Assembly: GCF_025446935.1 (NCBI RefSeq)
Contig: NZ_JAOEGN010000004.1
Span: forward strand, 62,001 to 126,000
Length of the DNA stretch: 64,000 nucleotides
Source of the DNA: Paracholeplasma vituli
GTDB lineage: Bacteria; Bacillota_I; Bacilli_A; Acholeplasmatales; UBA5453
Direction: 5' to 3'
How positions within the stretch are numbered: position 1 is the stretch's first letter; each line of letters starts with the position of its first letter. Positions 1 to 64,000 of the stretch are shown here, piece after piece. A program made the position numbers and the translations under genes. Below the pieces are notes generated by a model. It was not told where the DNA came from and searched no databases. It was given only the letters and a program-made list of their open reading frames with translations.

Positions 1-1
1 G

Positions 2-1993
2 GTCGGAAGTAGTACCTTAGAGTTTACAGTCAAGGCTATCCTACAAGATTATGGCATCTTTCAAGGTGACCTCGCATACATAGCACATGATCCCCATGTC
101 GCGACCTTACTAAAAACCTTAGTCCCCCCTTTAGAGATTTATCCAAATACTTTTTTTAGTAATTTTAATAATACGGTTTATTTTGATACCTTCGATGTTT
201 TAGAAACCCAATCGGTCCTCACTAGTCTTGAAACATATAAGGATTTGGACTTTAAAGAAAGCCTTCCGATGCCTTATATCAAACAGCTTGTGAACCGTGC
301 GGTATCACTATTTCAATTGATGTTGATCTTTATTGGATTAGCGGTATTTTTATTGATTCAAACGACATTCGTATTGGTCTTTAAGGAAAAAGAACAATCG
401 TTATCGATAATCAAATTGCTGGGTGGGTCATTAGCTTTCGGATTCATAATCTGGGCGATTGAAATGGTTATATTGATGATCCCTGCAGCGTTGATTTCGT
501 ATTTATTAACCTATGGTATCATTCAAATCGGTTTAATGGTATTGATGCCTGGGTTATACTATCAGATTGCGTTTAGACTAATTTTATTGAGTTTAGGGGT
601 TGTATTATCGATTTTTATTCTAACTACATTGGCTTATAGCCTCGCTTGGAAGAAACAAAGTGAAGTCTCTCGGTTAAGTTATAAACCAGATAAATCATGG
701 CCTATTTTAGTGCATTGTGGACTTGTAGTGATTGTTTTAGCACTTTATTTTATCATCGATCATCAAACCTTGAGTACCACACTGACCAGTCTTTTATTAT
801 CAATAGTCTTAGCCTATAGTTTGCTTAAAGTCATATCCCATGGGATTGGGTACTTTATTCTAAAATTCAAAGACTCGAGTTTGCCGTACTTATTTAAAAT
901 GACCTATGTTAAAAAGTCGTTTTACCGTTTTATGACTTTAGCCTTAGCCACGTATGTATCAGTTATTTTACTATTTCAAACAACAGGTTATATTCGGTTA
1001 AAAGCTTCATACATAGAAAGAGAATATCAAGCCGATTTACTGGTTTCAAATGTACTTACCAACATCGATACTGTAGAAGAAGAAATCGCCCTGTTAGAAG
1101 GTGTTGATAACAGCACAAAAGTAGGCATTTTTAGGAATGTAGCGATTACCCCAAGTGGACAAACGTTCTCTGCGGTTTATATGTTAGCCCCAAATGAAAT
1201 CACAAGCTATTTTGGAATGTCTAGTGAATCAAATTCATTAGTTGATTTTCAAAACACCAGTGAACCATCCATCTGGCTTCCAATGCGGTATCAAGCCGTT
1301 TACGGGATTAAAAAAGACGATATCATTCATTTGGACTTGAATAAGAAATATTCATCAGTCCCTTTAAAGGTTGTCGGATTTTTTGATGAAGCTGTGGGTA
1401 ACACCGCCTTCATCAATGTTCATCAGTTTTCTGGTTACGAGGGGTTAAAACAAACCCATATTTTGATTAAAACCGATGACCCAAAGAGCTTACAACAAAC
1501 TTTGATGCATAACTATGGGCATCGTTTAATCTACATATATGACTTCCAAGCAGGAGCGAAAGCCTTATCGAGTGAAGTCATCGCTTCGATGAACTACGCA
1601 ACCTTTGTTATATTAATTATTTTAGTCGGTCTATTGTTGTCCTTATTGAATCAAGGGCTCATTCTATTTGACGAGCTTAAAAGTAATTATATGCGGGTAT
1701 CCCTATTAGGGTATTCAACTAAAAACTTATCATGCTATCTTTTAATAGAAGGCTTTTGGATGATGGTGACACTCAGTTTAAGTACAGCAGTGATTGTATG
1801 TTTAATAGACCCACTCATTAAACCATTGTTACTCTTATTTGACGAATACGAGAAAATCACATTTATGCTTAATGATTTCTGGATAGGGTTGGCGTTATCA
1901 AATGGATTATTACTCTTGACCAGAATCGTCTATTTGAAAGGTTTAAGAAATATGGACCTTGTTCGAATTCTAAAAATGCATCAAATGGCGTAG
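2..1993 (+). CDS. FtsX-type ABC transporter permease, 5'-truncated by window edge
   Basis: The frame is open from base 2 and has no plausible start in the window, so this is the C-terminal 663 residues of a longer protein; the internal TTG at 245 is not a likely start. It shows the duplicated FtsX/MacB permease plan: four-helix blocks separated by a large extracytoplasmic domain. Hydrophobic segments lie around 290-390, 400-560, 570-650, 700-770 and 780-850 (nt), then a helix near 920-1000. An extracytoplasmic domain of about 200 residues follows (about 1000-1590), then three more helices near 1600-1680, 1720-1800 and 1870-1940. The cytoplasmic-loop pattern LLGGS and the similar SLLGYS before helices are typical of FtsX domains. 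Such permeases pair with a LolD/MacB-type ATPase and act in lipoprotein, peptide or envelope-stress processes without being classical importers. The ATPase would be expected upstream, outside the window. Substrate cannot be told. Confidence 0.8.
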   Translation, partial: VGSSTLEFTVKAILQDYGIFQGDLAYIAHDPHVATLLKTLVPPLEIYPNTFFSNFNNTVYFDTFDVLETQSVLTSLETYKDLDFKESLPMPYIKQLVNRAVSLFQLMLIFIGLAVFLLIQTTFVLVFKEKEQSLSIIKLLGGSLAFGFIIWAIEMVILMIPAALISYLLTYGIIQIGLMVLMPGLYYQIAFRLILLSLGVVLSIFILTTLAYSLAWKKQSEVSRLSYKPDKSWPILVHCGLVVIVLALYFIIDHQTLSTTLTSLLLSIVLAYSLLKVISHGIGYFILKFKDSSLPYLFKMTYVKKSFYRFMTLALATYVSVILLFQTTGYIRLKASYIEREYQADLLVSNVLTNIDTVEEEIALLEGVDNSTKVGIFRNVAITPSGQTFSAVYMLAPNEITSYFGMSSESNSLVDFQNTSEPSIWLPMRYQAVYGIKKDDIIHLDLNKKYSSVPLKVVGFFDEAVGNTAFINVHQFSGYEGLKQTHILIKTDDPKSLQQTLMHNYGHRLIYIYDFQAGAKALSSEVIASMNYATFVILIILVGLLLSLLNQGLILFDELKSNYMRVSLLGYSTKNLSCYLLIEGFWMMVTLSLSTAVIVCLIDPLIKPLLLLFDEYEKITFMLNDFWIGLALSNGLLLLTRIVYLKGLRNMDLVRILKMHQMA

Positions 1994-2072
1994 TTATTCA
2001 TAAAAATTCGTGGTTTTTACTAAAATAATTGTTTTTTATAGATTAAAAGATACTTACTTTCCTCATTATAGG

Positions 2073-2078
2073 TATAAT
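2073..2078 (+). promoter_or_regulatory. -10 element for the FN3 lipoprotein gene
   Basis: A perfect TATAAT lies 30 bases before the chosen ATG at 2109. No good -35 hexamer is seen at 16-18 bases upstream, so this is a -10 call only. Confidence 0.4.
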
Positions 2079-2108
2079 GAAGGTGAGTTTTATGAAAGGA
2101 TGGATTCT

Positions 2109-4901
2109 ATGAAACGCTTGTATGTTTTAATTGTATTGATCCTAGGCGTCATTGGTTTATACGGTTGTGAAACCAGTAATTTTGAAAAACCGAGCAATGT
2201 TCAAATCTCTGGAACAACAGTGACTTGGGATGCAGTGAAAGACGCAGAAAGTTATATTGTGATTATTAACAATCAAGAACATACCGTGAGTGTCACCACG
2301 TTTGATTTAGCTACACTAAATTTACCTAGTGGGTCTTACAGTGTGACAGTGGTGGCGAAAAAAGGGACGACTTTGTCGATACCAAGTACAGCAGTGACCT
2401 TTGTAGTGGAATCGAGTGGACTTACATTATCGGCTCCAATCGTTACACTCACTGGGCAATTACTGAGTTGGCCAGCGGTTACAAACGCAACAGGCTACCA
2501 AGTGATCATTAATTCAACGGTTCATAATACCACAGCGACTAGTTTTGATTTAAGCACATTAAACCTGACTACAGGCACCTATGTGATTACAGTTAAAGCG
2601 ACAGCAGGCACAACCTTATCACAAGCTTCCGCACCCAAAAACTATACAGTAATCAGTGCTGAAAACCGCGAAATCCTTTATGGTGCTTTACTAAAAGTTG
2701 TGAACCCTTCTTATGAAGCCGATATGGAACGTTCCGATTTTGAAAACGATGAAGAATTTGAAACGTATGAACGTTTGACAGTGATGATCTATTTATACTT
2801 AGATGTGGCTATCGCAGAAGGCATGAATGGCGTCGATATGGCCAATATGCTCACCTTTATGGTTGAACTTCCTGAAAAGATGTCAAACCCACAACCAACC
2901 GCTATTAAGACCGAATTGGATAAGTTAGGCACTTACGGGTTAACCCCAGAACTATTTACCAGTTTCATGATGACTTTAGGTAATGAATTTCTACAAATAA
3001 GCCTTGAAGAACAAGAAGTAAGACGTGTTGAATTGAATGCTACTGTAGCAGATTTCCAATCAGACCTTAATGCGTTAATGATCAGTAATGATTTTACAAC
3101 GTTGATGCAATCTCTAAGACCTTATGTAGAATCCTATGATCTAGGACTATTTGACCAATTGGATGAGAATATTACGGATATCGATGTATTCAGATTATAT
3201 TGGCAAATCGAAAATTACATTAATTATATACAATACCAATATGGATATGAAAACGAATATGGTGATGTCCTCACCGACGAATATGTATACTTATTTCAAA
3301 CCCTCCTTTGGAATGTATACTATGAAAACCCAACCCTATTTAACAAGTTAGTTACCGGAACCAGTTTAGATGTCCTCTATCAGATCGGCATTCTCGTATC
3401 CGATTATCAATACGCGAATGATGAAATCATTGAGATTGAACAACAAATCGAAATGATGGAAATCGTTCTTGAAATGATGGATACAGAATCTGCAGAATTA
3501 CGTATTTTGATTGAAGAAGTCATGACTTATCTAGAAACGCTTTATGATGCCATTCCAATGACCTTATTACAAGACCTTGAAACTCTAATGGCTAGTGGCG
3601 ATGTATCTGTTGAAGAAATCCTTGTTTTTAAAGATGAAATAGTAGATATCTTAATCGAAACCTTGCCTGAAGAATCCAGTTTCTTACGGGTATACGAAAC
3701 CTTATTTACACTTGCTGCAAGCATGACAGATACCAATGTGACTGTTTTAGTCGGACATGCCGATACGCTGGCTGCTTTAGATTACAATACGATTTTATTA
3801 GGTCTTGAATTCTTAGGCAGTGTGGATGCAAAATTAGTCAACGATATCATCGTAACCGTCGATGGTATGGTCAGTGAACCTATTTATGACCCAGAGCAAT
3901 CGTATTATTCTGAACACGATATCGATTTTGTAAAACTAGTTGATTTGATTATGCTTATTTTAAACCACATTGATGGTTTCGTAGATGATCAACAAGCATT
4001 AATTGATACCATTGAAGCGATTGATGTTGAACCGATGGTCCTTGATTTTGCAGGATTCGCTGTTGGTATCGCGAAAACACAACTCGAACAGGAAGTTGAT
4101 ACAGACACCTTCATCATTATTTCTGGGTTGTTAGATGAGTTTTTAGTTGAACTCCCTAACTATATAGATTTCTATGAATTAACAGTAGAAATGGATGTTA
4201 AGTTGATCGACCATATTCTTTTCACACAAGGTCAGATGCTCAAAGATTTAGCTTTATTTATTGAAACAGAAGAACCGAGCCCTGAAGTAGTACTCGACTT
4301 TGTTGAACTCATGATCGACCATGTGATGGATTACCGTGGTTTAATCCGAAGTGATCTAGATTTGGATTTCGTAACAAAACTCGTCGGATTACTCAAATTA
4401 CCGATGCAAGGGGTATGTACACAAACCGGTATTGACCAGGATTGTGACGCTTTATATAACGCACTCAAACCAGGTCTAATCGACCTCTTCATGCAAATCC
4501 TTTTAATAGAAGAAGCCTTTATTACTGAACTAGATGCAGTTACGGGTATTTATGATCAAATCGAAACTTGGAATATCGAAACCGATTTGGGTTTAATGGC
4601 TCATGTAGTGATTTCTTTAGATCATATAATGGATACAGATAAGGCTCTATTTGAAAGTTTAATGGATATCGTATTCACGGATATTTTAGGTTTAGATCCA
4701 GTCAAAGCCATAACAAACATGGACGATACACAGTTGAGTGAAATTGAGTCGGATATTACGGCTAAATTAAATGACATTGATGCGGACTTAGATTACTTAG
4801 CAGCCTTAAATTTCGCTGCACTTACAGAATCTCAAATAGAAGAACTTAGAGTCTTCTTCGATACACTTTTCGAAGTAAATTCGACAAATCCGATACAATA
4901 G
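2109..4901 (+). CDS. Large surface lipoprotein with two FN3-like repeats
   Basis: 930 residues from the ATG at 2109, which has AAAGGA eight bases upstream; the frame extends back to a GTG at 2010, but that region lies across the promoter. The N-terminus is a lipoprotein signal: MKR, a hydrophobic stretch, then a lipobox ending LYGC, so the mature protein should be lipid-anchored on the outer membrane face. Two fibronectin-III-like repeats of about 75-80 residues follow (roughly residues 22-175), each with a TW/SW-D/P-AV core and an SY or GY strand. The remaining ~700 residues are acidic and predicted mostly helical, with many Leu/Asp/Glu segments and almost no Cys; I do not recognise this domain. 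A terminator follows directly. Likely a surface-exposed binding or structural protein; ligand unknown. Confidence 0.8.
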   Translation: MKRLYVLIVLILGVIGLYGCETSNFEKPSNVQISGTTVTWDAVKDAESYIVIINNQEHTVSVTTFDLATLNLPSGSYSVTVVAKKGTTLSIPSTAVTFVVESSGLTLSAPIVTLTGQLLSWPAVTNATGYQVIINSTVHNTTATSFDLSTLNLTTGTYVITVKATAGTTLSQASAPKNYTVISAENREILYGALLKVVNPSYEADMERSDFENDEEFETYERLTVMIYLYLDVAIAEGMNGVDMANMLTFMVELPEKMSNPQPTAIKTELDKLGTYGLTPELFTSFMMTLGNEFLQISLEEQEVRRVELNATVADFQSDLNALMISNDFTTLMQSLRPYVESYDLGLFDQLDENITDIDVFRLYWQIENYINYIQYQYGYENEYGDVLTDEYVYLFQTLLWNVYYENPTLFNKLVTGTSLDVLYQIGILVSDYQYANDEIIEIEQQIEMMEIVLEMMDTESAELRILIEEVMTYLETLYDAIPMTLLQDLETLMASGDVSVEEILVFKDEIVDILIETLPEESSFLRVYETLFTLAASMTDTNVTVLVGHADTLAALDYNTILLGLEFLGSVDAKLVNDIIVTVDGMVSEPIYDPEQSYYSEHDIDFVKLVDLIMLILNHIDGFVDDQQALIDTIEAIDVEPMVLDFAGFAVGIAKTQLEQEVDTDTFIIISGLLDEFLVELPNYIDFYELTVEMDVKLIDHILFTQGQMLKDLALFIETEEPSPEVVLDFVELMIDHVMDYRGLIRSDLDLDFVTKLVGLLKLPMQGVCTQTGIDQDCDALYNALKPGLIDLFMQILLIEEAFITELDAVTGIYDQIETWNIETDLGLMAHVVISLDHIMDTDKALFESLMDIVFTDILGLDPVKAITNMDDTQLSEIESDITAKLNDIDADLDYLAALNFAALTESQIEELRVFFDTLFEVNSTNPIQ

Positions 4902-4915
4902 AAGGCTTACTAAAG

Positions 4916-4948
4916 AGATATCCTTGAAAAAGGGTATCTTTTTCTTTT
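4916..4948 (+). terminator. Rho-independent terminator after the FN3 lipoprotein gene
   Basis: An 8-bp stem (AGATATCC with GGGTATCT, one G-T pair) around an 8-base loop, followed by TTTTCTTTT. Confidence 0.85.
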
Positions 4949-4975
4949 GGTGTCTACCTATTAGGTTCAGAATTG

Positions 4976-4984
4976 TGATAAGAT
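4976..4984 (+). promoter_or_regulatory. Candidate extended -10 for the ABC-2 exporter operon
   Basis: TGATAAGAT is an extended -10 (TGn plus a four-of-six hexamer) 22 bases before the ATG at 5006 and just after a terminator, so a promoter is needed here. No clear -35. Confidence 0.3.
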
Positions 4985-5005
4985 AAGTTTAAAGGAGTGG
5001 ATCTT

Positions 5006-5881
5006 ATGCATGTGATTGAAATCCAAAATCTTAAGAAATATTATGGAACAAAGCGCGGGTTAGAATCTGCCACACTTTATGTTAAAAAAGGTGAAATTTA
5101 CGGATTTATTGGACCCAATGGAGCTGGTAAGACCACCCTTATTCGGATATTGATGGGATTGTTACCAAAGACCGATGGGGTTGCGAATGTCTTTGGAAAA
5201 CCGTGTCAAATGGGGGATGCGGATATTCAAAAACGAATTGGATATATGCCATCGGATGCGTCCTTTTTCCCAGAATATAAAGTCAGTGAACTGATCTCAT
5301 TTTTTGGAGCTATCCGAAAACCTAATCCAAAGTATGTCGAAAAACTATGTCATATCCTCGATATTGATTTAGATAAAACGTATGCATCATTATCTTTTGG
5401 AAACAAAAAGAAAATTGGCATATTGGTAGCTTTAATGCACGAACCAGAACTTTTAGTTTTGGATGAACCGACAACAGGATTAGACCCACTCATCCAAAAG
5501 CAATTCTTAGATGAACTCTTAGAACTAAAATCAAAAGGGGTCACTATTTTCTTATCTAGTCACGTACTATCGGACATTCAAAAGGTATGTGACCGCGTTG
5601 GCCTCATTAAAAACGGCATAGTCATTCTTGAAAATGATATGCATATATTAAAAAAAGAAGAACACAAGATTGTAGAGTTTTCACCATTCTACCCAATTGA
5701 AGTACCCAATATGATCGACTTTCAGAAGACAGCCGAGGGTGGTACTTTTAAATACCAAGGGGGTATGACACCTTTATTGAAAACATTGAGTCAGTATGAA
5801 TTTACCGATGTTGTCATCCGCGATGTTTCATTAGAAGAAATTTTCCTAAGTTATTATGAAAGTGAGGATTATCATGATTAA
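5006..5881 (+). CDS. ABC-2 type exporter, ATP-binding protein
   Basis: 291 residues from the ATG at 5006, chosen over the GTG at 4997 because that GTG sits inside the Shine-Dalgarno AAAGGAGTGG (4991-5000), eight bases from the ATG. Motifs in order: Walker A GPNGAGKT (residues 36-43), signature LSFGN (129-133), Walker B LLVLDE (149-154) followed by the D-loop, and an H-loop His in SSHVLSD. The signature is LSFGN rather than the usual LSGGQ, a common variant in the CcmA/NatA-like exporter class. The C-terminal ~80 residues form the accessory domain typical of these ATPases. It overlaps the permease gene by eight bases, so the two should be translationally coupled and form one transporter. Substrate unknown; lipids, drugs or peptides are usual for the class. 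Confidence 0.92.
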   Translation: MHVIEIQNLKKYYGTKRGLESATLYVKKGEIYGFIGPNGAGKTTLIRILMGLLPKTDGVANVFGKPCQMGDADIQKRIGYMPSDASFFPEYKVSELISFFGAIRKPNPKYVEKLCHILDIDLDKTYASLSFGNKKKIGILVALMHEPELLVLDEPTTGLDPLIQKQFLDELLELKSKGVTIFLSSHVLSDIQKVCDRVGLIKNGIVILENDMHILKKEEHKIVEFSPFYPIEVPNMIDFQKTAEGGTFKYQGGMTPLLKTLSQYEFTDVVIRDVSLEEIFLSYYESEDYHD

Positions 5882-6662
5882 GACCTTACTAAAAATGGAA
5901 TTTAGACGGGCGATTAAAGCCAATTTATTGTGGTCAATCGGTGTTGGTTTGATGATTTATTTGATTATTGTCCTATACCCTCTTGTCGATGATATATACA
6001 GCCAAGTCCCACCAGAACTAATGGCCATCATGGAACAATTTGGAGGTATTCCTAGCGATGTGTTGGAATACTACGCTACCGAAGGTGCGATGATGTTACA
6101 GTTGTTTGGAGCGATTTATGCGGCACTGCTCGGGTTTAATCTCATCTCAACATTTGAAAAAGAAAGACTCGCTGAAGTCATCTACACCCAAGCAATACCT
6201 AAACAGGATTTCTTTATCAGTAAACTCATTGTACTCTTCATTATGATACTATTATTTACACTCATCAACGTGGTGATTGGGTATATCGGATTTCTTACCA
6301 TTAATGAGACATTTAGTTTGTCTGATTATGTGATTTTTTCGCTTCTCAATGGTGTCATGTATTTACACATTGCGTTACTATGTATGGTATTAGCACTCTG
6401 CCTAAATAAGGAAGTAAAAGCGATGATTTCTTTAGCCATTCCACTGCCTTTATACATCCTTTCGATTGTTTCCACACTCACCGATAATGACTGGTTAAAA
6501 CGTCTTAAATACATCAGTCCATTTACGTATTCTGACCCGGTTGCTATTCTTAAGAATCAATCGGATTTTGAATATGTAAGTTTCTTAGTTTTTACAGGTG
6601 TGATTCTAATGGGTCTATCGATTGGGTATGGCCTCTATAAAAAACGCATTTCCGTATCATAA
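5874..6662 (+). CDS. ABC-2 type exporter, permease protein
   Basis: 262 residues from the ATG at 5874. The frame is open to an ATG at 5856, but GTGAGGATT at 5862-5870 is a good Shine-Dalgarno for 5874 only, and the resulting eight-base overlap with the ATPase gene fits translational coupling. About six membrane segments are visible: the first near residues 18-40 and a second near 80-100, both in the N-terminal half, and four in the C-terminal half, with a charged loop between helices 1 and 2. This is the ABC2_membrane plan for half-transporters that pair with a single ATPase. It probably works as a dimer with two copies of the ATPase encoded immediately upstream. No substrate evidence. Confidence 0.85.
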   Translation: MIKTLLKMEFRRAIKANLLWSIGVGLMIYLIIVLYPLVDDIYSQVPPELMAIMEQFGGIPSDVLEYYATEGAMMLQLFGAIYAALLGFNLISTFEKERLAEVIYTQAIPKQDFFISKLIVLFIMILLFTLINVVIGYIGFLTINETFSLSDYVIFSLLNGVMYLHIALLCMVLALCLNKEVKAMISLAIPLPLYILSIVSTLTDNDWLKRLKYISPFTYSDPVAILKNQSDFEYVSFLVFTGVILMGLSIGYGLYKKRISVS

Positions 6663-6702
6663 TTTCAAATGTTTTATGAAGTCAAAATGAAACAATCTAT
6701 GT

Positions 6703-6708
6703 TATAAT
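6703..6708 (+). promoter_or_regulatory. -10 element for the 66-aa protein gene
   Basis: TATAAT, 25 bases before the ATG at 6733, in an AT-rich gap. The -35 region is poor, so confidence is limited. Confidence 0.45.
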
Positions 6709-6732
6709 ATTTAAGTAAGGGAAGGTGATTGT

Positions 6733-6933
6733 ATGTCATGGGGTAACGAATCTAGAATCATTGGCGAGAAAGTATCGGTCGTTGGTGAGAAGGAAATTGG
6801 CGTCATCACAAGAATCGATGCAGATAGACGTCTCGTCTATGTTTTATTCAAACGTATGAGAGAAGTTGCATATCCGTATCCAGAAGCGTTTGAACAAAAC
6901 TATCTAATTTTAAAACTGAACGCTAACAAATAG
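6733..6933 (+). CDS. Small SH3/Tudor-like basic protein, function unknown
   Basis: 66 residues with a Shine-Dalgarno (GAAGGTGA) seven bases upstream. It has its own -10 upstream and a hairpin terminator at its stop codon, so it is likely a real separately transcribed gene. The sequence alternates short beta strands with tight turns: GEKVSVVGEKEIGVITRID followed by a VYVLF strand. This pattern resembles small SH3-like or Tudor/KOW barrels used for nucleic-acid or protein contacts. I do not recognise the family. The following phosphodiesterase gene starts only 41 bases later and may be reached by read-through. Confidence 0.65.
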   Translation: MSWGNESRIIGEKVSVVGEKEIGVITRIDADRRLVYVLFKRMREVAYPYPEAFEQNYLILKLNANK

Positions 6934-6959
6934 TCCATCCTAGAGTGGATTATTTTTTT
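6931..6959 (+). terminator. Terminator overlapping the stop codon of the 66-aa gene
   Basis: An 8-bp stem (TAGTCCAT with GTGGATTA, two G-T pairs) with a 6-base loop, then seven Ts. It lies 14 bases before the next ATG, so it may attenuate rather than fully end transcription. Confidence 0.6.
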
Positions 6960-6973
6960 AGGGAGGAAAGTAA

Positions 6974-8059
6974 ATGCTACCAAACTATCAAAAATCGATT
7001 GTAAACGTCTCGAATGCATTATTGAATCATTATGGGGTAAAACCATTTCATACACCCTTAGAGGTGTTAAAGCCCTACTTAAAGGATAAAAAGCACATTA
7101 TGTACATCCTCTTGGATGGAATGGGTATGAACATCCTCAAGAATTTGAGTGAAAATACATTACTAAGACAAAACGTAAAAATGGCTTTAACATCGGTTTT
7201 TCCACCCACAACGGTCGCGGCGACCACGTCTGTACTTTCTGGTCTAACGCCTTATGAACATGGTCACATCGGTTGGACCCAATACAACCGTTTTGAAGAT
7301 TGTCAAACGGTTATTTTTCAAAATCTTGATTTTTATGATGAAACCCATATTCTAAAAAATGAGTTTGCGAAAACCCATTTAGCGTATGAGAATATATTAG
7401 AAAAGATTGCTAAAAAAAATCCAAACCTATTCGTCAAAAAACTATTTCCTGATTTTGAAGAACATGGGTATCCATCTTTTGAAGCCATGGTCGATGAGCT
7501 TATTTCAATTTCCAAAAAGGAATCGTCATTTACCTATACCTATTGGAATGAACCAGACTATACTATTCACAGTACGGGTATTCATGATGGAAAAGTTAAA
7601 CTTCAATTAGAGTATCTTACCCAGCAAATCGAAAGACTCTATCAACAAGTCACTAAAGACACCCTCATTATCCTAATCGCTGACCATGGTTTGGTCAATG
7701 TTGAAGGGGTAGAATTACATCACCATCCGATTTTGGAGTTACTCGATAAAATGCCTTCTGTAGAACCAAGAAGCACGGTATTCTTTGTCAAAAAAGAGAA
7801 TCAAAAAGCATTTGAAGCCATGTTTAATTCGGATTTCGGTTCTAAATTCACATTGTTAAATAAAGAAACTTTACTGGCATCAGGTCGTCTTGGGTCAGGG
7901 ATAAAACACCCACTACTCGATGATTTTATTGGCGATTATATCGCCATTTCAGAAGGGCCATTTATGTTTAATATGAAAGAAAATAGCCCCTTCAAAGCCC
8001 ATCACGCTGGTGGGTACCCAGATGAACTCTGGGTACCACTCATACTATTAGAAAAATAA
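6974..8059 (+). CDS. Alkaline-phosphatase-fold phosphodiesterase/nucleotide pyrophosphatase family protein
   Basis: 361 residues, preceded by a strong GGGAGGAAAG site. It has the metal centre of the type I phosphodiesterase / nucleotide pyrophosphatase family: first metal Asp in YILLDGMG (Asp48), the nucleophile Thr in FPPTTVAATTS (Thr79/80), IADHGLV with the second Asp-His pair, and a final metal-ligand His in KAHHAGGYP near the C-terminus. No signal peptide is seen, so it should be cytosolic. Members cleave phosphodiester or phosphate-ester bonds in nucleotides or related substrates; the exact substrate cannot be read from sequence. The spacing to the membrane nuclease gene downstream is 11 bases, so the two are probably one transcript, which fits a nucleotide-salvage role but does not prove it. 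Confidence 0.85.
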   Translation: MLPNYQKSIVNVSNALLNHYGVKPFHTPLEVLKPYLKDKKHIMYILLDGMGMNILKNLSENTLLRQNVKMALTSVFPPTTVAATTSVLSGLTPYEHGHIGWTQYNRFEDCQTVIFQNLDFYDETHILKNEFAKTHLAYENILEKIAKKNPNLFVKKLFPDFEEHGYPSFEAMVDELISISKKESSFTYTYWNEPDYTIHSTGIHDGKVKLQLEYLTQQIERLYQQVTKDTLIILIADHGLVNVEGVELHHHPILELLDKMPSVEPRSTVFFVKKENQKAFEAMFNSDFGSKFTLLNKETLLASGRLGSGIKHPLLDDFIGDYIAISEGPFMFNMKENSPFKAHHAGGYPDELWVPLILLEK

Positions 8060-8070
8060 GGAAATTTTTT

Positions 8071-9051
8071 ATGGCAAAAAAGAAAACAACATCCACAACA
8101 AAACTAAAAAAACAAGTTCGTAAAAAAGTACGGAAGATTGAAAAGAATCCTGTTTTTCAAATCACCCTCATCACATTAATTATTATCGCAGCATTGATTT
8201 ATTATTTCTTTTTCTATGAAAAACCAATCGGTCAAACCTATGGCAGTGAACAAAATGCTGAAGGCTGCTATTACTATTCTTTAGTTGAAAATGGCTCCTA
8301 TTATAGCCAAGCCAATAGCCTTCAAGGGGAGTCACTAAAAGACACATTACATACCATCCTGAATACAGGCTTCACCCCAACTACGTATGGTGAAGCAAGA
8401 CAAATTTTAGGTGTAGCTGATGCTTTAATCGATGATCCTAGTTTGGTCTATACGATTTATAGCTCAGCTACCGTAACCTCTACTTGGGATGGTGGGGATT
8501 CATGGACGAGAGAGCATGTTTGGCCTAATTCAAGATTAGGATTAGAACGCGTTGAAAATCATCAACGCAATCAAGCGTCTGTTTTACATAATCTAAGAGC
8601 AATCGTCCAATCTGTGAACGCTTCTAGAAGTGATCGTTATTTCACAGCTGGGTCGGGTCTTAATCAAACCACAACCGAAGATGGTTATTACCCAGGTGAT
8701 GAGCATAAAGGGGATGTCGCACGTATTTTATTTTATATGGCAACCATGTATGATTTCTTACAACTCGCTGATGAGGGTTTCGATGTAGGTGAAACCTATA
8801 CGATGGACCGGGTTACAATGGGGAAACTCTCAGTATTACTGGACTGGCATAAAGAAGACCCTGTGGACGCATTCGAAACTAAGCGTAATCAAGTCATTTA
8901 CGAAGCCCAAGGTAACCGTAACCCCTATATTGATAAACCAGAATATGTCCATTTAATTTGGGAAAATAAAACTATCCAAGATTTGACCAAAGTCGAAACA
9001 ACAACCTTATTACCAGGTCTTAGAATCTCTTTCTTAAGTCTCGTAAAATAA
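8071..9051 (+). CDS. Membrane-tethered endonuclease I family protein
   Basis: 326 residues; AAGGAAAT lies seven bases before the ATG. The N-terminus is a Lys-rich cytoplasmic tail (residues 3-25) followed by a single membrane helix (29-48), which puts the catalytic domain outside the cell. The endonuclease I (EndA/BsnA-type, beta-beta-alpha-metal) signature TREHVWPNS is at residues 146-154; its His is the general base. The downstream GDEHKGDVAR and NQVIYEAQGNRNPY segments are the other conserved blocks, the latter carrying the metal-ligand Asn. Such enzymes degrade DNA or RNA non-specifically. Mollicutes rely on external nucleotides, so a nuclease on the outer face fits scavenging together with the nucleoside importer at 59-63 kb. 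The transmembrane segment replaces the cleaved signal peptide usual for secreted relatives. Confidence 0.88.
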   Translation: MAKKKTTSTTKLKKQVRKKVRKIEKNPVFQITLITLIIIAALIYYFFFYEKPIGQTYGSEQNAEGCYYYSLVENGSYYSQANSLQGESLKDTLHTILNTGFTPTTYGEARQILGVADALIDDPSLVYTIYSSATVTSTWDGGDSWTREHVWPNSRLGLERVENHQRNQASVLHNLRAIVQSVNASRSDRYFTAGSGLNQTTTEDGYYPGDEHKGDVARILFYMATMYDFLQLADEGFDVGETYTMDRVTMGKLSVLLDWHKEDPVDAFETKRNQVIYEAQGNRNPYIDKPEYVHLIWENKTIQDLTKVETTTLLPGLRISFLSLVK

Positions 9052-9059
9052 ATAACAAA

Positions 9060-9086
9060 AAAGCCTACTCAGATGAGTTAGGCTTT
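9060..9086 (-). terminator. Bidirectional terminator between endonuclease I gene and tRNA-Lys
   Basis: AAAGCCTA pairs with TAGGCTTT, extended by CTCA/TGAG with one bulged T. On the minus strand it is followed by a six-T run and so ends the tRNA transcript; on the plus strand the T run is short, so it works less well there. Confidence 0.7.
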
Positions 9087-9095
9087 ATCTTTAAA

Positions 9096-9171
9096 TGGTA
9101 CACCCTCACGGGCTCGAACCGTGGACCCAATGATTAAGAGTCATTTGCTCTACCAACTGAGCTAAGGGTGC
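9096..9171 (-). tRNA. tRNA-Lys (anticodon CUU)
   Basis: 76 nt on the minus strand with the whole cloverleaf: acceptor GCACCCT with AGGGTGT (a G-U closing pair), D-arm TAGCTCAGTTGGTAGAGC, and a five-pair anticodon stem AATGA/TCATT around loop CTCTTAA, whose central CTT is the anticodon. The T-arm contains GGTTCGAGCC, the discriminator is A, and the 3' CCA is encoded. It reads AAG. The terminator and a consensus promoter on the same strand frame it. Confidence 0.95.
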
Positions 9172-9187
9172 GTTTTTCAGCACGAAT

Positions 9188-9216
9188 ATAATAACACACT
9201 AATTTAGTTAAATCAA
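9188..9216 (-). promoter_or_regulatory. Promoter of the tRNA-Lys gene
   Basis: On the minus strand, TTGATT (9211-9216) and TATTAT (9188-9193) are separated by exactly 17 bases, 17 bases upstream of the mature tRNA. Confidence 0.8.
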
Positions 9217-9237
9217 CCCTTTTAGACGAAAAAAGTT

Positions 9238-9266
9238 TTTAGAAAACGGTGTCTTTGTTGTATAAT
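9238..9266 (+). promoter_or_regulatory. Promoter of the NUDIX-HAD operon
   Basis: TTTAGA (9238-9243), a 17-base spacer and perfect TATAAT (9261-9266), 30 bases before the ATG at 9296. Confidence 0.7.
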
Positions 9267-9295
9267 AGAAAATAGTCTATTAAGGAAGTGACGTT

Positions 9296-9844
9296 ATGGT
9301 CGATTTATTTACAGAGTATCAGCCAAAGTCCGATTTAGAAGTCGCAGATTTGGCTTATATTCTTGACGCTATTAAACATTATGGGGAAGCTTTATTTATG
9401 CGACATCCAGCCATGCACTTTTCATCATCTGCTATGATTTTTAATCCATCAATGACAAAAACTCTTTTGATTTATCATAAACTCTATGATTCCTGGGGAT
9501 GGACAGGTGGGCACATGGATGGCGATACAGATTTCTTGAAAGTCGCTATAAAAGAAGCGAAAGAAGAAACTGGATTGGATTCGATCACGTGTTTAAATTC
9601 AAACCCGATCAGTATAGAAGTTTTACCCGTGTGGTTTCATTATAAGCATGGTAAACCAATATCGTCACACTTACATTTGAATGCTTCTTACATATTGATT
9701 GCAGATGATCAATTACCTTTAAAACAAAACGTAGAAGAAACCAATGGTGTCAAATGGGTAAATATTGATGAAATTACTCAATACGTCTCTGAACCAGAGA
9801 TGATGCCGATATATCAAAAAATAATCGAAAGAGGTAAAAAATGA
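9296..9844 (+). CDS. NUDIX hydrolase
   Basis: 182 residues; AAGGAAGTG is the ribosome site. The NUDIX box runs through GGHMDGD and ends KEAKEETGL, matching the REUXEEXGU half with Lys for Arg. The first conserved Glu of the box is replaced by Asp or Thr depending on alignment, a variant seen in a firmicute NUDIX subgroup with a GGHxDGD motif. The two catalytic Glu of EEXGU are intact, so it should be active. The substrate (a nucleoside diphosphate linked to something) cannot be told. Its TGA stop overlaps the ATG of the next gene (ATGA at 9841), so it is translationally coupled to an HAD phosphatase, consistent with nucleotide or phosphometabolite clean-up. Confidence 0.88.
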   Translation: MVDLFTEYQPKSDLEVADLAYILDAIKHYGEALFMRHPAMHFSSSAMIFNPSMTKTLLIYHKLYDSWGWTGGHMDGDTDFLKVAIKEAKEETGLDSITCLNSNPISIEVLPVWFHYKHGKPISSHLHLNASYILIADDQLPLKQNVEETNGVKWVNIDEITQYVSEPEMMPIYQKIIERGKK

Positions 9845-10482
9845 AAAAAGTGATTCTATTTGATTTAGATGGCACACTTCTTGATACACTCACAGATTTG
9901 ACGAATGCCATCAATCATATGCTACTAAATTTCAATTTTAAACCCAGAACCGCTGAGGAAATCAGACGATTCTTAGGTAATGGTGCAAAACAACTGGTCG
10001 AATTATCGATTGGTAAATCAGTAGAACCCGAAAAGTTTGAGGAATACTATCAATATTATGATACCTATTACCAAGCACACAGTGAAGAACAAACAGCCCC
10101 TTATGAAGGTATTCCTCAAGTTTTGGAATCCTTAAAAAAACGTGGCTATCGATTAGCTGTCATTTCTAATAAGCAAGACATCGTTGTCAAACAACTTGTA
10201 GATAAAATGTTCCCAAATACGTTTGATTATGCACTAGGTGTAACGGAAGATGGTATTAAGAAACCAGATCCTCGCATGATTGATAAAGTATTAGAAGCGA
10301 TGGGTATTTTTGCCCATGAAGCGTATTTGATTGGAGATAGTGAAACCGATATACAAACAGGTAAGAATTCAAATCTAACCGTCATCGCTTGCTTATGGGG
10401 ATTTCGCGATATGAAAGATATCGCACCAATGAACCCTGAATTCATTGTGGGTAAACCCTACGATATTCTTAAAGTGATTTAA
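9841..10482 (+). CDS. HAD-family phosphatase, phosphoglycolate-phosphatase-like
   Basis: 213 residues, coupled to the upstream NUDIX gene by a four-base ATGA overlap. The HAD motifs are all present: motif I DLDGTLLDT with nucleophile Asp8 and Asp10, motif II in VISNK, a Lys in KKPDPRM (motif III), and motif IV GDSETDI. A helical cap lies between motif I and motif II, the C1-type cap of the Gph/PpaX branch. Length and motif spacing fit phosphoglycolate phosphatase or pyrophosphatase PpaX; both names are transferred widely, so the substrate is open. Cytosolic. Confidence 0.85.
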   Translation: MKKVILFDLDGTLLDTLTDLTNAINHMLLNFNFKPRTAEEIRRFLGNGAKQLVELSIGKSVEPEKFEEYYQYYDTYYQAHSEEQTAPYEGIPQVLESLKKRGYRLAVISNKQDIVVKQLVDKMFPNTFDYALGVTEDGIKKPDPRMIDKVLEAMGIFAHEAYLIGDSETDIQTGKNSNLTVIACLWGFRDMKDIAPMNPEFIVGKPYDILKVI

Positions 10483-10501
10483 ATTAAAGGACCCTTAAAT
10501 T
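10482..10501 (+). promoter_or_regulatory. Hairpin covering the ribosome binding site of the Ig-like repeat protein
   Basis: AATTAAAG (10482-10489) can pair with CTTAAATT (10494-10501) around a GACC loop, with one A-A mismatch. The Shine-Dalgarno AAAGGA (10486-10491) sits in the stem and loop, and the start codon is the weaker GTG. Confidence 0.35.
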
Positions 10502-12040
10502 GTGAAAAAGTATGTTATCGTTGGCCTATGTAGTTTGATCCTATTAACCATAGGTGTGATCCTATCGTTGCAGTATGTTAAAAAATCTAATGAGATTTAC
10601 ATCACGGGATTAACCCCACTCACCTATGAATTAGGTAATGAAAAACCGGATTTAAATGAGAATGTAAAATCGCTTAATGGACATCAAAAGCCAATTCTTA
10701 TTCCCTATATTATTGACGAAAGTGCTGTAAAGTGGAATACAGTTGGAAACTATACGCTTTTATATACTTACAAAAATTTAACGTATCCACGACAACTAAC
10801 CATCCGCGGTGATAAACCGTTTTTTTCACTTGTGGACGAACTGGTTTTTCCAATTACAAAGGAAACTATAGATTATGTATCCTACTTGAAAGCATATGAC
10901 TTGTTTGGTAATGAAATTAGTGAAAGGATCGAAGCAAATTCCAATCAAATCAATCCAAGATTACCAGGTCAATATCCATTACTAGTTTCTGTTTCAGATG
11001 ATTATGGCTTATCGACAAGCCAAACCTTAATGGTTGAGTATTATCACGATGAAACCACAAACTATCATCCAGTAATAACTCAGCTTAACGCTTTTGAATA
11101 CATGATTGGTAATGAGACAACACCTTATAAAGAGAACCTATTTGGTATCGATTACTTTGGAAAAGACATGACGGATTCCATTGTCATTGATGATAAGTTT
11201 GTAAACTACAATCAAACTGGCTTTTATCCCGTTCTACTTAGTCTTAAGGATGATTATGGGTTTGAAACCAAAATAACTACAGAGATTGAAGTTAAATGGT
11301 CAACTGAAAATACAATTCATTTTGAAGGTTTAAAGGATTTCGTAATAAAATTGGGTGATCAAAAACCTGATTACTTAGAAAATATTAATGCTTTAGATTC
11401 GATTGAAGGTGATTTATCTAATCAAATTTTAGTTGATGAATCAAACATTAACTACACTCTGATTGGCGAATATATGCTGTTTTATCGTGTCACAAATTCG
11501 CTTGGATTCACACAAAATGCAATGGTTCAAGTACGTATAATTACAGACGAATATGACTCGGAACCCCCTGTGTTTACAGGCATACAAAATCTCACGTATT
11601 ATATGAGTCAAACGAAGCCCGATTTACACCTTGGAATTCTTGCCTACGATGAGGTGTCAGGTAATCTCACGAACCGCATTCTAGTTTCCGATGAAGAAGT
11701 AAAATGGGAGATCCCTGGAACATATACTGTTTATTATGAAGTCATGGATGATACATTAAATAAAACAATAGAAACACGAAAAGTTACAGTTATTGATGAT
11801 GTACCGCCTGTTTTTTATGGTATTGTGGATATTTATGTTTCTTTAGAGTCTGGGACTTACCCAGATTTAATTCAACATGTAACGGCTTATGATAATGTCG
11901 ATATGGATATTACAGCTTCGATTGAAGTGGATGATTCACTGGTCGATATTTCACAAAAAGGGACGTATAAAATAATATATACTATTACTGATTTAAGAAA
12001 TAATATTACGACACAAATTTCCTACGTTATAGTCTATTAA
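10502..12040 (+). CDS. Membrane-anchored protein with six Ig-like (DUF5011-type) repeats
   Basis: 512 residues from a GTG, with AAAGGA ten bases upstream. A single N-terminal hydrophobic segment (about residues 4-24) without lipobox or clear cleavage site should anchor it with the rest outside. About six tandem repeats of 70-80 residues follow. Each has the pattern G(L/I)xx(L/F)xYxxG..KPDL.E...A.D, then a short DES or DDS strand and a closing GxYxLxYxVxD strand. This is the bacterial Ig-like DUF5011/HYR-type pattern common in surface proteins. The repeats are well diverged from one another. It ends 257 bases before the first giant surface gene on the same strand and probably belongs to the same surface locus, though that gap has its own promoter. 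Confidence 0.75.
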   Translation: MKKYVIVGLCSLILLTIGVILSLQYVKKSNEIYITGLTPLTYELGNEKPDLNENVKSLNGHQKPILIPYIIDESAVKWNTVGNYTLLYTYKNLTYPRQLTIRGDKPFFSLVDELVFPITKETIDYVSYLKAYDLFGNEISERIEANSNQINPRLPGQYPLLVSVSDDYGLSTSQTLMVEYYHDETTNYHPVITQLNAFEYMIGNETTPYKENLFGIDYFGKDMTDSIVIDDKFVNYNQTGFYPVLLSLKDDYGFETKITTEIEVKWSTENTIHFEGLKDFVIKLGDQKPDYLENINALDSIEGDLSNQILVDESNINYTLIGEYMLFYRVTNSLGFTQNAMVQVRIITDEYDSEPPVFTGIQNLTYYMSQTKPDLHLGILAYDEVSGNLTNRILVSDEEVKWEIPGTYTVYYEVMDDTLNKTIETRKVTVIDDVPPVFYGIVDIYVSLESGTYPDLIQHVTAYDNVDMDITASIEVDDSLVDISQKGTYKIIYTITDLRNNITTQISYVIVY

Positions 12041-12297
12041 TTTGAATAAAAATGAAATAATATAGACAAGTTAGTTTTAAATTATTGATAAATTGTTTGA
12101 ACACCTTAATATATTGATATATAGCCATTATCCGTTTGTCATGATATATGGTTAGTAAGTATACAAATTAAATAAACTATAAACTCAATTATTTCATTTG
12201 CGTAACAGAAAAGTTATAAAAATGTATTGATTTCATAATCATTTCATCGTACAATTGAATTAACAAATGAACAATTCATATTTATATATGGTGGGTT
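12041..12297 (+). other. AT-rich intergenic region upstream of the giant adhesin gene
   Basis: 257 bases without a gene. Apart from the promoter near its right end, I see a second weaker promoter-like pair (TTGAAC near 12100, TATAGC 17 bases on), repeated TATATTGATATATA-like AT stretches, and no terminator for the gene to the left. Confidence 0.5.
12227..12255 (+). promoter_or_regulatory. Promoter of the giant surface-protein locus
   Basis: TTGATT (12227-12232), a 17-base spacer and TACAAT (12250-12255), 42 bases before the ATG at 12298. GGTGGG just before the ATG is a weak ribosome site. Confidence 0.75.
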
Positions 12298-15200
12298 ATG
12301 AAAACGAGACGATTTATTAGATATAGCTGTTTTGTATTAATTTCATTTTACGCAATTTTCGGGATTCTTCGTACCGGAAGATTTTTATCTTTCCACACCG
12401 AGGAATCCCATTTTTTTTCATACAACTCAGAGTTTTTGTCTCAAGCAGGAACCAGCAGTGATCCCTATGTTATTACCTCAAGTGAAGATATGTTAACCAT
12501 CTCATCACTCACGCTAGGTGGAAATAATTTTAGTGGTAAGTATTTCGTGGTTTCAACAGGTATCGATGAGCTCGATTTAGGTGATTTCGTACCAGTCGGA
12601 ACCACAACAAGACCGTTTTTAGGGAACTTTAACGGAAATGGTGTAAGGTTTAGAGTAGCGATCGATAAAACAGCGACCGATAACGTGGGTATATTTGGGT
12701 ATATCCAAAACGGAACGATAGAAAACTTCTCGATATACGGGTCCATCAAAGGCAGAACAAACGTCGGAAGTGCGGTCGGATACCAACAAAGTGGATTGGT
12801 AAGAAACATTTATAACGAAGCGAGAATCGCCGCAGTAGGTTCAAATATTGGTGGAATAGTCGGACAGCTATATAACGGAACAGTGACGTTAACGTATAAC
12901 CGCGCAGAGATTACAGGGGTATCTAATGTCGGTGGAATCATCGGCTATACGTATACCTATACAATGGCATCATCGAGTGTAAGTCATGTCAATAATGTGA
13001 ACAATAACTACAGTTCCGGGACAGTGAGTGGAGACAGTGCAGTGGGGGGCGTAATAGGCGCAAGTTCAGCAGCGAGATACACATCCTCGACGGGAGCGAA
13101 CGCCAGAAACAACAACTACTATGACATCACAGAGATGGCGAACTACGCACAAACCAGAGCTGTAAAACCGAGCAGTTTAGCATCTGCAGAAGGGCTATCT
13201 TCTGGCGTATTCTTCAGTGGAATGAGCGGGAAGCTATCGAGTGGATTCGTATTTGAAGCGATCTCAGATGGGTTTGGATATTACCCACAACTGAGCGTAT
13301 TTTCAAACCATTCGAATGGAACGATCAAAGGGAACTCAAAAGCGAGTGTCCAAGTGGAAATCGGGGATGGATTAGGGACCTCAGATTTACCATTTTGGAT
13401 TAGAACAAAAGAAGATATCGAAGCGTTAAAGTTAAAAGTAGCGAGTGGAAACACATTTGAAGGGTTCTATTTCAAAGTGGAAGACGGCGTGGGACAATTT
13501 GATTTGGGTAATTTTACACCAATCGGGAGTGCGAGCCGACCATTCTATGGCAGTTTTAATGGAAATAACGCAGAATTCAATATAGAAGTGAATCAAAGTG
13601 GATCGAACATTGGATTGTTCGGTTATTTCGGCATCGGAACGATCGAGAATTTATCTATAAAAGGACAAATGATTGGTGGAACGTATGTCGGGGCCGTGGT
13701 CGGGACGATGGTATCAGGGATTGTAAGAAATGTGTATAACCAAGCGGATATCAGTGGGGTATCGTATGTGGGCGGGATTGTTGGGTATTTAACCAATGGA
13801 CAAGTGATTAACGCATACAATACCGGGGATATCTTAGCGAGTGGAGATATCGCAGGTGGTATCGTCGGAAGGATGTATGAAGGGCGAATCGAGCGAACCT
13901 ATAACATGGGCGAAATCATCGGCGCGAGATATGTAGGTGGGATAGTCGGGTATGTACAACAGTACCAAGCATCCACATCGAGTGTAAGTCACGTGAACGT
14001 AATGATACAAAACTATAGTGCAGGGTTAGTGAGTGGGAACGCGGAAGTAGGCGGAGTGATTGGGTATAATAACCCAGGTCGATACACCTCATCGACGCCA
14101 GCGAACGTGAGAACGCATTTGTATTATGACGTGAGTGTATTGGTGAATTACAGACAACCAAGAACGTTAAAACCGGAAGTCCAAGGTCATCCATATGGAC
14201 TAGACGGCAGTGTTTTACTATCGAAAGATCAAATGATAGCCAAAGGGCTTACAGAAGCCAATTGGTATTACGATACAAAAGAGGATAAATACGCGTATTA
14301 CCCACAATTAAGCGTATTTAGAACCCATGAAGAAGCAAGAATCTCAACCGAATCAATTGAATCGGTCAAAGTGGATATCGGGTATGGACTCGGAACGAGT
14401 GCCATTCCATTCTTGATTAAGACAGCAGAAGACATGCATAACCTATCTCAACTGGTGTTAAATGGAAACACGTATTCCGGATTCTATTTCAAAGTGGATG
14501 ACGGGATTTCAGAACTGGATTTAGGTGATTTCGTACCAGTCGGAACCACAACAAGACCGTTTTTAGGGAACTTTAACGGAAATGGTGTAAGGTTTAGAGT
14601 AGCGATCGATAAAACAGCGACCGATAACGTGGGTATATTTGGGTATATCCAAAACGGAACGATAGAAAACTTCTCGATATACGGGTCCATCAAAGGCAGA
14701 ACAAACGTCGGAAGTGCGGTCGGATACCAACAAAGTGGATTGGTAAGAAACATTTATAACGAAGCGAGAATCGCCGCAGTAGGTTCAAATATTGGTGGAA
14801 TAGTCGGACAGCTATATAACGGAACAGTGACGTTAACGTATAACCGCGCAGAGATTACAGGGGTATCTAATGTCGGTGGAATCATCGGCTATACGTATAC
14901 CTATACAATGGCATCATCGAGTGTAAGTCATGTCAATAATGTGAACAATAACTACAGTTCCGGGACAGTGAGTGGAGACAGTGCAGTGGGGGGCGTAATA
15001 GGCGCAAGTTCAGCAGCGAGATACACATCCTCGACGGGAGCGAACGCCAGAAACAACAACTACTATGACATCACAGAGATGGCGAACTACGCACAAACCA
15101 GAGCTGTAAAACCGAGCAGTTTAGCATCTGCAGAAGGGCTATCTTCTGGCGTATTCTTCAGTGGAATGAGCGGGAAGCTATCGAGTGGATTCGTATTTGA

Positions 15201-18200
15201 AGCGATCTCAGATGGGTTTGGATATTACCCACAACTGAGCGTATTTTCAAACCATTCGAATGGAACGATCAAAGGGAACTCAAAAGCGAGTGTCCAAGTG
15301 GAAATCGGGGATGGATTAGGGACCTCAGATTTACCATTTTGGATTAGAACAAAAGAAGATATCGAAGCGTTAAAGTTAAAAGTAGCGAGTGGAAACACAT
15401 TTGAAGGGTTCTATTTCAAAGTGGAAGACGGCGTGGGACAATTTGATTTGGGTAATTTTACACCAATCGGGAGTGCGAGCCGACCATTCTATGGCAGTTT
15501 TAATGGAAATAACGCAGAATTCAATATAGAAGTGAATCAAAGTGGATCGAACATTGGATTGTTCGGTTATTTCGGCATCGGAACGATCGAGAATTTATCT
15601 ATAAAAGGACAAATGATTGGTGGAACGTATGTCGGGGCCGTGGTCGGGACGATGGTATCAGGGATTGTAAGAAATGTGTATAACCAAGCGGATATCAGTG
15701 GGGTATCGTATGTGGGCGGGATTGTTGGGTATTTAACCAATGGACAAGTGATTAACGCATACAATACCGGGGATATCTTAGCGAGTGGAGATATCGCAGG
15801 TGGTATCGTCGGAAGGATGTATGAAGGGCGAATCGAGCGAACCTATAACATGGGCGAAATCATCGGCGCGAGATATGTAGGTGGGATAGTCGGGTATGTA
15901 CAACAGTACCAAGCATCCACATCGAGTGTAAGTCACGTGAACGTAATGATACAAAACTATAGTGCAGGGTTAGTGAGTGGGAACGCGGAAGTAGGCGGAG
16001 TGATTGGGTATAATAACCCAGGTCGATACACCTCATCGACGCCAGCGAACGTGAGAACGCATTTGTATTATGACGTGAGTGTATTGGTGAATTACAGACA
16101 ACCAAGAACGTTAAAACCGTCTACAGTTGTTGGTGGTCAAGGTTTAGAAAAGACCAGTTTAATTGGTAGTGGGATGACCAGTCGTGGGTTTTCAGGAACG
16201 GACTGGACATTCAAAGATATTGAAGGTTTCTATGCTTTCTACCCACAACTAAGGGTATTTTCAACCAGTTCAAGTAGTGTCGTGATGGAAGACTCGAAAG
16301 ACTCCGTTAAGACCATTCCATTCATTGGGGATGGGACTTCGAGTAGCCCTTATATCATCTCATCAGCCGCTGAAATGCGCGCATTATCCTTATCAATCTC
16401 GGGTTCTTATGACGCATTTGGGGTTTACTACTTGGTAAATAAGAACGTTACAGATATCGATTTAACTGAAAATTTCAGTCCAATCGGGTCATTAACAACA
16501 CCATTTAGAGGCCATTTTGATGGTAATTACGCGAATTTTGTATTAAATATCAACAGTCAACAATCTTACCAAGGTTTATTTGGAGTGACTTCAAGTGAGG
16601 CAGTCATTCAAAGACTTTCTGTCTCCGGACAGCTGATTGGTAGTGATCATATAGGCTCAATTGTGGGTTTGAATAAAGGTATCGTTTCAGAAGTTTATGC
16701 AACCTCAGGTATTCGTGGTAAGAATCATACAGGCGGTTTAATCGGGACCAATGAAGGCACCTTAGAAATTGGTTACTTTACTGGGGATGTGAACGCGACA
16801 CTTTCAAATATTGGGGGTATCGTCGGTACGAACCGCGGAGATATATCTCAGGTATATGCAGGCACAACCGTAATCGGGTCAACCCATATCGGTGGTGTCG
16901 CTGGCTATAATGAAGGTACGATTCAAAGTGCTTATTACGATCAAACTAAGATAGAATATTTTGAAAATTCAAATTTAAACAAACCTATTCAAGCCATAGG
17001 AAATATGGCTAATTTAAGCGATGTTAAGGGTTTAGAGAAAATCCAAATGCAGGGATTGAGTATCATTGGGTCTGGTACGTACCAATTGGATTTTGACTCG
17101 ACGTATTGGAGTGAATCCAATGCGAGCGGTATGTACACTTACTATCTCCAAATTAAAGGCTTCCAATCCAATTCACAATCGGCGATTAAGATGAAATCGA
17201 GCCAATCGGCACGTACGATTCGCTTTGCCATAGGTAATGGTACCAAAGTGAATCCATACATAATTACCAGTGAAATCGATATGAAAATATTATCGGATAT
17301 TACGAAAGAAGATACACTGACTGGTATTTATTTTAAAGTGGAAGATGGTATTACACGTCTTGATTTAACTCAAACTGGATTGGGATTCAACCCGATTGGA
17401 CCGAATAGTACGCGTCCGTTCAGAGGTCATTTCGATGGTAATAACGCGATCATTCATTTAAATTTAGCCACTTCAGTGAATTATACAGCATTATTTGGTT
17501 ATGTTGGTAATGACGCAAGTATTACCAATTTTACTGTCACCGGATCGGTTAAAGGCTTAAGTTATACCGCGGGTGCGATTGGTTATATCCAATATGGTAG
17601 AATCGAAAAAGTTTATAACAAAGCCACCATTGAAGGTACAACCTTTACTGCAGGTATTGTTGGTGATGCCAGATATTCAAACTTAAAAGAACTTTATAAT
17701 ATGGGGAATGTCAAAGGTACTGATAAAGTAGCAGGTATTTCTGGTAGTATGACGAAGTCCACACTGGAATCGGCATTCAATTTTGGTGCAATTACAGGTA
17801 ATCATTTCTTAGGTGGTATCACAGGTTACGCTGAAACAAATTCCGCAATTTCCTATGTTTATAACCGTAATAACGTGATTGGTAGTGGCAATCATGTGGG
17901 TGGTATTTTAGGTAATTTAGTCAATGGGACACTGGATAACGCCTATAGCGCGAGTATGGTTCGAGGTCTAAATGCGGGCTATATTGGTGGTATCATTGGT
18001 CGTGTGGGTGGAACAACAGTAGAAATCAACAGTTACTATGATTTATCTATCATTGAAGCTGATCTCCAAGCAAATGTCATTAAACCGATTCGTTCAATTG
18101 GGAATAAACTTGAACAATTGACTGTAAAAGGTGTTGAAAAGAACCAACTAACAGGACTTTCAATAATCAGTTCAGAATCGAATAGTACCTTATTAAAACT

Positions 18201-21200
18201 CGATGAATCGAAATGGGTATTAACAGCAGATGACGGAGTCAAAGTCCATTATCCACAACTCAAATTATTTAGTGAAGCGAATTCTGCTATAAAAGCAGAT
18301 TCATTGAGTTCTGTAAGTACATATATTTTTGCTGGAATGGGTACCGAAACAACACCTTATATCCTATTAAATGAACGCGATATGGTCCGATTATCGAACC
18401 TGGTTCAAATGGGTAACGATTTTGAAAATGTCTATTTCGTAGTTAGAAACAATTTGAGTGAAATGAACCTCACTCAAACCGGTTTAAATTATCAACCGAT
18501 TGGTACACCGATTACACCGTTTAATGGTGTATTTGATGGTAGTGGTGTCAATTTTAGATTGAGTTTAGCTGGTAATAATTACCAAGGTTTATTTGGCGTC
18601 GTAGGCGCATCCGCAACCATTTCACAGCTATCCGTCTCAGGCAGCATTACTGGAACGGAATATGTAGGCAGTATTGCCGGGTATAACAAAGGCACAATCC
18701 GTAATGTGTACTCTACAGCAACCATTAAAGGTTCGCTCTATACAGGTGGTATTTTAGGCTATCATCAAGGTACATTGGAATCTGTTTATCAAAATGGTCT
18801 TGTAGAAGGGGTTACTTATACCGGTGGTTTAATCGGATACTCAGAAGGTTTCGTTAAAGATGGCTATGTTTCAAGTAGCGTTTTTGGTGTTACGAACACT
18901 GGCGGTATCCTAGGTTATACGTCTAGTTTAACGGGTTTAGATTATTTATATTACAATAGTTCAGCTATTGAAGTTTTAGATGTTCTAGAAACCTTAAAAC
19001 CGGTTAAAGCCATCTCAAATGTGGACGATCAAACGAACATTAAAGGTGTCTTAATGAACCTATTGAGCAGTGGGGTATTCGGGGAAACAGGTATTTCTTT
19101 TTCAAATCCAACCAACTGGGTGGTATTAAAAGCCAGTGGATTTGATGCCTATTATCCTCAATTAGCCTATTTTAATAAACACAAACTATCAAAAGTCATC
19201 GAGAATTCGACCAACTCTGTACGCGTAAATCGTTTTACAGAGGGGGATGGGTCACTCCATAATCCATACATCATTCGTACCAATCTAGATATGAAAGCCA
19301 TCTCTGATTTAAGTGTGGCGAGAATGACTTTAGAAGGTAAATACTTTAGAGTTGCAGATGACATTGAAACAATCGATTTAACAGTAACTGGTCTAAACTA
19401 TCTACCGATTGGGAATGAAAACTATTATTTCCAAGGCAACTTTGATGGGAACCATACCCAATTTATCTTGAGTTTAAACCAATCCATTTATTATCAGGGT
19501 TTGTTTGGTTTTGTTGGTAACAAAGCGGTTATTCGAAATTTATCGGTCTACGGCAGTGTGTACGCGACCCGTTTTGCGGGCGGTATTGCAGGCAGAAACC
19601 GTGGATTAATTGAAAACGTCTATAATAAAGCTACGATTACTGCGAAGGACTACCATGCTGGAGGGATCGTCGGTTATAACGAAGGTATTATCAAAAATGC
19701 TTTCAATACTGGGGATGTTTCAGTAAGTGTGTACCATTATGCCGGTGGTATTACAGGGTATACTGTACGAAACACCACCGTTGAAAAAGTCTTCAACACA
19801 GGTACCATTAAAGTCGCTGGATCTTACGCTGGTGGAATCGTCGGTTATGCACAAGGCATGGTTTCCGATACATATAACGCAGGGGCTGTTTTAGGGTCAA
19901 ACTCGGGTATGATTATCGGGGTTGCAGACGGTTATGCAACTGTTTTCAATAGTTACTATAACCTCACCACCATTTTACAAACCATTCAAACACCAAAAGC
20001 GCTTAAAGCAATTTCTAATAAAGCCGATACAGAAGTCATTAAGGGTGTGTATACCTCTGAAATGACAGGAGATCAGTTACAAGGTATCAAATTTAACGCA
20101 GATATCTTTGTTTTAAAACCAAATGATGGTTTATTTGGTTATTATCCTCAACTCAAAGCATTCCTCTATAATACGACAGAACACGTCTTGAATGATTCGA
20201 TAGACGCTGTATCTGTACCTGTATTTGTGGGTGAAGGGACACTCAATCAGCCTTTCTTAATTTACTCGAGTGCCGATATGGTTGCGTTATCGAACTTAGT
20301 ATTACAACAAGTCGATACCACCGATATTCATTTCAAAGTATTTGAAGCCAATAAAACATTGGATTTGAGTCCATCGACATTGGAATTCAAACCCATTGGG
20401 TCGTTGAATGCGCCATTTAAAGGGCACTTTGATGGTAATCATGCTACTTTTAATTTAGCAATTGATTATACCCATTACGCTGCATTATTCGGTGTCGTAG
20501 AATCCACAGGTAGCATAAGTAACCTAAGTGTCAAAGGCTCAGTAAAAGGTACCGATTATGTTTCCGGTGTTGTCGCTTTCAATAAAGGTGCTGTGGAAAA
20601 CGTCCATAATGAAGCGCGTATTGAAGGTTTAAACTACGTTTCTGGTATCGCATCGGTTAATAGTGGAACGCTTGAACTTGTTACAAACAAGGGCGAAATA
20701 AAGGGACAAACCTATACCGCGGGGATTACCGCTATCAACCAAAATACAATTGAACTCGCTTACAATATGACGAATATTCAAGGTGCATCCTACACTGCAG
20801 GTGTGGTTTCTAAAAATGAAACGGATGCGCGTATGATGTTTGTATTTAATTATGGCCATTTACAAGCTTCTAACCGTTATTTAGGTGGGGTGGTTGCTGT
20901 TAACCGAGGCAGTTTAATCCATTTCTATAACCGTGGAGATTTAACGAGTCAAGAAAACTTTGTCGGTGGTGTAGTAGCCCTCAACCATGGTACGGTTCAA
21001 GACGGCTATCAAGCATCTAAAATTATGGGTATTAACGATTTAGGTGGTATCAGTGCATTAAACTTAGGTAGTATCGATTCGGTATACTATGATACTTCGC
21101 TCATCGAATACACCAAAGTATCAAGCCCTTATACAAAACCAAGTCAGGCCATCTATTCAGGTGATCAATCTGGGGACATCAAAGCCTTAACAACCGAAGA

Positions 21201-24200
21201 AATGACCTCACTTTATGCGATTGGGACAAATGAAGATCAAATGAATTTATCCATCGAATGGTCATTAAAACTCGGTAGTGATTTCATCTCTTATTATCCG
21301 GAACTCTATGTATTTAAAAATGCAGAACCCAAATACAGCAGTGATTCCTTAAAATCGATTACTAGAAATGTGTTTACAGGAGCTGGAACACTTTTAGACC
21401 CGTATTTAATCTATGATGGATACGATATGAAGACCATTGGTGATTATGTCAAGAAAGACATTGATTTCACAAATAAATACTTCAAGGTAGCAGAAGGTAT
21501 ACAAACCATTGACTTATCTGATGCAGAATTGATGTATGACCCAATTGGGACAGACCAAAGCTATTTTAATGGTACTTTTGATGGCAATAAAGCTTTATTC
21601 ACCATCATGTTTAATAATCCAAATCAAGATTACATGGGGATGTTCCATACTCTAGGTACAAAAGCATTGATCAAGAATCTAACAATTCAAGGCACAATCC
21701 ACGGCAGAAGTTACTTAGGCGGTCTCGCTTCTCGTAATATGGGTTCGATTGAGTTCGTAACAAACTTAGTCAATATTACCAGTACCACAGGTACATCAAC
21801 CGGTGGGATTGTTGCGGTCAATAGTGGAACTATAAGACAATCCGTCAACAAAGGCAATATCACTTTAAGAGGGTCTTTCGTAGGCGGGATTGCTGGTGAA
21901 AATGAAGGGACCATCGCCCTAAGTTATAACAAAGGCATCATTGATGGAGATACCAGTGTTGGTGGTATTGCGGGGATGAACACTAAAATCATTCAAACCA
22001 GCTATAATACCGAAAAAGTCACTGGGAACACGCAAATCGGTGGAATTGCAGGCGTTAACTACAACGCCATTTCTGAAAGTTATAATATGGGTTCAATTAT
22101 CGCAAAAGTGGGTATTGTTGGGGGGATTGCAGGGCTTAACCAAAGTACCACTTTACAAGCCAGCATCATCAACTCTTACAATACAGGTGCGATTCAATCT
22201 CTTGGTAATCTAGCGGGAGGATTGGTCGGCCTCATGTCTTCGGGTATGCTATCTGACTTATACAACGCAGGTAGTGTTTTTGGACTGTCTGAAGTTGGCG
22301 CCATTATCGGTCAACGCACTACAGGCACAACTGTCCGTGCTTATTATGACCTTAATATTTTAGAAAATAGTAGTTCAACCATAGGTATCAAACCAACCAA
22401 AGCAATCAGCAATATCGACAATACGACTACTCTAAAAGGTTTATATCGTGGTCAAATGGCTGGTATGAACGCAATCGGTATGTCTGTACGTCAAATGAAC
22501 TTTAGTAACCCAGCCTTATTCGCGATGACTGCATCACACGATATGTGGAGCTATTACCCACAAATTAAGGCCTTTACAACAAACTCATCCGTCGATGTTC
22601 GCAACGACTCCATGTTATCTGTTCGTGGTAAGACTTTCATTTATGGTGAAGGTACGAACGATAATCCATACATTTTGAATAGTGAATCCGATGTCATTGC
22701 GTTATCTGAAACTGTAAATAGCGGCAATGACTACCGTGGCGTTTACTTCAAAGTATCTCCTACTGTTTCTGAATTCAACTTCGTCGATGCAGAAGAACAA
22801 TATTTCTTATTCGCAATCGGAACAGAGACTGCGCCATTTAACGGTACGCTTGATGGTAGTGGTGTTAACTTTAAACTAAATATAGAGCAAAATAAGAATT
22901 ATCAAGGGCTCTTTGGTCATGTCGGTGAATATGGTCACCTCCACAGTTTCTCAGTATCTGGTACTGTATCGGGTCTAGATTACACGGGTGCGATTGCAGG
23001 GATGAACCGTGGAATCATCGAAACTGTATATAACCAAGCCAATGTCACAGGTAGAAATTATACAGGCGGATTGGTTGGTCAAACATTTGAACTCATTAAA
23101 AACGCCTATAACCGCGGTAAAGTTATCGGAAACCAATACGTCGGTGGGATTGCTGGTGGTGTCGACGGTATAATCCAAAACACGTACAATACAGGCATCA
23201 TTTATGGTAAAAATACAGTCGGTGCGCTTGCAGGTATGTTTAATTCAGGGGTCATCGAGTTTAGTTATTATGACACCCGTATTTTAAATGCATATAGCGC
23301 ACCAAAAGGCTATATTAAACCAAGTATCGCTGTTGGCACTGCATTTAATAGCGATACTGTTAAGGGCTTAGATAAGTCCTTTATGACGGGTGTAAATGCC
23401 TTAGGGACCGATGAGTTCCAAATGAATTTTATCGAAGGTACCAATTTATGGAGTGCTGCCTATAATATCGAGGCTATGCAAAACTATCCACAATTAACAC
23501 TTTTCTCAAGAGCTTCAAGCGCCCACACCAAATCCTTATCCATGGCATCCACTCAAACTGAACTTTTTGAAATCACACTAGATTATAAAGGTGCAACAGA
23601 ACAAAATACGGTATCGAAAGTCTATGTAATACCGAATGAGTATTATCAATTACCTGTACCATTTAAATTCGGTTTCGAGTTGGTGGGTTGGTATTATTTA
23701 AATAATGAAGCAACTAGAATCCAATATACACAAGCAAATGGCGAATCGATCCAAGTATATTCACACAACGATTCAATTACTTTAGAAGCTCAATACAAAG
23801 TAGCCATCCATAAAGTAGAATTCATCGATGGTAATGGAAATGTCATTGAAGAGGTACAAATATCTCATGGTGATTATGTTACTGAACCTCTTGAGATTCC
23901 AACCAAAAACCCAAGTTATGACAAGGTGTTCTTCTTCAAACAATGGCAATTTGACTTCTCAACTCGTATCACAACCTCACTTAAGATTGAAGCGACTTAT
24001 GAAGAAAAGAATCGCTACTTTAAACTTACTTATTTTGATGGAAACGACCAATTCATGGCCGATATTCTTATCGAATATGGTACCTTAGCAACCCCACTAT
24101 CCACCATTCCTGAAAAGCAATTTGAAGGCCAATCTGCTTATGAATTTGAAAAGTGGGACTATGATTTCACTAAGGAAGTATTTGAAAATGCAGAAGTTTA

Positions 24201-27200
24201 TCCGATTTTTAAAACCGTTGATCGTTACTATCAAGTGACATTCCTGGATGTGAATTCAAATATCTTAGAACAAGTGCTGGTTGAATATGGTAAAGATGCT
24301 AAAACTGCACATATACCAGAAAAAGAAATGGATGATCGTTACATCTATGAGTTTAGTGGATGGAGTCAAGACATCAGTTCAGTCAAAAAAGCGATGACTG
24401 TATCGCCTATTTTCAATGCCTTAGATCGCTATTATGTCGTCAGATTCTTAGACGGTAATGATGACGTTCTCGAAACGCAATATATTAAATTCTTAGAAGC
24501 AGCACAAGCACCAGCGATTACCCCACAAAAAGCCTACACTGAAATGGATGCGTATAAGTTCTTAGGTTGGGATCAAGCATTTGATCATATTGTCAAAGAT
24601 ACCGATATTCGTGCGACATTCACACGCGTAGACCGCTACTATACAATCACGTATATCGATGGGGATGGCAGTATCTTAGATACCGTTACAGTGGAGTATT
24701 TGACAGAAGCCAGTCAACCTTCAAAAGAACCATCGAAGGCAATGACACTAGAAAATATCTTTATATTCAGTGGTTGGAGTGTAGATTTAACACAGGTCCA
24801 ATCAAATCTCATCGCATACGCCGAGTTTACGACAGAATTGCGTCCATATACGGTGTATTTTATGGATGGTAATAATGAAGTATTTGAAGCACAAGAAGTC
24901 CTATATGGACAAAATGCAAAAGTACCAACCGGTATTCCAAGAAAAGCAGCCATTTTAGATATTGCTTATAAATTTGATGGCTGGTTAGGTAGCCTTACTA
25001 ATGTCCGTGCCGACCGATACATCGAATCTACTTATGTTGAAGTCGACCGTTATTACATCGTCACATTCTATGGTTATGAAACCGACATCGTCTTGAAATC
25101 AGAACAAGTCGAATACGGTTACGCAGCTACAGCACCAGAAGCCCCAGTTAAACCACATCACTTAGTAGGTTATGAAAACTACTTTATCAACTGGAATAAA
25201 GCCTTTGATTTTGTTGAATCGGATTTAGAAGTCCATGCAAACTATGGGTCTCGAATTAAGACGTATGAAGTTAAGATAGTTAATGGGGATGAAACAACCT
25301 ATCAGATGGTTGAACACGGCAAAAATGCAATATTACCAGAACCATCAAAAACGAATACTGACCAATACACTTATACCTTTATTGAATGGGATCAAAGTCC
25401 ACTCAATATTACCTCAGACCGCATCATTACAGCTGTATTTGAAACAACCACCAATTACTTTACGGTTACATTTGTGAATTATGATGGTCAAGTTTTATCC
25501 ACTCAAATTGTGATTCGTGGTGAAAATGCAGTGGAACCAGAACACCCATTGCGTCCAAGTACACCTAATAAAGTTTATATTTTCAGTACATGGAACAAGA
25601 ATTTTAATGAAGTCGAATCCGATTTAACGATTGAAGCCCTTTATGATGAGTTTGACCGTTACTATGAAGTTCGCTTTGAGTATGAAGATGGTACCTTAAT
25701 CCAAACATCGACGATTGAATATGGACAAAGTGCATACGCTCCAAAAGACATCACAAAAGCATCCACAGACCAGTACGATTATGCGTTCATGGGGTGGGAC
25801 CACGCGTTTGAAGTCGTGAAGTCAAACTTAGTTATTAAACCGATTTTTGAAGAAAATCTAAGACACTATGAAGTGCGTTTCTACGATGGTGATGATCAAT
25901 TAATCGAAACTCAAATCATTGCTTATGGTAGCTCGGCAATACTGCCTAAAGTCGCAACCAAAACGCCAACTTCAGATACTTATTATGTCTTTAAAGGATT
26001 TAATCACACAGGTCAAAATATTACCAGTAACACAGAGATCATCGCAGAATTTGACGCGGTCGATCGATACTATCAAGTTGTCTTTATAGACCGTCATGGC
26101 ACGATAATTAATGAGCAAACCATCGAGTATGGAAAAGCTGCGATTGACCCAATCAAGAGTCTTAATTACGAGATTGTTGATGCGAATACCATCTATACGA
26201 TTGTTGGATGGAATCAGTCATTTAATGAAATCAAGAAAAATGAAATCATTGAAGGTATTTATGAAACACTTCCACGTTACTATGTAGTGAATTTCTACAG
26301 TGAAACCGGTGTATTATTCCAAACACAAACAGTCGAATACGGACGATCAGCCTTAGACCCAGGTATCCCAGTTAAAGCCGATACCCTTACCCATTTCTAT
26401 GTATTTGACAGTTGGTCGAATCCGTTTGATTACGTCACGAAGAATATCGATATTAATGCAGAATTTATTGAAAAGAATAAATCCTATCAAGTCGTATTCC
26501 TAGATGGCAACAACCTTGTGTTTGACGTTCAAATCGTTTTATATGGTGAAGACGCAATCACACCGAATGGTATTCCAACTAAATCGAACACAACCGATAA
26601 GACTTACCGCTTTACAGGGTGGGACCGTGCCTACGATAATATCACTGAAAATCTCACGGTCTATGCGTTATTCGAATCCGATGTCCGTTTATATACCGTA
26701 AGATTTGTCGATGAAGAAGGTCGCTTGATGAAAGAAGTTTTAGTCCCTTATGGGGCTTCAGCTACACCACCAAGTGACATTCCGAATAAACCTTCCACCG
26801 ATGCTTATGATTACAAAATTACATGGTCAAGACCATACACCAATATCACTCAAAACATCGAAGTGAAGCTCGTTTACGAGGCAGTCATTCGCGAATATAC
26901 ATACCGTTTCTTAGACGCTCAAGGCTTACCAATTAAAACAGTCAAAGCCCCTTATGGGTCTCAAATTACAGTTCCTGGTAATCCTACGAAACCAATGACT
27001 GAAAAGTATGAGTATCTATTTGTTGGTTGGTCACCAGACGTGCCTGAACTACTCACTAAAGACATCGATTTCACCCCATATTTTGAAGAAAAATTACGAG
27101 AGTTTGAAGTCATTTTCTTAGATGGTGATGGTAAAACATTTAATACACAATGGGTGAAATACGGTGCTAAACCGGTTGTACCATTGGGTATTCCTACGAA

Positions 27201-29094
27201 GTCGGAAACGGCTCAATACTATTATCAATTTAGAACTTGGTCGAATATACCGAACACAATCTATCAAAATGTGACCATTGAATCTGTCTATAACCGATTC
27301 TTACAAACTTATACGGTTACCTTTATCGATGATTTAGGTCAAGTCTTAAAAACACAAGAGGTCGAATATGGTACTGGGGCTACTGAACCCGATAACATTC
27401 CTCTAAAGCCAGAAGACCAAATGTATTACTATATTTTCTCAGGTTATAACCGTCCGTTTAACTTTGTTACACAAGACATTGTTGTTCAAACTGTTTATAC
27501 TTCAGTCCTTAGACAATACACATATACATTCTACGCAGATGATCAAACGACAATTTTAAAACAAATGAAAGACGTTTATGGCGCTACCATAACACCACCC
27601 ACTGCACCAATTAAGATTGGTAACGAATACATGACTTATGTATTTGAAGGGTGGACACCAGTGGTGCCTCTACAACTGACTGAAGATATGGATTTCGTGG
27701 CTGTGTATAAAGAAATACTCAAAACATTCCAAGTTATTTTCTTAGATTTCAATGGCAATGTCATTGAAACACAAATTATTAATTATGGTGCAGATGCGAT
27801 AGACCCGACCAAGATTCCAACCAGACCGAAGGATGAACTTTATGAATACAGCTTCCAAGGCTGGGATACCGATACGACCCAAGTTCGAAGTAATCTGATT
27901 GTCAAACCGATTTTTTCTAGACAATTACGCACGTTTATGGTCACGTTCGTTGACTTTGACGGCAGCTTCCTCGCTAAGGTTACGATTGAATATGGTAAGA
28001 GTGCAGCTGGAAAAGTCGTCACTCCAACACGTGAAGGCTACCGCTTCATGAATTGGGATCACGACATCTCCTCAATCAAGAATGATGTTGAAGTGAGAGC
28101 CTTGTATGTTGCGAACGACTATCAAATCAATTTCCATGGTGTATTAACCGAAACCATCGAACCGATTGTGTATGCGTATGGTAGTACGGTAACTTTACCT
28201 AAGATTACCTCCGAACGACGTGGTTATGAATTTACAGGTTGGAAGACCTCAGAAGATCAAACATACATTGAATTTAGTGATGGTGAAACCTTCACAGTTG
28301 AAGAAGAAGGCTTACAACTTTACGCCGAATGGATACCAATTGTGTATAACATCACCTATGAACTCGATGGCGGTTATACAACAAACCCTTCTCAATACAC
28401 CATTGAAGACCATATTGAACTGCAAGGCGCATACAAAGAGGATTATCAATTTGTGGGCTGGTTCTTAGCAGATGTGAAAATGGAAAAAGTAGGTCGTAGA
28501 AGAGCCGTTGACCTAGATACACCGATCACGGAGATTGCAGATGGTTCCATTTTAGGACACATCGTTTTAGTCGCCCGTTATGAATTTGATGGTTACATTA
28601 AACTTAAAGAAGATAGTTTCTTATCGCTAAATTATGCGGAAATCACCAATTTGATACCTATCGTAGATCGTAAGAATGAAGAATCTGAACAGCCTATTTA
28701 CTTAATTGGTGCGTATCAAGGCTTAACGATTGCAGAAATTAAGACGCATTTCGAGAATACGAACCTAGAATTTATCGATTTAAATAACAATCCAGTAGCC
28801 GATTCAAGCATAGTCTATACCGGACTTCGTATCGTCATTCGTGACAAAGCGAACCCAGGTACCTATAAAGATGAGGTTCATGTGATTCTTAGAGGCGATT
28901 TAAATGGAGATGGCAAAGTCAATATCGTCGACTTTAACCAGTTGGATGGTCATGTTACAATGCGAAATCCAATTTCTAACCTCACACTACTTGCAGCCCT
29001 GATTGATGACAACAGCACCATCAATATTGTGGACTTAAACTTACTAGCTGGACATGTTCAAGGAAAAGAATCAATTTTTTCTGAGCATAGTTAG
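12298..29094 (+). CDS. Giant surface adhesin: GLUG blocks, InlB-type repeats, C-terminal dockerin-like domain
   Basis: 5,598 residues in one open frame. An N-terminal hydrophobic segment (about residues 9-24) serves as export signal or anchor. Eleven blocks of 300-420 residues follow, starting near residues 51, 356, 695, 1004, 1344, 1646, 2013, 2316, 2645, 3028 and 3450. Each opens with a G-x-GT-x-x-x-PY-I-(x)-S pattern, continues with many GLUG-type units (GGI(V/I)G followed by YN-x-G or similar), and ends near YYPQL. From about residue 3762 come some two dozen InlB-type repeats of 65-70 residues. Residues 5532-5590 carry a dockerin-like domain with calcium loop DLNGDGKVNIVD. GLUG and InlB repeats are known from bacterial adhesins. 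No C-terminal anchor or LPXTG is present, so it must be retained by its N-terminus or by a partner. The next gene begins 21 bases on. Blocks 1-2 and 3-4 contain exact duplicates. Confidence 0.85.
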   Translation: MKTRRFIRYSCFVLISFYAIFGILRTGRFLSFHTEESHFFSYNSEFLSQAGTSSDPYVITSSEDMLTISSLTLGGNNFSGKYFVVSTGIDELDLGDFVPVGTTTRPFLGNFNGNGVRFRVAIDKTATDNVGIFGYIQNGTIENFSIYGSIKGRTNVGSAVGYQQSGLVRNIYNEARIAAVGSNIGGIVGQLYNGTVTLTYNRAEITGVSNVGGIIGYTYTYTMASSSVSHVNNVNNNYSSGTVSGDSAVGGVIGASSAARYTSSTGANARNNNYYDITEMANYAQTRAVKPSSLASAEGLSSGVFFSGMSGKLSSGFVFEAISDGFGYYPQLSVFSNHSNGTIKGNSKASVQVEIGDGLGTSDLPFWIRTKEDIEALKLKVASGNTFEGFYFKVEDGVGQFDLGNFTPIGSASRPFYGSFNGNNAEFNIEVNQSGSNIGLFGYFGIGTIENLSIKGQMIGGTYVGAVVGTMVSGIVRNVYNQADISGVSYVGGIVGYLTNGQVINAYNTGDILASGDIAGGIVGRMYEGRIERTYNMGEIIGARYVGGIVGYVQQYQASTSSVSHVNVMIQNYSAGLVSGNAEVGGVIGYNNPGRYTSSTPANVRTHLYYDVSVLVNYRQPRTLKPEVQGHPYGLDGSVLLSKDQMIAKGLTEANWYYDTKEDKYAYYPQLSVFRTHEEARISTESIESVKVDIGYGLGTSAIPFLIKTAEDMHNLSQLVLNGNTYSGFYFKVDDGISELDLGDFVPVGTTTRPFLGNFNGNGVRFRVAIDKTATDNVGIFGYIQNGTIENFSIYGSIKGRTNVGSAVGYQQSGLVRNIYNEARIAAVGSNIGGIVGQLYNGTVTLTYNRAEITGVSNVGGIIGYTYTYTMASSSVSHVNNVNNNYSSGTVSGDSAVGGVIGASSAARYTSSTGANARNNNYYDITEMANYAQTRAVKPSSLASAEGLSSGVFFSGMSGKLSSGFVFEAISDGFGYYPQLSVFSNHSNGTIKGNSKASVQVEIGDGLGTSDLPFWIRTKEDIEALKLKVASGNTFEGFYFKVEDGVGQFDLGNFTPIGSASRPFYGSFNGNNAEFNIEVNQSGSNIGLFGYFGIGTIENLSIKGQMIGGTYVGAVVGTMVSGIVRNVYNQADISGVSYVGGIVGYLTNGQVINAYNTGDILASGDIAGGIVGRMYEGRIERTYNMGEIIGARYVGGIVGYVQQYQASTSSVSHVNVMIQNYSAGLVSGNAEVGGVIGYNNPGRYTSSTPANVRTHLYYDVSVLVNYRQPRTLKPSTVVGGQGLEKTSLIGSGMTSRGFSGTDWTFKDIEGFYAFYPQLRVFSTSSSSVVMEDSKDSVKTIPFIGDGTSSSPYIISSAAEMRALSLSISGSYDAFGVYYLVNKNVTDIDLTENFSPIGSLTTPFRGHFDGNYANFVLNINSQQSYQGLFGVTSSEAVIQRLSVSGQLIGSDHIGSIVGLNKGIVSEVYATSGIRGKNHTGGLIGTNEGTLEIGYFTGDVNATLSNIGGIVGTNRGDISQVYAGTTVIGSTHIGGVAGYNEGTIQSAYYDQTKIEYFENSNLNKPIQAIGNMANLSDVKGLEKIQMQGLSIIGSGTYQLDFDSTYWSESNASGMYTYYLQIKGFQSNSQSAIKMKSSQSARTIRFAIGNGTKVNPYIITSEIDMKILSDITKEDTLTGIYFKVEDGITRLDLTQTGLGFNPIGPNSTRPFRGHFDGNNAIIHLNLATSVNYTALFGYVGNDASITNFTVTGSVKGLSYTAGAIGYIQYGRIEKVYNKATIEGTTFTAGIVGDARYSNLKELYNMGNVKGTDKVAGISGSMTKSTLESAFNFGAITGNHFLGGITGYAETNSAISYVYNRNNVIGSGNHVGGILGNLVNGTLDNAYSASMVRGLNAGYIGGIIGRVGGTTVEINSYYDLSIIEADLQANVIKPIRSIGNKLEQLTVKGVEKNQLTGLSIISSESNSTLLKLDESKWVLTADDGVKVHYPQLKLFSEANSAIKADSLSSVSTYIFAGMGTETTPYILLNERDMVRLSNLVQMGNDFENVYFVVRNNLSEMNLTQTGLNYQPIGTPITPFNGVFDGSGVNFRLSLAGNNYQGLFGVVGASATISQLSVSGSITGTEYVGSIAGYNKGTIRNVYSTATIKGSLYTGGILGYHQGTLESVYQNGLVEGVTYTGGLIGYSEGFVKDGYVSSSVFGVTNTGGILGYTSSLTGLDYLYYNSSAIEVLDVLETLKPVKAISNVDDQTNIKGVLMNLLSSGVFGETGISFSNPTNWVVLKASGFDAYYPQLAYFNKHKLSKVIENSTNSVRVNRFTEGDGSLHNPYIIRTNLDMKAISDLSVARMTLEGKYFRVADDIETIDLTVTGLNYLPIGNENYYFQGNFDGNHTQFILSLNQSIYYQGLFGFVGNKAVIRNLSVYGSVYATRFAGGIAGRNRGLIENVYNKATITAKDYHAGGIVGYNEGIIKNAFNTGDVSVSVYHYAGGITGYTVRNTTVEKVFNTGTIKVAGSYAGGIVGYAQGMVSDTYNAGAVLGSNSGMIIGVADGYATVFNSYYNLTTILQTIQTPKALKAISNKADTEVIKGVYTSEMTGDQLQGIKFNADIFVLKPNDGLFGYYPQLKAFLYNTTEHVLNDSIDAVSVPVFVGEGTLNQPFLIYSSADMVALSNLVLQQVDTTDIHFKVFEANKTLDLSPSTLEFKPIGSLNAPFKGHFDGNHATFNLAIDYTHYAALFGVVESTGSISNLSVKGSVKGTDYVSGVVAFNKGAVENVHNEARIEGLNYVSGIASVNSGTLELVTNKGEIKGQTYTAGITAINQNTIELAYNMTNIQGASYTAGVVSKNETDARMMFVFNYGHLQASNRYLGGVVAVNRGSLIHFYNRGDLTSQENFVGGVVALNHGTVQDGYQASKIMGINDLGGISALNLGSIDSVYYDTSLIEYTKVSSPYTKPSQAIYSGDQSGDIKALTTEEMTSLYAIGTNEDQMNLSIEWSLKLGSDFISYYPELYVFKNAEPKYSSDSLKSITRNVFTGAGTLLDPYLIYDGYDMKTIGDYVKKDIDFTNKYFKVAEGIQTIDLSDAELMYDPIGTDQSYFNGTFDGNKALFTIMFNNPNQDYMGMFHTLGTKALIKNLTIQGTIHGRSYLGGLASRNMGSIEFVTNLVNITSTTGTSTGGIVAVNSGTIRQSVNKGNITLRGSFVGGIAGENEGTIALSYNKGIIDGDTSVGGIAGMNTKIIQTSYNTEKVTGNTQIGGIAGVNYNAISESYNMGSIIAKVGIVGGIAGLNQSTTLQASIINSYNTGAIQSLGNLAGGLVGLMSSGMLSDLYNAGSVFGLSEVGAIIGQRTTGTTVRAYYDLNILENSSSTIGIKPTKAISNIDNTTTLKGLYRGQMAGMNAIGMSVRQMNFSNPALFAMTASHDMWSYYPQIKAFTTNSSVDVRNDSMLSVRGKTFIYGEGTNDNPYILNSESDVIALSETVNSGNDYRGVYFKVSPTVSEFNFVDAEEQYFLFAIGTETAPFNGTLDGSGVNFKLNIEQNKNYQGLFGHVGEYGHLHSFSVSGTVSGLDYTGAIAGMNRGIIETVYNQANVTGRNYTGGLVGQTFELIKNAYNRGKVIGNQYVGGIAGGVDGIIQNTYNTGIIYGKNTVGALAGMFNSGVIEFSYYDTRILNAYSAPKGYIKPSIAVGTAFNSDTVKGLDKSFMTGVNALGTDEFQMNFIEGTNLWSAAYNIEAMQNYPQLTLFSRASSAHTKSLSMASTQTELFEITLDYKGATEQNTVSKVYVIPNEYYQLPVPFKFGFELVGWYYLNNEATRIQYTQANGESIQVYSHNDSITLEAQYKVAIHKVEFIDGNGNVIEEVQISHGDYVTEPLEIPTKNPSYDKVFFFKQWQFDFSTRITTSLKIEATYEEKNRYFKLTYFDGNDQFMADILIEYGTLATPLSTIPEKQFEGQSAYEFEKWDYDFTKEVFENAEVYPIFKTVDRYYQVTFLDVNSNILEQVLVEYGKDAKTAHIPEKEMDDRYIYEFSGWSQDISSVKKAMTVSPIFNALDRYYVVRFLDGNDDVLETQYIKFLEAAQAPAITPQKAYTEMDAYKFLGWDQAFDHIVKDTDIRATFTRVDRYYTITYIDGDGSILDTVTVEYLTEASQPSKEPSKAMTLENIFIFSGWSVDLTQVQSNLIAYAEFTTELRPYTVYFMDGNNEVFEAQEVLYGQNAKVPTGIPRKAAILDIAYKFDGWLGSLTNVRADRYIESTYVEVDRYYIVTFYGYETDIVLKSEQVEYGYAATAPEAPVKPHHLVGYENYFINWNKAFDFVESDLEVHANYGSRIKTYEVKIVNGDETTYQMVEHGKNAILPEPSKTNTDQYTYTFIEWDQSPLNITSDRIITAVFETTTNYFTVTFVNYDGQVLSTQIVIRGENAVEPEHPLRPSTPNKVYIFSTWNKNFNEVESDLTIEALYDEFDRYYEVRFEYEDGTLIQTSTIEYGQSAYAPKDITKASTDQYDYAFMGWDHAFEVVKSNLVIKPIFEENLRHYEVRFYDGDDQLIETQIIAYGSSAILPKVATKTPTSDTYYVFKGFNHTGQNITSNTEIIAEFDAVDRYYQVVFIDRHGTIINEQTIEYGKAAIDPIKSLNYEIVDANTIYTIVGWNQSFNEIKKNEIIEGIYETLPRYYVVNFYSETGVLFQTQTVEYGRSALDPGIPVKADTLTHFYVFDSWSNPFDYVTKNIDINAEFIEKNKSYQVVFLDGNNLVFDVQIVLYGEDAITPNGIPTKSNTTDKTYRFTGWDRAYDNITENLTVYALFESDVRLYTVRFVDEEGRLMKEVLVPYGASATPPSDIPNKPSTDAYDYKITWSRPYTNITQNIEVKLVYEAVIREYTYRFLDAQGLPIKTVKAPYGSQITVPGNPTKPMTEKYEYLFVGWSPDVPELLTKDIDFTPYFEEKLREFEVIFLDGDGKTFNTQWVKYGAKPVVPLGIPTKSETAQYYYQFRTWSNIPNTIYQNVTIESVYNRFLQTYTVTFIDDLGQVLKTQEVEYGTGATEPDNIPLKPEDQMYYYIFSGYNRPFNFVTQDIVVQTVYTSVLRQYTYTFYADDQTTILKQMKDVYGATITPPTAPIKIGNEYMTYVFEGWTPVVPLQLTEDMDFVAVYKEILKTFQVIFLDFNGNVIETQIINYGADAIDPTKIPTRPKDELYEYSFQGWDTDTTQVRSNLIVKPIFSRQLRTFMVTFVDFDGSFLAKVTIEYGKSAAGKVVTPTREGYRFMNWDHDISSIKNDVEVRALYVANDYQINFHGVLTETIEPIVYAYGSTVTLPKITSERRGYEFTGWKTSEDQTYIEFSDGETFTVEEEGLQLYAEWIPIVYNITYELDGGYTTNPSQYTIEDHIELQGAYKEDYQFVGWFLADVKMEKVGRRRAVDLDTPITEIADGSILGHIVLVARYEFDGYIKLKEDSFLSLNYAEITNLIPIVDRKNEESEQPIYLIGAYQGLTIAEIKTHFENTNLEFIDLNNNPVADSSIVYTGLRIVIRDKANPGTYKDEVHVILRGDLNGDGKVNIVDFNQLDGHVTMRNPISNLTLLAALIDDNSTINIVDLNLLAGHVQGKESIFSEHS
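12574..14175 (+). repeat. Exact direct repeat, copy 1 (1,602 bp)
   Basis: Residues 93-626 of the giant adhesin. It matches 14518-16119 base for base in every line I compared, and the encoded 534 residues are identical. The first mismatch on the left is base 12573 (C against G); on the right, identity ends after 14175. Confidence 0.93.
14518..16119 (+). repeat. Exact direct repeat, copy 2 (1,602 bp)
   Basis: Residues 741-1274. It lies 1,944 bp (648 codons) downstream of copy 1, with a 342-bp unique segment (14176-14517) between the copies. Because the period is a multiple of three, loss or gain of one unit keeps the frame. Confidence 0.93.
23566..28590 (+). repeat. About two dozen InlB B-repeat-like domains in the giant adhesin
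   Basis: Each unit of about 65-70 residues reads RYY-x-VxFxDGxGxxL, then a VEYG strand, a P-x-KP or IPTK segment, a YxFxGWD core and an IxAxFE strand. The last two units (about 28114-28590) are closest to canonical Listeria-Bacteroides repeats (GYEFTGWK; ITYELDGG). The units are all diverged in DNA, so this array is old, unlike the exact 1.6-kb duplication. Confidence 0.8.
28891..29073 (+). other. Dockerin-like domain at the C-terminus of the giant adhesin
   Basis: Two tandem calcium-loop segments. The first, DLNGDGKVNIVD, is a full 12-residue dockerin/EF-hand-like loop (Asp1, Asn3, Asp5, Asn9, Asp12), followed by the helix FNQLDGHV. The second, LIDDNSTINIVD, keeps Asp3, Asn5, Asn9 and Asp12 but has Leu for Asp1, followed by LNLLAGHV. 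The internal symmetry (NIVDxNxLxGHV twice) is the hallmark of type I dockerins. Confidence 0.8.
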
Positions 29095-29115
29095 AGTATT
29101 ACATAGGAGATTTTT

Positions 29116-32100
29116 ATGAAAAAAACATTTATTCTTGGAATAATGATACTTTTAGGGGCTTTACTTTTGATAAAGCCCTCCCAAGAAGTACAAGCATCAA
29201 ATCCATCCACTATATCTTTTTCGATGGTAGAATCTACAACTGGAAAATCACGACTAACCTTAGCAGAACTCAAGTCTGCTGTAGTTAATACTTATATATC
29301 ATTTGATATTGTCGCAACTGCTATAGGTGAACCTCGAAAGATGAGTGCTTTCGCAGGAAATGTCGTATGGACAAACAATAAGTTCCTTTATAACAAAATT
29401 GAATCTGCTAAAGATCAATATTATGATGCAGATTTCGAAGAAAACCATGATGTCAACTTATGGAAAGATCCGTTCTTTACTGCCCAATCAGATAATGCAA
29501 GTGGACATAAAGTGGGTTTCGTTGGGGCTATTTACTCCCCGGTGAGCCCGACATTCCCTGATGTACCTGGATATGGTTTATCAGAGACAATTTCAACCTC
29601 AGGAACCAAGATTTTGAAAGTGACTTTTAGAATTACCAATACAAATTTAAACTCACTAACAACTTCGGATGTCATTGATTTTAGTTTTGTCATGGATGAG
29701 GCTGATTCCAACCATACAGCTTACGATATCATTAGTAAGTACGAATACCCTAAAACCACGATGAGTTTTAGTGGTTTCGTAACAGGGGAACCAATCACTG
29801 AGAAATCAGCTGATCTAACTGGTATCAGTTTAAAAGGTATTGGAAACACCGAGTATATCTCCGGTTTTTCTACATCAACGATTACATATAATCCGACATT
29901 AAGTTATCAAGATAGTTTGGATGATTTAACCCTTCTAACTACAAAAGCGAGCTCAACTGCAGTTGTAGATATTAAGAAAAATGGTGTTTCGATGGTCGGA
30001 AGTACAGTAGTTGGTCCTTTTGAGCACAACGACATTATTACTGTCAGTGTAACAGATGATGACTTAACTAAAGATTACATTATTCAAGTAGCTGTGTTAC
30101 CACCTTCTACAAATAATAATCTAGCATCACTTACTACAAGCAGTGGGTCATTATCGCCAGTATTTGCACAAGGTACAACCAGTTATGTACTAGATTTACC
30201 TTATGCAATAACTTCAACTACGCTATCAGCTACACTCTCAGACTCAAAAGCCAGTCTCAAAATAAATAACATAGTTCGTAGCAGTTTGAGTCTTTCAAAC
30301 ATCGCTGTTGGGGATACAATAGTTACTTTTTCAGTGACCTCAGAATCACTCGTTACGAAGATCTATACCGTAACAGTAAGACGTCAAGTACCGTCTTCTA
30401 ATACCGATTTAACATGGTTGAATGTCAACGGTGAAAACGTCTATTTAGACGGTGAAACGAGTTTCTCTAAGACATTATTGGAAACCCAGACATCCTTTCA
30501 ACTCAACATCAAACCCGAAGAAACTACTGTAAAAAAAATCGAGTATAGTACCAATGGTGGGACCTCCTATAACACCATTGGACAAGCTGTAAACTCGACT
30601 TCATTTACCGTTTCTAAGGGCCAACAAATCACATTTTCCATTCGTGTGACTGCCCAAGATGACACCATTCAAATATATCAGTTGTTGGTCGAAAGGCCCC
30701 TATCTAGTAACACTGAAATCAAAACTTTAACTGTAAAAGAAGGCCAAACAACCTATGAAATTGCCAAAGTAGGATCTGTGTATACCTATACGCTTAAGGA
30801 TGCACTATCTAAAGAACTGTTACTAGATGTCATCGGTAAAGAAACAGGAACCACCTTTGAAGTATATAAAGATGGTACTTTAATCGATCCATTAGTGTCG
30901 ATTGATGGTATATTAGCGGGCACACATACCTACACTATTAAAGTGATTGCTGCTAACGGGGTTAGTTATACTGAATACACCTTTAACATCATCAAAAAAT
31001 CGAGTGAAAAAGACATCATCGATTTAAAACTTTATGACGTTGGTGATAATTATGCGGATTTGGGTGGTTTAACCTTTAATTCAATAACTCAAACCTATTC
31101 AGCATCGCTTCCATTCTCAATCAAACAAATCCAATTGGTATTGACCGCTTCCGAAAAAGCGCTCATCACCAGAATCAGTGGGATTACTATCAACAATGGT
31201 GGTCAAAACACCATTAACGCCGTGCACAACTATACCTTATTTACTGCTGAAATGGCACAATTGGTTGTGCGTGTAACCGCTGAAGATGGTTCTATCGCGG
31301 AATATACATTTACAATCACTAGAGCAGCGGCTTCTACAGAACGTAGTCTTGATGAGTTCGCAATCAACGGGCAAACCGTGGATGGGTTCATCCCAGGACA
31401 ACCGCCAATCAGTGGTGGATATGGAACTATCGTGCTACCAGGGACAACCACAAGTATTACAGTAGATGCTGTAGCGAAATCCACTCTCGCAACCATTACT
31501 TATAATGGATCTGATAATCCAAATATCAACTTAGTTAGAGGGGTCAAACAAACCATTACAGTTCGAGTAACTGCAGAATCTGGTATGTATTACGAGTATA
31601 AAGTCGATGTGATTGCTGCTAACACAGACAATACCATCAGTAATATCATTATTCGTGATGCGAACGGACAACCGTTGGCTTTATCATTTGCTCCTGAAAC
31701 AACAACTTATACCTTATCTGTTCATTTTGCTATTTCCATTGTGAATATTCAAGTGACAACTCCGAATTTATCATACTCTGTGGTTACTACAGGAGCGGAC
31801 AATTCAGGGAATCGCTTAATCAATACAGGCTATAACAAAATTGTCATTTTCGCTACCTCTGAAGCGGGTACTAAGGGTGTTGAATATACCGTTGAAATCA
31901 CTCGCAATGCAGCGCGAACGGACAATAACTTAACCTCACTCACGATTTCATCGAGCGGGGCTTCGAATCATGGACTCACACCGAACTTTATCGCTTCACA
32001 AACTAATTACGATCTTCGCGTTGATGATATTATCTCAGGTGTAACCGTGTCAGCTAGTGTCAACCCTGATAATGGTGCATCGATCATCAGTGGTAATGGT

Positions 32101-35100
32101 TATCATCCACTAACCTCTGGTCAAATCACACCCATCCAAATCGTAGTTGAATCCGAAGCGGGTGTCAGAAAGACTTATACAGTCAATGTTAAACGTGCGA
32201 ATAACGATTATGCGTTAAGCCAAATTACCATTGCAGGTCAAACCTACTTAGTCAGCAGTTTTGATATAAACCAAGTTTTACAGCTTTCAACCGCTCCATA
32301 TAGCGATAAATCTTATTTAGTGAACATTATTCTAAATGACCCAAATGCGTCCTATACCGTATCATCAAATTACGCTCAAGGGGTTTGGACCTTATCAGAT
32401 AACATCAACGAGCTTGTCATAAACGTTCGTGCTCAAGATGGAACTTTAAATCCGAAACCTTATATCATCCGAATCAATCGTACACCCGCTGATGTAACTA
32501 AAACACTTTCTAACCTAGAAGTGAAAGTTGGGTCAGGTGCGAATATGTTACTTGGATTCAATGAGTCTATTTTCGGTTACACCCTTCGTGTGGACCGTAG
32601 TGTTACTAATGTCAGCATTACACCGACACTTAAGAGTAATAAATCCACCTATGAAATTTCACCGGATTTGTCTACGCCTCTAAATTTAACACCTTCAAAT
32701 CAAACACTTTATCGTATCCGTGTTTACAATGAGGCCAAAACGGACTTTACCGATTATACAGTAACGATCATTCGTGCAGATGATACCCACCAAATCACAG
32801 GGATTACTGCGAATCGTGGAAATGCATTTACATTTAATGCGACGACTTTAACCTATGATTTAGGGACAGTCCCATTTATCATCAAAGACATTACCTTTAA
32901 CATAACCAAGCCATCCACAGCCTCCATTAAAATCAATGGCTATGAAATGACATTTCCATATAAATTAACCCTTGAACAAGGTAAAAACGTATTTGAAATT
33001 CAAGCGTTCAGTGAATACGGGAACAGTGGTGATATCTATGTATTCGAAATCATCCAACAAGCACCAAGCACAGACGCAGGATTGGTTGATTTATTGGTCA
33101 AGACCGGTTCAACGATATTGATTAATGAGGCTACACCCATTGCGAATAACATCTATAAAGTAAGAGTCGATAATCCAATTTCATTTGTCGACATCACCTA
33201 CGCAAAATCCAATGTGAATGCTTTAGTTTCGATATCTCCAAACAATGGGGGTACCCTGAATCTAGGTGTCAATAGCTTTACCATTGTTGTTACCGCAGAA
33301 GATGGCATTACAGTCAAATACTATCGTATTGAAATCACACGTGGAAATGACAATAATGATTTCCATGACGTGACCATCGACGGTGTTCCATTAGTCGATA
33401 TTTCGACCTACGATTCTTTAACCAATACCTATACCTTAAATAGTGCATTTCCTTTTGATAAAACGACGATCTTAATTGACGCTGTTTTAGAAGATAGTTT
33501 CGCATCTTTATATGGTATTGGGTCTAAAAATCTTAACTTTGGTACCAATACTTATAGCATTTATGCGGTTTCAGAAGTTGGCACTAAATCCACTGTATTA
33601 AACATTAAAGTCAACCGCACTAATCCAAATACAGACTCAAAACTGGATGGTTTATCGGTTCAAGGACTTGCATTTGATGGGGTTGTGTTTGATCCTTATT
33701 TAACCACTTACACCATCACTTTGCCAACCTCAGACACGAGAACTCAAATTCAAATTCTCGCAACAGTAAATGCCGTACCTGGAAACATGAAGAAAATTTC
33801 TGGAGATGTGGGCATTAAAACCTTACCTACTACTTCAGGATTCAGTGTTCAATATGTGATTACTGTCACAGCAGAAGACCAATCCACCACACAGTACACA
33901 ATCAATGTGTTGAAAAATACGACGGTTTCAACTGATGCTTCGTTAGACTCTGTCGAAATCGATGGTGTATCCATCCCTTATAGCAGTTTTACGGGTAATA
34001 TTCTCGAACTAGACCCTGTATTATTCTCAAAGAAAAACATCGAAATTACAGTCAAACCTACTAGTGATAAAGCCACAGTCAGTGGACAACAGGGTATTAG
34101 AACTCTAGTCAATGGGATCAATAGCTTTAAATTTAAAGTGATTGCTCAAGATGGCGTAACAGGTTCAACTGTCGAATACGAAATTCGCTTTGTTCGTTTA
34201 ACAGCCAGTACAGATGATACACTTAAATCCTTAAACCTAATTCATAACGGTCAATCGATTCTGACAGGGTTTAATCCATTAACCAATTCGTATACGTTAT
34301 CCATTGACCGGTCTAATCCAGAGATTGATCTTCAATTTGAAGTCAATCACTTGGGTCAACGTGTTACAGGTAATACTGGTATTCAAACTTTAATACCAGG
34401 TATCGATAATGTATTAAAAGTCTTTGTAGAATCCGAATCAGGCAGCATTCGTACTTATACAATCATCGTTTCGGTTAAAGACACTGATAATACAATAGAA
34501 GAAATCCATATCGATGGGATCGATCGTTTATCCGATTTTAATAACCAATCGTTGGATTTAGGTTCAGTCGCTTACGCGATAAATCAAATTCAAATCTCAG
34601 CCTTGAGTGGTACTTATGCAGTCATTACAGGTAATGGGACCTTTAACTTATCTGTCGGATTCAACACGTTAAAAGTTTACGCTACATCCGAATCCGGTGT
34701 AAAAGGTACTGTTTTTACCATAACAATTACGCGAAACCCAATGGATAGTAATAATAAAATCGATGATCTTTATGTTACAGATGGTTTGAACACACTTCCA
34801 TTTGATGAAGGTGCATTCGTTTCAACAACGAAGCAGTATACCATTACACTACCTAAATCGAATACATTAACCAAAGTGACTGTTGTCGCAACCCCAAACA
34901 ATCCAAACTACATCCCAACAGGTGTAGGTGAAAAAGTACTACAAGTAATCAGTGGTGTTGTCAATCAAACGCTAACAGTCAGTGTTCAATCTGAAGATGG
35001 TCAAGTGAATACATACACCATAAACATCATTCGTGAAGCCAATCCGATTTTAAGTAGTGACTATCAAATTAAGGATGCACAAATCCTTGGGAAGTCAGTG

Positions 35101-38100
35101 AACTATTTATTAACGTTTAACACGAATGTAGCTAAACAAACAGCGATCACAGTTCCATTTAACGTGGATGTGGTCCAATTAGCATTAACCATCGCAGATA
35201 AAGCAACTTTAGTCGACAACAACAACTTTAAGAACTACAACATTACACCTGGTCAAACCATTACGATTACATTCCAAGTACGTGCTGAAAATGGTGATCT
35301 TGGCTTACGTTATGAAATGGATGTAACACGAGAAGTGGGATCATCAAATAATACTTTAGAAGCACTAACCATCGAAATTGATGGTGTACTTATGACCTTA
35401 GACCCATCCAAACTGACTCAACGTGTAACAGTTGGTTCAAATGCGAACCTAATCAAACTAGATGGACAAATTCCGGCCACTGCAAGTGTCATTGGGTTTG
35501 GTGAATATAGTGTCAATGATAGCCCATTTGTTATTACAGTAACTGCCGAAAATGGTGAAAAGAAGAACTATATTGTACAGATAGATGTTTTAGATGAAAA
35601 CAACACAGTATCCGAAATTCGAGTGGACGGGATTGACAAACTCGCAGACTTCACCAATGAAATGCTTATTGTCAATGTACCTTTTTCGAAGACAACCTTA
35701 GATATTGTCGCGATCCCTGAAAGCGTAAAAGCAGTCATTACGGGTAATGGACAAAAGACACTCGTCGTTGGTGTGAACACATTTAAAGTATACGCAACCT
35801 CACAAATGGGTCTAAAGGGATTAGAATATACCCTTATCATCAACCGTGCGAACCCGGATTCCAACCATGCGTTTACACAAATTAAAGTCACCGATGGCAA
35901 TGAAACTTTACCATTTGTAGAAGGTCTATTCACCCCCTTGACCAAATCCTATCACGTCGTTTTAAGCCCGGAATCCAATTTAACAGCGATTGTCATTGAA
36001 GCTTCACCAAGTAATCCACTGTATTCTGTTACAGGTGTGGGTGTGAAGACTTTACAAATCGTTAAAGGTGTCATTCAAATGGAATTTGTGGTTTCAATAA
36101 CAGCCGAAAATGGCGACATCAACTCGTATACGATTTATGTTGATAAAGAAGCGAAGCCACTCCAATCGGATACCGAAATTCAATCCGTGAGTTTAATCGG
36201 CAACGGCTTTAACTATCTATCTGATTTTGATCCACTCAAAGCGCTTCAAAACAAGATCACATTGCCGTATGGTACAAACGCTGTTCAATTAATCGTTGGT
36301 TTACCTATTGGTGCGACTCTTGTTGATCAAAACAACTTGAGGATGATCTATTTCACCCCTGGACAAATCCAAACGATCGAATTCCAAGTACGTGCTGAAA
36401 ATGGCAACTTGGGTTTAAGATATCAAGTTGAAGTCGAACGCAGTTTACCACGTATCGAAAATACTTTAGAGAGCTTATATGTCATCATAGAGGGCGTCAA
36501 AACCGATTTAGATGTCAATAAACTGATTCATACCTTAACCACCAGTAGCCTTTCCTCAATTACCATTGGTGGAGATATTCCTGAAGGCGCTGTAGTCGCT
36601 GGATTTGGTACATTCGGTATTAAACAAGGCCCATTTGTCATCAGCGTTATGGCAGAAAATGGTCAAACTAAAAACTACATTATTACCATGAATGTTCAAG
36701 ATGACAATGCCTTAATGAAAGAAATTCAAATCGATTCAGTCAATCGTATCGGTGAATTTATCAATGATAAACTGACACTGGTAGTACCTTATGAAAAAAC
36801 ATCGATTAAAATGAATGGGATTGCAGAAAGTCTAGAAGCAACTGTCACAGGTAACGGCACATTTAACTTGAATGTGGGTTTAAATGCCTTCACCCTTTAC
36901 GTAACTGCAGAAAGTGGTTTAGAAGGTACATACTATGTTGTTGAAATTACCCGTGAACATGCGGATAACAATGCGTATTTGAAATCCCTAATAGTTAAAG
37001 ATGTATTAACCAATACCATATTGGATTACGCACCTGTATTCAATAAGACTGGTCTTTATTATGCGCTCGATTTAACAGCCTTACCAAGTGTCGGTGAAAT
37101 TGAGATTTTGGCGGAAGCAGATAGTCTAAAATCAGTGGTAACTGGCACAGGCATATATACTTTAAAAACACAAACTGGCGTGTCCACTGAACGTTTTACA
37201 GTTTCAGTCAAAGCTGAAGATGGGACAACCTTAACCTATGAATTAGTAGTCACGCGTAATGTGTTACCAGAAGATGATGTCACCATTACGAATTTATTCG
37301 TGATTGGGAATGATACCATAACCTACTTAGGTACCAATACCGAAAGCTTAAATACCTTCTCGAATACCACACTAAACTACACGATTACGGTGCCATTTGG
37401 ATTAAAGACCATCAATTTTGTCGCAAATAACGCCAATGGTGGTGTAGTCAGTGGCACAGGTATTTATGCATTGGATGCTGATTACACAAAACCTACGATT
37501 CTTAGTTTCTTTGTCACCTCAAAGAGTGGAAAAATCTCTGAAACCTATACTGTAACCATTGAAAAAATGGCACCGGATAGTAATAACGATCTATTGAGTT
37601 TACTCATCAATAATAAGCCATTAGAAGGCTTTAGAGCAGACACGCTTTCTTATCAACTACAACTGAATCATGAAACCAACACAACGATCGCCTTCGCTGC
37701 ATCTGCCTCGAGCACTAAAGCCAAGGTTTCCGGTAATATCGGAACATTTGATTTGTTACATGGTAAGAACACATATTATATTTACGTTGAATCTGAGGAA
37801 GGCATCGTTAAAACCTATACGGTTGTTGTAGATGCATTATCTTCACTTAACGCTTTGTTAGACTTAAGTGTTAAGAACTTTAGCATCACACCTGCCTTTA
37901 ATGCCAATACAACCAATTATCAACTTACAGTACCTTATAACCAACAAACCATTGAAATTCTGGCATCTACACATCCTTATGCAAAACTTCAAGGGACAGG
38001 GCTGAAGTCATTATCAACGGGGTCTAATGTGTTCGTTGTATACGCGGTTGCAGAAAATGGCAACATCGGAACACAGTATCAAATCACCGTAGACCGTAGT

Positions 38101-39714
38101 CAGGCTAGTAGCGATACGACATTATCCAACTTAGTCGTTAAAACGGCTAAAACAGGAGATACGATTGCATTCTCACCAGGATTTAACCCAACGACTCGAG
38201 AATACGTAATCCAAATTCCGAGTGGTACCTCACTCAATATGATTTATATTGAAGCAATCGCAAATCACAAAAACGCCATTATTAGTGGCGATGGTAATCG
38301 GATATTAAACGCACTTGTTAATGGCGAATACCACACAGTCATCCAAGTATTGGTCATGGCTGAAGATGGTTCTGTAGGGACTTATACAATTAGTATCTAC
38401 CGTTCTGTTGAATTGAATAAAGATGTCACGATAAGCAAACTTGAACTGGTTTCTAACTTAGGTATTCAATACTTAGGAACAAGTGGTGCACTTGTTGATT
38501 TTGATTACTTAATTCAAAATTACACGATTGAAGTACCCCACAATGTCACCTCAATAACACTTAATATCCAAACACTTTCAGCTACCATTTATGGTACAGG
38601 TACAAAAGTATTTGGTAGTCAAACTGAACTTATCTTTGAATTCTATTTAGTCTCTCAAGATGGCAGTACTGAAAGCAATCATTACACGATTACAGTGCGA
38701 AAACAAACAGCAAACGCCGATAATTTACTCAGTGATTTATCGGTTGACTTAAAGACCATTCAAGGTTTTAGTCCGACCCAATATGCTTATGAACTTACCA
38801 TCCCAACCGCATCAAAATCAACATTAAGCTTTGGTGCTATCGCGAATGACCCAGCTGCATCCTTATCAGGTGATTTGGGTACGAAGATTCTAACAGAGGG
38901 GAAAAATATATTCCATGTCCATGTCATCGCCCAAAATGGTACTATTCAAACCTATACCATCGTTGTGAATTATGTTCAAAGTAATGCCTTACTTTCCTCA
39001 CTACTCGTAAAACTGTCCACATCGACTATTTACGATGATACGAATGCGGTTATTTTGGAAAGCTTAACCTTTACACCAGGTGTAACCGATTATTTACTCC
39101 AAGTGGATAAATCCTTCGCATCCGCACGTGTTACTGGGTATGCGCAAGACCAAGCAGGGGCTCAAGTCATGGGCTTTGGTAACTATCAAATCGTAACCGA
39201 TGAAACCGAAATTCGCATTTTCGTGAAATCAGCGGATGGTAGTGAATCCTTGATGTATCGTGTACGACTAGTTAAGAATGCAATACCATCAGCAAACGCA
39301 CAATTGAAGTCACTATCGATTGGTGGTTATGGTATCGCATTTGATCAAAATACGTACCATTATCAAATTAAGTTAAATCCGAAAACAGATAGTTTAAACA
39401 TGAGTGCTGAAACATTTGACCCGAATGCGAAAGTAGAACTCCTTGGGTACACCAATGGCAATGCCTCGCATCAACTATCCACCTCCATATCCAATGTACC
39501 ATCTGGTGAAAATACGTTGATCATTCGCGTAACTGCCGAAAATGGTAATATCAATTACTATTATCTATCGGTTGCGAAAGAAGCACAAACCGATTACTTA
39601 TTAACGATTTTACTCGTCCTTACTGTAATGATGTGGATGGTAACGGTCGTATTCTTCTTGGTTAAGCAATCAAAATCGAAGAAGAAATCCATCTATCAAA
39701 GAAATATCATCTAG
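29116..39714 (+). CDS. Giant membrane-anchored stalk protein: cohesin-like domain plus ~34 cadherin-like repeats
   Basis: 3,532 residues; TAGGAGAT is the ribosome site and the gap from the first giant is 21 bases. An N-terminal signal peptide (hydrophobic FILGIMILLGALLL, likely cleaved near VQA-S) is followed by a ~190-residue beta-rich domain resembling cohesins, then about 34 tandem units of ~95 residues matching the cadherin-like beta-sandwich (PF12733) pattern: L-x-x-L-x-V, a GF or SF turn, TxxYxLxVP, GxG or GNG, and an AENGxxxTYTIxVxR end. A single membrane helix (about residues 3494-3516) and the basic tail KQSKSKKK close it. It is therefore a type I surface protein with its N-terminus far from the membrane. 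A structured hairpin, not a classical terminator, separates it from the next gene. Repeat count is by eye, plus or minus two. Confidence 0.85.
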   Translation: MKKTFILGIMILLGALLLIKPSQEVQASNPSTISFSMVESTTGKSRLTLAELKSAVVNTYISFDIVATAIGEPRKMSAFAGNVVWTNNKFLYNKIESAKDQYYDADFEENHDVNLWKDPFFTAQSDNASGHKVGFVGAIYSPVSPTFPDVPGYGLSETISTSGTKILKVTFRITNTNLNSLTTSDVIDFSFVMDEADSNHTAYDIISKYEYPKTTMSFSGFVTGEPITEKSADLTGISLKGIGNTEYISGFSTSTITYNPTLSYQDSLDDLTLLTTKASSTAVVDIKKNGVSMVGSTVVGPFEHNDIITVSVTDDDLTKDYIIQVAVLPPSTNNNLASLTTSSGSLSPVFAQGTTSYVLDLPYAITSTTLSATLSDSKASLKINNIVRSSLSLSNIAVGDTIVTFSVTSESLVTKIYTVTVRRQVPSSNTDLTWLNVNGENVYLDGETSFSKTLLETQTSFQLNIKPEETTVKKIEYSTNGGTSYNTIGQAVNSTSFTVSKGQQITFSIRVTAQDDTIQIYQLLVERPLSSNTEIKTLTVKEGQTTYEIAKVGSVYTYTLKDALSKELLLDVIGKETGTTFEVYKDGTLIDPLVSIDGILAGTHTYTIKVIAANGVSYTEYTFNIIKKSSEKDIIDLKLYDVGDNYADLGGLTFNSITQTYSASLPFSIKQIQLVLTASEKALITRISGITINNGGQNTINAVHNYTLFTAEMAQLVVRVTAEDGSIAEYTFTITRAAASTERSLDEFAINGQTVDGFIPGQPPISGGYGTIVLPGTTTSITVDAVAKSTLATITYNGSDNPNINLVRGVKQTITVRVTAESGMYYEYKVDVIAANTDNTISNIIIRDANGQPLALSFAPETTTYTLSVHFAISIVNIQVTTPNLSYSVVTTGADNSGNRLINTGYNKIVIFATSEAGTKGVEYTVEITRNAARTDNNLTSLTISSSGASNHGLTPNFIASQTNYDLRVDDIISGVTVSASVNPDNGASIISGNGYHPLTSGQITPIQIVVESEAGVRKTYTVNVKRANNDYALSQITIAGQTYLVSSFDINQVLQLSTAPYSDKSYLVNIILNDPNASYTVSSNYAQGVWTLSDNINELVINVRAQDGTLNPKPYIIRINRTPADVTKTLSNLEVKVGSGANMLLGFNESIFGYTLRVDRSVTNVSITPTLKSNKSTYEISPDLSTPLNLTPSNQTLYRIRVYNEAKTDFTDYTVTIIRADDTHQITGITANRGNAFTFNATTLTYDLGTVPFIIKDITFNITKPSTASIKINGYEMTFPYKLTLEQGKNVFEIQAFSEYGNSGDIYVFEIIQQAPSTDAGLVDLLVKTGSTILINEATPIANNIYKVRVDNPISFVDITYAKSNVNALVSISPNNGGTLNLGVNSFTIVVTAEDGITVKYYRIEITRGNDNNDFHDVTIDGVPLVDISTYDSLTNTYTLNSAFPFDKTTILIDAVLEDSFASLYGIGSKNLNFGTNTYSIYAVSEVGTKSTVLNIKVNRTNPNTDSKLDGLSVQGLAFDGVVFDPYLTTYTITLPTSDTRTQIQILATVNAVPGNMKKISGDVGIKTLPTTSGFSVQYVITVTAEDQSTTQYTINVLKNTTVSTDASLDSVEIDGVSIPYSSFTGNILELDPVLFSKKNIEITVKPTSDKATVSGQQGIRTLVNGINSFKFKVIAQDGVTGSTVEYEIRFVRLTASTDDTLKSLNLIHNGQSILTGFNPLTNSYTLSIDRSNPEIDLQFEVNHLGQRVTGNTGIQTLIPGIDNVLKVFVESESGSIRTYTIIVSVKDTDNTIEEIHIDGIDRLSDFNNQSLDLGSVAYAINQIQISALSGTYAVITGNGTFNLSVGFNTLKVYATSESGVKGTVFTITITRNPMDSNNKIDDLYVTDGLNTLPFDEGAFVSTTKQYTITLPKSNTLTKVTVVATPNNPNYIPTGVGEKVLQVISGVVNQTLTVSVQSEDGQVNTYTINIIREANPILSSDYQIKDAQILGKSVNYLLTFNTNVAKQTAITVPFNVDVVQLALTIADKATLVDNNNFKNYNITPGQTITITFQVRAENGDLGLRYEMDVTREVGSSNNTLEALTIEIDGVLMTLDPSKLTQRVTVGSNANLIKLDGQIPATASVIGFGEYSVNDSPFVITVTAENGEKKNYIVQIDVLDENNTVSEIRVDGIDKLADFTNEMLIVNVPFSKTTLDIVAIPESVKAVITGNGQKTLVVGVNTFKVYATSQMGLKGLEYTLIINRANPDSNHAFTQIKVTDGNETLPFVEGLFTPLTKSYHVVLSPESNLTAIVIEASPSNPLYSVTGVGVKTLQIVKGVIQMEFVVSITAENGDINSYTIYVDKEAKPLQSDTEIQSVSLIGNGFNYLSDFDPLKALQNKITLPYGTNAVQLIVGLPIGATLVDQNNLRMIYFTPGQIQTIEFQVRAENGNLGLRYQVEVERSLPRIENTLESLYVIIEGVKTDLDVNKLIHTLTTSSLSSITIGGDIPEGAVVAGFGTFGIKQGPFVISVMAENGQTKNYIITMNVQDDNALMKEIQIDSVNRIGEFINDKLTLVVPYEKTSIKMNGIAESLEATVTGNGTFNLNVGLNAFTLYVTAESGLEGTYYVVEITREHADNNAYLKSLIVKDVLTNTILDYAPVFNKTGLYYALDLTALPSVGEIEILAEADSLKSVVTGTGIYTLKTQTGVSTERFTVSVKAEDGTTLTYELVVTRNVLPEDDVTITNLFVIGNDTITYLGTNTESLNTFSNTTLNYTITVPFGLKTINFVANNANGGVVSGTGIYALDADYTKPTILSFFVTSKSGKISETYTVTIEKMAPDSNNDLLSLLINNKPLEGFRADTLSYQLQLNHETNTTIAFAASASSTKAKVSGNIGTFDLLHGKNTYYIYVESEEGIVKTYTVVVDALSSLNALLDLSVKNFSITPAFNANTTNYQLTVPYNQQTIEILASTHPYAKLQGTGLKSLSTGSNVFVVYAVAENGNIGTQYQITVDRSQASSDTTLSNLVVKTAKTGDTIAFSPGFNPTTREYVIQIPSGTSLNMIYIEAIANHKNAIISGDGNRILNALVNGEYHTVIQVLVMAEDGSVGTYTISIYRSVELNKDVTISKLELVSNLGIQYLGTSGALVDFDYLIQNYTIEVPHNVTSITLNIQTLSATIYGTGTKVFGSQTELIFEFYLVSQDGSTESNHYTITVRKQTANADNLLSDLSVDLKTIQGFSPTQYAYELTIPTASKSTLSFGAIANDPAASLSGDLGTKILTEGKNIFHVHVIAQNGTIQTYTIVVNYVQSNALLSSLLVKLSTSTIYDDTNAVILESLTFTPGVTDYLLQVDKSFASARVTGYAQDQAGAQVMGFGNYQIVTDETEIRIFVKSADGSESLMYRVRLVKNAIPSANAQLKSLSIGGYGIAFDQNTYHYQIKLNPKTDSLNMSAETFDPNAKVELLGYTNGNASHQLSTSISNVPSGENTLIIRVTAENGNINYYYLSVAKEAQTDYLLTILLVLTVMMWMVTVVFFLVKQSKSKKKSIYQRNII
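29206..29790 (+). other. Cohesin-like N-terminal domain of the stalk protein
   Basis: Residues ~31-225. A TYISFDIVA strand, then KMSAFAGNVVWTNNKFLYN (the cohesin-like stretch in which a chain like AFQ-x-x-LxYDxxxLxF is usual), a VGFVGAIYS strand, and TKILKVTFRITN followed by a VIDFSFVMD strand. Cohesins often sit at the N-terminus of PF12733 repeat proteins. The match is by pattern only, with no conserved catalytic residues to check. Confidence 0.5.
29800..39585 (+). repeat. About 34 cadherin-like beta-sandwich repeats
   Basis: Units of 90-105 residues from about residue 229 to 3485. Repeat starts read DNNLTSL, DASLDSV, NNTLEAL, DTTLSNL and similar; ends read EDGTxxTYxLxVxR. They are diverged in DNA and I saw no long exact duplicates between them. 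Some adjacent groups alternate in a longer two- to three-unit order (for example the units containing GKSVNYLLTF and GNGFNYLSDF), which points to older multi-unit duplications. Confidence 0.75.
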
Positions 39715-39755
39715 TTTCTATGCATACCGGGTGGGACCCACCCGGTTTATAGAAA
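39715..39755 (+). other. Strong two-part hairpin between the stalk gene and the GGDEF-EAL-like gene
   Basis: An inner GC-rich stem ACCGGGTG/CACCCGGT (39726-39733 with 39739-39746, loop GGACC) sits on an outer stem TTTCTAT/ATAGAAA (39715-39721 with 39749-39755), separated by a small internal loop. No T tract follows. A second ATAGAAA (39761-39767), next to the ribosome site of the following gene, could pair with the same left arm. Confidence 0.7.
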
Positions 39756-39777
39756 TTACTATAGAAAGCAGGACCCT

Positions 39778-41160
39778 ATGCAACTATTCAGTAACGCAAC
39801 AAACACACTGTTTCTCTCATTATTATTCGTAATCGTGCCCACAACATTTGTTATAGTTCTATATTTAGGGATTCGAAAGCTCAAGAAAGAACATGCCATT
39901 CAAAAATTCGATGTTTTGAATGATGTGGTCAAATTAGATGAATTCATCGAATACACAGAACATCGACTTAAAATGCACCCTGACAAATGTCATTTGCTAG
40001 GATTGCTCAGTTTAGATGATTTCGATCAACTCTATGAGCATTTGACAGAAAAACACATTCAAGCCTATCTTCAAAGTGTCGGGAAACACATCCGAATGAA
40101 TTTACCGAAAGGTGGTAAATTGTGTCAAACCAAAGAACGAGAAACATTTCTAATCTATATTCCTGTCTTGGAGGATGTACCGAACATCGCAGCCTTAGAA
40201 CGCATTCACAAAGCTTCCTCTAAACGGGCTTATTTGGATAATCAACTCAAAGTTGTCAGAGCGTCGACGTTAGTTTACACCTTAAAAACGAATGAAAATG
40301 AAAAGTTCAGTCAACTCTTTAGCCAATTAGAAGACATGCTTTATTATTGTAAACGGCAAGGTGGAAACACCCTAACAAAGTTTGACCCATCGATTGATTT
40401 ACGTTCGATGAATACCGTACGCTATAAGGAAATGAAGGATGCGATTAAAAACAAGCGCTTTGAATTCACGTTTGAACCCTTTTATGGATTCATCGATGAA
40501 AAAATTTATGGGTCCTCTGTATCCATTCATTATAACGATACATCACGTAAAGGTTTAAGCATTACCGAACTCATATTACTGCTAGAAAGTTCTAAAGATA
40601 TGGTTTGGTTTGGTAAATGGCTTATTGAAAAAGCCATTGAGCAGAGTCTAAATGTCTACAGTGCCATGCACAATGAATCCTACTACACTGTAATCCCAAT
40701 CGGTCTCCAACAGCTTGAGAGCAATGGATTTGCTCATTTTATGGAAACCCTCTGTTTAAAATATCAAATTCATCCCTCGAAATTGATTTTGGATTTAACC
40801 AATCCAAGACCGAGCTTATATCAAAATGAGTTTGATCAAAACCTACACTTACTTAAAAAAATGGGTATGGGCTTAATTATTCAAGTTGACGCCAATGAAC
40901 TCGTCTTTAAACAGCATTATCAATTGATTAAACCGACCATTTTAAAATACGATATTTCATTGATCGAACGTTTAGAATCGCAGGGTTGGATCAAGCAATT
41001 CCTCCAAGAATTTAAGAGTGTCGTCACGAATGTGACAACTAAACAACACTTAGAAATATTGAAATACTACAATATTACATACGTTCAAGGCTCTTTCTAT
41101 GGAAAGAAAATCGATGCGGATGATTTATTAAACATCATCAGCTTAAATCGTTTGTCTTAA
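39778..41160 (+). CDS. Membrane protein with degenerate GGDEF and EAL domains
   Basis: 460 residues; ribosome site AGGA five bases before the ATG. One N-terminal membrane helix (residues ~11-31), a region about 45-210 with the length and strand order of a GGDEF domain but KERETFLIYIP where RxGGDEF is expected, then about 220-455 with an EAL-domain layout. In the EAL part the key positions are lost: YGSSVSIHY for the EAL motif, IPIGLQQ for the NLS Asn, LDLTNP for ExTES, QVDANEL for the DDFGTG loop; KYDISLI matches KIDRSFI and YVQGSFYGK matches the QGYLFS end. Catalysis on c-di-GMP is therefore not expected; a nucleotide-sensing or scaffold role is possible. It follows the stalk gene by 63 bases and precedes the AAA+ gene by 25. 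Confidence 0.7.
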   Translation: MQLFSNATNTLFLSLLFVIVPTTFVIVLYLGIRKLKKEHAIQKFDVLNDVVKLDEFIEYTEHRLKMHPDKCHLLGLLSLDDFDQLYEHLTEKHIQAYLQSVGKHIRMNLPKGGKLCQTKERETFLIYIPVLEDVPNIAALERIHKASSKRAYLDNQLKVVRASTLVYTLKTNENEKFSQLFSQLEDMLYYCKRQGGNTLTKFDPSIDLRSMNTVRYKEMKDAIKNKRFEFTFEPFYGFIDEKIYGSSVSIHYNDTSRKGLSITELILLLESSKDMVWFGKWLIEKAIEQSLNVYSAMHNESYYTVIPIGLQQLESNGFAHFMETLCLKYQIHPSKLILDLTNPRPSLYQNEFDQNLHLLKKMGMGLIIQVDANELVFKQHYQLIKPTILKYDISLIERLESQGWIKQFLQEFKSVVTNVTTKQHLEILKYYNITYVQGSFYGKKIDADDLLNIISLNRLS

Positions 41161-41185
41161 GCGGTAAAGGAAAGAAAGGGTTATT

Positions 41186-42715
41186 ATGGAAAGATATGCA
41201 CAATGGTTCATCGATTTTGTCTTAGAATGGACGAGACGACTCGGTTCCTTTTTCACTGAGATTTTTCGTCTTTTCAAATACACATTCTGGGATGTTTTAG
41301 TTAAACTTTATCAAGATTTTCGCACAGCTACTATGCAATTTACACCGATTGATTGGGGATTAGCCATTTTCTCATTGATTGTCATGACGTTGTTGTATGT
41401 AGGTGTATTTATTCTCTTTTATCAACTCATTCGTAAATACGTTCGATTCACAAAAATTGACAAGTCTAAAGAAGAACTCCTCTTTGAAATGAGCGTTTTA
41501 GAACAAAATATCTCAGCTATTTTAGATGAGAAAAACGCGATAGTAGCGCTCTCAAATGAAGCCACAACGAAAGAGACATCACAACCGATGAATGGATCTT
41601 CTAAACGGGTTTTAGATGTATCGAATCGTTTTCCAAGACTGACAAAGATTGATCAATCGTATCAATATAAACCACTTCAAGTCAAGAGTAATCTCGAGTT
41701 AGAAAATGTTTTATCTTTAAGCGCTCTCGTGGAACGCTTCATCAACTTCTCAGCATCCAACTTAAAACTCTACTATACCAAGAAAACCATCTCGATCTTT
41801 TTCGCAGGGATGGCCTCTTCAAAAACCATGATTCTTGAAGGTATTTCTGGGACTGGTAAAACCTCATTACCGTACGCAATGGGGAAATTCTTTAAACAGG
41901 AATCCAAAATCATTTCAGTCCAACCCTCTTGGCGTGACCGTTCTGAAATGATGGGCTATTTTAACGAATTTACGAAGAAGTTCAATGAAACCGACTTTTT
42001 AGCTGCTGTGTATGAAGCGACGTATCGAAATGATTTAAATTTCATCGTACTAGATGAAATGAACTTAGCGAGAGTAGAATATTATTTCGCTGATTTCTTA
42101 TCCTTACTCGAAATGCCAAATCCAAATGAATGGCGCATCAACATTGTTCCAGTTCAGTACCCAGACGACCCAAAAAATCTAATTGAGGGTAAACTCATCA
42201 TTCCTCAAAATGTCTGGTTTATCGGAACCGCGAACAAGGATGACTCGACCTATACCATAACCGATAAGGTTTATGACCGTGTCGCATCCATTGAAATGAA
42301 CCATAAAGCCGTTGTTGTGAACGCACCATTGACAGAAGGTGTACACTGTACGTTTGAAGATTTCCATAAACTCATTCAAGAGGCGTTTATTCAAAAACCA
42401 ATTTCGAACGATACAGTTTCTAAGTTGAAACAATTGGATGACTACATCGTTAGTAAGTTCAATATTGCTTTTGGTAACCGTATCATCAAACAGATTCATG
42501 CATTTATCCCAGTTTATGTCGCCTGCGGGATGAATGAAATCGATGGTTTAGATTATATTGTAAGCCGTAAAATCATCCGTAAGTTTGAATCCCTCAACTT
42601 GCCATTCTTAAAGAATGAACTCGTTGAACTCATCGACTATATTTACACGCTCTTTGGTAAAGAAACATTCCCTGAAAGCGTCGCGATGATTCAGACCTAC
42701 ATGCGTCAGTACTAA
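41186..42715 (+). CDS. Membrane-anchored McrB-like AAA+ ATPase
   Basis: 509 residues; AGAAAGGG lies six bases before the ATG. One clear membrane helix (residues ~58-82), a short coiled/linker region to ~170, then an AAA+ domain of the McrB/dynein-like (AAA_5) branch: Walker A GISGTGKTS (219-227), a VQPSWRDRSEMMGYFN segment typical of this branch, Walker B IVLDEMNLARVEYY (Asp290-Glu291), sensor 1 FIGTANKDDS (Asn350) and DKVYDR with a candidate arginine finger. McrB proper is soluble, has an N-terminal DNA-binding domain and works with the nuclease McrC. Here the N-terminus is a membrane anchor, and the partner encoded seven bases downstream has no visible nuclease motif. A restriction role is unlikely; an inner-membrane remodelling or assembly motor is my inference. 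Confidence 0.8.
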   Translation: MERYAQWFIDFVLEWTRRLGSFFTEIFRLFKYTFWDVLVKLYQDFRTATMQFTPIDWGLAIFSLIVMTLLYVGVFILFYQLIRKYVRFTKIDKSKEELLFEMSVLEQNISAILDEKNAIVALSNEATTKETSQPMNGSSKRVLDVSNRFPRLTKIDQSYQYKPLQVKSNLELENVLSLSALVERFINFSASNLKLYYTKKTISIFFAGMASSKTMILEGISGTGKTSLPYAMGKFFKQESKIISVQPSWRDRSEMMGYFNEFTKKFNETDFLAAVYEATYRNDLNFIVLDEMNLARVEYYFADFLSLLEMPNPNEWRINIVPVQYPDDPKNLIEGKLIIPQNVWFIGTANKDDSTYTITDKVYDRVASIEMNHKAVVVNAPLTEGVHCTFEDFHKLIQEAFIQKPISNDTVSKLKQLDDYIVSKFNIAFGNRIIKQIHAFIPVYVACGMNEIDGLDYIVSRKIIRKFESLNLPFLKNELVELIDYIYTLFGKETFPESVAMIQTYMRQY

Positions 42716-42721
42716 TGGATC

Positions 42722-44503
42722 ATGATGAAAAGAAAATACGATATTGAGTTATTTAATGAAATTACAAGGTCTCACATTGACGAGGCGGTCGATGATACCG
42801 AGTTTCCGCACCATGTATTGGCCTCGATGGCTGACGGTGAAACTGAATTTTCATTAAAACGCTTAACCAAAACCGTCAAGTTTGATGACTTATGGATTAA
42901 AGTTATTGAAAACTACATTCCGAGTTTAATCCGAATTACAAAGAATCTTAAATCCACCTTAAGATATGATGCCGATATCATCCCGATTGAAAAAACCAAA
43001 CGGGTCGATGTCGATTCGATTAAACATTTACTAGCGAATACGCAATACATTCAAGAAATCAATGATCAGGATGAAGTGTTGCCTCAAAAACTACTCTCGA
43101 ATTTATCTGAAATTGAATATGGGATTTATGAAAATAGATTGATTGCTTCCTTAATCCAACGCTTAAAGCGTTTCGTTGAACACCGCATTCAAGCGATGAG
43201 GAATCATTTGGATTCGGTTTCACAAGGTGAATTCAATGCGACCTCAAAATTTCTATTTGGGGAGACGAAATATACCGTTAAGCTTCAAATTGTAGAAGAA
43301 TGTGATACGTTCGATGAAGAAACATTAAAGTATAACTTAGGTATCATTGAACGCGCAGAGGAACTCGACAAACATGTCAGTGCTTTATTGAATACACAGT
43401 TTGTTCAAATCATGAAGCGTTATCGCTTGGTAACGCCACCCATCATGAAAACCCAAATTATCCTAAAAAACCCTGATTATCGAAATGGGTATTTACTTTG
43501 GCTATTCTTAGACAAGAACAACCACTTTGAATTAGATTCAACGACGAATCCAACAGAAACCACATTCAAATCAAGATACCGTATGGAGATTGAACAACAA
43601 TTATTGTTATTATTTACGATGCATTTGGCGAATGAACCTACGGAATACTTAGAGAATCCAGTGAATCTAGACGATGTAACTCCAAAGAATTTATCCAGCT
43701 ATTTGCATAGCGATTCCGAATTTACAGCCGATACAGAATCTGAAATTATTCGGTATCTCGAACAGCTCACAGAATTAGAACGCAGCGAACATGATGTTAT
43801 CTTAAATGAGAATGTCGTAGAAGAAACTACGCTTTATGAGACGATTAATCCTAACTTTCCGATTGACGATGCACCAATCGAAATGGATTTGGGTGCGATG
43901 GCATCATCGATTGAGACTGCAGTTTTAGACGAAACGTTCAAAGCAGATCTTGATAACTTAAACCAAAGAAGCCTCGACGCATTGAAGGACATGGAAGACT
44001 CAAGTGCTATCGAACTGAATTTAGAGGCGTTAAACGATCAACTGATTGATTTAGCTCATAAAGCCAGTCAAATCGGTATGATTTATGAACAGGCAATCAC
44101 TTTAGAAGTAAAAGCACTTGAAGCCTACAAAGAAGCCACTCAAAAACTCATTGATCAAGCCAAAGTGGAAGCAAAAGTAACTTTAAAAGAAAAACTAAAA
44201 ACGCTTGAAAAAATGTATCAAGACAGTAAAAAAGATGCACTTAAAGCGCTGGATTTACGTTATAAGAGTGAACTGGACGCGATACGAAAACAGCTTTCTA
44301 CCAATAAGAAAAGAGCGGATGATCAGCTTTTGTTTAATGAGCGTGCTTTAAAACAAAAAGAAAAATTGCGTCTACATAACGCGAAACGCAATCTAACGGT
44401 CAAACTCGAAGATTCCAAACTCCGCCATAAGAAGAGTTTAGAAGAAAAAGTGCTCACACATAAACAAGCTCTCGTTGAAAGTCAAAGTAAAAACAAAAAA
44501 TAA
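42722..44503 (+). CDS. DUF2357-like protein with long C-terminal coiled coil
   Basis: 593 residues; ATGATG at the start, six bases after the stop of the AAA+ gene, with little Shine-Dalgarno, so translation is probably coupled. The N-terminal ~330 residues resemble DUF2357, the region found in McrC-like partners of McrB-type ATPases: a YGIYENRLIASL segment (YENR at 136-139) and later NPDYRNGYLLWLF. The middle is acidic. The last ~170 residues are a strong Lys/Glu/Leu-rich coiled coil ending KNKK. I find no PD-(D/E)xK nuclease motif or other catalytic site. It is likely the cytosolic partner of the upstream ATPase. A strong terminator follows, which marks the end of the surface locus. Confidence 0.7.
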   Translation: MMKRKYDIELFNEITRSHIDEAVDDTEFPHHVLASMADGETEFSLKRLTKTVKFDDLWIKVIENYIPSLIRITKNLKSTLRYDADIIPIEKTKRVDVDSIKHLLANTQYIQEINDQDEVLPQKLLSNLSEIEYGIYENRLIASLIQRLKRFVEHRIQAMRNHLDSVSQGEFNATSKFLFGETKYTVKLQIVEECDTFDEETLKYNLGIIERAEELDKHVSALLNTQFVQIMKRYRLVTPPIMKTQIILKNPDYRNGYLLWLFLDKNNHFELDSTTNPTETTFKSRYRMEIEQQLLLLFTMHLANEPTEYLENPVNLDDVTPKNLSSYLHSDSEFTADTESEIIRYLEQLTELERSEHDVILNENVVEETTLYETINPNFPIDDAPIEMDLGAMASSIETAVLDETFKADLDNLNQRSLDALKDMEDSSAIELNLEALNDQLIDLAHKASQIGMIYEQAITLEVKALEAYKEATQKLIDQAKVEAKVTLKEKLKTLEKMYQDSKKDALKALDLRYKSELDAIRKQLSTNKKRADDQLLFNERALKQKEKLRLHNAKRNLTVKLEDSKLRHKKSLEEKVLTHKQALVESQSKNKK

Positions 44504-44518
44504 ACCTTATACTATTAC

Positions 44519-44558
44519 AAAAAGATGGTAGTTCAGAACTTTGAACAACCATCTTTTT
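44519..44558 (+). terminator. Strong terminator ending the surface locus
   Basis: An 11-bp stem (AAAAAGATGGT with ACCATCTTTTT) plus an inner GTTC/GAAC, with Ts in the 3' arm. It can work in both directions. Confidence 0.9.
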
Positions 44559-44577
44559 AACTTAGAATTGCGCAAAA

Positions 44578-44606
44578 AAAACGCATACCAGCTCGGTACG
44601 CGTTTT
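44578..44606 (-). terminator. Terminator of the neopullulanase-like gene
   Basis: AAAACGCATACC pairs with GGTACGCGTTTT (one C-A mismatch) around AGCTC; on the minus strand it is followed by eight Ts. It faces the plus-strand terminator 20 bases away. Confidence 0.8.
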
Positions 44607-44609
44607 CAG

Positions 44610-46439
44610 TTAGTCTAGTTGAATAATCAGATAACTATAAGGAATCAATGTAAAAATGTTGTTTTGGACTCGTTTTTGACTTTCGATATCATAACCGTAA
44701 ACCGCTTGCGGTAGATGTATCGTATTGGTTTCTGGGGCGTTATTGATCATAAACATAAGATTCTTTGATCCACGTTTCTCATAGACAATTACATTTTTTG
44801 AATCGTCGTGGTGAATCCATCTAAAGTCACTAGAACCAAATGCATCCATTGACTTACGCCAACGAATCAATTGCTTAATTTGGGCTTTAAATTTATGGTT
44901 TTGGTGATTTTCATCCCATATCATACAGCGACGGTTGTCAGGGTCGTGGTCGCCAGTCATCCCGATTTCACCTCCATAATAAATCGTAGGTGTACCAGGG
45001 AATGAGAACATGAAAAGATAAGTCAAGAATGCAAGTCGGGTGTTTTCTTTACAGCGATGTAAAATTCGAGCCGTATCGTGTGAATCGACTAAATTAAACA
45101 TGTTTTCTGTGATTTGTTGTGGGTAGGAAACCAATAACTTATTGGTCATTCTTACAAGTTCTCCAGCAGTAATTCTAGGGATATTCACATCAAATCCAAA
45201 GAATTGCCAAATCAAATAAATAAGTTCATAGTTCATGACCGTATCGATTTGATCCCCACCTAACCAAGGGAAGGAGTAGTCCCAGTTTTCGCCAAAGATG
45301 AATGCATCGGGTTTTGCTTGTTTGACTGTTTGTTTGAACGCTCTCCAAAAATCATGAGAAACCTCATTCGAAACATCTAATCGCCAACCATCAATATCAT
45401 ATTCTTCAATCCAGTAGCGCGCGACATCGAGTAAATGAGCGCGTGCTAATGGGTCTTCGGTATTCCATTTAGGCATATAGGGTGTAAATGCGAATGTGTG
45501 GTAATTTGATATTAAACCTCGGTGGTAAACGGGTTTTCCATCAGAGGTTAGATCAAAGTTGAGCATCGGCTCTGATTTGATAAAGAAACTGTTGTAGTAT
45601 TTTGAGTTTTTGCCATGCTTGATGACATCTTGGAAGAAAGGGTGGTCATAACCACAGTGATTAAATACAGCGTCTAACACCACTTTAATCCCACGTTTAT
45701 GAGATTCATCGACCAAACGTTTAAAATCGGCATTCGTACCAAAGGCAGGGTCAATCATTTTATAATCTGTCGTATCGTATTTATGCGAACTCGGAGCTTT
45801 AAATATTGGAGTGAAATAAATACCTGTAATCCCTAGATCAACCAAATAATCCAAGGATTCGATAATCCCTTCTAAATTACCACCAAAAAACATATGATTG
45901 GTGACTTTTTCAGCCGGAATACCCCAAGGATGGGTTGGCTTGTTATTCGCATTTCCGCTACGTTTAAAACGTTCAGGGAAAATCTCATACCAAATCGTAT
46001 CTTTAACCCATTTAGGGATACGGATAATATCGGCTTCATTTAAATACGGAAAATTGAAATAGTTGAATAAGTTATAGCGTTTCTTTTGGTCAATATCATG
46101 GGTCAAATCATAGATTTCTCTAACACCATATAAATAGGCATCATCCAAAATAAAGGCGTATTTGATGCGTTTATGTTCAGGTTTAATCGCCGAAAAATAG
46201 TAGTCGTATTCGCTATCAGAGAAGCGTTTGTCCATCATTAAATCGTTTGCATTTTCGTGTTTCCATACCCATTTAGTTTGGGCTTCATCGATTGGTTCAT
46301 AACGGAATGGATCACCATAGACCAATTTAATGGAATTGAAATCGTCTTTCGCAGTTCTCAACCAAATATGTAATGTGTCAGAGTCATAAGCATAAGCCAT
46401 CTCAGATTTACTTTTATGTAAAAGGGCGTGTTTATTCAT
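44610..46439 (-). CDS. GH13 alpha-amylase family, neopullulanase/cyclomaltodextrinase-like
   Basis: 609 residues from the ATG at 46439, chosen over a GTG at 46451 that overlaps the GTGAGG ribosome site. An N-terminal ~120-residue beta-rich region fits the CBM34-type domain of neopullulanases. The catalytic (beta/alpha)8 barrel follows, with region I DAVFNHCGYD, region II GWRLDVSNE (nucleophile Asp355), region III FGENWD (acid/base Glu384) and region IV LVDSHDT (Asp455). The motif region between I and II (HKYDTTDY) is also typical of the GH13_20 branch. No signal peptide is seen, so it should act in the cytosol on imported maltodextrins or cyclodextrins. It is divergent from the alpha-glucosidase gene and shares a regulatory region with a cre-like site. 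Confidence 0.9.
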   Translation of the reverse strand: MNKHALLHKSKSEMAYAYDSDTLHIWLRTAKDDFNSIKLVYGDPFRYEPIDEAQTKWVWKHENANDLMMDKRFSDSEYDYYFSAIKPEHKRIKYAFILDDAYLYGVREIYDLTHDIDQKKRYNLFNYFNFPYLNEADIIRIPKWVKDTIWYEIFPERFKRSGNANNKPTHPWGIPAEKVTNHMFFGGNLEGIIESLDYLVDLGITGIYFTPIFKAPSSHKYDTTDYKMIDPAFGTNADFKRLVDESHKRGIKVVLDAVFNHCGYDHPFFQDVIKHGKNSKYYNSFFIKSEPMLNFDLTSDGKPVYHRGLISNYHTFAFTPYMPKWNTEDPLARAHLLDVARYWIEEYDIDGWRLDVSNEVSHDFWRAFKQTVKQAKPDAFIFGENWDYSFPWLGGDQIDTVMNYELIYLIWQFFGFDVNIPRITAGELVRMTNKLLVSYPQQITENMFNLVDSHDTARILHRCKENTRLAFLTYLFMFSFPGTPTIYYGGEIGMTGDHDPDNRRCMIWDENHQNHKFKAQIKQLIRWRKSMDAFGSSDFRWIHHDDSKNVIVYEKRGSKNLMFMINNAPETNTIHLPQAVYGYDIESQKRVQNNIFTLIPYSYLIIQLD

Positions 46440-46467
46440 AAGTAACCTCACTTTATCAGATAGTTCT

Positions 46468-46473
46468 ATTATA
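46468..46473 (-). promoter_or_regulatory. -10 element of the neopullulanase-like gene
   Basis: TATAAT on the minus strand, 28 bases before the ATG. The -35 position falls inside the cre-like site and is weak. Confidence 0.55.
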
Positions 46474-46480
46474 CCGGATT

Positions 46481-46494
46481 TTGAAACGCTTTCA
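46481..46494 (-). promoter_or_regulatory. cre-like site (CcpA-type) in the GH13 control region
   Basis: The minus strand reads TGAAAGCGTTTCAA, matching 13 of 14 positions of the firmicute cre consensus TGWAARCGYTWNCW. It sits between the -10 and the expected -35 of the neopullulanase-like gene, where binding would block RNA polymerase. Confidence 0.65.
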
Positions 46495-46507
46495 TGGATT
46501 AGTTAGA

Positions 46508-46521
46508 TGTAACGCATTACA
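46508..46521. promoter_or_regulatory. Inverted repeat, candidate operator
   Basis: TGTAA-CGCA-TTACA: perfect five-base arms around a central CG-containing spacer. It lies 13 bases from the cre-like site and upstream of the alpha-glucosidase promoter, so a LacI-family or similar sugar regulator is plausible. Confidence 0.45.
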
Positions 46522-46533
46522 ACCTCTTTTTGG

Positions 46534-46562
46534 TTAATAAAGAAGGGTTATTATGTTATGAT
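46534..46562 (+). promoter_or_regulatory. Candidate promoter of the alpha-glucosidase gene
   Basis: TTAATA (46534-46539), 17-base spacer, TATGAT (46557-46562), 26 bases before the ATG at 46588. Confidence 0.45.
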
Positions 46563-46587
46563 ACCTATGATAATGAGGAGTGATGAC

Positions 46588-48285
46588 ATGTCATTTTACG
46601 AGAAAAAATGGTGGAAAGAAGCCATTGGCTATCAAATTTATTTAAGAAGCTTTAAAGATTCAAACGACGATGGTATTGGGGATATCCCTGGCATCATCGA
46701 AAAACTCGATTATCTTAAGGATTTAGGTGTAAATCTCCTTTGGATTTGCCCATTTTATAAATCCCCAATGGATGATAATGGGTATGACGTCTCAGATTTT
46801 TATGATATTTCTGAAGATTATGGTACTTTAGAAGATGCGAAAAAACTGATTCATGAAGCTAAACTAAGAGGGATTCGTATTATTGCGGACCTTGTTATGA
46901 ACCAAACTTCAGATGAGCACCCATGGTTTATAGAATCAAGAAAATCAAAAGATAACCCTTACCGTGATTACTATATTTGGCAAAAAGGGAAAATCGTGGA
47001 TGGCAAAGAAGTCGAACCGACCAACTGGGCATCGTTCTTTGGCGGGTCTTGTTGGCAAAAAGACGAACTTACTGGCGAATACTACATGAAGATATTCTCA
47101 AAGAAGATGCCTGATCTCAACTGGGCTAACCCAAACGTTCGTAAAGGGATGTTTGACATGGCAAAATTTTGGTTGGATTTAGGAATTGATGGGTTCCGTG
47201 TGGATGCAGTCGCACACATCGCAAGAAGTACTGAATTTGAAGATTCCACGATGGAATCGACTTCAAAATATAAACCGGACTGGCGTAAGTTCTCTAATTT
47301 ACCCAGGTTACATGATTATTTAAAAGAATTCAATCAAGAAGTCTTATCAAAATACGATGTCATGACAGTTGGTGAAGTTGGCGGTGGTGCACTACCAACC
47401 GAAGCAATCGAATATGCTGGTTTAAATTCAAATGAACTCAACATGGTGTTTAATTTTGACCACAACTGGTGCAACAACGTTTGGGACTTGAAGAATCCAG
47501 AGGATCCTGTGATTACCAACTTAGCCCATATGAAAGATATGTTCGAAAAGTGGCAAACCAATCTTTATGGTAAAGCTTGGAACCCACTCTACTGGTTAAA
47601 CCACGACCAACCCCGTGTGATGAGCCAATATGGTAATGTAAACAAACGTGTCTTATCTGGATCCATGCTCGCGACAGCCCTCTATTTCATGTGGGGAACC
47701 CCATTTATTTATCAAGGTGAAGAAATTGGGATGACAAACTACCCATTCAAAACCATTGATGACTTTAATGATGTATCGGTCAAGAACAGTTATCAAATCG
47801 CGATTTCAGAAGGACAGGATAAAGACCGTTTTATCGGATTTACGGCACATCGTTCTAGAGATAATGCGAGAACCCCGGTTCAATGGAAAAATGCCCCATG
47901 TGGCGGGTTTTCCACTGTAAAACCTTGGTTCCAAGTCAATCCAAACTATGTATCAATAAACGTTGAAGACGAACAAAAAGATCCACAATCCTTATTGAAT
48001 TATTACAAGAAGGTACTAGCACTTAGAAAACACCCTGATTATATGGATACCTTTGTCTACGGAACCTATGAACAAGTTTTAAGAAAAGATACGACCGTTT
48101 ATGGTTATATTCGTAAACAAGATAAGCATGTATTAGTCATTACAAATTTCTTCGATTGTAGCGTCGATGTGAAACTGGATTATCATGTTAGAAAGGTCTT
48201 ATTGTCGAATTATAATGAACAACATTACGACTTAAAACACCTTCACTTAAGACCGTATGAATCCTTTGTAGTGGAACTCGAATAG
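46588..48285 (+). CDS. GH13 alpha-glucosidase (oligosaccharide alpha-glucosidase family)
   Basis: 565 residues from the ATG at 46588; the frame runs back to 46558, but GAGGAG (46575-46580) fits 46588 only. It starts with WWKEAIGYQIYLRSFKDSNDDG, split here as WWKEAIGYQIY and RSFKDSNDDG, the standard opening of GH13_31 glucosidases and trehalose-6-phosphate hydrolases. Catalytic residues: Asp206 in GFRVDAVAH, Glu263 in VGEVGG, Asp340 in LNHDQPR, and GTPFIYQGEEIGM after it. The residue following the nucleophile is Ala; in the Bacillus enzymes Val here goes with alpha-1,6 and Ala with alpha-1,4 preference, so an alpha-1,4-glucosidase is the better guess. No signal peptide: cytosolic. It would finish maltodextrin breakdown begun by the divergent neopullulanase-like enzyme. 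Confidence 0.9.
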   Translation: MSFYEKKWWKEAIGYQIYLRSFKDSNDDGIGDIPGIIEKLDYLKDLGVNLLWICPFYKSPMDDNGYDVSDFYDISEDYGTLEDAKKLIHEAKLRGIRIIADLVMNQTSDEHPWFIESRKSKDNPYRDYYIWQKGKIVDGKEVEPTNWASFFGGSCWQKDELTGEYYMKIFSKKMPDLNWANPNVRKGMFDMAKFWLDLGIDGFRVDAVAHIARSTEFEDSTMESTSKYKPDWRKFSNLPRLHDYLKEFNQEVLSKYDVMTVGEVGGGALPTEAIEYAGLNSNELNMVFNFDHNWCNNVWDLKNPEDPVITNLAHMKDMFEKWQTNLYGKAWNPLYWLNHDQPRVMSQYGNVNKRVLSGSMLATALYFMWGTPFIYQGEEIGMTNYPFKTIDDFNDVSVKNSYQIAISEGQDKDRFIGFTAHRSRDNARTPVQWKNAPCGGFSTVKPWFQVNPNYVSINVEDEQKDPQSLLNYYKKVLALRKHPDYMDTFVYGTYEQVLRKDTTVYGYIRKQDKHVLVITNFFDCSVDVKLDYHVRKVLLSNYNEQHYDLKHLHLRPYESFVVELE

Positions 48286-48332
48286 GACTAAATCATTAAA
48301 AACGTAACAAGTATGAGAATAAGTTTGAAACC

Positions 48333-48358
48333 AAAAGTCCCTTTTAGAGGGATTTTTT
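48333..48358 (+). terminator. Terminator after the alpha-glucosidase gene
   Basis: AAAAGTCCCT pairs with AGGGATTTTT (one G-T pair) around TTTAG, with Ts following. Confidence 0.85.
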
Positions 48359-48450
48359 GCACTTTTAGGCTCGATAGAGGTCAATAATTAGCCATATCAT
48401 AAAAAAGTTTGATTTTCAAAGTCATTAATCTAAATCTTTCTTTTAAAAGG

Positions 48451-48459
48451 TGATAGAAT
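48451..48459 (+). promoter_or_regulatory. Candidate extended -10 for the CvpA-like repeat protein gene
   Basis: TGATAGAAT: TGn plus a five-of-six -10, 31 bases before the ATG at 48491. No clear -35. Confidence 0.4.
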
Positions 48460-48490
48460 GTAATAAAGTTTAAAGATATGGGGTGATATT

Positions 48491-51400
48491 ATGGCTTTTA
48501 CTGCGGCAGAGATGTTACAGTATCTCAATTATGGAGCTTTAGGTATTATCGGACTCGCAATGTTTTGGGGGTTCATCCAAGGGTTTTATAAATCAACGTT
48601 CTTTTTCATTTGGACTGTGGGTATATTGGTTGCTGGTTTTTTTCTAATTCCAATCGCAGCTTCATTAATGATGGATTTAGATATCAGCATGGCAGCTCAA
48701 TATGTAACGCTTGAAGGTGTTACATTTACAACCGTAAAGGAAACGATGGTTAATTATATTGTGTCCTTTCAACCTAACCTAGCCAATGTACTGGTCGAAG
48801 GTTCTGATGCGATGGCACTTGTATTAGGTGTAGCACAACTCGCAATCAGTTTAGTTTTATTCATCGTATTATTCATTTTGAATTTAACTATTTTCAAATT
48901 TGTGGGTTGGATTATTTGGTTAATCATCAAACCTAAACGTGGTAAAGATGGCAAAAAACGTAAAAAAACATTCGTGTCGAGATTACTCGGTGCGGGCGTT
49001 GGTGGCTTACGTGGGGCTTTCTCAGTCCTATTAATTGCTTTACCATTTGCAGCGTTGGTATCCTTAAGTAGTGGACTAGACCTCGTCGATTCACTCGATC
49101 AAGAACCCCCTTCATATCAACTAATGGTCATCAATGATGAACTGGTTTTAGTTGAAGTTCAACAACCTACTGCGACTAATAATGAATATTTAGACATGGC
49201 GCGTACGATCTTGGGTGAATATCGAAACACATACATGGGTCAAATTGCCGGATATGTAAAAATTGATGGTATTGAACTTGATACCTATGTGTTTGACTCC
49301 ATTTTAAGCATTCGTGTTAAATCAGAAGACTTAGACACACAAGTCAAACTTAGATCCGAAATTGAAAAGGCACTCACCATTGTAAATTTATTGGTTGAAG
49401 CCAATGATGGGTCCACGAATTTTGGAGATGACTTCATTTACAAACTAACCCCAGAAGTTGCGGGGGAAGTGTTTGATTTAGTCACAGAACTCGACATCCT
49501 TGAAGTGGTTATCCCGATTGGTTTAGAATACCTAATCAATTCTGGTGATTTCACTGAAATGTTAACAGGATATGAAGATTTACTTACATTAGAAGATTTA
49601 AAAGCGATTGACTATATGGCCGACTTGGGCATCTTAGGCGATGTTTTTGTCAACGCTTTAACACTTGTACAGGATCAAGCAGTACCACTCGACCAATTAA
49701 ACTATTTCCAATTTGATGGGGAAACAGTTACCGACATTTTTACCTCATTAGGTGAATTGGATATCCTCGAGTTTGGTTTGCCAATTGGATTAAACTATCT
49801 CATTCAATCCGAAGCGGTTCAACAAGTATATACCGATTTGGGAATTACCTCTGACGATGTGACCTATCCGAATACTGATGACCTCAAAGCGGACTTTGCG
49901 AATATCGCAAATGTCTATATCGCCATCCAAGATATGGGTTTTGATTCGATGGATGATTTTGATACCTTAACAGACCCTGAAGTCATGGCAGCCATTCCTG
50001 ACCAAGCGATTGCAGACTTGTTTGATGCCATCTTTGGGTTTACGGTCATCTCAAGTAATACCAATATTGCTTCTCAACTCATTTATAATTTAATTTCTGA
50101 GAGTTTACCAGCTGAGTTCCAAGGTTTACTTACGCAAGCTGATATTTCATCAAACTTTAACGCAACTGAACTTACAAACTTGATATTATTAGCTAAAGTA
50201 GTCGTAAGTTCTGGCGTCTTAACGATAATGGACGATGAAAATCCAGATTACGCGACTGCACTTTCGGATGAAAATATCGAAAGTATTGTCAATCGCGTCA
50301 GTTCATCTAACTTAATTACTTCGAAGATGAATGATGTCATTACTCAATTATTATCGATGCTTAACTTAGGGGTTACACTTGTAATTCCACCTTCGATCAA
50401 TTGGGCTGCAGAATCTGGACAAATTGAACTCACTGCGTTACTTAAAGGGGCACGTGAAATTCTCGCATCCAACATTATTTCTGGTGATTTATCCTTACTA
50501 ACTGAAGAAATGGCGGATAATCTTGCGGGTTATATCGCAGACTCCTTAGTCATTCGTTATAATTTAAATACTGTGTTTGAAAAGGTTCTTTCTAGCCAAG
50601 AAGGTTTAAGCGATTTCGAAATTGCGTTACCTGAAACCTATGAAGAATGGACCGAAACAGAAATCAATTCGTTGTTGAAAGCAGCCATTATTCTTCAAAG
50701 TGCAGGCAGTGACCCAGACGCTTTATTATCATTCACAGTAGAACAAGTGAAGACGATTGCGAAATCAAAAGTCTTAGCGAATACATTTAGAAATGTGTTC
50801 CAATCGATGATTGATACAGGTGGGGATCTAGAAGGTCAAATCTATATTCCTACAGGCTTGGTATGGTATTCTACAGAAACCATACAAGGCGAACTAGAAA
50901 GCCTATTGTTAGCCCTTAAAGTATTGATTCCGGGTGGATCTTTAACCGGTGCTGATTTCAGCTTTGACGCGATCATCAGTGCAGATTTAGATGTCTTGCT
51001 TGCATCCAAAGTCATTGAACATACAGCTGTTGAAACCCTCAAACCAATGATTGAAACTGGCGATCTCAAAGATTATATTGAACCGAAGTTACCTGGTGAT
51101 GTAGAGTATGTTTGGTATCAAAATACCGATGTAAACTACCCAGATGGTGACCTCAAACCGTTATTACAAGCCATTCAAGATTTGGACGCGAAAGGCATCT
51201 CATTGACGACATTTGATTACACTGCGTTCAATACTGCTTTAGCAACTGAACAGGATGTTACAGATGTAAACAACATCATGGTTTCCTCCCGTATCTTAGT
51301 CAATTCGTTGGATAAGATGTTCACATTCATTTTAAATAGTTCAGCAGGATTCGATGTTTCATTGGATAACAGCAGCAAACCAAATTATTGGGAAGGTACC

Positions 51401-53227
51401 GAAACAGTTGATGGTGAACTTATTAAATTATTAAGAGCTGTTAAAGTCATTGGTTCGGGTACAGTCGATGCAAACTCGATTACATCAACCTTATTATTTG
51501 ACTTGCTAGAAACCGATTCTGAAATTGTCAGAATGCAAATTTCTACAGCTATTTTAGGTACTACAATTGAAATTCCTGAAGCAGCTAAAGCTAGCCCAAC
51601 TGAAATTAAAGAAACCGAGCTTTATGCATTAGTAGAAGCATTGGATGCTCTAGGTGGTTCTGTAGACTCAGTCAATTCACTTGATACAACAGACTTCAAC
51701 GCTACGAAACTAGAAGCACTCCTCGATGCAGGTTCAATTATCGTTAACCGTCAAATTTCGAAAGCCATCTTAGGTTCATCAATTGCAGTTCCAGCGACAG
51801 CAAAAGATGGTGAAGATGACATTAAAGAAACTGAGTTACGTGCATTGGTTGCAGCACTTACTGTTTTAGGCGGGTCTGTAGATGCAGTTAGCAGTTTATC
51901 AACTGGTGATATTACCGCTACTAAACTTGGCCAATTGCTTGATGCTGGATCGCTCATTGTTAACAGACAAATCTCAACAGCATTGATTGGTTCAACCTTA
52001 GACATTCCAAGTGCGGCACTAGAAACACCAACCGATATTAAGGAAACTGAATTACGTAACCTCATCGATGCATTAACCGTTCTAGGTAGTTCAGTTGATT
52101 CCGTCAGTTCGATGTCAACAGCAGATTTCACAGCAGCTAAACTCGAAGACTTACTCGATGCTGAATCGCTCATTGTTAACCGTCAAATTTCGACAACACT
52201 CATTGGTTCATCCTTAGATATTCCAGATGGTGCATTAGAAACAACAACGGATATTTATGAAACAGAACTTCGTAAATTAGTCATTGCTCTAAACGTTTTA
52301 GGTGGATCTGTAGATGCCATCAGCAGTTTATCTGCTAATAGCATAACTGCTACTACATTGGATCAATTATTAGATACCGGTTCACTCATCGTCAACCGAC
52401 AAATCTCGAAGGCTATCCTAGCTTCTACAATTGAAGTACCAGCAGCAGCTAAGGAAACACCAGAAGATATTTATGTAACAGAACTTGAAAAACTTGTCCT
52501 TGCTATGAACGAACTTGGCATGACAGGTTCAGTAACCGAAGTAACGTCTATCGATTCTGGTGATTTAACAAGTGCTAAGCTCAGTGCGTTAATCACAATC
52601 GATTCAATCATCGTAAATAGACAAATTTCAACTGTTATTATTGGTACAGGTTTATCAATTCCAACAGATGCCTATGTTGATGTTACTCATGAAGATATCA
52701 CGAAGGGAGAACTTGAAGCGTTATCGGATGCACTCAACTATATCCCTGGCGGTATCGATGGTATCACAAACTTAACCGCATCAACCATCACCGGTTCGAT
52801 GATTACAAACTTACTAGATGCCGGTTCAGTAATTGTTAACCGTCAAATCTCGTCCGCAATCATCGGGGCTGGATTAACCAATGGTAATACCGATGCGATT
52901 GAACAAGCTGTTGGTCCAAGAAATGGCGAAGTCAAAGTGGTTGAAATGGAAGGTTTAGCTGCAGCATTAACTGCAATGGGACCAACCAAGACAGTTGCTG
53001 ATTTAACCTCATTAGATTCATCGACAGTATCGACATTAGATGATGCAACTATCGACATTATGTTCGATCCAGATTACACCATCATTTACTACAAACTTGA
53101 AGCTGAAATGCGTAACAATCCAATTTACGTTATGTCTCTTGCAGCAACCGATTACGAAGGCGATAATCCTGCCAACCGTATTAAGAGAACTAAACTTGCA
53201 GAAGACTTCAAGTTAGGTGCTATCTAA
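48491..53227 (+). CDS. 1,578-aa membrane protein: CvpA-like domain plus tandem ~70-residue repeats
   Basis: GGGGTGAT precedes the ATG. The first ~200 residues hold four membrane helices (about 15-35, 38-60, 110-140, 165-190) with a GFIQGFYKS motif and, after a basic loop (KPKRGKDGKKRKK), GGLRGAFSVLLIALPFA; this order resembles the CvpA (colicin V production) family. A ~1,380-residue acidic, mostly helical region follows. In its last ~550 residues seven units of about 63-75 residues repeat a pattern of ETELRALVxAL, LGGSVDxVSSL, TxxxLxxLLDAGS(L/I)IVNRQIS. The ~800 residues before this show weaker, similar helix-loop units. Both the fusion and the repeat family are unknown to me. With four helices the large region should be on the side opposite the basic loop's face only if helix count is right, so topology is open. 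A terminator follows. Confidence 0.75.
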   Translation: MAFTAAEMLQYLNYGALGIIGLAMFWGFIQGFYKSTFFFIWTVGILVAGFFLIPIAASLMMDLDISMAAQYVTLEGVTFTTVKETMVNYIVSFQPNLANVLVEGSDAMALVLGVAQLAISLVLFIVLFILNLTIFKFVGWIIWLIIKPKRGKDGKKRKKTFVSRLLGAGVGGLRGAFSVLLIALPFAALVSLSSGLDLVDSLDQEPPSYQLMVINDELVLVEVQQPTATNNEYLDMARTILGEYRNTYMGQIAGYVKIDGIELDTYVFDSILSIRVKSEDLDTQVKLRSEIEKALTIVNLLVEANDGSTNFGDDFIYKLTPEVAGEVFDLVTELDILEVVIPIGLEYLINSGDFTEMLTGYEDLLTLEDLKAIDYMADLGILGDVFVNALTLVQDQAVPLDQLNYFQFDGETVTDIFTSLGELDILEFGLPIGLNYLIQSEAVQQVYTDLGITSDDVTYPNTDDLKADFANIANVYIAIQDMGFDSMDDFDTLTDPEVMAAIPDQAIADLFDAIFGFTVISSNTNIASQLIYNLISESLPAEFQGLLTQADISSNFNATELTNLILLAKVVVSSGVLTIMDDENPDYATALSDENIESIVNRVSSSNLITSKMNDVITQLLSMLNLGVTLVIPPSINWAAESGQIELTALLKGAREILASNIISGDLSLLTEEMADNLAGYIADSLVIRYNLNTVFEKVLSSQEGLSDFEIALPETYEEWTETEINSLLKAAIILQSAGSDPDALLSFTVEQVKTIAKSKVLANTFRNVFQSMIDTGGDLEGQIYIPTGLVWYSTETIQGELESLLLALKVLIPGGSLTGADFSFDAIISADLDVLLASKVIEHTAVETLKPMIETGDLKDYIEPKLPGDVEYVWYQNTDVNYPDGDLKPLLQAIQDLDAKGISLTTFDYTAFNTALATEQDVTDVNNIMVSSRILVNSLDKMFTFILNSSAGFDVSLDNSSKPNYWEGTETVDGELIKLLRAVKVIGSGTVDANSITSTLLFDLLETDSEIVRMQISTAILGTTIEIPEAAKASPTEIKETELYALVEALDALGGSVDSVNSLDTTDFNATKLEALLDAGSIIVNRQISKAILGSSIAVPATAKDGEDDIKETELRALVAALTVLGGSVDAVSSLSTGDITATKLGQLLDAGSLIVNRQISTALIGSTLDIPSAALETPTDIKETELRNLIDALTVLGSSVDSVSSMSTADFTAAKLEDLLDAESLIVNRQISTTLIGSSLDIPDGALETTTDIYETELRKLVIALNVLGGSVDAISSLSANSITATTLDQLLDTGSLIVNRQISKAILASTIEVPAAAKETPEDIYVTELEKLVLAMNELGMTGSVTEVTSIDSGDLTSAKLSALITIDSIIVNRQISTVIIGTGLSIPTDAYVDVTHEDITKGELEALSDALNYIPGGIDGITNLTASTITGSMITNLLDAGSVIVNRQISSAIIGAGLTNGNTDAIEQAVGPRNGEVKVVEMEGLAAALTAMGPTKTVADLTSLDSSTVSTLDDATIDIMFDPDYTIIYYKLEAEMRNNPIYVMSLAATDYEGDNPANRIKRTKLAEDFKLGAI
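51510..53000 (+). repeat. Tandem VNRQIS-containing protein repeats
   Basis: Seven units with a near-invariant (L/I)IVNRQIS(T/K) core and an (A/S)(I/L)xIP segment after it. DNA identity between neighbouring units is partial, for example a recurring GTTAACCGTCAAATTTCG-like stretch, so the array arose by duplication but not recently. Confidence 0.75.
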
Positions 53228-53244
53228 TTATTCAATCGTTTCAG

Positions 53245-53276
53245 ATTCCCTCATCCCTTGGGTGGGGGAATTTTTT
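53245..53276 (+). terminator. Terminator after the CvpA-like repeat protein gene
   Basis: ATTCCCTCA pairs with TGGGGGAAT (one T-G pair), then a run of Ts. Confidence 0.8.
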
Positions 53277-53297
53277 CTAGTCCAATAGCCCATTTTG

Positions 53298-53306
53298 TGT
53301 TATGAT
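53298..53306 (+). promoter_or_regulatory. Extended -10 for the MutT-like gene
   Basis: TGTTATGAT (TGn plus TATGAT), 39 bases before the ATG at 53346 and directly after a terminator. Confidence 0.45.
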
Positions 53307-53345
53307 GTATATAGCGTAAACTTTCAAGCTTGTTTGAGGTATTTT

Positions 53346-53819
53346 ATGATCTATACACTTGCATTTATTCGTCATCAAAATGAGTTTTTGATGCTCAATC
53401 GTCTAAAACAACCGTGGAAAGGTTGTTGGAATGGTGTTGGCGGCAAATTGGAACCCAATGAAACACTCATCGATTCAATTCAACGTGAAATCCTAGAAGA
53501 AACGGGAATGAACGTATGTAAGTATGATATCCAATATAAAGGGAAATTGACATGGGAACCGAACGATGGGTCGTATTTACATCTCTACTTAGTCAATGTT
53601 GAGAACAAGATTCAAACACCGATTCAAACCGAAGAAGGCATCCTAGATTGGCGTCCTTATCGTTGGATTATCGATTTTGATAATCTCGGTGTTGCTCACA
53701 ATATCCCTTATTTCTTACCTAAAATGTTAGAACCTAATCGACATCACTATCATTGCATCTTTGATGGTAATCGTCTTATCGATGTCTTAATTACACCTTT
53801 GGAGGATACCCATGCCTGA
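53346..53819 (+). CDS. NUDIX hydrolase, MutT / 8-oxo-dGTP diphosphatase-like
   Basis: 157 residues from the ATG at 53346, which has TTGAGG seven bases upstream; the frame runs back to a TTG at 53295 across the promoter. The NUDIX box is complete: GGKLEPNE, seven residues, REILEETGM. A WNGVGGKLE lead-in and a WRPYRWI segment near residue 107 match the firmicute MutT/8-oxo-dGTPase subgroup, which removes oxidised dGTP from the nucleotide pool. The last codons overlap the next gene by eight bases, and the next gene's ribosome site GGAGGA lies inside this one, so the two are coupled. Confidence 0.88.
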   Translation: MIYTLAFIRHQNEFLMLNRLKQPWKGCWNGVGGKLEPNETLIDSIQREILEETGMNVCKYDIQYKGKLTWEPNDGSYLHLYLVNVENKIQTPIQTEEGILDWRPYRWIIDFDNLGVAHNIPYFLPKMLEPNRHHYHCIFDGNRLIDVLITPLEDTHA

Positions 53820-54267
53820 ACTATGGATTGGACTAATTGTCATTGTTTTAATACTGGTCGCGATATTGGTCGTTTTAGAATTCAATCGTAAACGCTTCAT
53901 TCTATCCATTGAAGAAAAATTAAAGAAGTATGGTACGCTTGAAAAAGCCAATAACGTTAATCATGGTTATGTTCTAAAGACCAATACAACTACTTATCAC
54001 ATTAAACTCATTTATGCACCAGGTGCAAGTGAGGTTTCATTCAACTCAAAACGCCATTGGCAAGTCTTTTCTGGATCTAAAAAATTAATGTTACCGACCC
54101 ATGGATTTCAAGATAAAGAAGGTAATAAGATCCTCTTAATCTACCCTCAGCCGGGTAAAATTGTCAAATACATCAATGAAAATGAAGTGGTCTTCGTCAA
54201 CTTAAAGATGGATGTATTTGGGATGAATGTTGTCCATATTAATCAATTAGATGCTTATTTTGAGTAA
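53812..54267 (+). CDS. Small single-pass membrane protein, function unknown
   Basis: 151 residues with a strong GGAGGAT ribosome site. One N-terminal membrane helix (about residues 4-23), a short coiled stretch (SIEEKLKKYG), then a ~110-residue domain predicted beta-rich with basic patches: YVLKTNTTTYHIKLIYA, a RHWQVFSG turn, then LLIYPQPGKIVKYINENEV. The layout resembles nuclease-fold or inner-membrane accessory domains, but I cannot name a family. Coupled to the mutT gene upstream and ended by a terminator at its stop codon. Confidence 0.7.
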   Translation: MPELWIGLIVIVLILVAILVVLEFNRKRFILSIEEKLKKYGTLEKANNVNHGYVLKTNTTTYHIKLIYAPGASEVSFNSKRHWQVFSGSKKLMLPTHGFQDKEGNKILLIYPQPGKIVKYINENEVVFVNLKMDVFGMNVVHINQLDAYFE

Positions 54268-54290
54268 AGGGACTCTAAAATGTCCCTTTT
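54266..54290 (+). terminator. Terminator after the small membrane protein gene
   Basis: AAAGGGAC pairs with GTCCCTTT around TCTAAAAT; Ts end the 3' arm. Confidence 0.8.
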
Positions 54291-54338
54291 ATGTTGTAAA
54301 AATGTCTTTCAATTTATAAGAAAGAGTTTATTCGCTTG

Positions 54339-54347
54339 TGTTATAAT
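54339..54347 (+). promoter_or_regulatory. Extended -10 of the thioesterase-ABC-F-MATE operon
   Basis: TGTTATAAT: TGn plus perfect TATAAT, 22 bases before the ATG at 54369; the -35 is poor, as is common with extended -10 promoters. Confidence 0.6.
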
Positions 54348-54368
54348 CTTAAAGGAATAGGTGATTAT

Positions 54369-54896
54369 ATGAAATATAAAGTAACCCGTAAGCAATTTAA
54401 TTCGGATGAGTGTTTCGTCTGTGGCATCCACAATCATGCTGGCTTGAAAACAGCCTTTTATGAACTCGAAAACGGCGTCGTAGTCACCATTACCAAAGGC
54501 GATAATTTCCATCAAAGTTATCCTAATCGGATGCATGGTGGAATTATCAGCGCTCTTTTAGATGAAACGATTGGTAGAGCCATTAATATATCAGAACCCG
54601 AAACTTGGGGTGTAACCATCAAACTAGAAGTATCTTACCGTAAACCTGTCCCTCTCGATGAAGAGATCGTCGTATGTGGCTGGATTACGAAATCCAAGGG
54701 AATGACTTTCAAAGGCGAAGGAGTCATTCTCGCGAAAGACCGAAAAACCATTTTAGCGACCTGTGAAGGCACTTATTTTAAACAAAATATCCATGACATT
54801 ATTGGTGAACACCGCCTTTCTGGCTGGCAGTTTATTCCTGATACGCATGCAGTAACGGAGATTGACATCGATTATGAGTTTGCTCGAAGTGAATGA
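54369..54896 (+). CDS. PaaI-like hotdog-fold thioesterase
   Basis: 175 residues from the ATG at 54369, with ATAGGTGAT upstream. The PaaI-type signature (Y)xNxMHGGIISALLDETIGRA is present, with the catalytic-face HGG and the Asp/Glu of LLDE, followed by VTIKLEVSYRKPVPL, the substrate-tunnel strand usual in acyl-CoA thioesterases. The N-terminus carries CFVCGIHNHAGL, a lead-in common in a firmicute and actinobacterial PaaI subgroup. It probably hydrolyses an acyl-CoA or acyl-ACP thioester in the cytosol. The ABC-F gene begins inside its last 23 bases, so the two are coupled, although no shared function is known. Confidence 0.85.
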   Translation: MKYKVTRKQFNSDECFVCGIHNHAGLKTAFYELENGVVVTITKGDNFHQSYPNRMHGGIISALLDETIGRAINISEPETWGVTIKLEVSYRKPVPLDEEIVVCGWITKSKGMTFKGEGVILAKDRKTILATCEGTYFKQNIHDIIGEHRLSGWQFIPDTHAVTEIDIDYEFARSE

Positions 54897-56412
54897 CTTA
54901 TCTTTTAGATACGATAATAATGATTTACTGGTGGAAGCCTCGCTTCGCCTTTTTATCAATGACCATGCAGTTTTGGTCGGTCCAAATGGTGCTGGTAAAA
55001 CCACTTTACTCAATTTATTAAACAAATCCTTATCCCCGGACAAAGGCACCATCACCTGGTTGGAACATACTAAAGTCGGGTATTTGGATCAATATGCGAA
55101 AATCGATCCGAACCTCATTGTCAGTGATTATTTATTAACTGTATTTAGACCCCTTTTTGATAAAGAGAAGGAAATGGAAGCTCTCTATCAAAAAGTCGGA
55201 ACTCTAGATGGTGTTGAAATGGAACGTGCGCTCAATATCGCTGCCTCCATTGGTGACTACTTAATTGAGAAGGATTTCTACGCAATGAAATCGAAGCTGG
55301 GGAACATCATCCACGGTTTGGGGTTGGAAATGTCTGTACTTGATATGCCGATTAAGCAATTATCCGGTGGGATGCGTGCGAAAATCATCTTAGGAAAACT
55401 ATTATTAGATGAATCCGACATTCTTTTATTGGATGAACCTACAAACTTTCTAGATATTAGACACATCGAATGGCTGATTAAATTTCTTCAAGGGTATGAA
55501 AAAGCATACCTTGTGGTTTCTCACGATGAAGCCTTTTTAAAAGCGATTGCAAATACGGTTATCGCACTTGAAAATAAGGGGTTAACACGCTATAAAGGGA
55601 ACTTTGATTACTATTTAGCTGAACGCGCACTGCGATTTGAGCAGGTATCTAAACAATACGATGCCCAACAAAAGTTCATCAAGAAACAAGAAGAATTCAT
55701 CCAAAAGAATATCGTTAGAGCCTCAACCACTAAACAAGCACAAAGCGTCCGAACGAAACTAGAAAAACTAGATCGTATCGATAAACCTACTAAGCAAAAA
55801 GAACTTAAGTTTCACTTTCCGTTTTCTAAGGATACAGGACGAGATGTGCTAATTCTTAAAGACTTAGAAGTTGGATATACCAAGAGTCTATTAAAACCAA
55901 TCAATATGACCATAATGAAAAACACAAAAGTCATTATTACGGGTAAAAATGGTATTGGGAAATCAACTTTAATCAAAACCATTATGGGGATTAATAACCC
56001 AATTGCAGGGTCATTTAAGTGGATTGATACTGCTCAAATATCTTATTTTGAACAAGAATTTACCTACGATGAATCTTTGACTGCGGTAAATCTATGTTTT
56101 GATATCCTCCAAAATATGGATAAACTCCAAGTTTACACACTCCTTGCCCGTTATGGGGTATCTCGTGATATGGCAGACCGTCCGCTAAAGAGTTTGTCAG
56201 GGGGACAAAAAACGAAAGTACGACTCGCTTTAATGAGTCAAAAGAAATCCAACATCATCGTCTTAGATGAACCGACGAATCACTTGGATCACAATGCAAA
56301 AGAAGCACTTAAACAAGCCATTATGGCGTTTCCTGGCGTAGCAATCGTGGTATCTCATGATAAGTCTTTCCACGATTCTTTTGAAGCTACACAGCTTGAG
56401 TTGAAAGGATAA
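54874..56412 (+). CDS. ABC-F family ATP-binding protein
   Basis: 512 residues from the ATG at 54874 (GGAG lies 13 bases before it; a TTG at 54862 is too close to that site). Two ATP-binding domains without membrane segments: first with GPNGAGKTT, LSGGMRAK and LLLDEPTNFLD, second with GKNGIGKST, LSGGQKTK and IVLDEPTNHLD, each followed by an SHD switch His. Between them is the charged inter-domain linker (about residues 240-310) with KQEEFIQKN and RTKLEKLDR. This is the ABC-F plan, proteins that bind the ribosome E site and relieve stalls or give resistance to ribosome-targeting drugs. The arm lengths are ordinary; I cannot say which subfamily. Confidence 0.92.
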   Translation: MSLLEVNDLSFRYDNNDLLVEASLRLFINDHAVLVGPNGAGKTTLLNLLNKSLSPDKGTITWLEHTKVGYLDQYAKIDPNLIVSDYLLTVFRPLFDKEKEMEALYQKVGTLDGVEMERALNIAASIGDYLIEKDFYAMKSKLGNIIHGLGLEMSVLDMPIKQLSGGMRAKIILGKLLLDESDILLLDEPTNFLDIRHIEWLIKFLQGYEKAYLVVSHDEAFLKAIANTVIALENKGLTRYKGNFDYYLAERALRFEQVSKQYDAQQKFIKKQEEFIQKNIVRASTTKQAQSVRTKLEKLDRIDKPTKQKELKFHFPFSKDTGRDVLILKDLEVGYTKSLLKPINMTIMKNTKVIITGKNGIGKSTLIKTIMGINNPIAGSFKWIDTAQISYFEQEFTYDESLTAVNLCFDILQNMDKLQVYTLLARYGVSRDMADRPLKSLSGGQKTKVRLALMSQKKSNIIVLDEPTNHLDHNAKEALKQAIMAFPGVAIVVSHDKSFHDSFEATQLELKG

Positions 56413-56415
56413 ACT

Positions 56416-57807
56416 ATGAAAAAATTTATTGGGTCTAAAGCCTTTTATCGTGAGGTTCTAGCCATTGTATTACCGATTATGCTACAACAAGGGATTACGA
56501 CTTTTGTCGGTCTATTGGATAACATCATGGTTGGAAATTTAAATGAAAATGCAATCGGTGGGGTCGCTGCTGCGAACCAAATCATGTTCATTGTTACCAT
56601 ATGTTTCATCGGGGGACTTGCGGGTCCTGGGATATTCATCGCACAGTATTTTGGTGCTAAAGATGAGAATGCACTGAAACAAGCATTCCGAGCTAAAGTC
56701 ATTTTGGCAGCATTGGTAACCATTATTTCGATGGGAATCTTATTTATATTTAAAGAACCGATGATTCAAGCATTCGCTAAGAATGATCCGGGCTCTGAAG
56801 GCGTTTATAACCAAGCCGTTATCACGTATGGTGTTCAATACTTGACCATTATGGCCTTTTCGCTACCAGTCCTCGCAGTGATTCAATTGTATGCTTCGAC
56901 ATTCCGTGAAATCAGAGAAACGAAAGTACCTATGATAGCCGGTATTATAGCTGTCCTAGTTAATTTAGTATTTAACTATCTATTAATTTTTGGTAATCTC
57001 GGATTTCCAAAACTTGAAGTAGAAGGTGCGGCCATCGCAACCGTAATATCACGTGTAGTCGAAACTAGTATTCTATTGTTTGTTGCTTATAAAAATAAGA
57101 TGGTGTTTGCTCAAGGTATATTCTCTCATTTCCACATTGAACGTAAACGTTTTATCCTGATGGTGAAGAAAACCTTACCGCTCTTAGCCAATGAACTTTT
57201 ATGGTCTTCATCTGTACTAGTGATTATGTTAGCTTACGCACAAAGAGGTACCTCTGTGTACGCAGCTTTCGCAATTTCAAGTGCGGTCTCAAATTTGTTC
57301 TTCATCGTGTTTGGGGCTCTAGCAACCGGTATTTCTGTCATGGTTGGTAACGAGTTAGGGGCTAATCAGATTGAATTAGCTAAAGAAAATGCAAGAAAAT
57401 TACTGGCTCTAACCATTATGGTTTGTATTGTGTTTGGAGTACTTTTAGCCATTATAGCGCCATTTGCACCTTATTTATATAATGTCAGTGATCAAGTTAG
57501 AACCATGGCAACACAATTCATGTGGGTCGTAGCTTCGTTGATGTGGATCTTCGCATTTAATGCTGGAATATTCTTTGTTTTAAGAGCGGGTGGTATGGTT
57601 GTTCTCACCTTCTTATTTGACTCTACATTCGCATGGTTAGTAGCTGTGCCACTGGCTGTTATATTAAGTATTTACACATCCTTACCGATTTTGTTGGTAT
57701 ACATTATTGTCGAAGGGGTCAGTTTAATTAAAGGCTTAATAGGTGTTCAATATGTCAAAGCGGGAAAATGGGCTAGAAATTTAGCACATCATGAAAACGC
57801 TAACTAA
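56416..57807 (+). CDS. MATE family efflux transporter
   Basis: 463 residues, four bases after the ABC-F stop, with AAAGGA as ribosome site. Twelve membrane segments with the two-fold MATE arrangement; the N-terminal half has LPIMLQQGITTFVGLLDNIMVG, split as LPIMLQQGITTFVG and LLDNIMVG, and the FNYLLIFG motif in helix five to six. MATE proteins export cationic drugs or other metabolites in exchange for Na+ or H+. Coupling to an ABC-F gene hints at a shared role in handling ribosome-active compounds, but that is inference. No strong terminator follows; a weak AT-only hairpin is at 57816-57840. Confidence 0.9.
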   Translation: MKKFIGSKAFYREVLAIVLPIMLQQGITTFVGLLDNIMVGNLNENAIGGVAAANQIMFIVTICFIGGLAGPGIFIAQYFGAKDENALKQAFRAKVILAALVTIISMGILFIFKEPMIQAFAKNDPGSEGVYNQAVITYGVQYLTIMAFSLPVLAVIQLYASTFREIRETKVPMIAGIIAVLVNLVFNYLLIFGNLGFPKLEVEGAAIATVISRVVETSILLFVAYKNKMVFAQGIFSHFHIERKRFILMVKKTLPLLANELLWSSSVLVIMLAYAQRGTSVYAAFAISSAVSNLFFIVFGALATGISVMVGNELGANQIELAKENARKLLALTIMVCIVFGVLLAIIAPFAPYLYNVSDQVRTMATQFMWVVASLMWIFAFNAGIFFVLRAGGMVVLTFLFDSTFAWLVAVPLAVILSIYTSLPILLVYIIVEGVSLIKGLIGVQYVKAGKWARNLAHHENAN

Positions 57808-57815
57808 AAATGTTT

Positions 57816-57840
57816 TATTTAATGCTTAAATAGCCTTTTT
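57816..57840 (+). terminator. Weak terminator after the MATE gene
   Basis: TATTTAA pairs with TTAAATA around TGC, followed by AGCC and five Ts. The all-AT stem makes it weak. Confidence 0.3.
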
Positions 57841-57845
57841 CCACC

Positions 57846-57874
57846 TTGAAAAAATTACATAAGAGTGTTAAGAT
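57846..57874 (+). promoter_or_regulatory. Promoter of the BMP lipoprotein gene
   Basis: TTGAAA (57846-57851), 17-base spacer, TAAGAT (57869-57874), 31 bases before the ATG; TATAGGAGGAAG is a strong ribosome site. Confidence 0.6.
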
Positions 57875-57905
57875 GATAATGGATTAAACACTATAGGAGG
57901 AAGAA

Positions 57906-59054
57906 ATGAAAAAAGTAGTAGTTGCATTATTTGTCGCTGTACTGGCTTTAGGCTTAGCTGCTTGCGGACAAAAGAAGGATTATGAAATTGGTCTAGTCAC
58001 TGACGTTGGTACGATCAATGATAAATCATTCAACCAAGGTGCTTGGGAAGGTGTAGAGCAATATGCCGAAGAACATAAAATTTCCTACAAGTACTATCAA
58101 CCAGATACAAAATCTACTGAAGATTATGTGAAGTCAATCGAAGTTGCTATTAAAAATGGTGCTAAGATTGTTGTTACCCCTGGTTTCTTATTTGAAAACG
58201 CAATTTGGTTAGTTCAAGACAAATACCCAGCTGTTAAATTTATTATTTTGGACGGTGCACCTCATAACGTAACAGACTTTGGTGCAATCGCTCCAGGGGA
58301 TGAAACCACCATTGATGGCGATACAACAGGTAAAAACGCTAACTTCGAAATAGGCGCAAACGTATACAGCATTTTCTACTCAGAAGAACAATCTGGATTT
58401 TTAGCAGGCTATGCAGCTGTTAAAGAAGGCTTCACTAAATTAGGTTTCATGGGTGGTATGTCAGTACCAGCCGTTGTTAGATTCGGTTATGGATTTGTAC
58501 AAGGTGCGAACTATGCAGCTTCTCAAATGACCGGTGTAACAGTCACTATTAAATATGAATATCTAAACTCCTTCGCACCAGATGCCGCACACCAAACTAA
58601 AGCTGCTTCATGGTATACTTCTGGCACAGAAGTTATCTTCGTCGCTGCAGGTGGAGCAGGTAACTCCGTTATGAAGGCTGCTGAAGGTATCGCTGGTAAA
58701 TATGTAATTGGTGTTGACGTTGACCAAAAAGCTGAATCTGATCGAGTTATTACTTCAGCGATGAAAGAACTCAAGTCATCCGTATATAACGCACTTGATG
58801 AAATCTATAACAACAGACAATACAATAGCAATAATCAAGTTATAACTACAAATGGTAAATCTGTAACACTAGATGCATCCGTTGGTGGTATTGGTCTACC
58901 TCAAGACTTCTCTAGATTCTCTAAATTTACTAAAGCAATGTATGATGTCATATTTGCAGAAGTTGCAGCTGGTTCGATCACAATTGTTAACGATCACAAA
59001 TTGCCTGTGACTTCATTAGTAGTTCCAAAAGTTACGCTAGACGTTACTGAATAA
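57906..59054 (+). CDS. BMP/Med-family nucleoside-binding lipoprotein
   Basis: 382 residues. Signal peptide with lipobox LGLAAC gives a lipid-modified Cys20. The mature part has the BMP (PnrA-like) type I binding-protein pattern: YEIGLVTDVGTINDKSFNQ at the start, VTPGFLFENAI, a GFLAGYAA strand, KLGFMGGMSVPAVVRFGYG, VIFVAAGGAGN and the VIGVDVDQ segment. PnrA-family proteins bind purine and other nucleosides. The ABC importer that follows is of the matching nucleoside type, so this is its likely external receptor. It has its own promoter and terminator and can be made in excess, as usual for receptors. Confidence 0.92.
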   Translation: MKKVVVALFVAVLALGLAACGQKKDYEIGLVTDVGTINDKSFNQGAWEGVEQYAEEHKISYKYYQPDTKSTEDYVKSIEVAIKNGAKIVVTPGFLFENAIWLVQDKYPAVKFIILDGAPHNVTDFGAIAPGDETTIDGDTTGKNANFEIGANVYSIFYSEEQSGFLAGYAAVKEGFTKLGFMGGMSVPAVVRFGYGFVQGANYAASQMTGVTVTIKYEYLNSFAPDAAHQTKAASWYTSGTEVIFVAAGGAGNSVMKAAEGIAGKYVIGVDVDQKAESDRVITSAMKELKSSVYNALDEIYNNRQYNSNNQVITTNGKSVTLDASVGGIGLPQDFSRFSKFTKAMYDVIFAEVAAGSITIVNDHKLPVTSLVVPKVTLDVTE

Positions 59055-59066
59055 AAAAGTTTTCAG

Positions 59067-59094
59067 AAAGCACTCCAATTTGGGGTGCTTTTTT
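59067..59094 (+). terminator. Terminator after the BMP lipoprotein gene
   Basis: AAAGCACTCC pairs with GGGGTGCTTT (one T-G pair) around AATTT, then Ts. Confidence 0.9.
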
Positions 59095-59167
59095 GTAACT
59101 AAAAATGAATCACGATAGAAATATTCTAGGATGTTATATTTTATATAAGAATGTGATTTCAAACTAG

Positions 59168-59181
59168 AGAAAGCGCTTTTT
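59168..59181 (+). promoter_or_regulatory. cre-like site upstream of the nucleoside importer operon
   Basis: AGAAAGCGCTTTTT matches 12 of 14 positions of TGWAARCGYTWNCW and contains the palindrome AAAGCGCTTT. It lies at the -35 position of the promoter at 59184-59192. Confidence 0.5.
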
Positions 59182-59183
59182 TA

Positions 59184-59192
59184 TGATATAAT
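59184..59192 (+). promoter_or_regulatory. Extended -10 of the nucleoside importer operon
   Basis: TGATATAAT (TGn plus perfect TATAAT), 28 bases before the ATG at 59220. ATGAGGTGA is the ribosome site. Confidence 0.65.
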
Positions 59193-59219
59193 AGGGTAGA
59201 TAAAATGAGGTGAATTTTT

Positions 59220-60740
59220 ATGTCGTATGTGATTGAGATGCTTAATATTACGAAACGATTCCCTGGAATTGTTGCCAACGATAATATTACATTGCAAGTC
59301 AGAAAAGGCGAAATCCATGCACTACTTGGGGAAAATGGTGCTGGGAAATCCACTTTAATGAGCGTTTTATTCGGTTTATATCAACCGGAAGAAGGCGTTA
59401 TTAAGGTTAATGAAGAGGAAGTAAAAATTAAAAACCCCAACGATGCAAATGCATTAAAAATTGGAATGGTGCATCAGCATTTTAAGCTTGTACATAACTA
59501 TACCGTTGTTGAAAACATCATTTTGGGTCGTGAAGAGACGAAAAATGGATTCATCAGTCTTTCCGATGCGAGAAAAAAGATTGTTGAACTTTCACAGCGC
59601 TACAAGCTTAAGATTGATCCTAATGCAAAAATCCAAGATATTACTGTAGGGATGCAACAAAGAGTAGAGATTCTAAAAATGCTTTATCGGGATGCTGATA
59701 TTTTAATTTTCGATGAACCTACAGCTGTTTTAACACCACAAGAAATCGACGAATTGATGGGTATTATGAAAGAAATGGTGGCTGAAGGAAAATCCATTAT
59801 TCTAATCACCCATAAACTCAATGAAATCAAGATGGTTGCTGACCACTATACCATACTGCGTAAAGGTAAATGTATCGGGACAGTAGATGTTAAGACCACA
59901 TCCATTGATCAAATGGCTGAAATGATGGTAGGCCGTAAAGTCACATTTACGATTGATAAAGCTGAACCAAAAAAAACTAAACCCATTCTTCAAGTTGAAC
60001 ACATCCATCATCATAACATTCCTTTAAATAAAGAAGACTTAAGGGATGTTTGTTTTGAAGTTTATGGTGGTGAAATTGTCGTAGTTGCTGGAATTGAAGG
60101 CAATGGACAAACGCAATTGGCTGAAGTCATTACAGGTTTAAAAGAACCCAAATCAGGGTCAATTATTTTAAACAATATTGATATCACCCACAAGAGCATA
60201 CGTGAAAAAACATTATCCGGGATTGCTCACATTCCAGAAGACAGACACAAATTTGGTTTGGTCCTTGATTTTAATTTAGCAGAAAATCTCATCCTTCAAA
60301 CCTATTTTGATAAGCAATTCCAGCGTTATGGTTTCCTCAAATTTGATGAAATCAAACAGAATGCGGACACACTCATCGAACGTTTTGACGTACGAAGTGC
60401 AAATGGCCGTAAAACAAAAACCCGTAGTATGAGTGGTGGTAACCAGCAAAAAGCCATTATTGCAAGAGAACTTTCTCGCAATACTGACCTAGTAGTTGCG
60501 GTTCAACCAACTAGAGGTCTTGATGTTGGGGCGATTGAATATGTCCATCACCAACTCATAAACATGAGAGACCAACAAAAAGCGATTTTGGTATTTTCAC
60601 TGGAACTTGATGAAGTCTTCAGCCTTGCTGACCGCATTTTGGTCATGTATGAAGGCGAAATCGTTGCAAACTTAGACGCTAAAAAAACAAATCAAAATGA
60701 ACTAGGCCTATACATGTCTGGTTCTAAGAGGGGTAATTAG
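59220..60740 (+). CDS. Nucleoside ABC importer, double ATP-binding protein (NupO/YufO-like)
   Basis: 506 residues with two ATP-binding domains, the plan of sugar and nucleoside importer ATPases. The first has GENGAGKST (37-45), the loose signature VGMQQRVEI and LIFDEPTAVLTP. The second has GIEGNGQTQL in place of a canonical Walker A, a normal signature MSGGNQQKAI and VVAVQPTRGLDVG for Walker B, the usual asymmetry in this class. It lies after the BMP receptor and before two permeases, two bases before the first, so it energises purine or general nucleoside uptake at the inner face of the membrane. A cre-like site in the promoter suggests carbon-source control. Confidence 0.93.
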   Translation: MSYVIEMLNITKRFPGIVANDNITLQVRKGEIHALLGENGAGKSTLMSVLFGLYQPEEGVIKVNEEEVKIKNPNDANALKIGMVHQHFKLVHNYTVVENIILGREETKNGFISLSDARKKIVELSQRYKLKIDPNAKIQDITVGMQQRVEILKMLYRDADILIFDEPTAVLTPQEIDELMGIMKEMVAEGKSIILITHKLNEIKMVADHYTILRKGKCIGTVDVKTTSIDQMAEMMVGRKVTFTIDKAEPKKTKPILQVEHIHHHNIPLNKEDLRDVCFEVYGGEIVVVAGIEGNGQTQLAEVITGLKEPKSGSIILNNIDITHKSIREKTLSGIAHIPEDRHKFGLVLDFNLAENLILQTYFDKQFQRYGFLKFDEIKQNADTLIERFDVRSANGRKTKTRSMSGGNQQKAIIARELSRNTDLVVAVQPTRGLDVGAIEYVHHQLINMRDQQKAILVFSLELDEVFSLADRILVMYEGEIVANLDAKKTNQNELGLYMSGSKRGN

Positions 60741-60742
60741 CT

Positions 60743-61840
60743 ATGAAGAAAATTTTGAAACTTGAAGCAACAGAAAAAATCATAGCCACCTTAATATCGA
60801 TTTTTGCAGGTATGATGTTTGGCTTAATCATTATGTTGTTGATTAGTCCGTCCATGGCATTTGGCGGATTAACAGCGATTTTACTCACAGGTGTCTCACA
60901 AGGTTTGCCAGGATTTGGCAACGTATTATTTAACTCAGCCCCCCTAATCCTAACAGGATTGGCGGTTGCCTTCGCATTTAAAACGGGTCTTTTCAACATC
61001 GGGGTTTCTGGACAGTTGATGATTGGGGCCTTCATAGCAGTCTTTATCGGTGTTCAATGGGGCTTCTTAGGGCCATTCCACTGGATTGTAGCAATGCTTG
61101 GTGGGGTTTTAGGTGGTATGTTATGGGCATTGATTCCGGCTCTGTTAAAAGCGTATCGAAACGTTCATGAAGTCGTTGCTACTATCATGATGAACTATAT
61201 CGCAATGTATGTATCTAAAATGTTGATTGAAGCAACCATTTATGATACCGTCAGACAAGAAGCGAGAGAAGTCATCGCTTCTGGTAGAATTCCTAAATTA
61301 TTTCTGGATAGCATTTTTGATTTTAATAAACTCAATGGCGGAATCATCTTCGCAGTTTTAGTTGGAGCACTGATTTACATCGTATTAGAAAAAACAATAT
61401 TCGGATTCCAATTAAAAGCAGTTGGGTTTAACCGTGATGCGGCCAAATATGCCGGTGTCAACGACAAACGAAATATTATATACTCATTACTGATTTCAGG
61501 TGCTATTGCTGGTTTAGCAGGTGCAATCATATACTTAGTACCAGGTACTGGCATTAAACTAGAAACTAAATATGTGATATCACCTTATGGTTTCCAAGGG
61601 ATTGCTGTTGCATTACTGGGTATGAGTAATCCAATCGGCACCATATTCTCTGGATTCTTCCTTGGATACATCGAATCCGCAAACCAAGAATTACAATCCT
61701 GGGATTTTAAACGTGAAATTATCGATATTATCTCAGCAAGTATCATCTATTTCTCAGCCTTTACACTCTATTTCCAAAAATATGCGAGAAAGTATATTGG
61801 GAAACTCTTAACAAAGAAGGGTGGTGAATCCCATGAGTAA
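60743..61840 (+). CDS. Nucleoside ABC importer, permease (NupP/YufP-like)
   Basis: 365 residues, two bases after the ATPase. About nine to ten membrane helices of the BPD_transp_2 family; GLFNIGVSGQLMIGA is the conserved substrate-path motif, and KAVGFNRDAAKYAGVN is the cytoplasmic coupling loop that contacts the ATPase. In firmicutes this subunit forms a heterodimer with the next gene product. Together they would carry nucleosides delivered by the BMP lipoprotein. The last bases overlap the next gene. Confidence 0.92.
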   Translation: MKKILKLEATEKIIATLISIFAGMMFGLIIMLLISPSMAFGGLTAILLTGVSQGLPGFGNVLFNSAPLILTGLAVAFAFKTGLFNIGVSGQLMIGAFIAVFIGVQWGFLGPFHWIVAMLGGVLGGMLWALIPALLKAYRNVHEVVATIMMNYIAMYVSKMLIEATIYDTVRQEAREVIASGRIPKLFLDSIFDFNKLNGGIIFAVLVGALIYIVLEKTIFGFQLKAVGFNRDAAKYAGVNDKRNIIYSLLISGAIAGLAGAIIYLVPGTGIKLETKYVISPYGFQGIAVALLGMSNPIGTIFSGFFLGYIESANQELQSWDFKREIIDIISASIIYFSAFTLYFQKYARKYIGKLLTKKGGESHE

Positions 61841-62930
61841 ATATTTTTCAAGACGAAATATTTGGATTGGGGTTGGCATACTTACATACCTATTGATTGC
61901 TATTTGGAATAACAGTAGTTTTTATAACCTATTAAGTTGGACGTTGTATTCTACGATACCTCTTGCGATGGTGGCAATGGCTGGACTCTATTCGGAGCGC
62001 TCAGGGGTTGTCAACATTGCCCTTGAAGGTATCATGTTATTTGGGGCATTCGTAGGGATTTTAACCCTAAACAATCTCCAACATATCGGAATTGATGGAC
62101 AAATGGTATTGATTATGACCGTCATTATTGGCGGTATTGCAGGCTTACTGTTCTCATTGTTACACTCATTCGCTTCCATCACTATGAAATCGAATCAAGT
62201 CATCTCTGGTACAGCTTTAAACATGCTAGCTGTGGCACTTGCGATCTTCGTAGGTAGAGCACTTTCATCATCTGGTACAGAAGAAATTGGGTTTTCGGAT
62301 CGTTATAAAATCAGTATTCCAGTATTAAAAGAAATCCCATTCATCGGTAATATTTTCTTTGAAAATGTCTATTTAATCACTTTGATGGGGTTAGTTGCGT
62401 TTATCATAGCCGCAGTGGTCGCTTATAAAACGCGCTATGGTCTCAGAATGCGTGCCTGTGGTGAAAACCCACATGCAGCCGATGCAGCAGGGATTAATGT
62501 ATATAAGATCCGTTACACATCGGTATCGGTATCGGGCTTCTTAGCTGGTATGGGCGGTGTTATTCTCATCGTTCCAACCTCTACGTCTTTTAAAGCATCC
62601 ATTTATGGGTATGGGTTCTTAGCCCTTGCCGTATTAATTTCCGGCCAATGGAAACCTGCTAGAGTTATGGTGTTCTCGTTATTATTTGGATTCTTGATGA
62701 ACTTATCCAATGGGATTACCTTAGTTCAAAGTGCATTTGATGGCTTAAGAGCCAATGAATCCTTACTTCAAGGACTTTACAATAATTTGTATTTGTTCTT
62801 CAGACATTTACCGAAAGATATCATTTCAATGACACCTTTCTTGGTAACACTAATCCTGTTAGCCTTGACCTCTAAAAATTCACAAGGTCCAAGAGCAGCC
62901 GGTGAGCCATATGATCAAGGGAAGCGTTAA
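61833..62930 (+). CDS. Nucleoside ABC importer, permease (NupQ/YufQ-like)
   Basis: 365 residues from the ATG at 61833; a GTG at 61821 is in frame, but GGTGG at 61821 serves as ribosome site. It overlaps the previous gene by eight bases. BPD_transp_2 family, with SERSGVVNIALEGIMLFGA as the substrate-path motif and RACGENPHAADAAGIN as the coupling loop, in the same order as its partner. The stop codon lies inside the terminator hairpin. Confidence 0.92.
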   Translation: MSKYFSRRNIWIGVGILTYLLIAIWNNSSFYNLLSWTLYSTIPLAMVAMAGLYSERSGVVNIALEGIMLFGAFVGILTLNNLQHIGIDGQMVLIMTVIIGGIAGLLFSLLHSFASITMKSNQVISGTALNMLAVALAIFVGRALSSSGTEEIGFSDRYKISIPVLKEIPFIGNIFFENVYLITLMGLVAFIIAAVVAYKTRYGLRMRACGENPHAADAAGINVYKIRYTSVSVSGFLAGMGGVILIVPTSTSFKASIYGYGFLALAVLISGQWKPARVMVFSLLFGFLMNLSNGITLVQSAFDGLRANESLLQGLYNNLYLFFRHLPKDIISMTPFLVTLILLALTSKNSQGPRAAGEPYDQGKR

Positions 62931-62945
62931 TCGCTTCCTTTTTTT
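62917..62945 (+). terminator. Terminator of the nucleoside importer operon
   Basis: AAGGGAAGCG pairs with CGCTTCCTTT (one G-T pair) around TTAAT, with Ts to 62945. The importer's TAA stop is in the loop side of the hairpin. Confidence 0.88.
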
Positions 62946-62967
62946 CAAAAAAAAGACCCGAAGGTCT
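62946..62967 (-). terminator. Terminator of ispG
   Basis: On the minus strand AGACC-TTCG-GGTCT, a TTCG tetraloop hairpin, followed by eight Ts. It begins inside the ispG stop codon and faces the importer terminator. Confidence 0.75.
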
Positions 62968-64000
62968 AGAACTCATCAATCATTTTAACGAGTGTATCGT
63001 AGACTTCGGATTCTTTAATTTTTTTTACGATTTGACCATGTTTGAATATAACTGCCTCACCTTTACCACCGGCAACGCCGATATCAGCATGTTTGGCTTC
63101 GCCAGGGCCATTAACTTTGCAGCCCATAATTGCAACATTAATGTGTTTGTTAACACCTTGTAGATAGGTTTCAATGCGTTTCGCAATATCGATCATGTCA
63201 TATTGGATGCGCCCGCACGTAGGACAGCTGATTAAATTCGGAATATCGTTTCGTAAATTGAGGTTCTTTAAGATCTCCTTAGCGGCTCTAATTTCGATTT
63301 CTGGATTATCTGTTAAGGAAACACGAATGGTATTACCAATACCTTCGTGAAGGAGAATACCAATCCCCATGGCACTTTTAATAGCACCAGAGAAAGCAGT
63401 ACCAGCCTCGGTAACCCCTAAATGAAGAGGGTATGGGAAAGTTTTAGCTGCTAGACGATAGGTTTCAATCATCAGATTCATATCTGTCGCTTTTAATGAA
63501 AGCGCAATGTCATAGAAATTTAAACTCTCAAGGATTTCAACATGGCCTTTCGCAACTTTAATCATATTCTCTGCAGTGGGTTCTAAACCATCAGGTAGCG
63601 ATCCACTATTTACACCAATACGAATTGGGATATTTTTCGCTTTGCACGCTTCAACCACAAGGGCGACTTTTGAACGGTCTTGAATGTTGCCTGGGTTTAA
63701 TCGAATTTTATCGACACCTTGATTGATCGCTTCTAAAGCGAGTTTGTAATCAAAATGGATATCTGCGACCAAAGGGATATGGATTTGGCGCTTGATTTCA
63801 CCTAATGCGGCAGCGTCGACTTTATCGAGGACTGCGACGCGAACGATTTCACACCCCGCTTTTTCCAATTGATGGATTTGTTTGACGGTCGATTCGATGT
63901 CTTTTGTGAATGTTGTTGTCATACTTTGAATATATACATGGTTGTTACCACCCATGATTAAATTGCCCACTTTAATGGGTCTTGTTTGTAGTCTTTGCAT
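62966..64000 (-). CDS. ispG: (E)-4-hydroxy-3-methylbut-2-enyl-diphosphate synthase, IspG/GcpE
   Basis: 344 residues if it starts at the ATG ending the window (base 64000); the start fits the firmicute N-terminus (TRPIKVGNL then GGNNHVYIQSMTTT), but upstream sequence is not visible. IspG converts methylerythritol cyclodiphosphate to HMBPP, the next-to-last step of the MEP isoprenoid pathway, using a [4Fe-4S] cluster. The cluster ligands are Cys259 and Cys262 in SCPTCGR, Cys294 in MGCKVNGPGE and Glu301 in the same motif. The TIM-barrel half carries VADIHFDYKLA and KIRLNPGNI. Length is normal for Gram-positive IspG. A MEP gene supports the Acholeplasma-like assignment, since most mollicutes lack the pathway. 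Confidence 0.95.
   Translation of the reverse strand: MQRLQTRPIKVGNLIMGGNNHVYIQSMTTTFTKDIESTVKQIHQLEKAGCEIVRVAVLDKVDAAALGEIKRQIHIPLVADIHFDYKLALEAINQGVDKIRLNPGNIQDRSKVALVVEACKAKNIPIRIGVNSGSLPDGLEPTAENMIKVAKGHVEILESLNFYDIALSLKATDMNLMIETYRLAAKTFPYPLHLGVTEAGTAFSGAIKSAMGIGILLHEGIGNTIRVSLTDNPEIEIRAAKEILKNLNLRNDIPNLISCPTCGRIQYDMIDIAKRIETYLQGVNKHINVAIMGCKVNGPGEAKHADIGVAGGKGEAVIFKHGQIVKKIKESEVYDTLVKMIDEF

What the first reader, a model, noticed from the sequence alone, without database searches (positions are those of the whole stretch)
12574..16119. Two exact 1,602-bp direct repeats inside the giant adhesin gene, in frame
12574-14175 and 14518-16119 are identical in DNA as far as I compared, while all other GLUG blocks are strongly diverged. 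The period of 1,944 bp equals 648 codons, so homologous recombination between copies would delete or add a 648-residue unit without breaking the frame. That makes the adhesin length-variable and suggests recent duplication or ongoing gene conversion, a known route to surface variation in mollicutes.
Basis: partly seen in the sequence, partly recalled or inferred. Interest (0 to 1): 0.8.

Follow-up and report, generated by a model that had tools for sequence, protein, structure and literature searches.

The report
Self-copying modules in giant surface protein
The two identical 1,602-base stretches lie in an old array of large protein modules, found in many acholeplasmas, whose copies keep overwriting or duplicating one another, so these wall-less bacteria could change the length of a giant surface protein without breaking its gene.

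Summary
It is not a simple recent tandem duplication, because the match is shorter than the period. The repeats are most of two two-block units (alpha-beta, alpha-beta) at the start of a conserved giant gene. Ten acholeplasma genomes whose array could be read whole carry 1.5 to 4 such units. Long exact in-frame repeats recur in complete genomes: zrk2 1,663 nt, G049 1,133, A. laidlawii 687, A. palmae 584; and 2,402 in two-contig G028. Block cores cluster by species (alpha 9 of 9, beta 9 of 10), while the outer edges of the arrays cluster by position across species (12 of 12 each). So the array is ancestral and its cores evolve in concert, by unequal crossover and gene conversion. Length change within a strain is untested. 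The window's assembly looks short-read (127-nt contig-end overlaps), so exact identity and copy number here need long reads. It works like the known Periscope Proteins, with differences.

The parts
12298..29094 (+). Giant ORF, 5,598 aa, with an N-terminal hydrophobic segment (about residues 8-30), GLUG blocks, Listeria-Bacteroides repeats (Flg_new) and a weak C-terminal dockerin
   Evidence: GLUG PF07581 E 2.2e-14; Flg_new PF09479 E 4.3e-41; hydrophobic segment read by eye
12442..13368 (+). Block alpha1 (unit 1); its first 50 residues are the 'first head', of a kind found only at the start of arrays
   Evidence: heads tree, 12 of 12 first heads on one side
13369..14385 (+). Block beta1 (unit 1)
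14386..15312 (+). Block alpha2 (unit 2)
15313..16326 (+). Block beta2 (unit 2)
12574..14175 (+). Exact repeat copy 1 (534 codons)
14518..16119 (+). Exact repeat copy 2 (534 codons), offset 1,944 nt
14176..14517 (+). Diverged spacer: internal beta tail plus internal alpha head
   Evidence: internal type by tree
16114..16326 (+). Terminal beta tail, a kind found only at the end of arrays
   Evidence: tails tree, 12 of 12 terminal tails one side, support 99/98
16327..17232 (+). First block after the array, matched by its counterpart in the other species
   Evidence: head and tail best matches are counterparts
28894..29052 (+). C-terminal dockerin-like stretch, 21.8 bits, below the Pfam cut-off 22.9; 6 of 6 compared relatives reach the cut-off at the same place

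Best explanation
The repeats are the homogenised cores of an ancestral tandem array of two-domain modules (alpha about 300 aa, beta about 330 aa; unit about 640 aa) at the N-terminal side of a conserved giant surface protein of Acholeplasmatales. RecA-type homologous recombination between units does two things. Unequal crossover adds or removes whole units, always in frame. Gene conversion, or an expansion followed by a contraction with shifted crossover points, overwrites one unit's core with another's. The outer ends of the array (first alpha head, terminal beta tail) keep their position-specific sequence. In the window such an event left 1,602 identical nt flanked by old, diverged edges in homologous register. 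Shown: exactness, frame, shared ancestral array, species-wise clustering of cores, position-wise clustering of outer edges, tracts shared by non-adjacent units in two complete genomes. Inferred: RecA dependence, surface display, rod-like shape, and that unit number changes within strains and alters how far or how strongly the protein engages its target.
For: Ten genomes with the array read whole have 3 to 8 blocks, and the longest exact repeat in the array has an offset divisible by 3 in 10 of 10; it is 500 nt or longer in 6 of 10, and 18-32 nt outside the array in all ten. Trees: alpha cores 9 of 9 species groups and beta cores 9 of 10 group by species, while terminal beta tails (12 of 12, 99/98) and first heads (12 of 12, 94/93) group by position; G049 and A. 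palmae were added after the pattern was seen. Informative sites: G028 322 sites for U2=U3 then 128 for U1=U2 with a single switch, the mark of one unequal crossover, and its match (2,402) exceeds its period (1,839); G049 and A. brassicae (G005) show tracts where units 1 and 3 agree against unit 2. Runs tests: 0 of 2,000 shuffles for G000, G032, zrk2, 3 of 3 pairs of G005, 3 of 3 of G028. Three draft genes (G034, G044, G051) are cut by contig ends inside the array, as expected of long near-identical repeats. recA in 9 of 9 genomes. The unit folds confidently as beta-solenoid domains (pLDDT 90.5, 11 rows).
Against: Homogenisation is uneven: A. oculi units are only 39-57% alike and its beta cores do not form one group; A. 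equifetale (54-78%) gives weak runs tests (17 to 569 of 2,000 class results: U1-U4 569, U3-U4 566, U2-U4 161, U1-U2 59, U2-U3 22, U1-U3 20), and in G003 two of three pairs are weak (51 and 29 of 2,000). Beta heads and alpha tails follow neither first/later position cleanly (4 and 6 changes). Head, core and tail were cut at anchors that I chose after seeing the window's tract. Copy number and exact identity in the window rest on a short-read assembly. No strain-level data.
Confidence: 0.85

Rival explanations
1. Simple recent tandem duplication of a 1,944-bp unit in this lineage only.
For: Zero differences over 1,602 nt; such a duplication is seen in G028, where the match (2,402) exceeds the period (1,839).
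Against: A plain duplication gives identity over at least one period; here 1,602 < 1,944, and the spacer differs from both flanks. Internal and terminal beta tails are distinct types shared by other species, so at least two units predate this lineage.
Confidence: 0.06
2. Assembly artefact: the copies differ in reality, or the number of units is wrong, and the short-read assembler filled the second copy with the first.
For: 127-nt contig-end signature; a 1,602-nt repeat is longer than short reads; three relatives' drafts break at this place.
Against: The spacer joined to repeat on both sides needs at least two copies, and species-wise near-identity recurs in complete genomes: zrk2 1,663, G049 1,133, A. 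laidlawii 687, A. palmae 584 nt. A. laidlawii was sequenced by Sanger, A. brassicae and A. palmae by Sanger plus 454 (passages of PMC4221730).
Confidence: 0.08
3. Independent expansion in each species from a single ancestral alpha-beta unit, with no ongoing exchange.
For: Cores group by species; G028 shows a clean expansion.
Against: Internal tails and heads form their own types across species, so the common ancestor already had internal and terminal units; tracts shared by non-adjacent units in G049 and G005 are not explained by expansion alone.
Confidence: 0.07

Closest known systems
Periscope Proteins (PMC8201768, PMC9704523; passages read)
   Same: Surface-protein genes with long, highly identical in-frame DNA repeats that encode folded domains; proposed loss and gain of repeats by intragenic recombination.
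   Different: Repeat unit about 640 aa made of two different beta-solenoid domains (the review gives about 50-165 residues per domain); the array directly follows the N-terminal hydrophobic segment rather than lying between an N-terminal binding domain and a C-terminal wall anchor; wall-less host; strain-level length variation not tested here; ends of the array held by position across species.
MgPar / MG192 gene conversion in Mycoplasma genitalium (PMC2169797; passages read)
   Same: Mollicute surface protein changed by recombination between homologous repeats, reciprocal and non-reciprocal.
   Different: There the donors are repeats outside the expressed gene; here donor and acceptor are in one gene and no other copy was found in the searchable part of the genome.
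GLUG domain / IgA1 protease beta-helix
   Same: Pfam Glug PF07581; the two best Foldseek hits of the unit model are an IgA1 protease (6xja, E 1.2e-4) and a putative one (3n6z, E 1.7e-4).
   Different: Low TM-scores over the whole unit (0.26-0.28 of the query); no protease domain was found in the parts of the protein scanned with Pfam.

Membership tests
Periscope Proteins | Tandem repeats over 50 residues with at least 80% identity in one protein | tested here: met
   648-residue period, 534 identical codons; units 89% alike in protein, 90.5% in aligned DNA
Periscope Proteins | Repeats fold as domains and form a rod-like array | tested here: inconclusive
   One unit modelled at pLDDT 90.5; the shape of a multi-unit array was not tested
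Periscope Proteins | Repeat number varies between close strains | not testable with these tools
   One genome per species; across ten species 1.5 to 4 units
Periscope Proteins | Repeats form a stalk between an N-terminal functional domain and a surface tether | tested here: not met
   The array starts at about residue 48, right behind the hydrophobic segment. So: works like, not filed as a member
Plain recent tandem duplication | Identity over at least one full period | tested here: not met
   1,602 < 1,944
Silent-cassette antigenic variation (MgPar type) | Donor copies outside the expressed gene | tested here: not met
   No copy outside this gene in the searchable own genome; 15 small contigs are masked
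Concerted evolution of a tandem array | Copies within a species more alike than to their counterparts in other species, within an array that is older than the species | tested here: met
   Cores by species 9 of 9 (alpha) and 9 of 10 (beta); outer edges by position 12 of 12 and 12 of 12
GLUG-motif protein (PF07581) | Match over Pfam's cut-off | tested here: met
   53.2 bits, cut-off 20.5

The most novel reading that the evidence does not exclude
The array is a conserved recombination hot spot built into one gene of a whole order of wall-less bacteria: a device that renews identical two-solenoid modules and changes their number, while selection guards the two end pieces; and its conversion is GC-biased, which would make it a natural test case for biased gene conversion in bacteria. 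Support for the GC part is exploratory: the window's tract has GC3 0.438 against a maximum of 0.378 in 59 equally long coding windows, and over ten species the GC3 excess of the array over the other GLUG blocks follows the longest exact tract (Spearman 0.84); but the array is GC3-richer in only 7 of 10 species and GC4-richer in 5 of 10, the spacer's GC4 is nearly as high (0.489), import of a GC-richer core is not excluded, and the test was post hoc.
Probability: 0.25. Interest if true: 0.7.

Novelty: new variant of a known kind. Interest (0 to 1): 0.52.

Why it matters
It turns an isolated repeat into a comparative case: ten genomes in which cores of the same array evolve in concert while its ends do not. 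That makes unit-number change in a surface protein of wall-less bacteria directly testable with long reads of type strains, offers a natural system to measure conversion tracts and their bias, and warns that short-read assemblies of this gene are unreliable. I saw no description of it, but I searched only the open-access library, mostly as listings, and the main genome papers (Kube 2014, Lazarev 2011) were not read.

Tried and rejected
Rejected: alternative genetic code (ORFs are open under table 11). Rejected: 'no 16S, hence a metagenome assembly', because small contigs are masked. First named-genome scan with the window's own protein found nothing; the scan with a five-species alignment worked. 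GC-biased conversion as a main claim: rejected as post hoc and mixed. Positional clustering of beta heads and alpha tails: tested, not clean. Cohesin partner in the window's genome: none at E 0.1; over the cut-off in 3 of 7 genomes. Paper searches on Acholeplasma with GLUG (0 papers) and with repeats or gene conversion (listing only) gave nothing on this gene. Partial arrays (G034, G044, G046, G051) were left out of the core trees; G034 and G044 gave a terminal tail, G034 and G051 a first head; G046 was not used, since its contig starts beyond the array. A. palmae has one alpha block, so it forms no alpha group.

Full report
Observation. The two stretches 12574-14175 and 14518-16119 are identical over 1,602 nt, cannot be extended, and lie 1,944 nt apart in frame in a 5,598-aa ORF with the standard code. 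No other exact direct repeat of 30 nt exists in the window. The own genome holds no copy outside the gene in its searchable part. Codon shuffling never gave an identical run above 216 nt.

Anatomy. The gene codes for an N-terminal hydrophobic segment, then GLUG blocks (PF07581), Listeria-Bacteroides repeats (PF09479) and a C-terminal dockerin-like stretch (21.8 bits, just under the cut-off). The first four GLUG blocks form two alpha-beta units; each block has a head of 50 residues, a core and a tail of about 70. The exact tract runs from residue 45 of the alpha block to the start of the beta tail. The 342-nt spacer, internal beta tail plus internal alpha head, is diverged from both flanks. Because the match (1,602) is shorter than the period (1,944), a plain recent duplication is excluded.

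Relatives. A search of 41 genomes gave matches in 17, of which six carried long alignments (window, G003, G005, G028, G032, G034); a profile search of 160 genomes of the order gave 13 at E 1e-100, the window included; a scan of named genomes gave A. equifetale, A. oculi, strain zrk2 and the contig of G034 as the close ones among 65 loci. By exact length G005 is A. brassicae 0502, G032 A. laidlawii PG-8 and G045 A. palmae J233 (table in PMC4221730, passages seen; lengths). G041 and G043 have the contig lengths of the A. equifetale and A. oculi records and were not counted again. Ten arrays could be read whole: blocks (half units) 4 window, 6 G003, 6 A. brassicae, 6 G028, 4 A. laidlawii, 8 A. 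equifetale, 6 A. oculi, 5 zrk2, 6 G049, 3 A. palmae. Longest exact repeats in the array, same order: 1,602, 71, 230, 2,402, 687, 42, 18, 1,663, 1,133, 584 nt; all offsets are multiples of three; downstream of the array, in the part of each gene held, 18 to 32 nt. In zrk2 and A. palmae the array begins with a first head on a beta core, as if half a unit had been lost.

Decisive contrast. Trees of cores and of edges from the same arrays disagree in the way concerted evolution predicts. Alpha cores form one group per species in 9 of 9 species with two or more; beta cores in 9 of 10 (A. oculi fails). Terminal beta tails form one group across species (12 of 12, support 99/98), and so do first heads (12 of 12, 94/93) (earlier stages). 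Beta heads and alpha tails do not follow position cleanly. So the common ancestor already had distinct first, internal and terminal pieces, hence at least two units, and the cores were homogenised later in each line.

Mechanism. In G028 the informative sites switch once (322 then 128), and the match exceeds the period: one unequal crossover. In G049 and A. brassicae, units 1 and 3 agree against unit 2 over tracts (15 and 129 sites), which adjacent duplication does not give. Longest-run tests are extreme for the window, A. laidlawii, zrk2, all pairs of A. brassicae and of G028 (0 of 2,000), and for one of three pairs of G003; weak for the other two G003 pairs and for A. equifetale, where no pair is extreme (A. 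oculi, G049 and A. palmae were not run in that test). In the window either gene conversion or an expansion followed by a contraction with shifted crossover points would give the pattern; one genome cannot tell them apart. recA is present in 9 of 9 genomes searched.

Structure. The 647-aa unit 2 was modelled from 11 units (window, A. equifetale, A. oculi, zrk2): pLDDT 90.5, pTM 0.81, mostly short strands. Best Foldseek hits are IgA1-protease-type GLUG structures (E 1.2e-4 and 1.7e-4), followed by beta-helical enzymes, with low TM-scores over the whole unit. Adding or removing a unit would thus add or remove two whole solenoid domains (inference). Which end is outermost is not known: the N-terminal segment may anchor the protein or be cleaved.

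Assembly. Contig ends of the window's genome share exactly 127 nt in 6 overlaps and 10 shared suffixes (53 readable ends), the mark of a short-read graph assembly (inference). Copy number and absolute identity here therefore need long reads, but complete genomes carry the same feature. Three drafts of relatives break inside the array (G034, G044, G051); four other drafts (window, G003, A. equifetale, A. oculi) do not.

Exploratory. The tract is GC-richer at third positions than any of 59 comparable coding windows (0.438 against 0.378), and the array's GC3 excess follows tract length over ten species (Spearman 0.84). The simpler tests are mixed (GC3 7 of 10, GC4 5 of 10), so this is only a lead. 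Biased gene conversion in bacteria is debated: PMC4450053 by its title argues for an expanded role, the abstract start of PMC8153448 says it has not been observed (listing only).

Known kinds. It works like Periscope Proteins but fails one of their described features, a stalk behind an N-terminal functional domain, and strain-level variation is untested; it differs from the MgPar system in having its donors inside the gene. I call it a new variant of a known kind.

Noticed in passing
window 39778-41160: A GGDEF-EAL gene (c-di-GMP type) directly follows the two giant surface-protein genes; such genes beside giant adhesins recall c-di-GMP control of adhesion elsewhere (recalled).
   Followed up: no
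window 29116-39714: Second giant ORF (3,532 aa) with 12 Cadherin-like domains PF12733; it has no exact direct repeat of 30 nt or more.
   Followed up: partly
window 28894-29052 and the ends of the counterpart genes: Dockerin-like C-terminus of the giant gene in 7 of 7 genomes searched (6 over the cut-off); cohesin matches over the cut-off in 3 of 7 (G028, G049, zrk2), none in the window's genome.
   Followed up: partly
L121 (zrk2) and L217 (A. palmae): The array begins with a first head on a beta core: apparent loss of half a unit in both.
   Followed up: partly
window 12574-14175: Third-position GC of the exact tract (0.438) exceeds all 59 comparable coding windows (maximum 0.378).
   Followed up: partly

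Follow-up and report, generated by a model that had tools for sequence, protein, structure and literature searches.

The five plus-strand genes at positions 12298-44503 of the window (the whole 64,000-nucleotide stretch of Paracholeplasma vituli DNA that was analysed) are, with high confidence, a real, conserved and largely undescribed unit, as judged by their parts and their linkage. We propose that this unit serves to make and operate a very long fibre on the surface of wall-less Acholeplasmatales, in that a pseudo-GGDEF-EAL scaffold and a membrane NTPase would assemble, position or pull a fibre that is built by a cohesin-dockerin joint. We give this reading a probability of roughly 0.55, and about an even chance to an action of the NTPase on the fibre, for which the gene neighbourhood speaks. 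The features are:

12298..29094, + strand: gene 1, giant exported protein of 5598 aa with a GLUG region, B-repeats and one N-terminal hydrophobic segment
28894..29052, + strand: C-terminal type I dockerin of gene 1 (Pfam Dockerin_1, family profile)
29116..39714, + strand: gene 2, giant membrane-anchored protein of 3532 aa with signal peptide, predicted cohesin, cadherin-like domains and C-terminal TM
29200..29793, + strand: predicted N-terminal cohesin-fold domain of gene 2 (AlphaFold2, Foldseek, VIA)
29830..39573, + strand: repeat region of gene 2 with about 34 cadherin-like beta-sandwich domains (PF12733)
39589..39711, + strand: C-terminal TM and short basic cytoplasmic tail of gene 2
39712..39758, + strand: strong intergenic hairpin (-27.6 kcal/mol) without T-run, in the 63-nt gap between genes 2 and 3
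39778..41160, + strand: gene 3, one-TM degenerate GGDEF-EAL protein of 460 aa
41186..42715, + strand: gene 4, one-TM McrB-like AAA+ NTPase of 509 aa
42722..44503, + strand: gene 5, McrC-like DUF2357 protein of 593 aa with a long C-terminal coiled coil
44519..44558, no strand assigned: terminator-like hairpin between convergent genes, at the downstream end of the unit

The gene order (GLUG/InlB-repeat giant, cadherin-like giant, dead GGDEF-EAL protein, McrB-like AAA, DUF2357-coiled-coil protein) was followed through 160 genomes of the order, and the phylum at large was sampled with 295 genomes. An AAA protein of the gene 4 type, here called type A, is present in 14 of the 160 genomes, with scores of 791-896 bits versus 770 bits and below for the next class. 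The carriers include A. laidlawii PG-8 (G027), A. palmae J233 (G046), A. brassicae O502 (G016) and A. oculi (G064). This arrangement of all five genes is seen in ten genomes (the window, L036, L038, L039, L043, L052, L059, L074, L075 and L076), and four further loci (L037, L077, L078 and L079) agree with this order as far as their contigs reach. Since the order recurs in other genomes, a chance adjacency is very unlikely. The neighbourhood search that the first-pass annotation had suggested as a check therefore supports its idea of one system: the type A GGDEF-EAL gene adjoins the AAA gene in 14 of 14 cases (in G144 it is split over two contigs), and both giants lie upstream in the same order wherever the contig reaches. 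That the last three genes occur mostly without giants, an outcome which the first-pass annotation had named as refuting, is true in the loose sense that the wider ATPase family mostly lacks them, but not in substance, since other surface-filament genes were present at every locus examined of the sister class, type B. No type A AAA gene was found in other orders of the 295-genome sample. The genes flanking the unit are common to one genus, where they differ from those of the window, and they differ between lineages. The trees of genes 3, 4 and 5 have a common split into two clades (support 100/100) that does not follow genus, and those of the repeat-rich giants show this split only in part.

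The collinear arrangement of the five open reading frames, with gaps of 21, 63, 25 and 6 nt, is borne out by their coordinates, and a plausible ribosome binding site precedes most of them. The good promoter that had been assigned to positions 12227-12255 did not hold up. It matches at 9 of 12 positions, and there are 50 such matches in the sequence as compared to 69 in shuffles; because such matches are at or below chance level, this one is no evidence for a promoter. In contrast to the promoter, the hairpin at 44519-44558 is real and terminator-like. The hairpin in the gap between genes 2 and 3 had been overlooked in the first-pass annotation. Hairpins lie at the same site in L037 and L039, which belong to the same genus, with conserved position and unrelated sequence; a DNA alignment gave no sequence common to these hairpins. 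Such a structure thus occurs in three genomes of the genus and is absent in the genomes of other genera. This suggests RNA processing or a differential expression of the giants versus the machine genes.

It is well supported that genes 4 and 5 together represent a nuclease-less McrB/McrC relative, composed of a membrane NTPase and a coiled-coil partner. The best match of gene 4 among solved structures is McrB of E. coli, and gene 5 scores above Pfam's cut-off for DUF2357, so that both initial family assignments stand. The Walker A (GISGTGKTS), Walker B (LDEMNLAR), NxD (NKDD) and arginine finger (DR) motifs of gene 4 are intact, as is the sensor; within the NxD motif (N350-x-D352-D353) the asparagine and both aspartates are invariant in 10 type A sequences. 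An N-terminal TM is present in all rows of the AAA comparison. NCBIfam and PHROGs provided no name for this ATPase. The DUF2357 domain and the coiled coil of gene 5 are conserved in the orthologue alignment, the latter being predicted as a helix at the C-terminus, about 166 residues long. Pfam revealed no nuclease family in gene 5, whose C-terminus is predicted to be a long helix with no PD-(D/E)xK. Foldseek recovered no McrC fold from the model of gene 5, which was of low confidence; its hits, TolC among them, were artefacts of the coiled coil.

McrB/McrC relatives are familiar as enzymes of phage defence. McrBC of E. coli shares with genes 4 and 5 the combination of an AAA domain and a DUF2357 activator, but the pair described here has no nuclease and no DNA-specificity domain and is membrane-anchored. 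The CoCoNuT type IV restriction systems are similar in possessing an NxD NTPase and a coiled-coil McrC homolog; however, the present unit contains neither HEPN nor another nuclease, and its partners are surface proteins.

Gene 1 encodes about 22 B-repeats of the InlB/Flg_new type (aa 3839-5321), and its orthologs range from at least 4421 to 6768 aa. Its sole predicted hydrophobic segment is N-terminal, and there is no C-terminal TM. The C-terminal dockerin was matched by Pfam Dockerin_1 in nine of ten orthologs, and the family profile matches solved dockerins with values of 1e-14 to 8e-9. The duplicated calcium-binding loops that characterize dockerins are found in the family; in the protein from the window, the first loop is intact and the second is degenerate, as it is throughout its clade. 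In the genomes that carry the locus, dockerin matches are almost confined to it. Gene 1 also contains a tandem duplication of 1944 bp (12568-14511 and 14512-16455, a period of 648 aa) with a 300-nt core that is 99% identical, which is either a recent expansion or an effect of the assembly.

The putative counterpart of the dockerin lies at the N-terminus of gene 2, in a domain about 200 residues long that is recognizable as a cohesin by predicted structure only, with no sequence-level match in Pfam or the PDB. An AlphaFold2 model built from ten orthologs reached a pTM of 0.75. Cohesins were the top Foldseek matches of this model (4e-6) and occupied 48 of the best 50 rows in VIA-align, with Z-scores of up to 11.3. 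The orthologous domains share just 14-27% identity with that from the window. Behind the cohesin-like domain, 23 stretches match PF12733 significantly, and the number of cadherin-like domains per protein ranges from 23 to 38 across the orthologs counted. The protein ends in a hydrophobic tripeptide, NII in the window and MII, LII, MIV, LIF, VIF or LIY elsewhere, which is kept in 12 of 13 proteins and lost only in A. oculi.

Taken from these two domain assignments, it appears probable that the dockerin of gene 1 and the predicted cohesin of gene 2 form a joint of the cellulosome type. The predicted cohesin would sit at the tip of gene 2; the unanchored gene 1 protein probably docks on its membrane-anchored neighbour, and the pair would explain how a wall-less cell holds the gene 1 protein. 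Gene 1 could also be anchored by its N-terminal hydrophobic segment, if this stays uncleaved, and docking on gene 2 would then be less necessary. As in cellulosome scaffolds, the dockerin is on one exported protein and the cohesin on a surface-anchored partner. In contrast to them, there is only one cohesin per anchor, the proteins are giant repeat proteins, and neither glycoside hydrolases or other carbohydrate-active enzymes nor cellulose-binding modules were found among the domains of genes 1 and 2. Such a lock, if true, would be a non-cellulosomal use of the joint for the assembly of giant adhesins. The pair had been missed in the first-pass annotation; we regard it as the best mechanistic clue at the locus.

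Gene 3 matches EAL (4e-20) and GGDEF (2e-7) but has lost the catalytic residues. Its earlier description as a dead GGDEF-EAL protein proved correct, the EAL catalytic residues being gone in all ten aligned type A orthologs. In these ten, with one exception, the GGDEF site has become KxAQTKxRxTF or a near form, and in the EAL domain the EAL, N, E, DD and K positions, which contact ligand and metal, are all changed. The type B GGDEF-EAL protein retains EAL and several other residues of the EAL domain. Since type B keeps more of these residues, a former sensor may have become a scaffold in type A.

The sister classes help to place the NTPase pair. Type B is separated from type A by one branch (support 76/99), and a typical type B locus carries, in this order, genes for an EAL protein, a GGDEF-EAL protein, small exported proteins, a SipW-like signal peptidase, the AAA, the DUF2357-coiled-coil protein and a signal peptidase. 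SipW-like or TasA-like genes lie within six genes at 109 of 109 type B loci, including those of uncultured Clostridia, a SipW-like signal peptidase is near the AAA at 108 of the 109, and type B loci encode small proteins with SipW-type signal motifs. The source genome itself contains a second system, of type B (L004, G000:C42, 6660-18873), with an EAL protein, a GGDEF-EAL protein, three small exported proteins, two SipW-like peptidases, the AAA and the DUF2357-coiled-coil protein. A third class (L087-L093) has the order AAA, DUF2357, AAA, followed by large one-TM proteins. In all three classes the NTPase pair is accompanied by exported or membrane proteins. Some type B variants (L047, L053, L056, L057, L062 and L137-L158) possess an extra AAA copy without a DUF2357 gene of its own, behind which lie genes for three small one-TM proteins and for a protein of roughly 2,300 aa that is weakly similar to gene 1. 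A fourth, polytopic AAA (913 aa) with a DUF2357-like partner of the zinc-ribbon type (536 aa) is located at L005, 9284-13601; this pair matches the PADLOC candidate PDC-M26A, and no surface genes were recognised alongside it.

Type B fits the description of CoCoPALM, which comprises NxD-motif McrB-like GTPases with an FtsB-like TM and coiled coil, coiled-coil McrC homologs and signal peptidases (Bell et al. 2024, PMC11090510). CoCoPALM was named there in a few sentences, with its function untested and left for later work (PMC11090510), and our literature search found nothing beyond the naming paper and its preprint. The window locus shares with CoCoPALM the NxD McrB-like NTPase with N-terminal TM, the DUF2357 coiled-coil protein and neighbouring genes for exported proteins. 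However, no signal peptidase was found in type A neighbourhoods, including that of the window locus, giants with dockerin and predicted cohesin replace the TasA-like subunits, and the GGDEF-EAL protein is a pseudo-enzyme. Since it lacks the signal peptidase, we consider the locus a variant of CoCoPALM rather than a member. The earlier statement that no system of this composition had been described therefore needs qualification: the branch to which the ATPase pair belongs already has a name (PMC11090510), and it is the variant with giants and without signal peptidase that is largely undescribed. The TasA/SipW fibres of Bacillus resemble the sister type B loci, which carry SipW-like peptidases and SipW-type signal motifs, whereas the window locus has no TasA-like gene. 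To our knowledge, the tapA-sipW-tasA operon of Bacillus includes no such NTPase pair.

In the proposed machine, the gene 1 protein would dock end to end on the gene 2 protein and give a fibre of the order of 0.1-0.2 µm. In the way that McrC acts on McrB, the DUF2357 domain of gene 5 would activate a ring of gene 4, and the coiled coil, standing in place of a nuclease, would transmit the movement. The target might be the cytoplasmic end of gene 2, with its conserved basic tail and hydrophobic C-terminus, where the fibre could be assembled, clustered, pulled or released, and the gene 3 scaffold would link the work of the NTPase to the membrane. In this scheme the ATPase pair and the GGDEF-EAL-like protein may build, retract or regulate the fibre, as the first-pass annotation suggested.

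One alternative is that the NTPase pair is an anti-phage guard of the surface, from the McrBC/CoCoNuT lineage, which would sense an attacking phage at the fibre and bring about cell arrest. The AAA domain is closest to McrB and matches PADLOC's candidate-defence profile PDC-M26A, and the systems related to it in Bell et al. 2024 serve in defence (PMC11090510). However, the best stretch of the PDC-M26A match covers only a part of the AAA domain, domain searches across the five genes found no nuclease, HEPN or methylase, and no defence genes were seen adjoining the unit within the window. Together with the linkage to surface genes at 109 of 109 type B loci and all type A loci, this makes a defence role unlikely. 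The same linkage weighs against the assumption that genes 3-5 are a module for cell shape, division or envelope stress that is merely co-transcribed with the surface proteins. Wall-less cells would need another kind of shape control, and the N-terminal part of the CoCoPALM GTPase resembles the division protein FtsB (Bell et al., PMC11090510); but Pfam gave no FtsB/DivIC match in the unit, the module is tied to surface genes where it is present, and 80 of the 160 genomes of the order yielded no module match at a strict cut-off. We therefore judge this explanation improbable as well.

There are two further alternatives. A leg-type motility or force machine like that of Mycoplasma mobile gliding, in which NTPase strokes are passed through the membrane to giant legs, would follow the same logic of giant surface proteins and an internal NTPase, and such strokes could be delivered by an AAA ring equipped with the long coiled-coil arm that is predicted for gene 5. 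The likeness to Gli349 and Gli521 (giant surface legs and an internal NTPase in a mollicute) is an analogy only, since the protein families differ and the gliding motor is F1-like; the unit showed no relation in sequence to the gliding machinery, and Peloplasma aerotolerans, a type B carrier, is described as non-motile (PMC11122141), so that gliding is a doubtful reading, too. Least probable is a LapA/LapD-like retention system, where the pseudo-GGDEF-EAL protein would read c-di-GMP and control the retention or release of the giant adhesin. Here as in LapA-LapD-LapG, a giant adhesin adjoins an inactive GGDEF-EAL membrane protein. Cyclic-di-GMP signalling probably exists in the source cell, since GGDEF is matched 20 times in its genome and the GGDEF/GGEEF motif is intact in several of these matches, and the residues retained in the type B protein also favour this idea. 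But the type A protein has lost those contacting ligand and metal, there is no periplasm, neither LapG nor any other protease gene is present in the unit, and the NTPase pair would be left unexplained.

If the fibre-machine reading is correct, this widespread branch, tied to surface-protein genes, would give the McrB/McrC NTPase family a further role beyond phage defence: the construction or movement of extracellular structures. More tentatively, one could assume a new class of surface machines, in which a membrane NTPase of the McrB/McrC type would have lost its nuclease and become a motor or assembly factor devoted to exported fibres. Such machines would exist in at least two forms (TasA/SipW-type and cohesin-dockerin giants of 2,600-6,800 aa) and extend from the Acholeplasmatales into the Clostridia. 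Since A. laidlawii and further wall-less species in culture carry the unit, the question is testable; the cell-surface organisation of these species is poorly understood.

Two other genes near the unit deserve mention. Just upstream, positions 10502-12040 encode a separate Ig-like surface protein with six PF16403 domains, which is not conserved at that place in other genomes. At 48491-53227 there is a repeat protein of 1578 aa, the N-terminal membrane part of which weakly matches Colicin_V.

Follow-up and report, generated by a model that had tools for sequence, protein, structure and literature searches.

We analysed a stretch of 64,000 nt from Paracholeplasma vituli (GCF_025446935.1 NZ_JAOEGN010000004.1:62001-126000; hereafter the window, with positions counted from its first letter). 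It carries an operon of five genes (Table 1), the first two encoding very large proteins, here called the giant and the stalk, and the others a GGDEF/EAL-like, an McrB-like and a DUF2357 protein. The ORFs of the giant and the stalk are both present on the same strand, and the 21-base gap between them contains a Shine-Dalgarno-like AGGAG, so that the gene order, spacing and sizes given in an earlier note on this DNA are correct. The giant consists, in order, of an N-terminal hydrophobic helix, a GLUG-repeat region, a Flg_new/List-Bact (InlB B-type) repeat region, a pre-dockerin domain and a C-terminal dockerin. The stalk has the parts previously ascribed to it: a signal helix with a cleavage site (VQA|SN) at residue 27, cadherin-like domains (35 stretches by local HMM, 17 by Pfam; about 34 had been claimed) and one C-terminal helix.

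Table 1. Features of the five-gene operon, in window positions
Feature	Position	Strand	Evidence
Giant surface protein, 5,598 aa	12298..29094	+	ORF, translation; Glug 45.3 bits, Flg_new 131 bits; hydrophobicity scan
Giant N-terminal membrane helix, aa 6-24	12313..12369	+	Not followed by a good signal-peptidase I site (home-made -3,-1 score, not SignalP)
Conserved pre-dockerin domain (YTGLRIVIRD...), abutting the dockerin	28585..28890	+	Alignments; kept in paired giants
Type I dockerin domain	28891..29091	+	Dockerin_1 23.4 bits; PDB dockerin matches; internal symmetry test
Stalk protein, 3,532 aa	29116..39714	+	Signal peptide, proposed N-terminal receptor domain, ~34 cadherin-like domains, C-terminal membrane helix
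Stalk N-terminal domain, putative dockerin receptor (proposed cohesin-type beta sandwich)	29197..29799	+	Family in 11/160 genomes, always beside dockerin-ended gene; cohesins in equivalent slot in G033
Stalk C-terminal membrane helix, aa 3493-3518	39592..39669	+	Hydrophobicity scan
Membrane protein, degenerate GGDEF and EAL domains	39778..41160	+	EAL E 4e-20, GGDEF E 2e-7; third operon gene
Membrane-anchored McrB-like AAA+ protein	41186..42715	+	Walker A GISGTGKT, LDEMNLARVEYYF, NKD
DUF2357 (McrC N-terminal-like) protein, coiled-coil-like charged C-terminus	42722..44503	+	DUF2357 30 bits; conserved position

A dockerin-ended gene and its conserved neighbour

The giant had been described as ending in a two-loop dockerin. 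The domain is a dockerin both by profile (Dockerin_1, PF00404; 23.4 bits, E 7e-5, on the isolated C-terminal 127 aa, above the 22.9 cut-off) and by its top PDB sequence matches, but its second loop lacks the first calcium ligand: loop 1 (DLNGDGKVNIVD) is canonical with a full set of ligands, whereas loop 2 (LIDDNSTINIVD) has Leu at position 1 and keeps D/N at positions 3, 5, 9 and 12. A genome-wide search gave this domain 21.8 bits, slightly under the cut-off, and found no other dockerin in the genome; homologues score up to 55.6 bits.

Profile searches covered 160 genomes of the order Acholeplasmatales and 395 genomes of the class. The family of the stalk's N-terminal domain (N-domain) was found in exactly 11 of the 160, always encoded by the gene that immediately follows one ending in a dockerin, and its profile added no genome among the 395. 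A conserved gene pair in related genomes, which the earlier note had proposed to look for, is thus found: dockerin end and receptor start occur together in 11 out of 11 complete loci from five genera and two families of the order, with neither domain ever missing (equivalent pairs are in G001 and G004, of the same genus, G013, which is Acholeplasma equifetale, G016, G017, G019, G020, G021, G023 and G027; a genome contig search returned one locus, that of A. equifetale). Distances between dockerins and distances between N-domains are correlated more than the AAA tree accounts for (permutation p 0.005, partial r 0.45; this comparison does not control fully for phylogeny).

The strongest point for a dockerin-receptor pairing comes from a twelfth genome, G033. 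Its giant is homologous to that of the window (E 2e-15) and has a dockerin scoring 40.7 bits, and the next gene encodes a signal peptide, two cohesins recognised by Pfam (44.4 bits) and cadherin-like repeats (138.9 bits), the cohesins occupying the same slot as the stalk's N-domain. Independent pairs within the order, in which a subtilase-dockerin gene adjoins a gene for a membrane protein with three cohesins, are found in G126, G103, G016 and G018. As in the window, the gene of a dockerin-ended secreted protein lies beside that of a membrane-anchored protein, and the outer part of the latter begins with cohesins, at the place of the stalk's putative receptor; unlike in the window, the client is a protease rather than a giant repeat protein, and the cohesins are recognisable and come in threes.

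It is likely that the giant and the stalk are partners, the giant's dockerin binding the stalk's N-domain non-covalently and probably in a calcium-dependent way. Together they would form a surface fibre or link of two parts, which may have an adhesive role.

Membrane attachment of the two proteins

In such a pairing, the contact would be between two free tips: the giant, with its GLUG/InlB repeats, would present the dockerin at its C-terminus, and the stalk, with its cadherin repeats and its C-terminus fixed in the cell membrane, would present the N-domain. The giant was correctly said to have no C-terminal membrane anchor: a hydrophobicity scan finds no hydrophobic segment there, and one at residues 6-24. 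That the giant is held solely through its dockerin is now questionable, as this N-terminal helix, which the earlier note did not take into account, is a possible signal anchor rather than a cleaved signal. Since it lacks a clear cleavage site, both proteins may be membrane-anchored and meet tip to tip.

The giant would then be kept in the membrane by its own helix and touch the stalk in cis or between cells; alternatively it would be released and held only via the dockerin. A cell-cell zipper or loop, in which a type II giant (with an uncleaved N-terminal anchor) reaches with its dockerin tip to a stalk tip on an adjacent cell or turns back onto its own cell, is a sub-case that leaves the binding itself unchanged, and we propose it tentatively. 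The window's giant has no acceptable signal-peptidase site by a home-made -3,-1 rule and a plausible one is seen in only a few of nine relatives' giants, whereas a clear A-X-A-like site is present in nearly every stalk; on the other side, the rule is home-made, non-canonical cleavage is possible, and the giants of G013, G004 and G033 do have plausible sites.

The putative receptor and the dockerin halves

The N-domain (∼200 aa) has no match in Pfam, NCBIfam or PDB sequences, either as a single sequence or as an 11-sequence profile. Cohesin PF00963 does not match it or the relatives tested, and it is therefore not filed as a cohesin. Two AlphaFold (AF2) models, each from a two-sequence alignment, reached pLDDT 46 and 39; the former consists largely of beta structure plus one or two short helices, where a cohesin would be a nine-stranded jelly-roll, and Foldseek searches (PDB, BFVD) with this low-confidence model were uninformative, giving various beta-sandwiches as top matches, with no cohesin among them. 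An hhalign comparison of the N-domain profile with 14 cohesins of the order (score 20.0; 0/150 column permutations) was not accepted as evidence, since the stalk domains next to the N-domain score equally (15–21, with values of 15.4 and 21.0, versus 17–20 for the N-domain). HMM scores separate the N-domain weakly from 126 decoy stalk windows (p 0.05 and 0.02); only fragments are in register. The cohesin identity previously given to this domain is thus not established, and a cohesin-type fold is what we infer for it.

The dockerin might instead bind another receptor, the N-domain having a different role (e.g. ligand binding at the tip) and the two genes being adjacent as both encode surface proteins. 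A domain without recognisable cohesin sequence and with uninformative fold predictions would fit this, but it is unlikely: the window's genome has no PF00963 cohesin (a divergent one could be missed by the profile), the N-domain family is never found without a neighbouring dockerin, and recognised cohesins fill the equivalent slot in G033.

The two dockerin halves were compared at recognition positions: identity is 0.70 within a protein and 0.19 between proteins/species (0/100,000 permutations), and the internal two-fold symmetry is also present at the partner-contact positions given in eLife.10319 (PMC4728124). This is the pattern expected of a working two-sided dockerin. The Asp1 of loop 2 missing in seven out of 12 dockerin proteins and a score of just 23.4 bits might suggest a relic, or else a cap stabilised by calcium, rather than a binding module. 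This is very improbable, because in each species the two halves still match each other at the contact positions, although they differ from species to species.

Cohesin-dockerin coupling is best known from cellulose-digesting enzyme complexes; it ranks with the strongest non-covalent bonds known between proteins and, to our knowledge, has been studied almost only in cellulosomes. We took the cellulosomal type I system of Clostridium thermocellum for comparison (PMC4728124). Shared with the window's gene pair are a C-terminal dockerin whose two F-hand halves are symmetric at contact positions and a receptor beta-domain (putative in the window) on a surface-attached protein. The pair differs in having no enzymes, multi-cohesin scaffoldin or cellulose-binding module, a receptor missed by the cohesin profile, a degenerate loop 2 and a membrane-helix anchor on a wall-less cell (wall-less as had been stated: the genome has no penicillin-binding transpeptidase). 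With one dockerin and no PF00963 cohesin, the genome lacks the multi-cohesin scaffoldin and dockerin-bearing carbohydrate-active enzymes that define a cellulosome.

Overall, what the earlier note observed is confirmed and what it made of it is partly supported: dockerin/cohesin-type coupling is apparently used to build a surface fibre across relatives of Acholeplasma. Our literature search found no description of such coupling of two giant surface proteins. If true, a wall-less cell would offer a natural non-enzymatic use of cohesin and dockerin, conserved and one-to-one, in the joining of two giant surface proteins, and this would explain how a cell without wall or outer membrane could hold a protein of 5,000-6,000 residues.

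Downstream genes of the operon

The GGDEF/EAL-like gene is third in nine out of nine homologous loci where the contig continues. Its product lacks the GGDEF and EAL signature motifs on inspection, and c-di-GMP turnover was rejected for this reason. In LapA/LapD-type systems, giant adhesins are under c-di-GMP control, with a GGDEF-EAL-fold membrane protein lacking catalytic motifs. By analogy, the window may be similar in encoding a giant adhesin with such a protein; it differs in that neither a LapG protease nor type 1 secretion was identified, in phylum and envelope, and in its proposed retention by a dockerin rather than a retention plug.

CoCoPALM systems comprise an McrB-like GTPase/ATPase with a TM region, a DUF2357 partner and an NxD motif, and are associated with signal peptidase/pilus assembly genes (PMC11090510). 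The operon's McrB/DUF2357 pair looks CoCoPALM-like: a membrane-anchored McrB-like AAA+ protein with a TM region and NxD motif, and a DUF2357 partner with a coiled-coil-like tail, are present. Unlike CoCoPALM, it accompanies dockerin/receptor giants, and the operon has no signal peptidase gene. The same trio with the GGDEF/EAL-like gene is also found in a TasA-like fibre operon, and a paralogous McrB-like/DUF2357 copy adjoins signal peptidases and TasA-like proteins. One possible, still speculative, picture is that this five-gene Acholeplasmatales locus builds a two-component surface apparatus, the N-anchored giant and C-anchored stalk being joined, perhaps between cells, by the dockerin and a new class of receptor unrecognisable by sequence, and the CoCoPALM-type AAA+ and GGDEF/EAL-like proteins serving in its control or assembly, like those of the order's TasA-like operon; a defined surface structure would thereby be connected with McrBC-like machines of the CoCoPALM type. 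For the AAA/DUF2357 pair, phage defence (PADLOC candidate PDC-M26A) is considered a less likely function, since the pair sits in two operons for surface fibres.

The paired genes of the window and their domains

Both genes lie where the earlier note had placed them, on one strand and separated by a gap of 21 bases, with AGGAG ahead of the ATG of the downstream gene. The last 127 residues of the upstream product (here the giant) score 23.4 bits against the Pfam family Dockerin_1 (cut-off 22.9 bits), and dockerins are the top PDB sequence matches of this C-terminus. This is the sole dockerin in the 1.86-Mb genome (99.99% complete); a profile search across the same genome found no PF00963 cohesin. 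No penicillin-binding transpeptidase was found in this genome, as would be expected of a wall-less cell. GLUG repeats and then Flg_new (InlB B-type) repeats make up the body of the giant. The downstream product (the stalk) starts with a signal peptide that is well suited to cleavage between VQA and SN. It continues with an N-terminal domain (residues 28–228; N-domain) without family assignment and cadherin-like stretches (a local HMM counts 35, Pfam 17), and carries a single membrane helix at the C-terminus.

A direct repeat of 1,608 bases in the giant gene, 99.9% identical (two mismatches), is a recent duplication of GLUG-region sequence and suggests length variation.

Coordinates of the paired genes, the direct repeat and the second operon
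Feature	Location	Coordinates	Strand	Details
Giant ORF	window	12298-29094	same as stalk	5,598 aa
Direct repeat in giant gene, first copy	window	12568-14175
Direct repeat in giant gene, second copy	window	14512-16119
Stalk ORF	window	29116-39714	same as giant	3,532 aa
Second operon	G000:C42 (L184), window's genome	about 0.6-12.9 kb of locus		also in genomes G003, G006, G014, G036 (L185-L190, L192)

Conservation of the pair and the putative dockerin receptor

The same stalk adjoins the giants of G001 (6,240 aa) and G004 (6,258 aa), both other members of the genus whose dockerin sits in a giant ORF. A profile of the N-domain, built from three and later 11 sequences, matches 11 out of 160 genomes of the Acholeplasmatales, one match apiece (e.g. 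Acholeplasma equifetale ATCC 29724, G013), and gave no new matches in 395 genomes of the class. These 11 N-domains are mutually homologous (BLASTP links down to 1e-115), those of the relatives being 12–27% identical to that of the window. All 11 genes are directly 3' of a gene for a dockerin-ended protein, on the same strand, which is the pairing that the earlier note had looked to related genomes for. The outcome that the note had named as refuting its idea, a locus with only one of the two domains, was thus not seen among the complete loci (those in genomes G012, G022 and G029 are fragmented).

The earlier note had inferred that the N-domain is a cohesin that may bind the giant's dockerin. 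Pfam, NCBIfam and PDB sequence searches with the N-domain gave no matches, and its HMM scores for cohesin are marginal. Profile–profile likeness to cohesins is not discriminating, as neighbouring stalk domains score equally. The AlphaFold model, made from a two-sequence alignment, is mostly beta but of low confidence (pLDDT 46, pTM 0.53), and Foldseek with this model returned various matches that do not decide the fold. The strand pattern (DVxIDVxVKSI, LxAMQAxW, RIATLAF) appears cohesin-like by eye, an impression only. Given the empty searches, the non-discriminating profiles and the low-confidence model, we call the domain a putative dockerin receptor of probable cohesin type, and not a cohesin.

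A bridging case is found in G033, another genome of the order. Its giant is homologous to that of the window (E 2e-15), with an unambiguous dockerin at the end (40.7 bits). The product of the following gene combines a signal peptide with two cohesins recognised by Pfam (44.4 bits) and with cadherin-like repeats (138.9 bits). In this homologous pair recognised cohesins thus fill the slot of the window's N-domain. The observation of the gene pair is confirmed, and its interpretation as a cohesin–dockerin fibre is partly supported: the dockerin is real, the pairing is conserved and G033 has cohesins in the slot, but the window's N-domain itself gives no match to the PF00963 profile, and its binding to the dockerin is putative. 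Cohesin–dockerin biology beyond cellulosomes is already known in general.

A dockerin-ended protein beside a cohesin-bearing protein is a general habit of this order. Dockerin-ended subtilases adjoin membrane-anchored proteins starting with three cohesins in four genomes (G126, L132; G103, L133; G016, L134; G018, L135), probably for docking of a surface protease. Another family of the order has dockerin-ended open frames of 10,680–17,173 codons (G145, G148, G152, G146, G142 and G110; loci L074, L075, L082, L083, L087 and L080, respectively), and most of these genomes are without a recognised cohesin. G003 and G002, members of the window's genus without the giant pair, carry a 1,088-aa ORF (L011 and L012, respectively) with a cohesin (40.9 bits), a dockerin and an apparent oligopeptide-binding domain; the neighbouring lipoprotein likewise has a C-terminus that resembles a cohesin.

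Dockerin symmetry and the anchoring of the giant

A type I dockerin consists of two similar halves and can bind in two orientations, and the contact residues are established (PMC4728124). Among 12 paired dockerins, the two halves of one protein have an identity of 0.70 at the variable recognition positions, against 0.19 for halves of different proteins; none of 100,000 shuffles of the second halves comes up to this. With the contact residues from that paper, whose numbering was matched to these dockerins by eye, the values are 0.69 and 0.20, reached by 0 out of 50,000 shuffles. The two halves in the window are VNIVDFNQLDGHV and INIVDLNLLAGHV. Halves that are kept matched and yet drift between species point to one selected partner per species. 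Distances between dockerins and between N-domains are correlated beyond the AAA tree: over ten genomes the partial r is 0.45, with p 0.005 from a permutation that controls phylogeny only in part. One caveat is that loop 2 is without its first Asp in seven of the 12 dockerins, including that of the window.

The earlier note's proposal that the giant is held by its dockerin alone is doubtful. Residues 6–24 form a 19-residue hydrophobic helix, and by a crude scoring rule no acceptable signal-peptidase site follows it. By the same rule most of the relatives' giants are alike, whereas nearly all stalks have clear sites. If uncleaved, the helix would anchor the giant by its N-terminus and display the dockerin at the free tip; meeting the tip of a stalk, such a giant could either close a loop on its own cell or reach across to another. 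About 20 residues past the N-terminal helix, the paired giants in L010, L007, L069 and L143 share a conserved RRxPxYATxFLSExGT, possibly a processing or folding signal, which is mostly lost from the window's giant.

The five-gene operon and a second surface operon

Five genes are kept together in the window, and likewise in each of the nine further loci whose sequence extends far enough, in the order giant, stalk, degenerate GGDEF/EAL membrane protein, membrane-anchored McrB-like AAA+ protein (48–57% identical) and DUF2357 protein. The last two fit the CoCoPALM class, in which a McrB-like GTPase is fused to an FtsB-like membrane region (a feature of the class as published) and which is tied to pilus assembly (PMC11090510). 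The last three genes recur in a second operon, present in the window's genome and in the four others whose loci were inspected, where the AAA/DUF2357 pair and GGDEF/EAL proteins accompany three secreted proteins with TasA/SipW-type signals ('TSTFAWFT'-type) and SipW-like signal peptidases; it looks like a TasA-type fibre operon of Acholeplasmatales with a CoCoPALM pair. The presence of the trio in two surface operons supports a role in surface structure. The AAA protein is present in 97 out of 160 genomes of the order.
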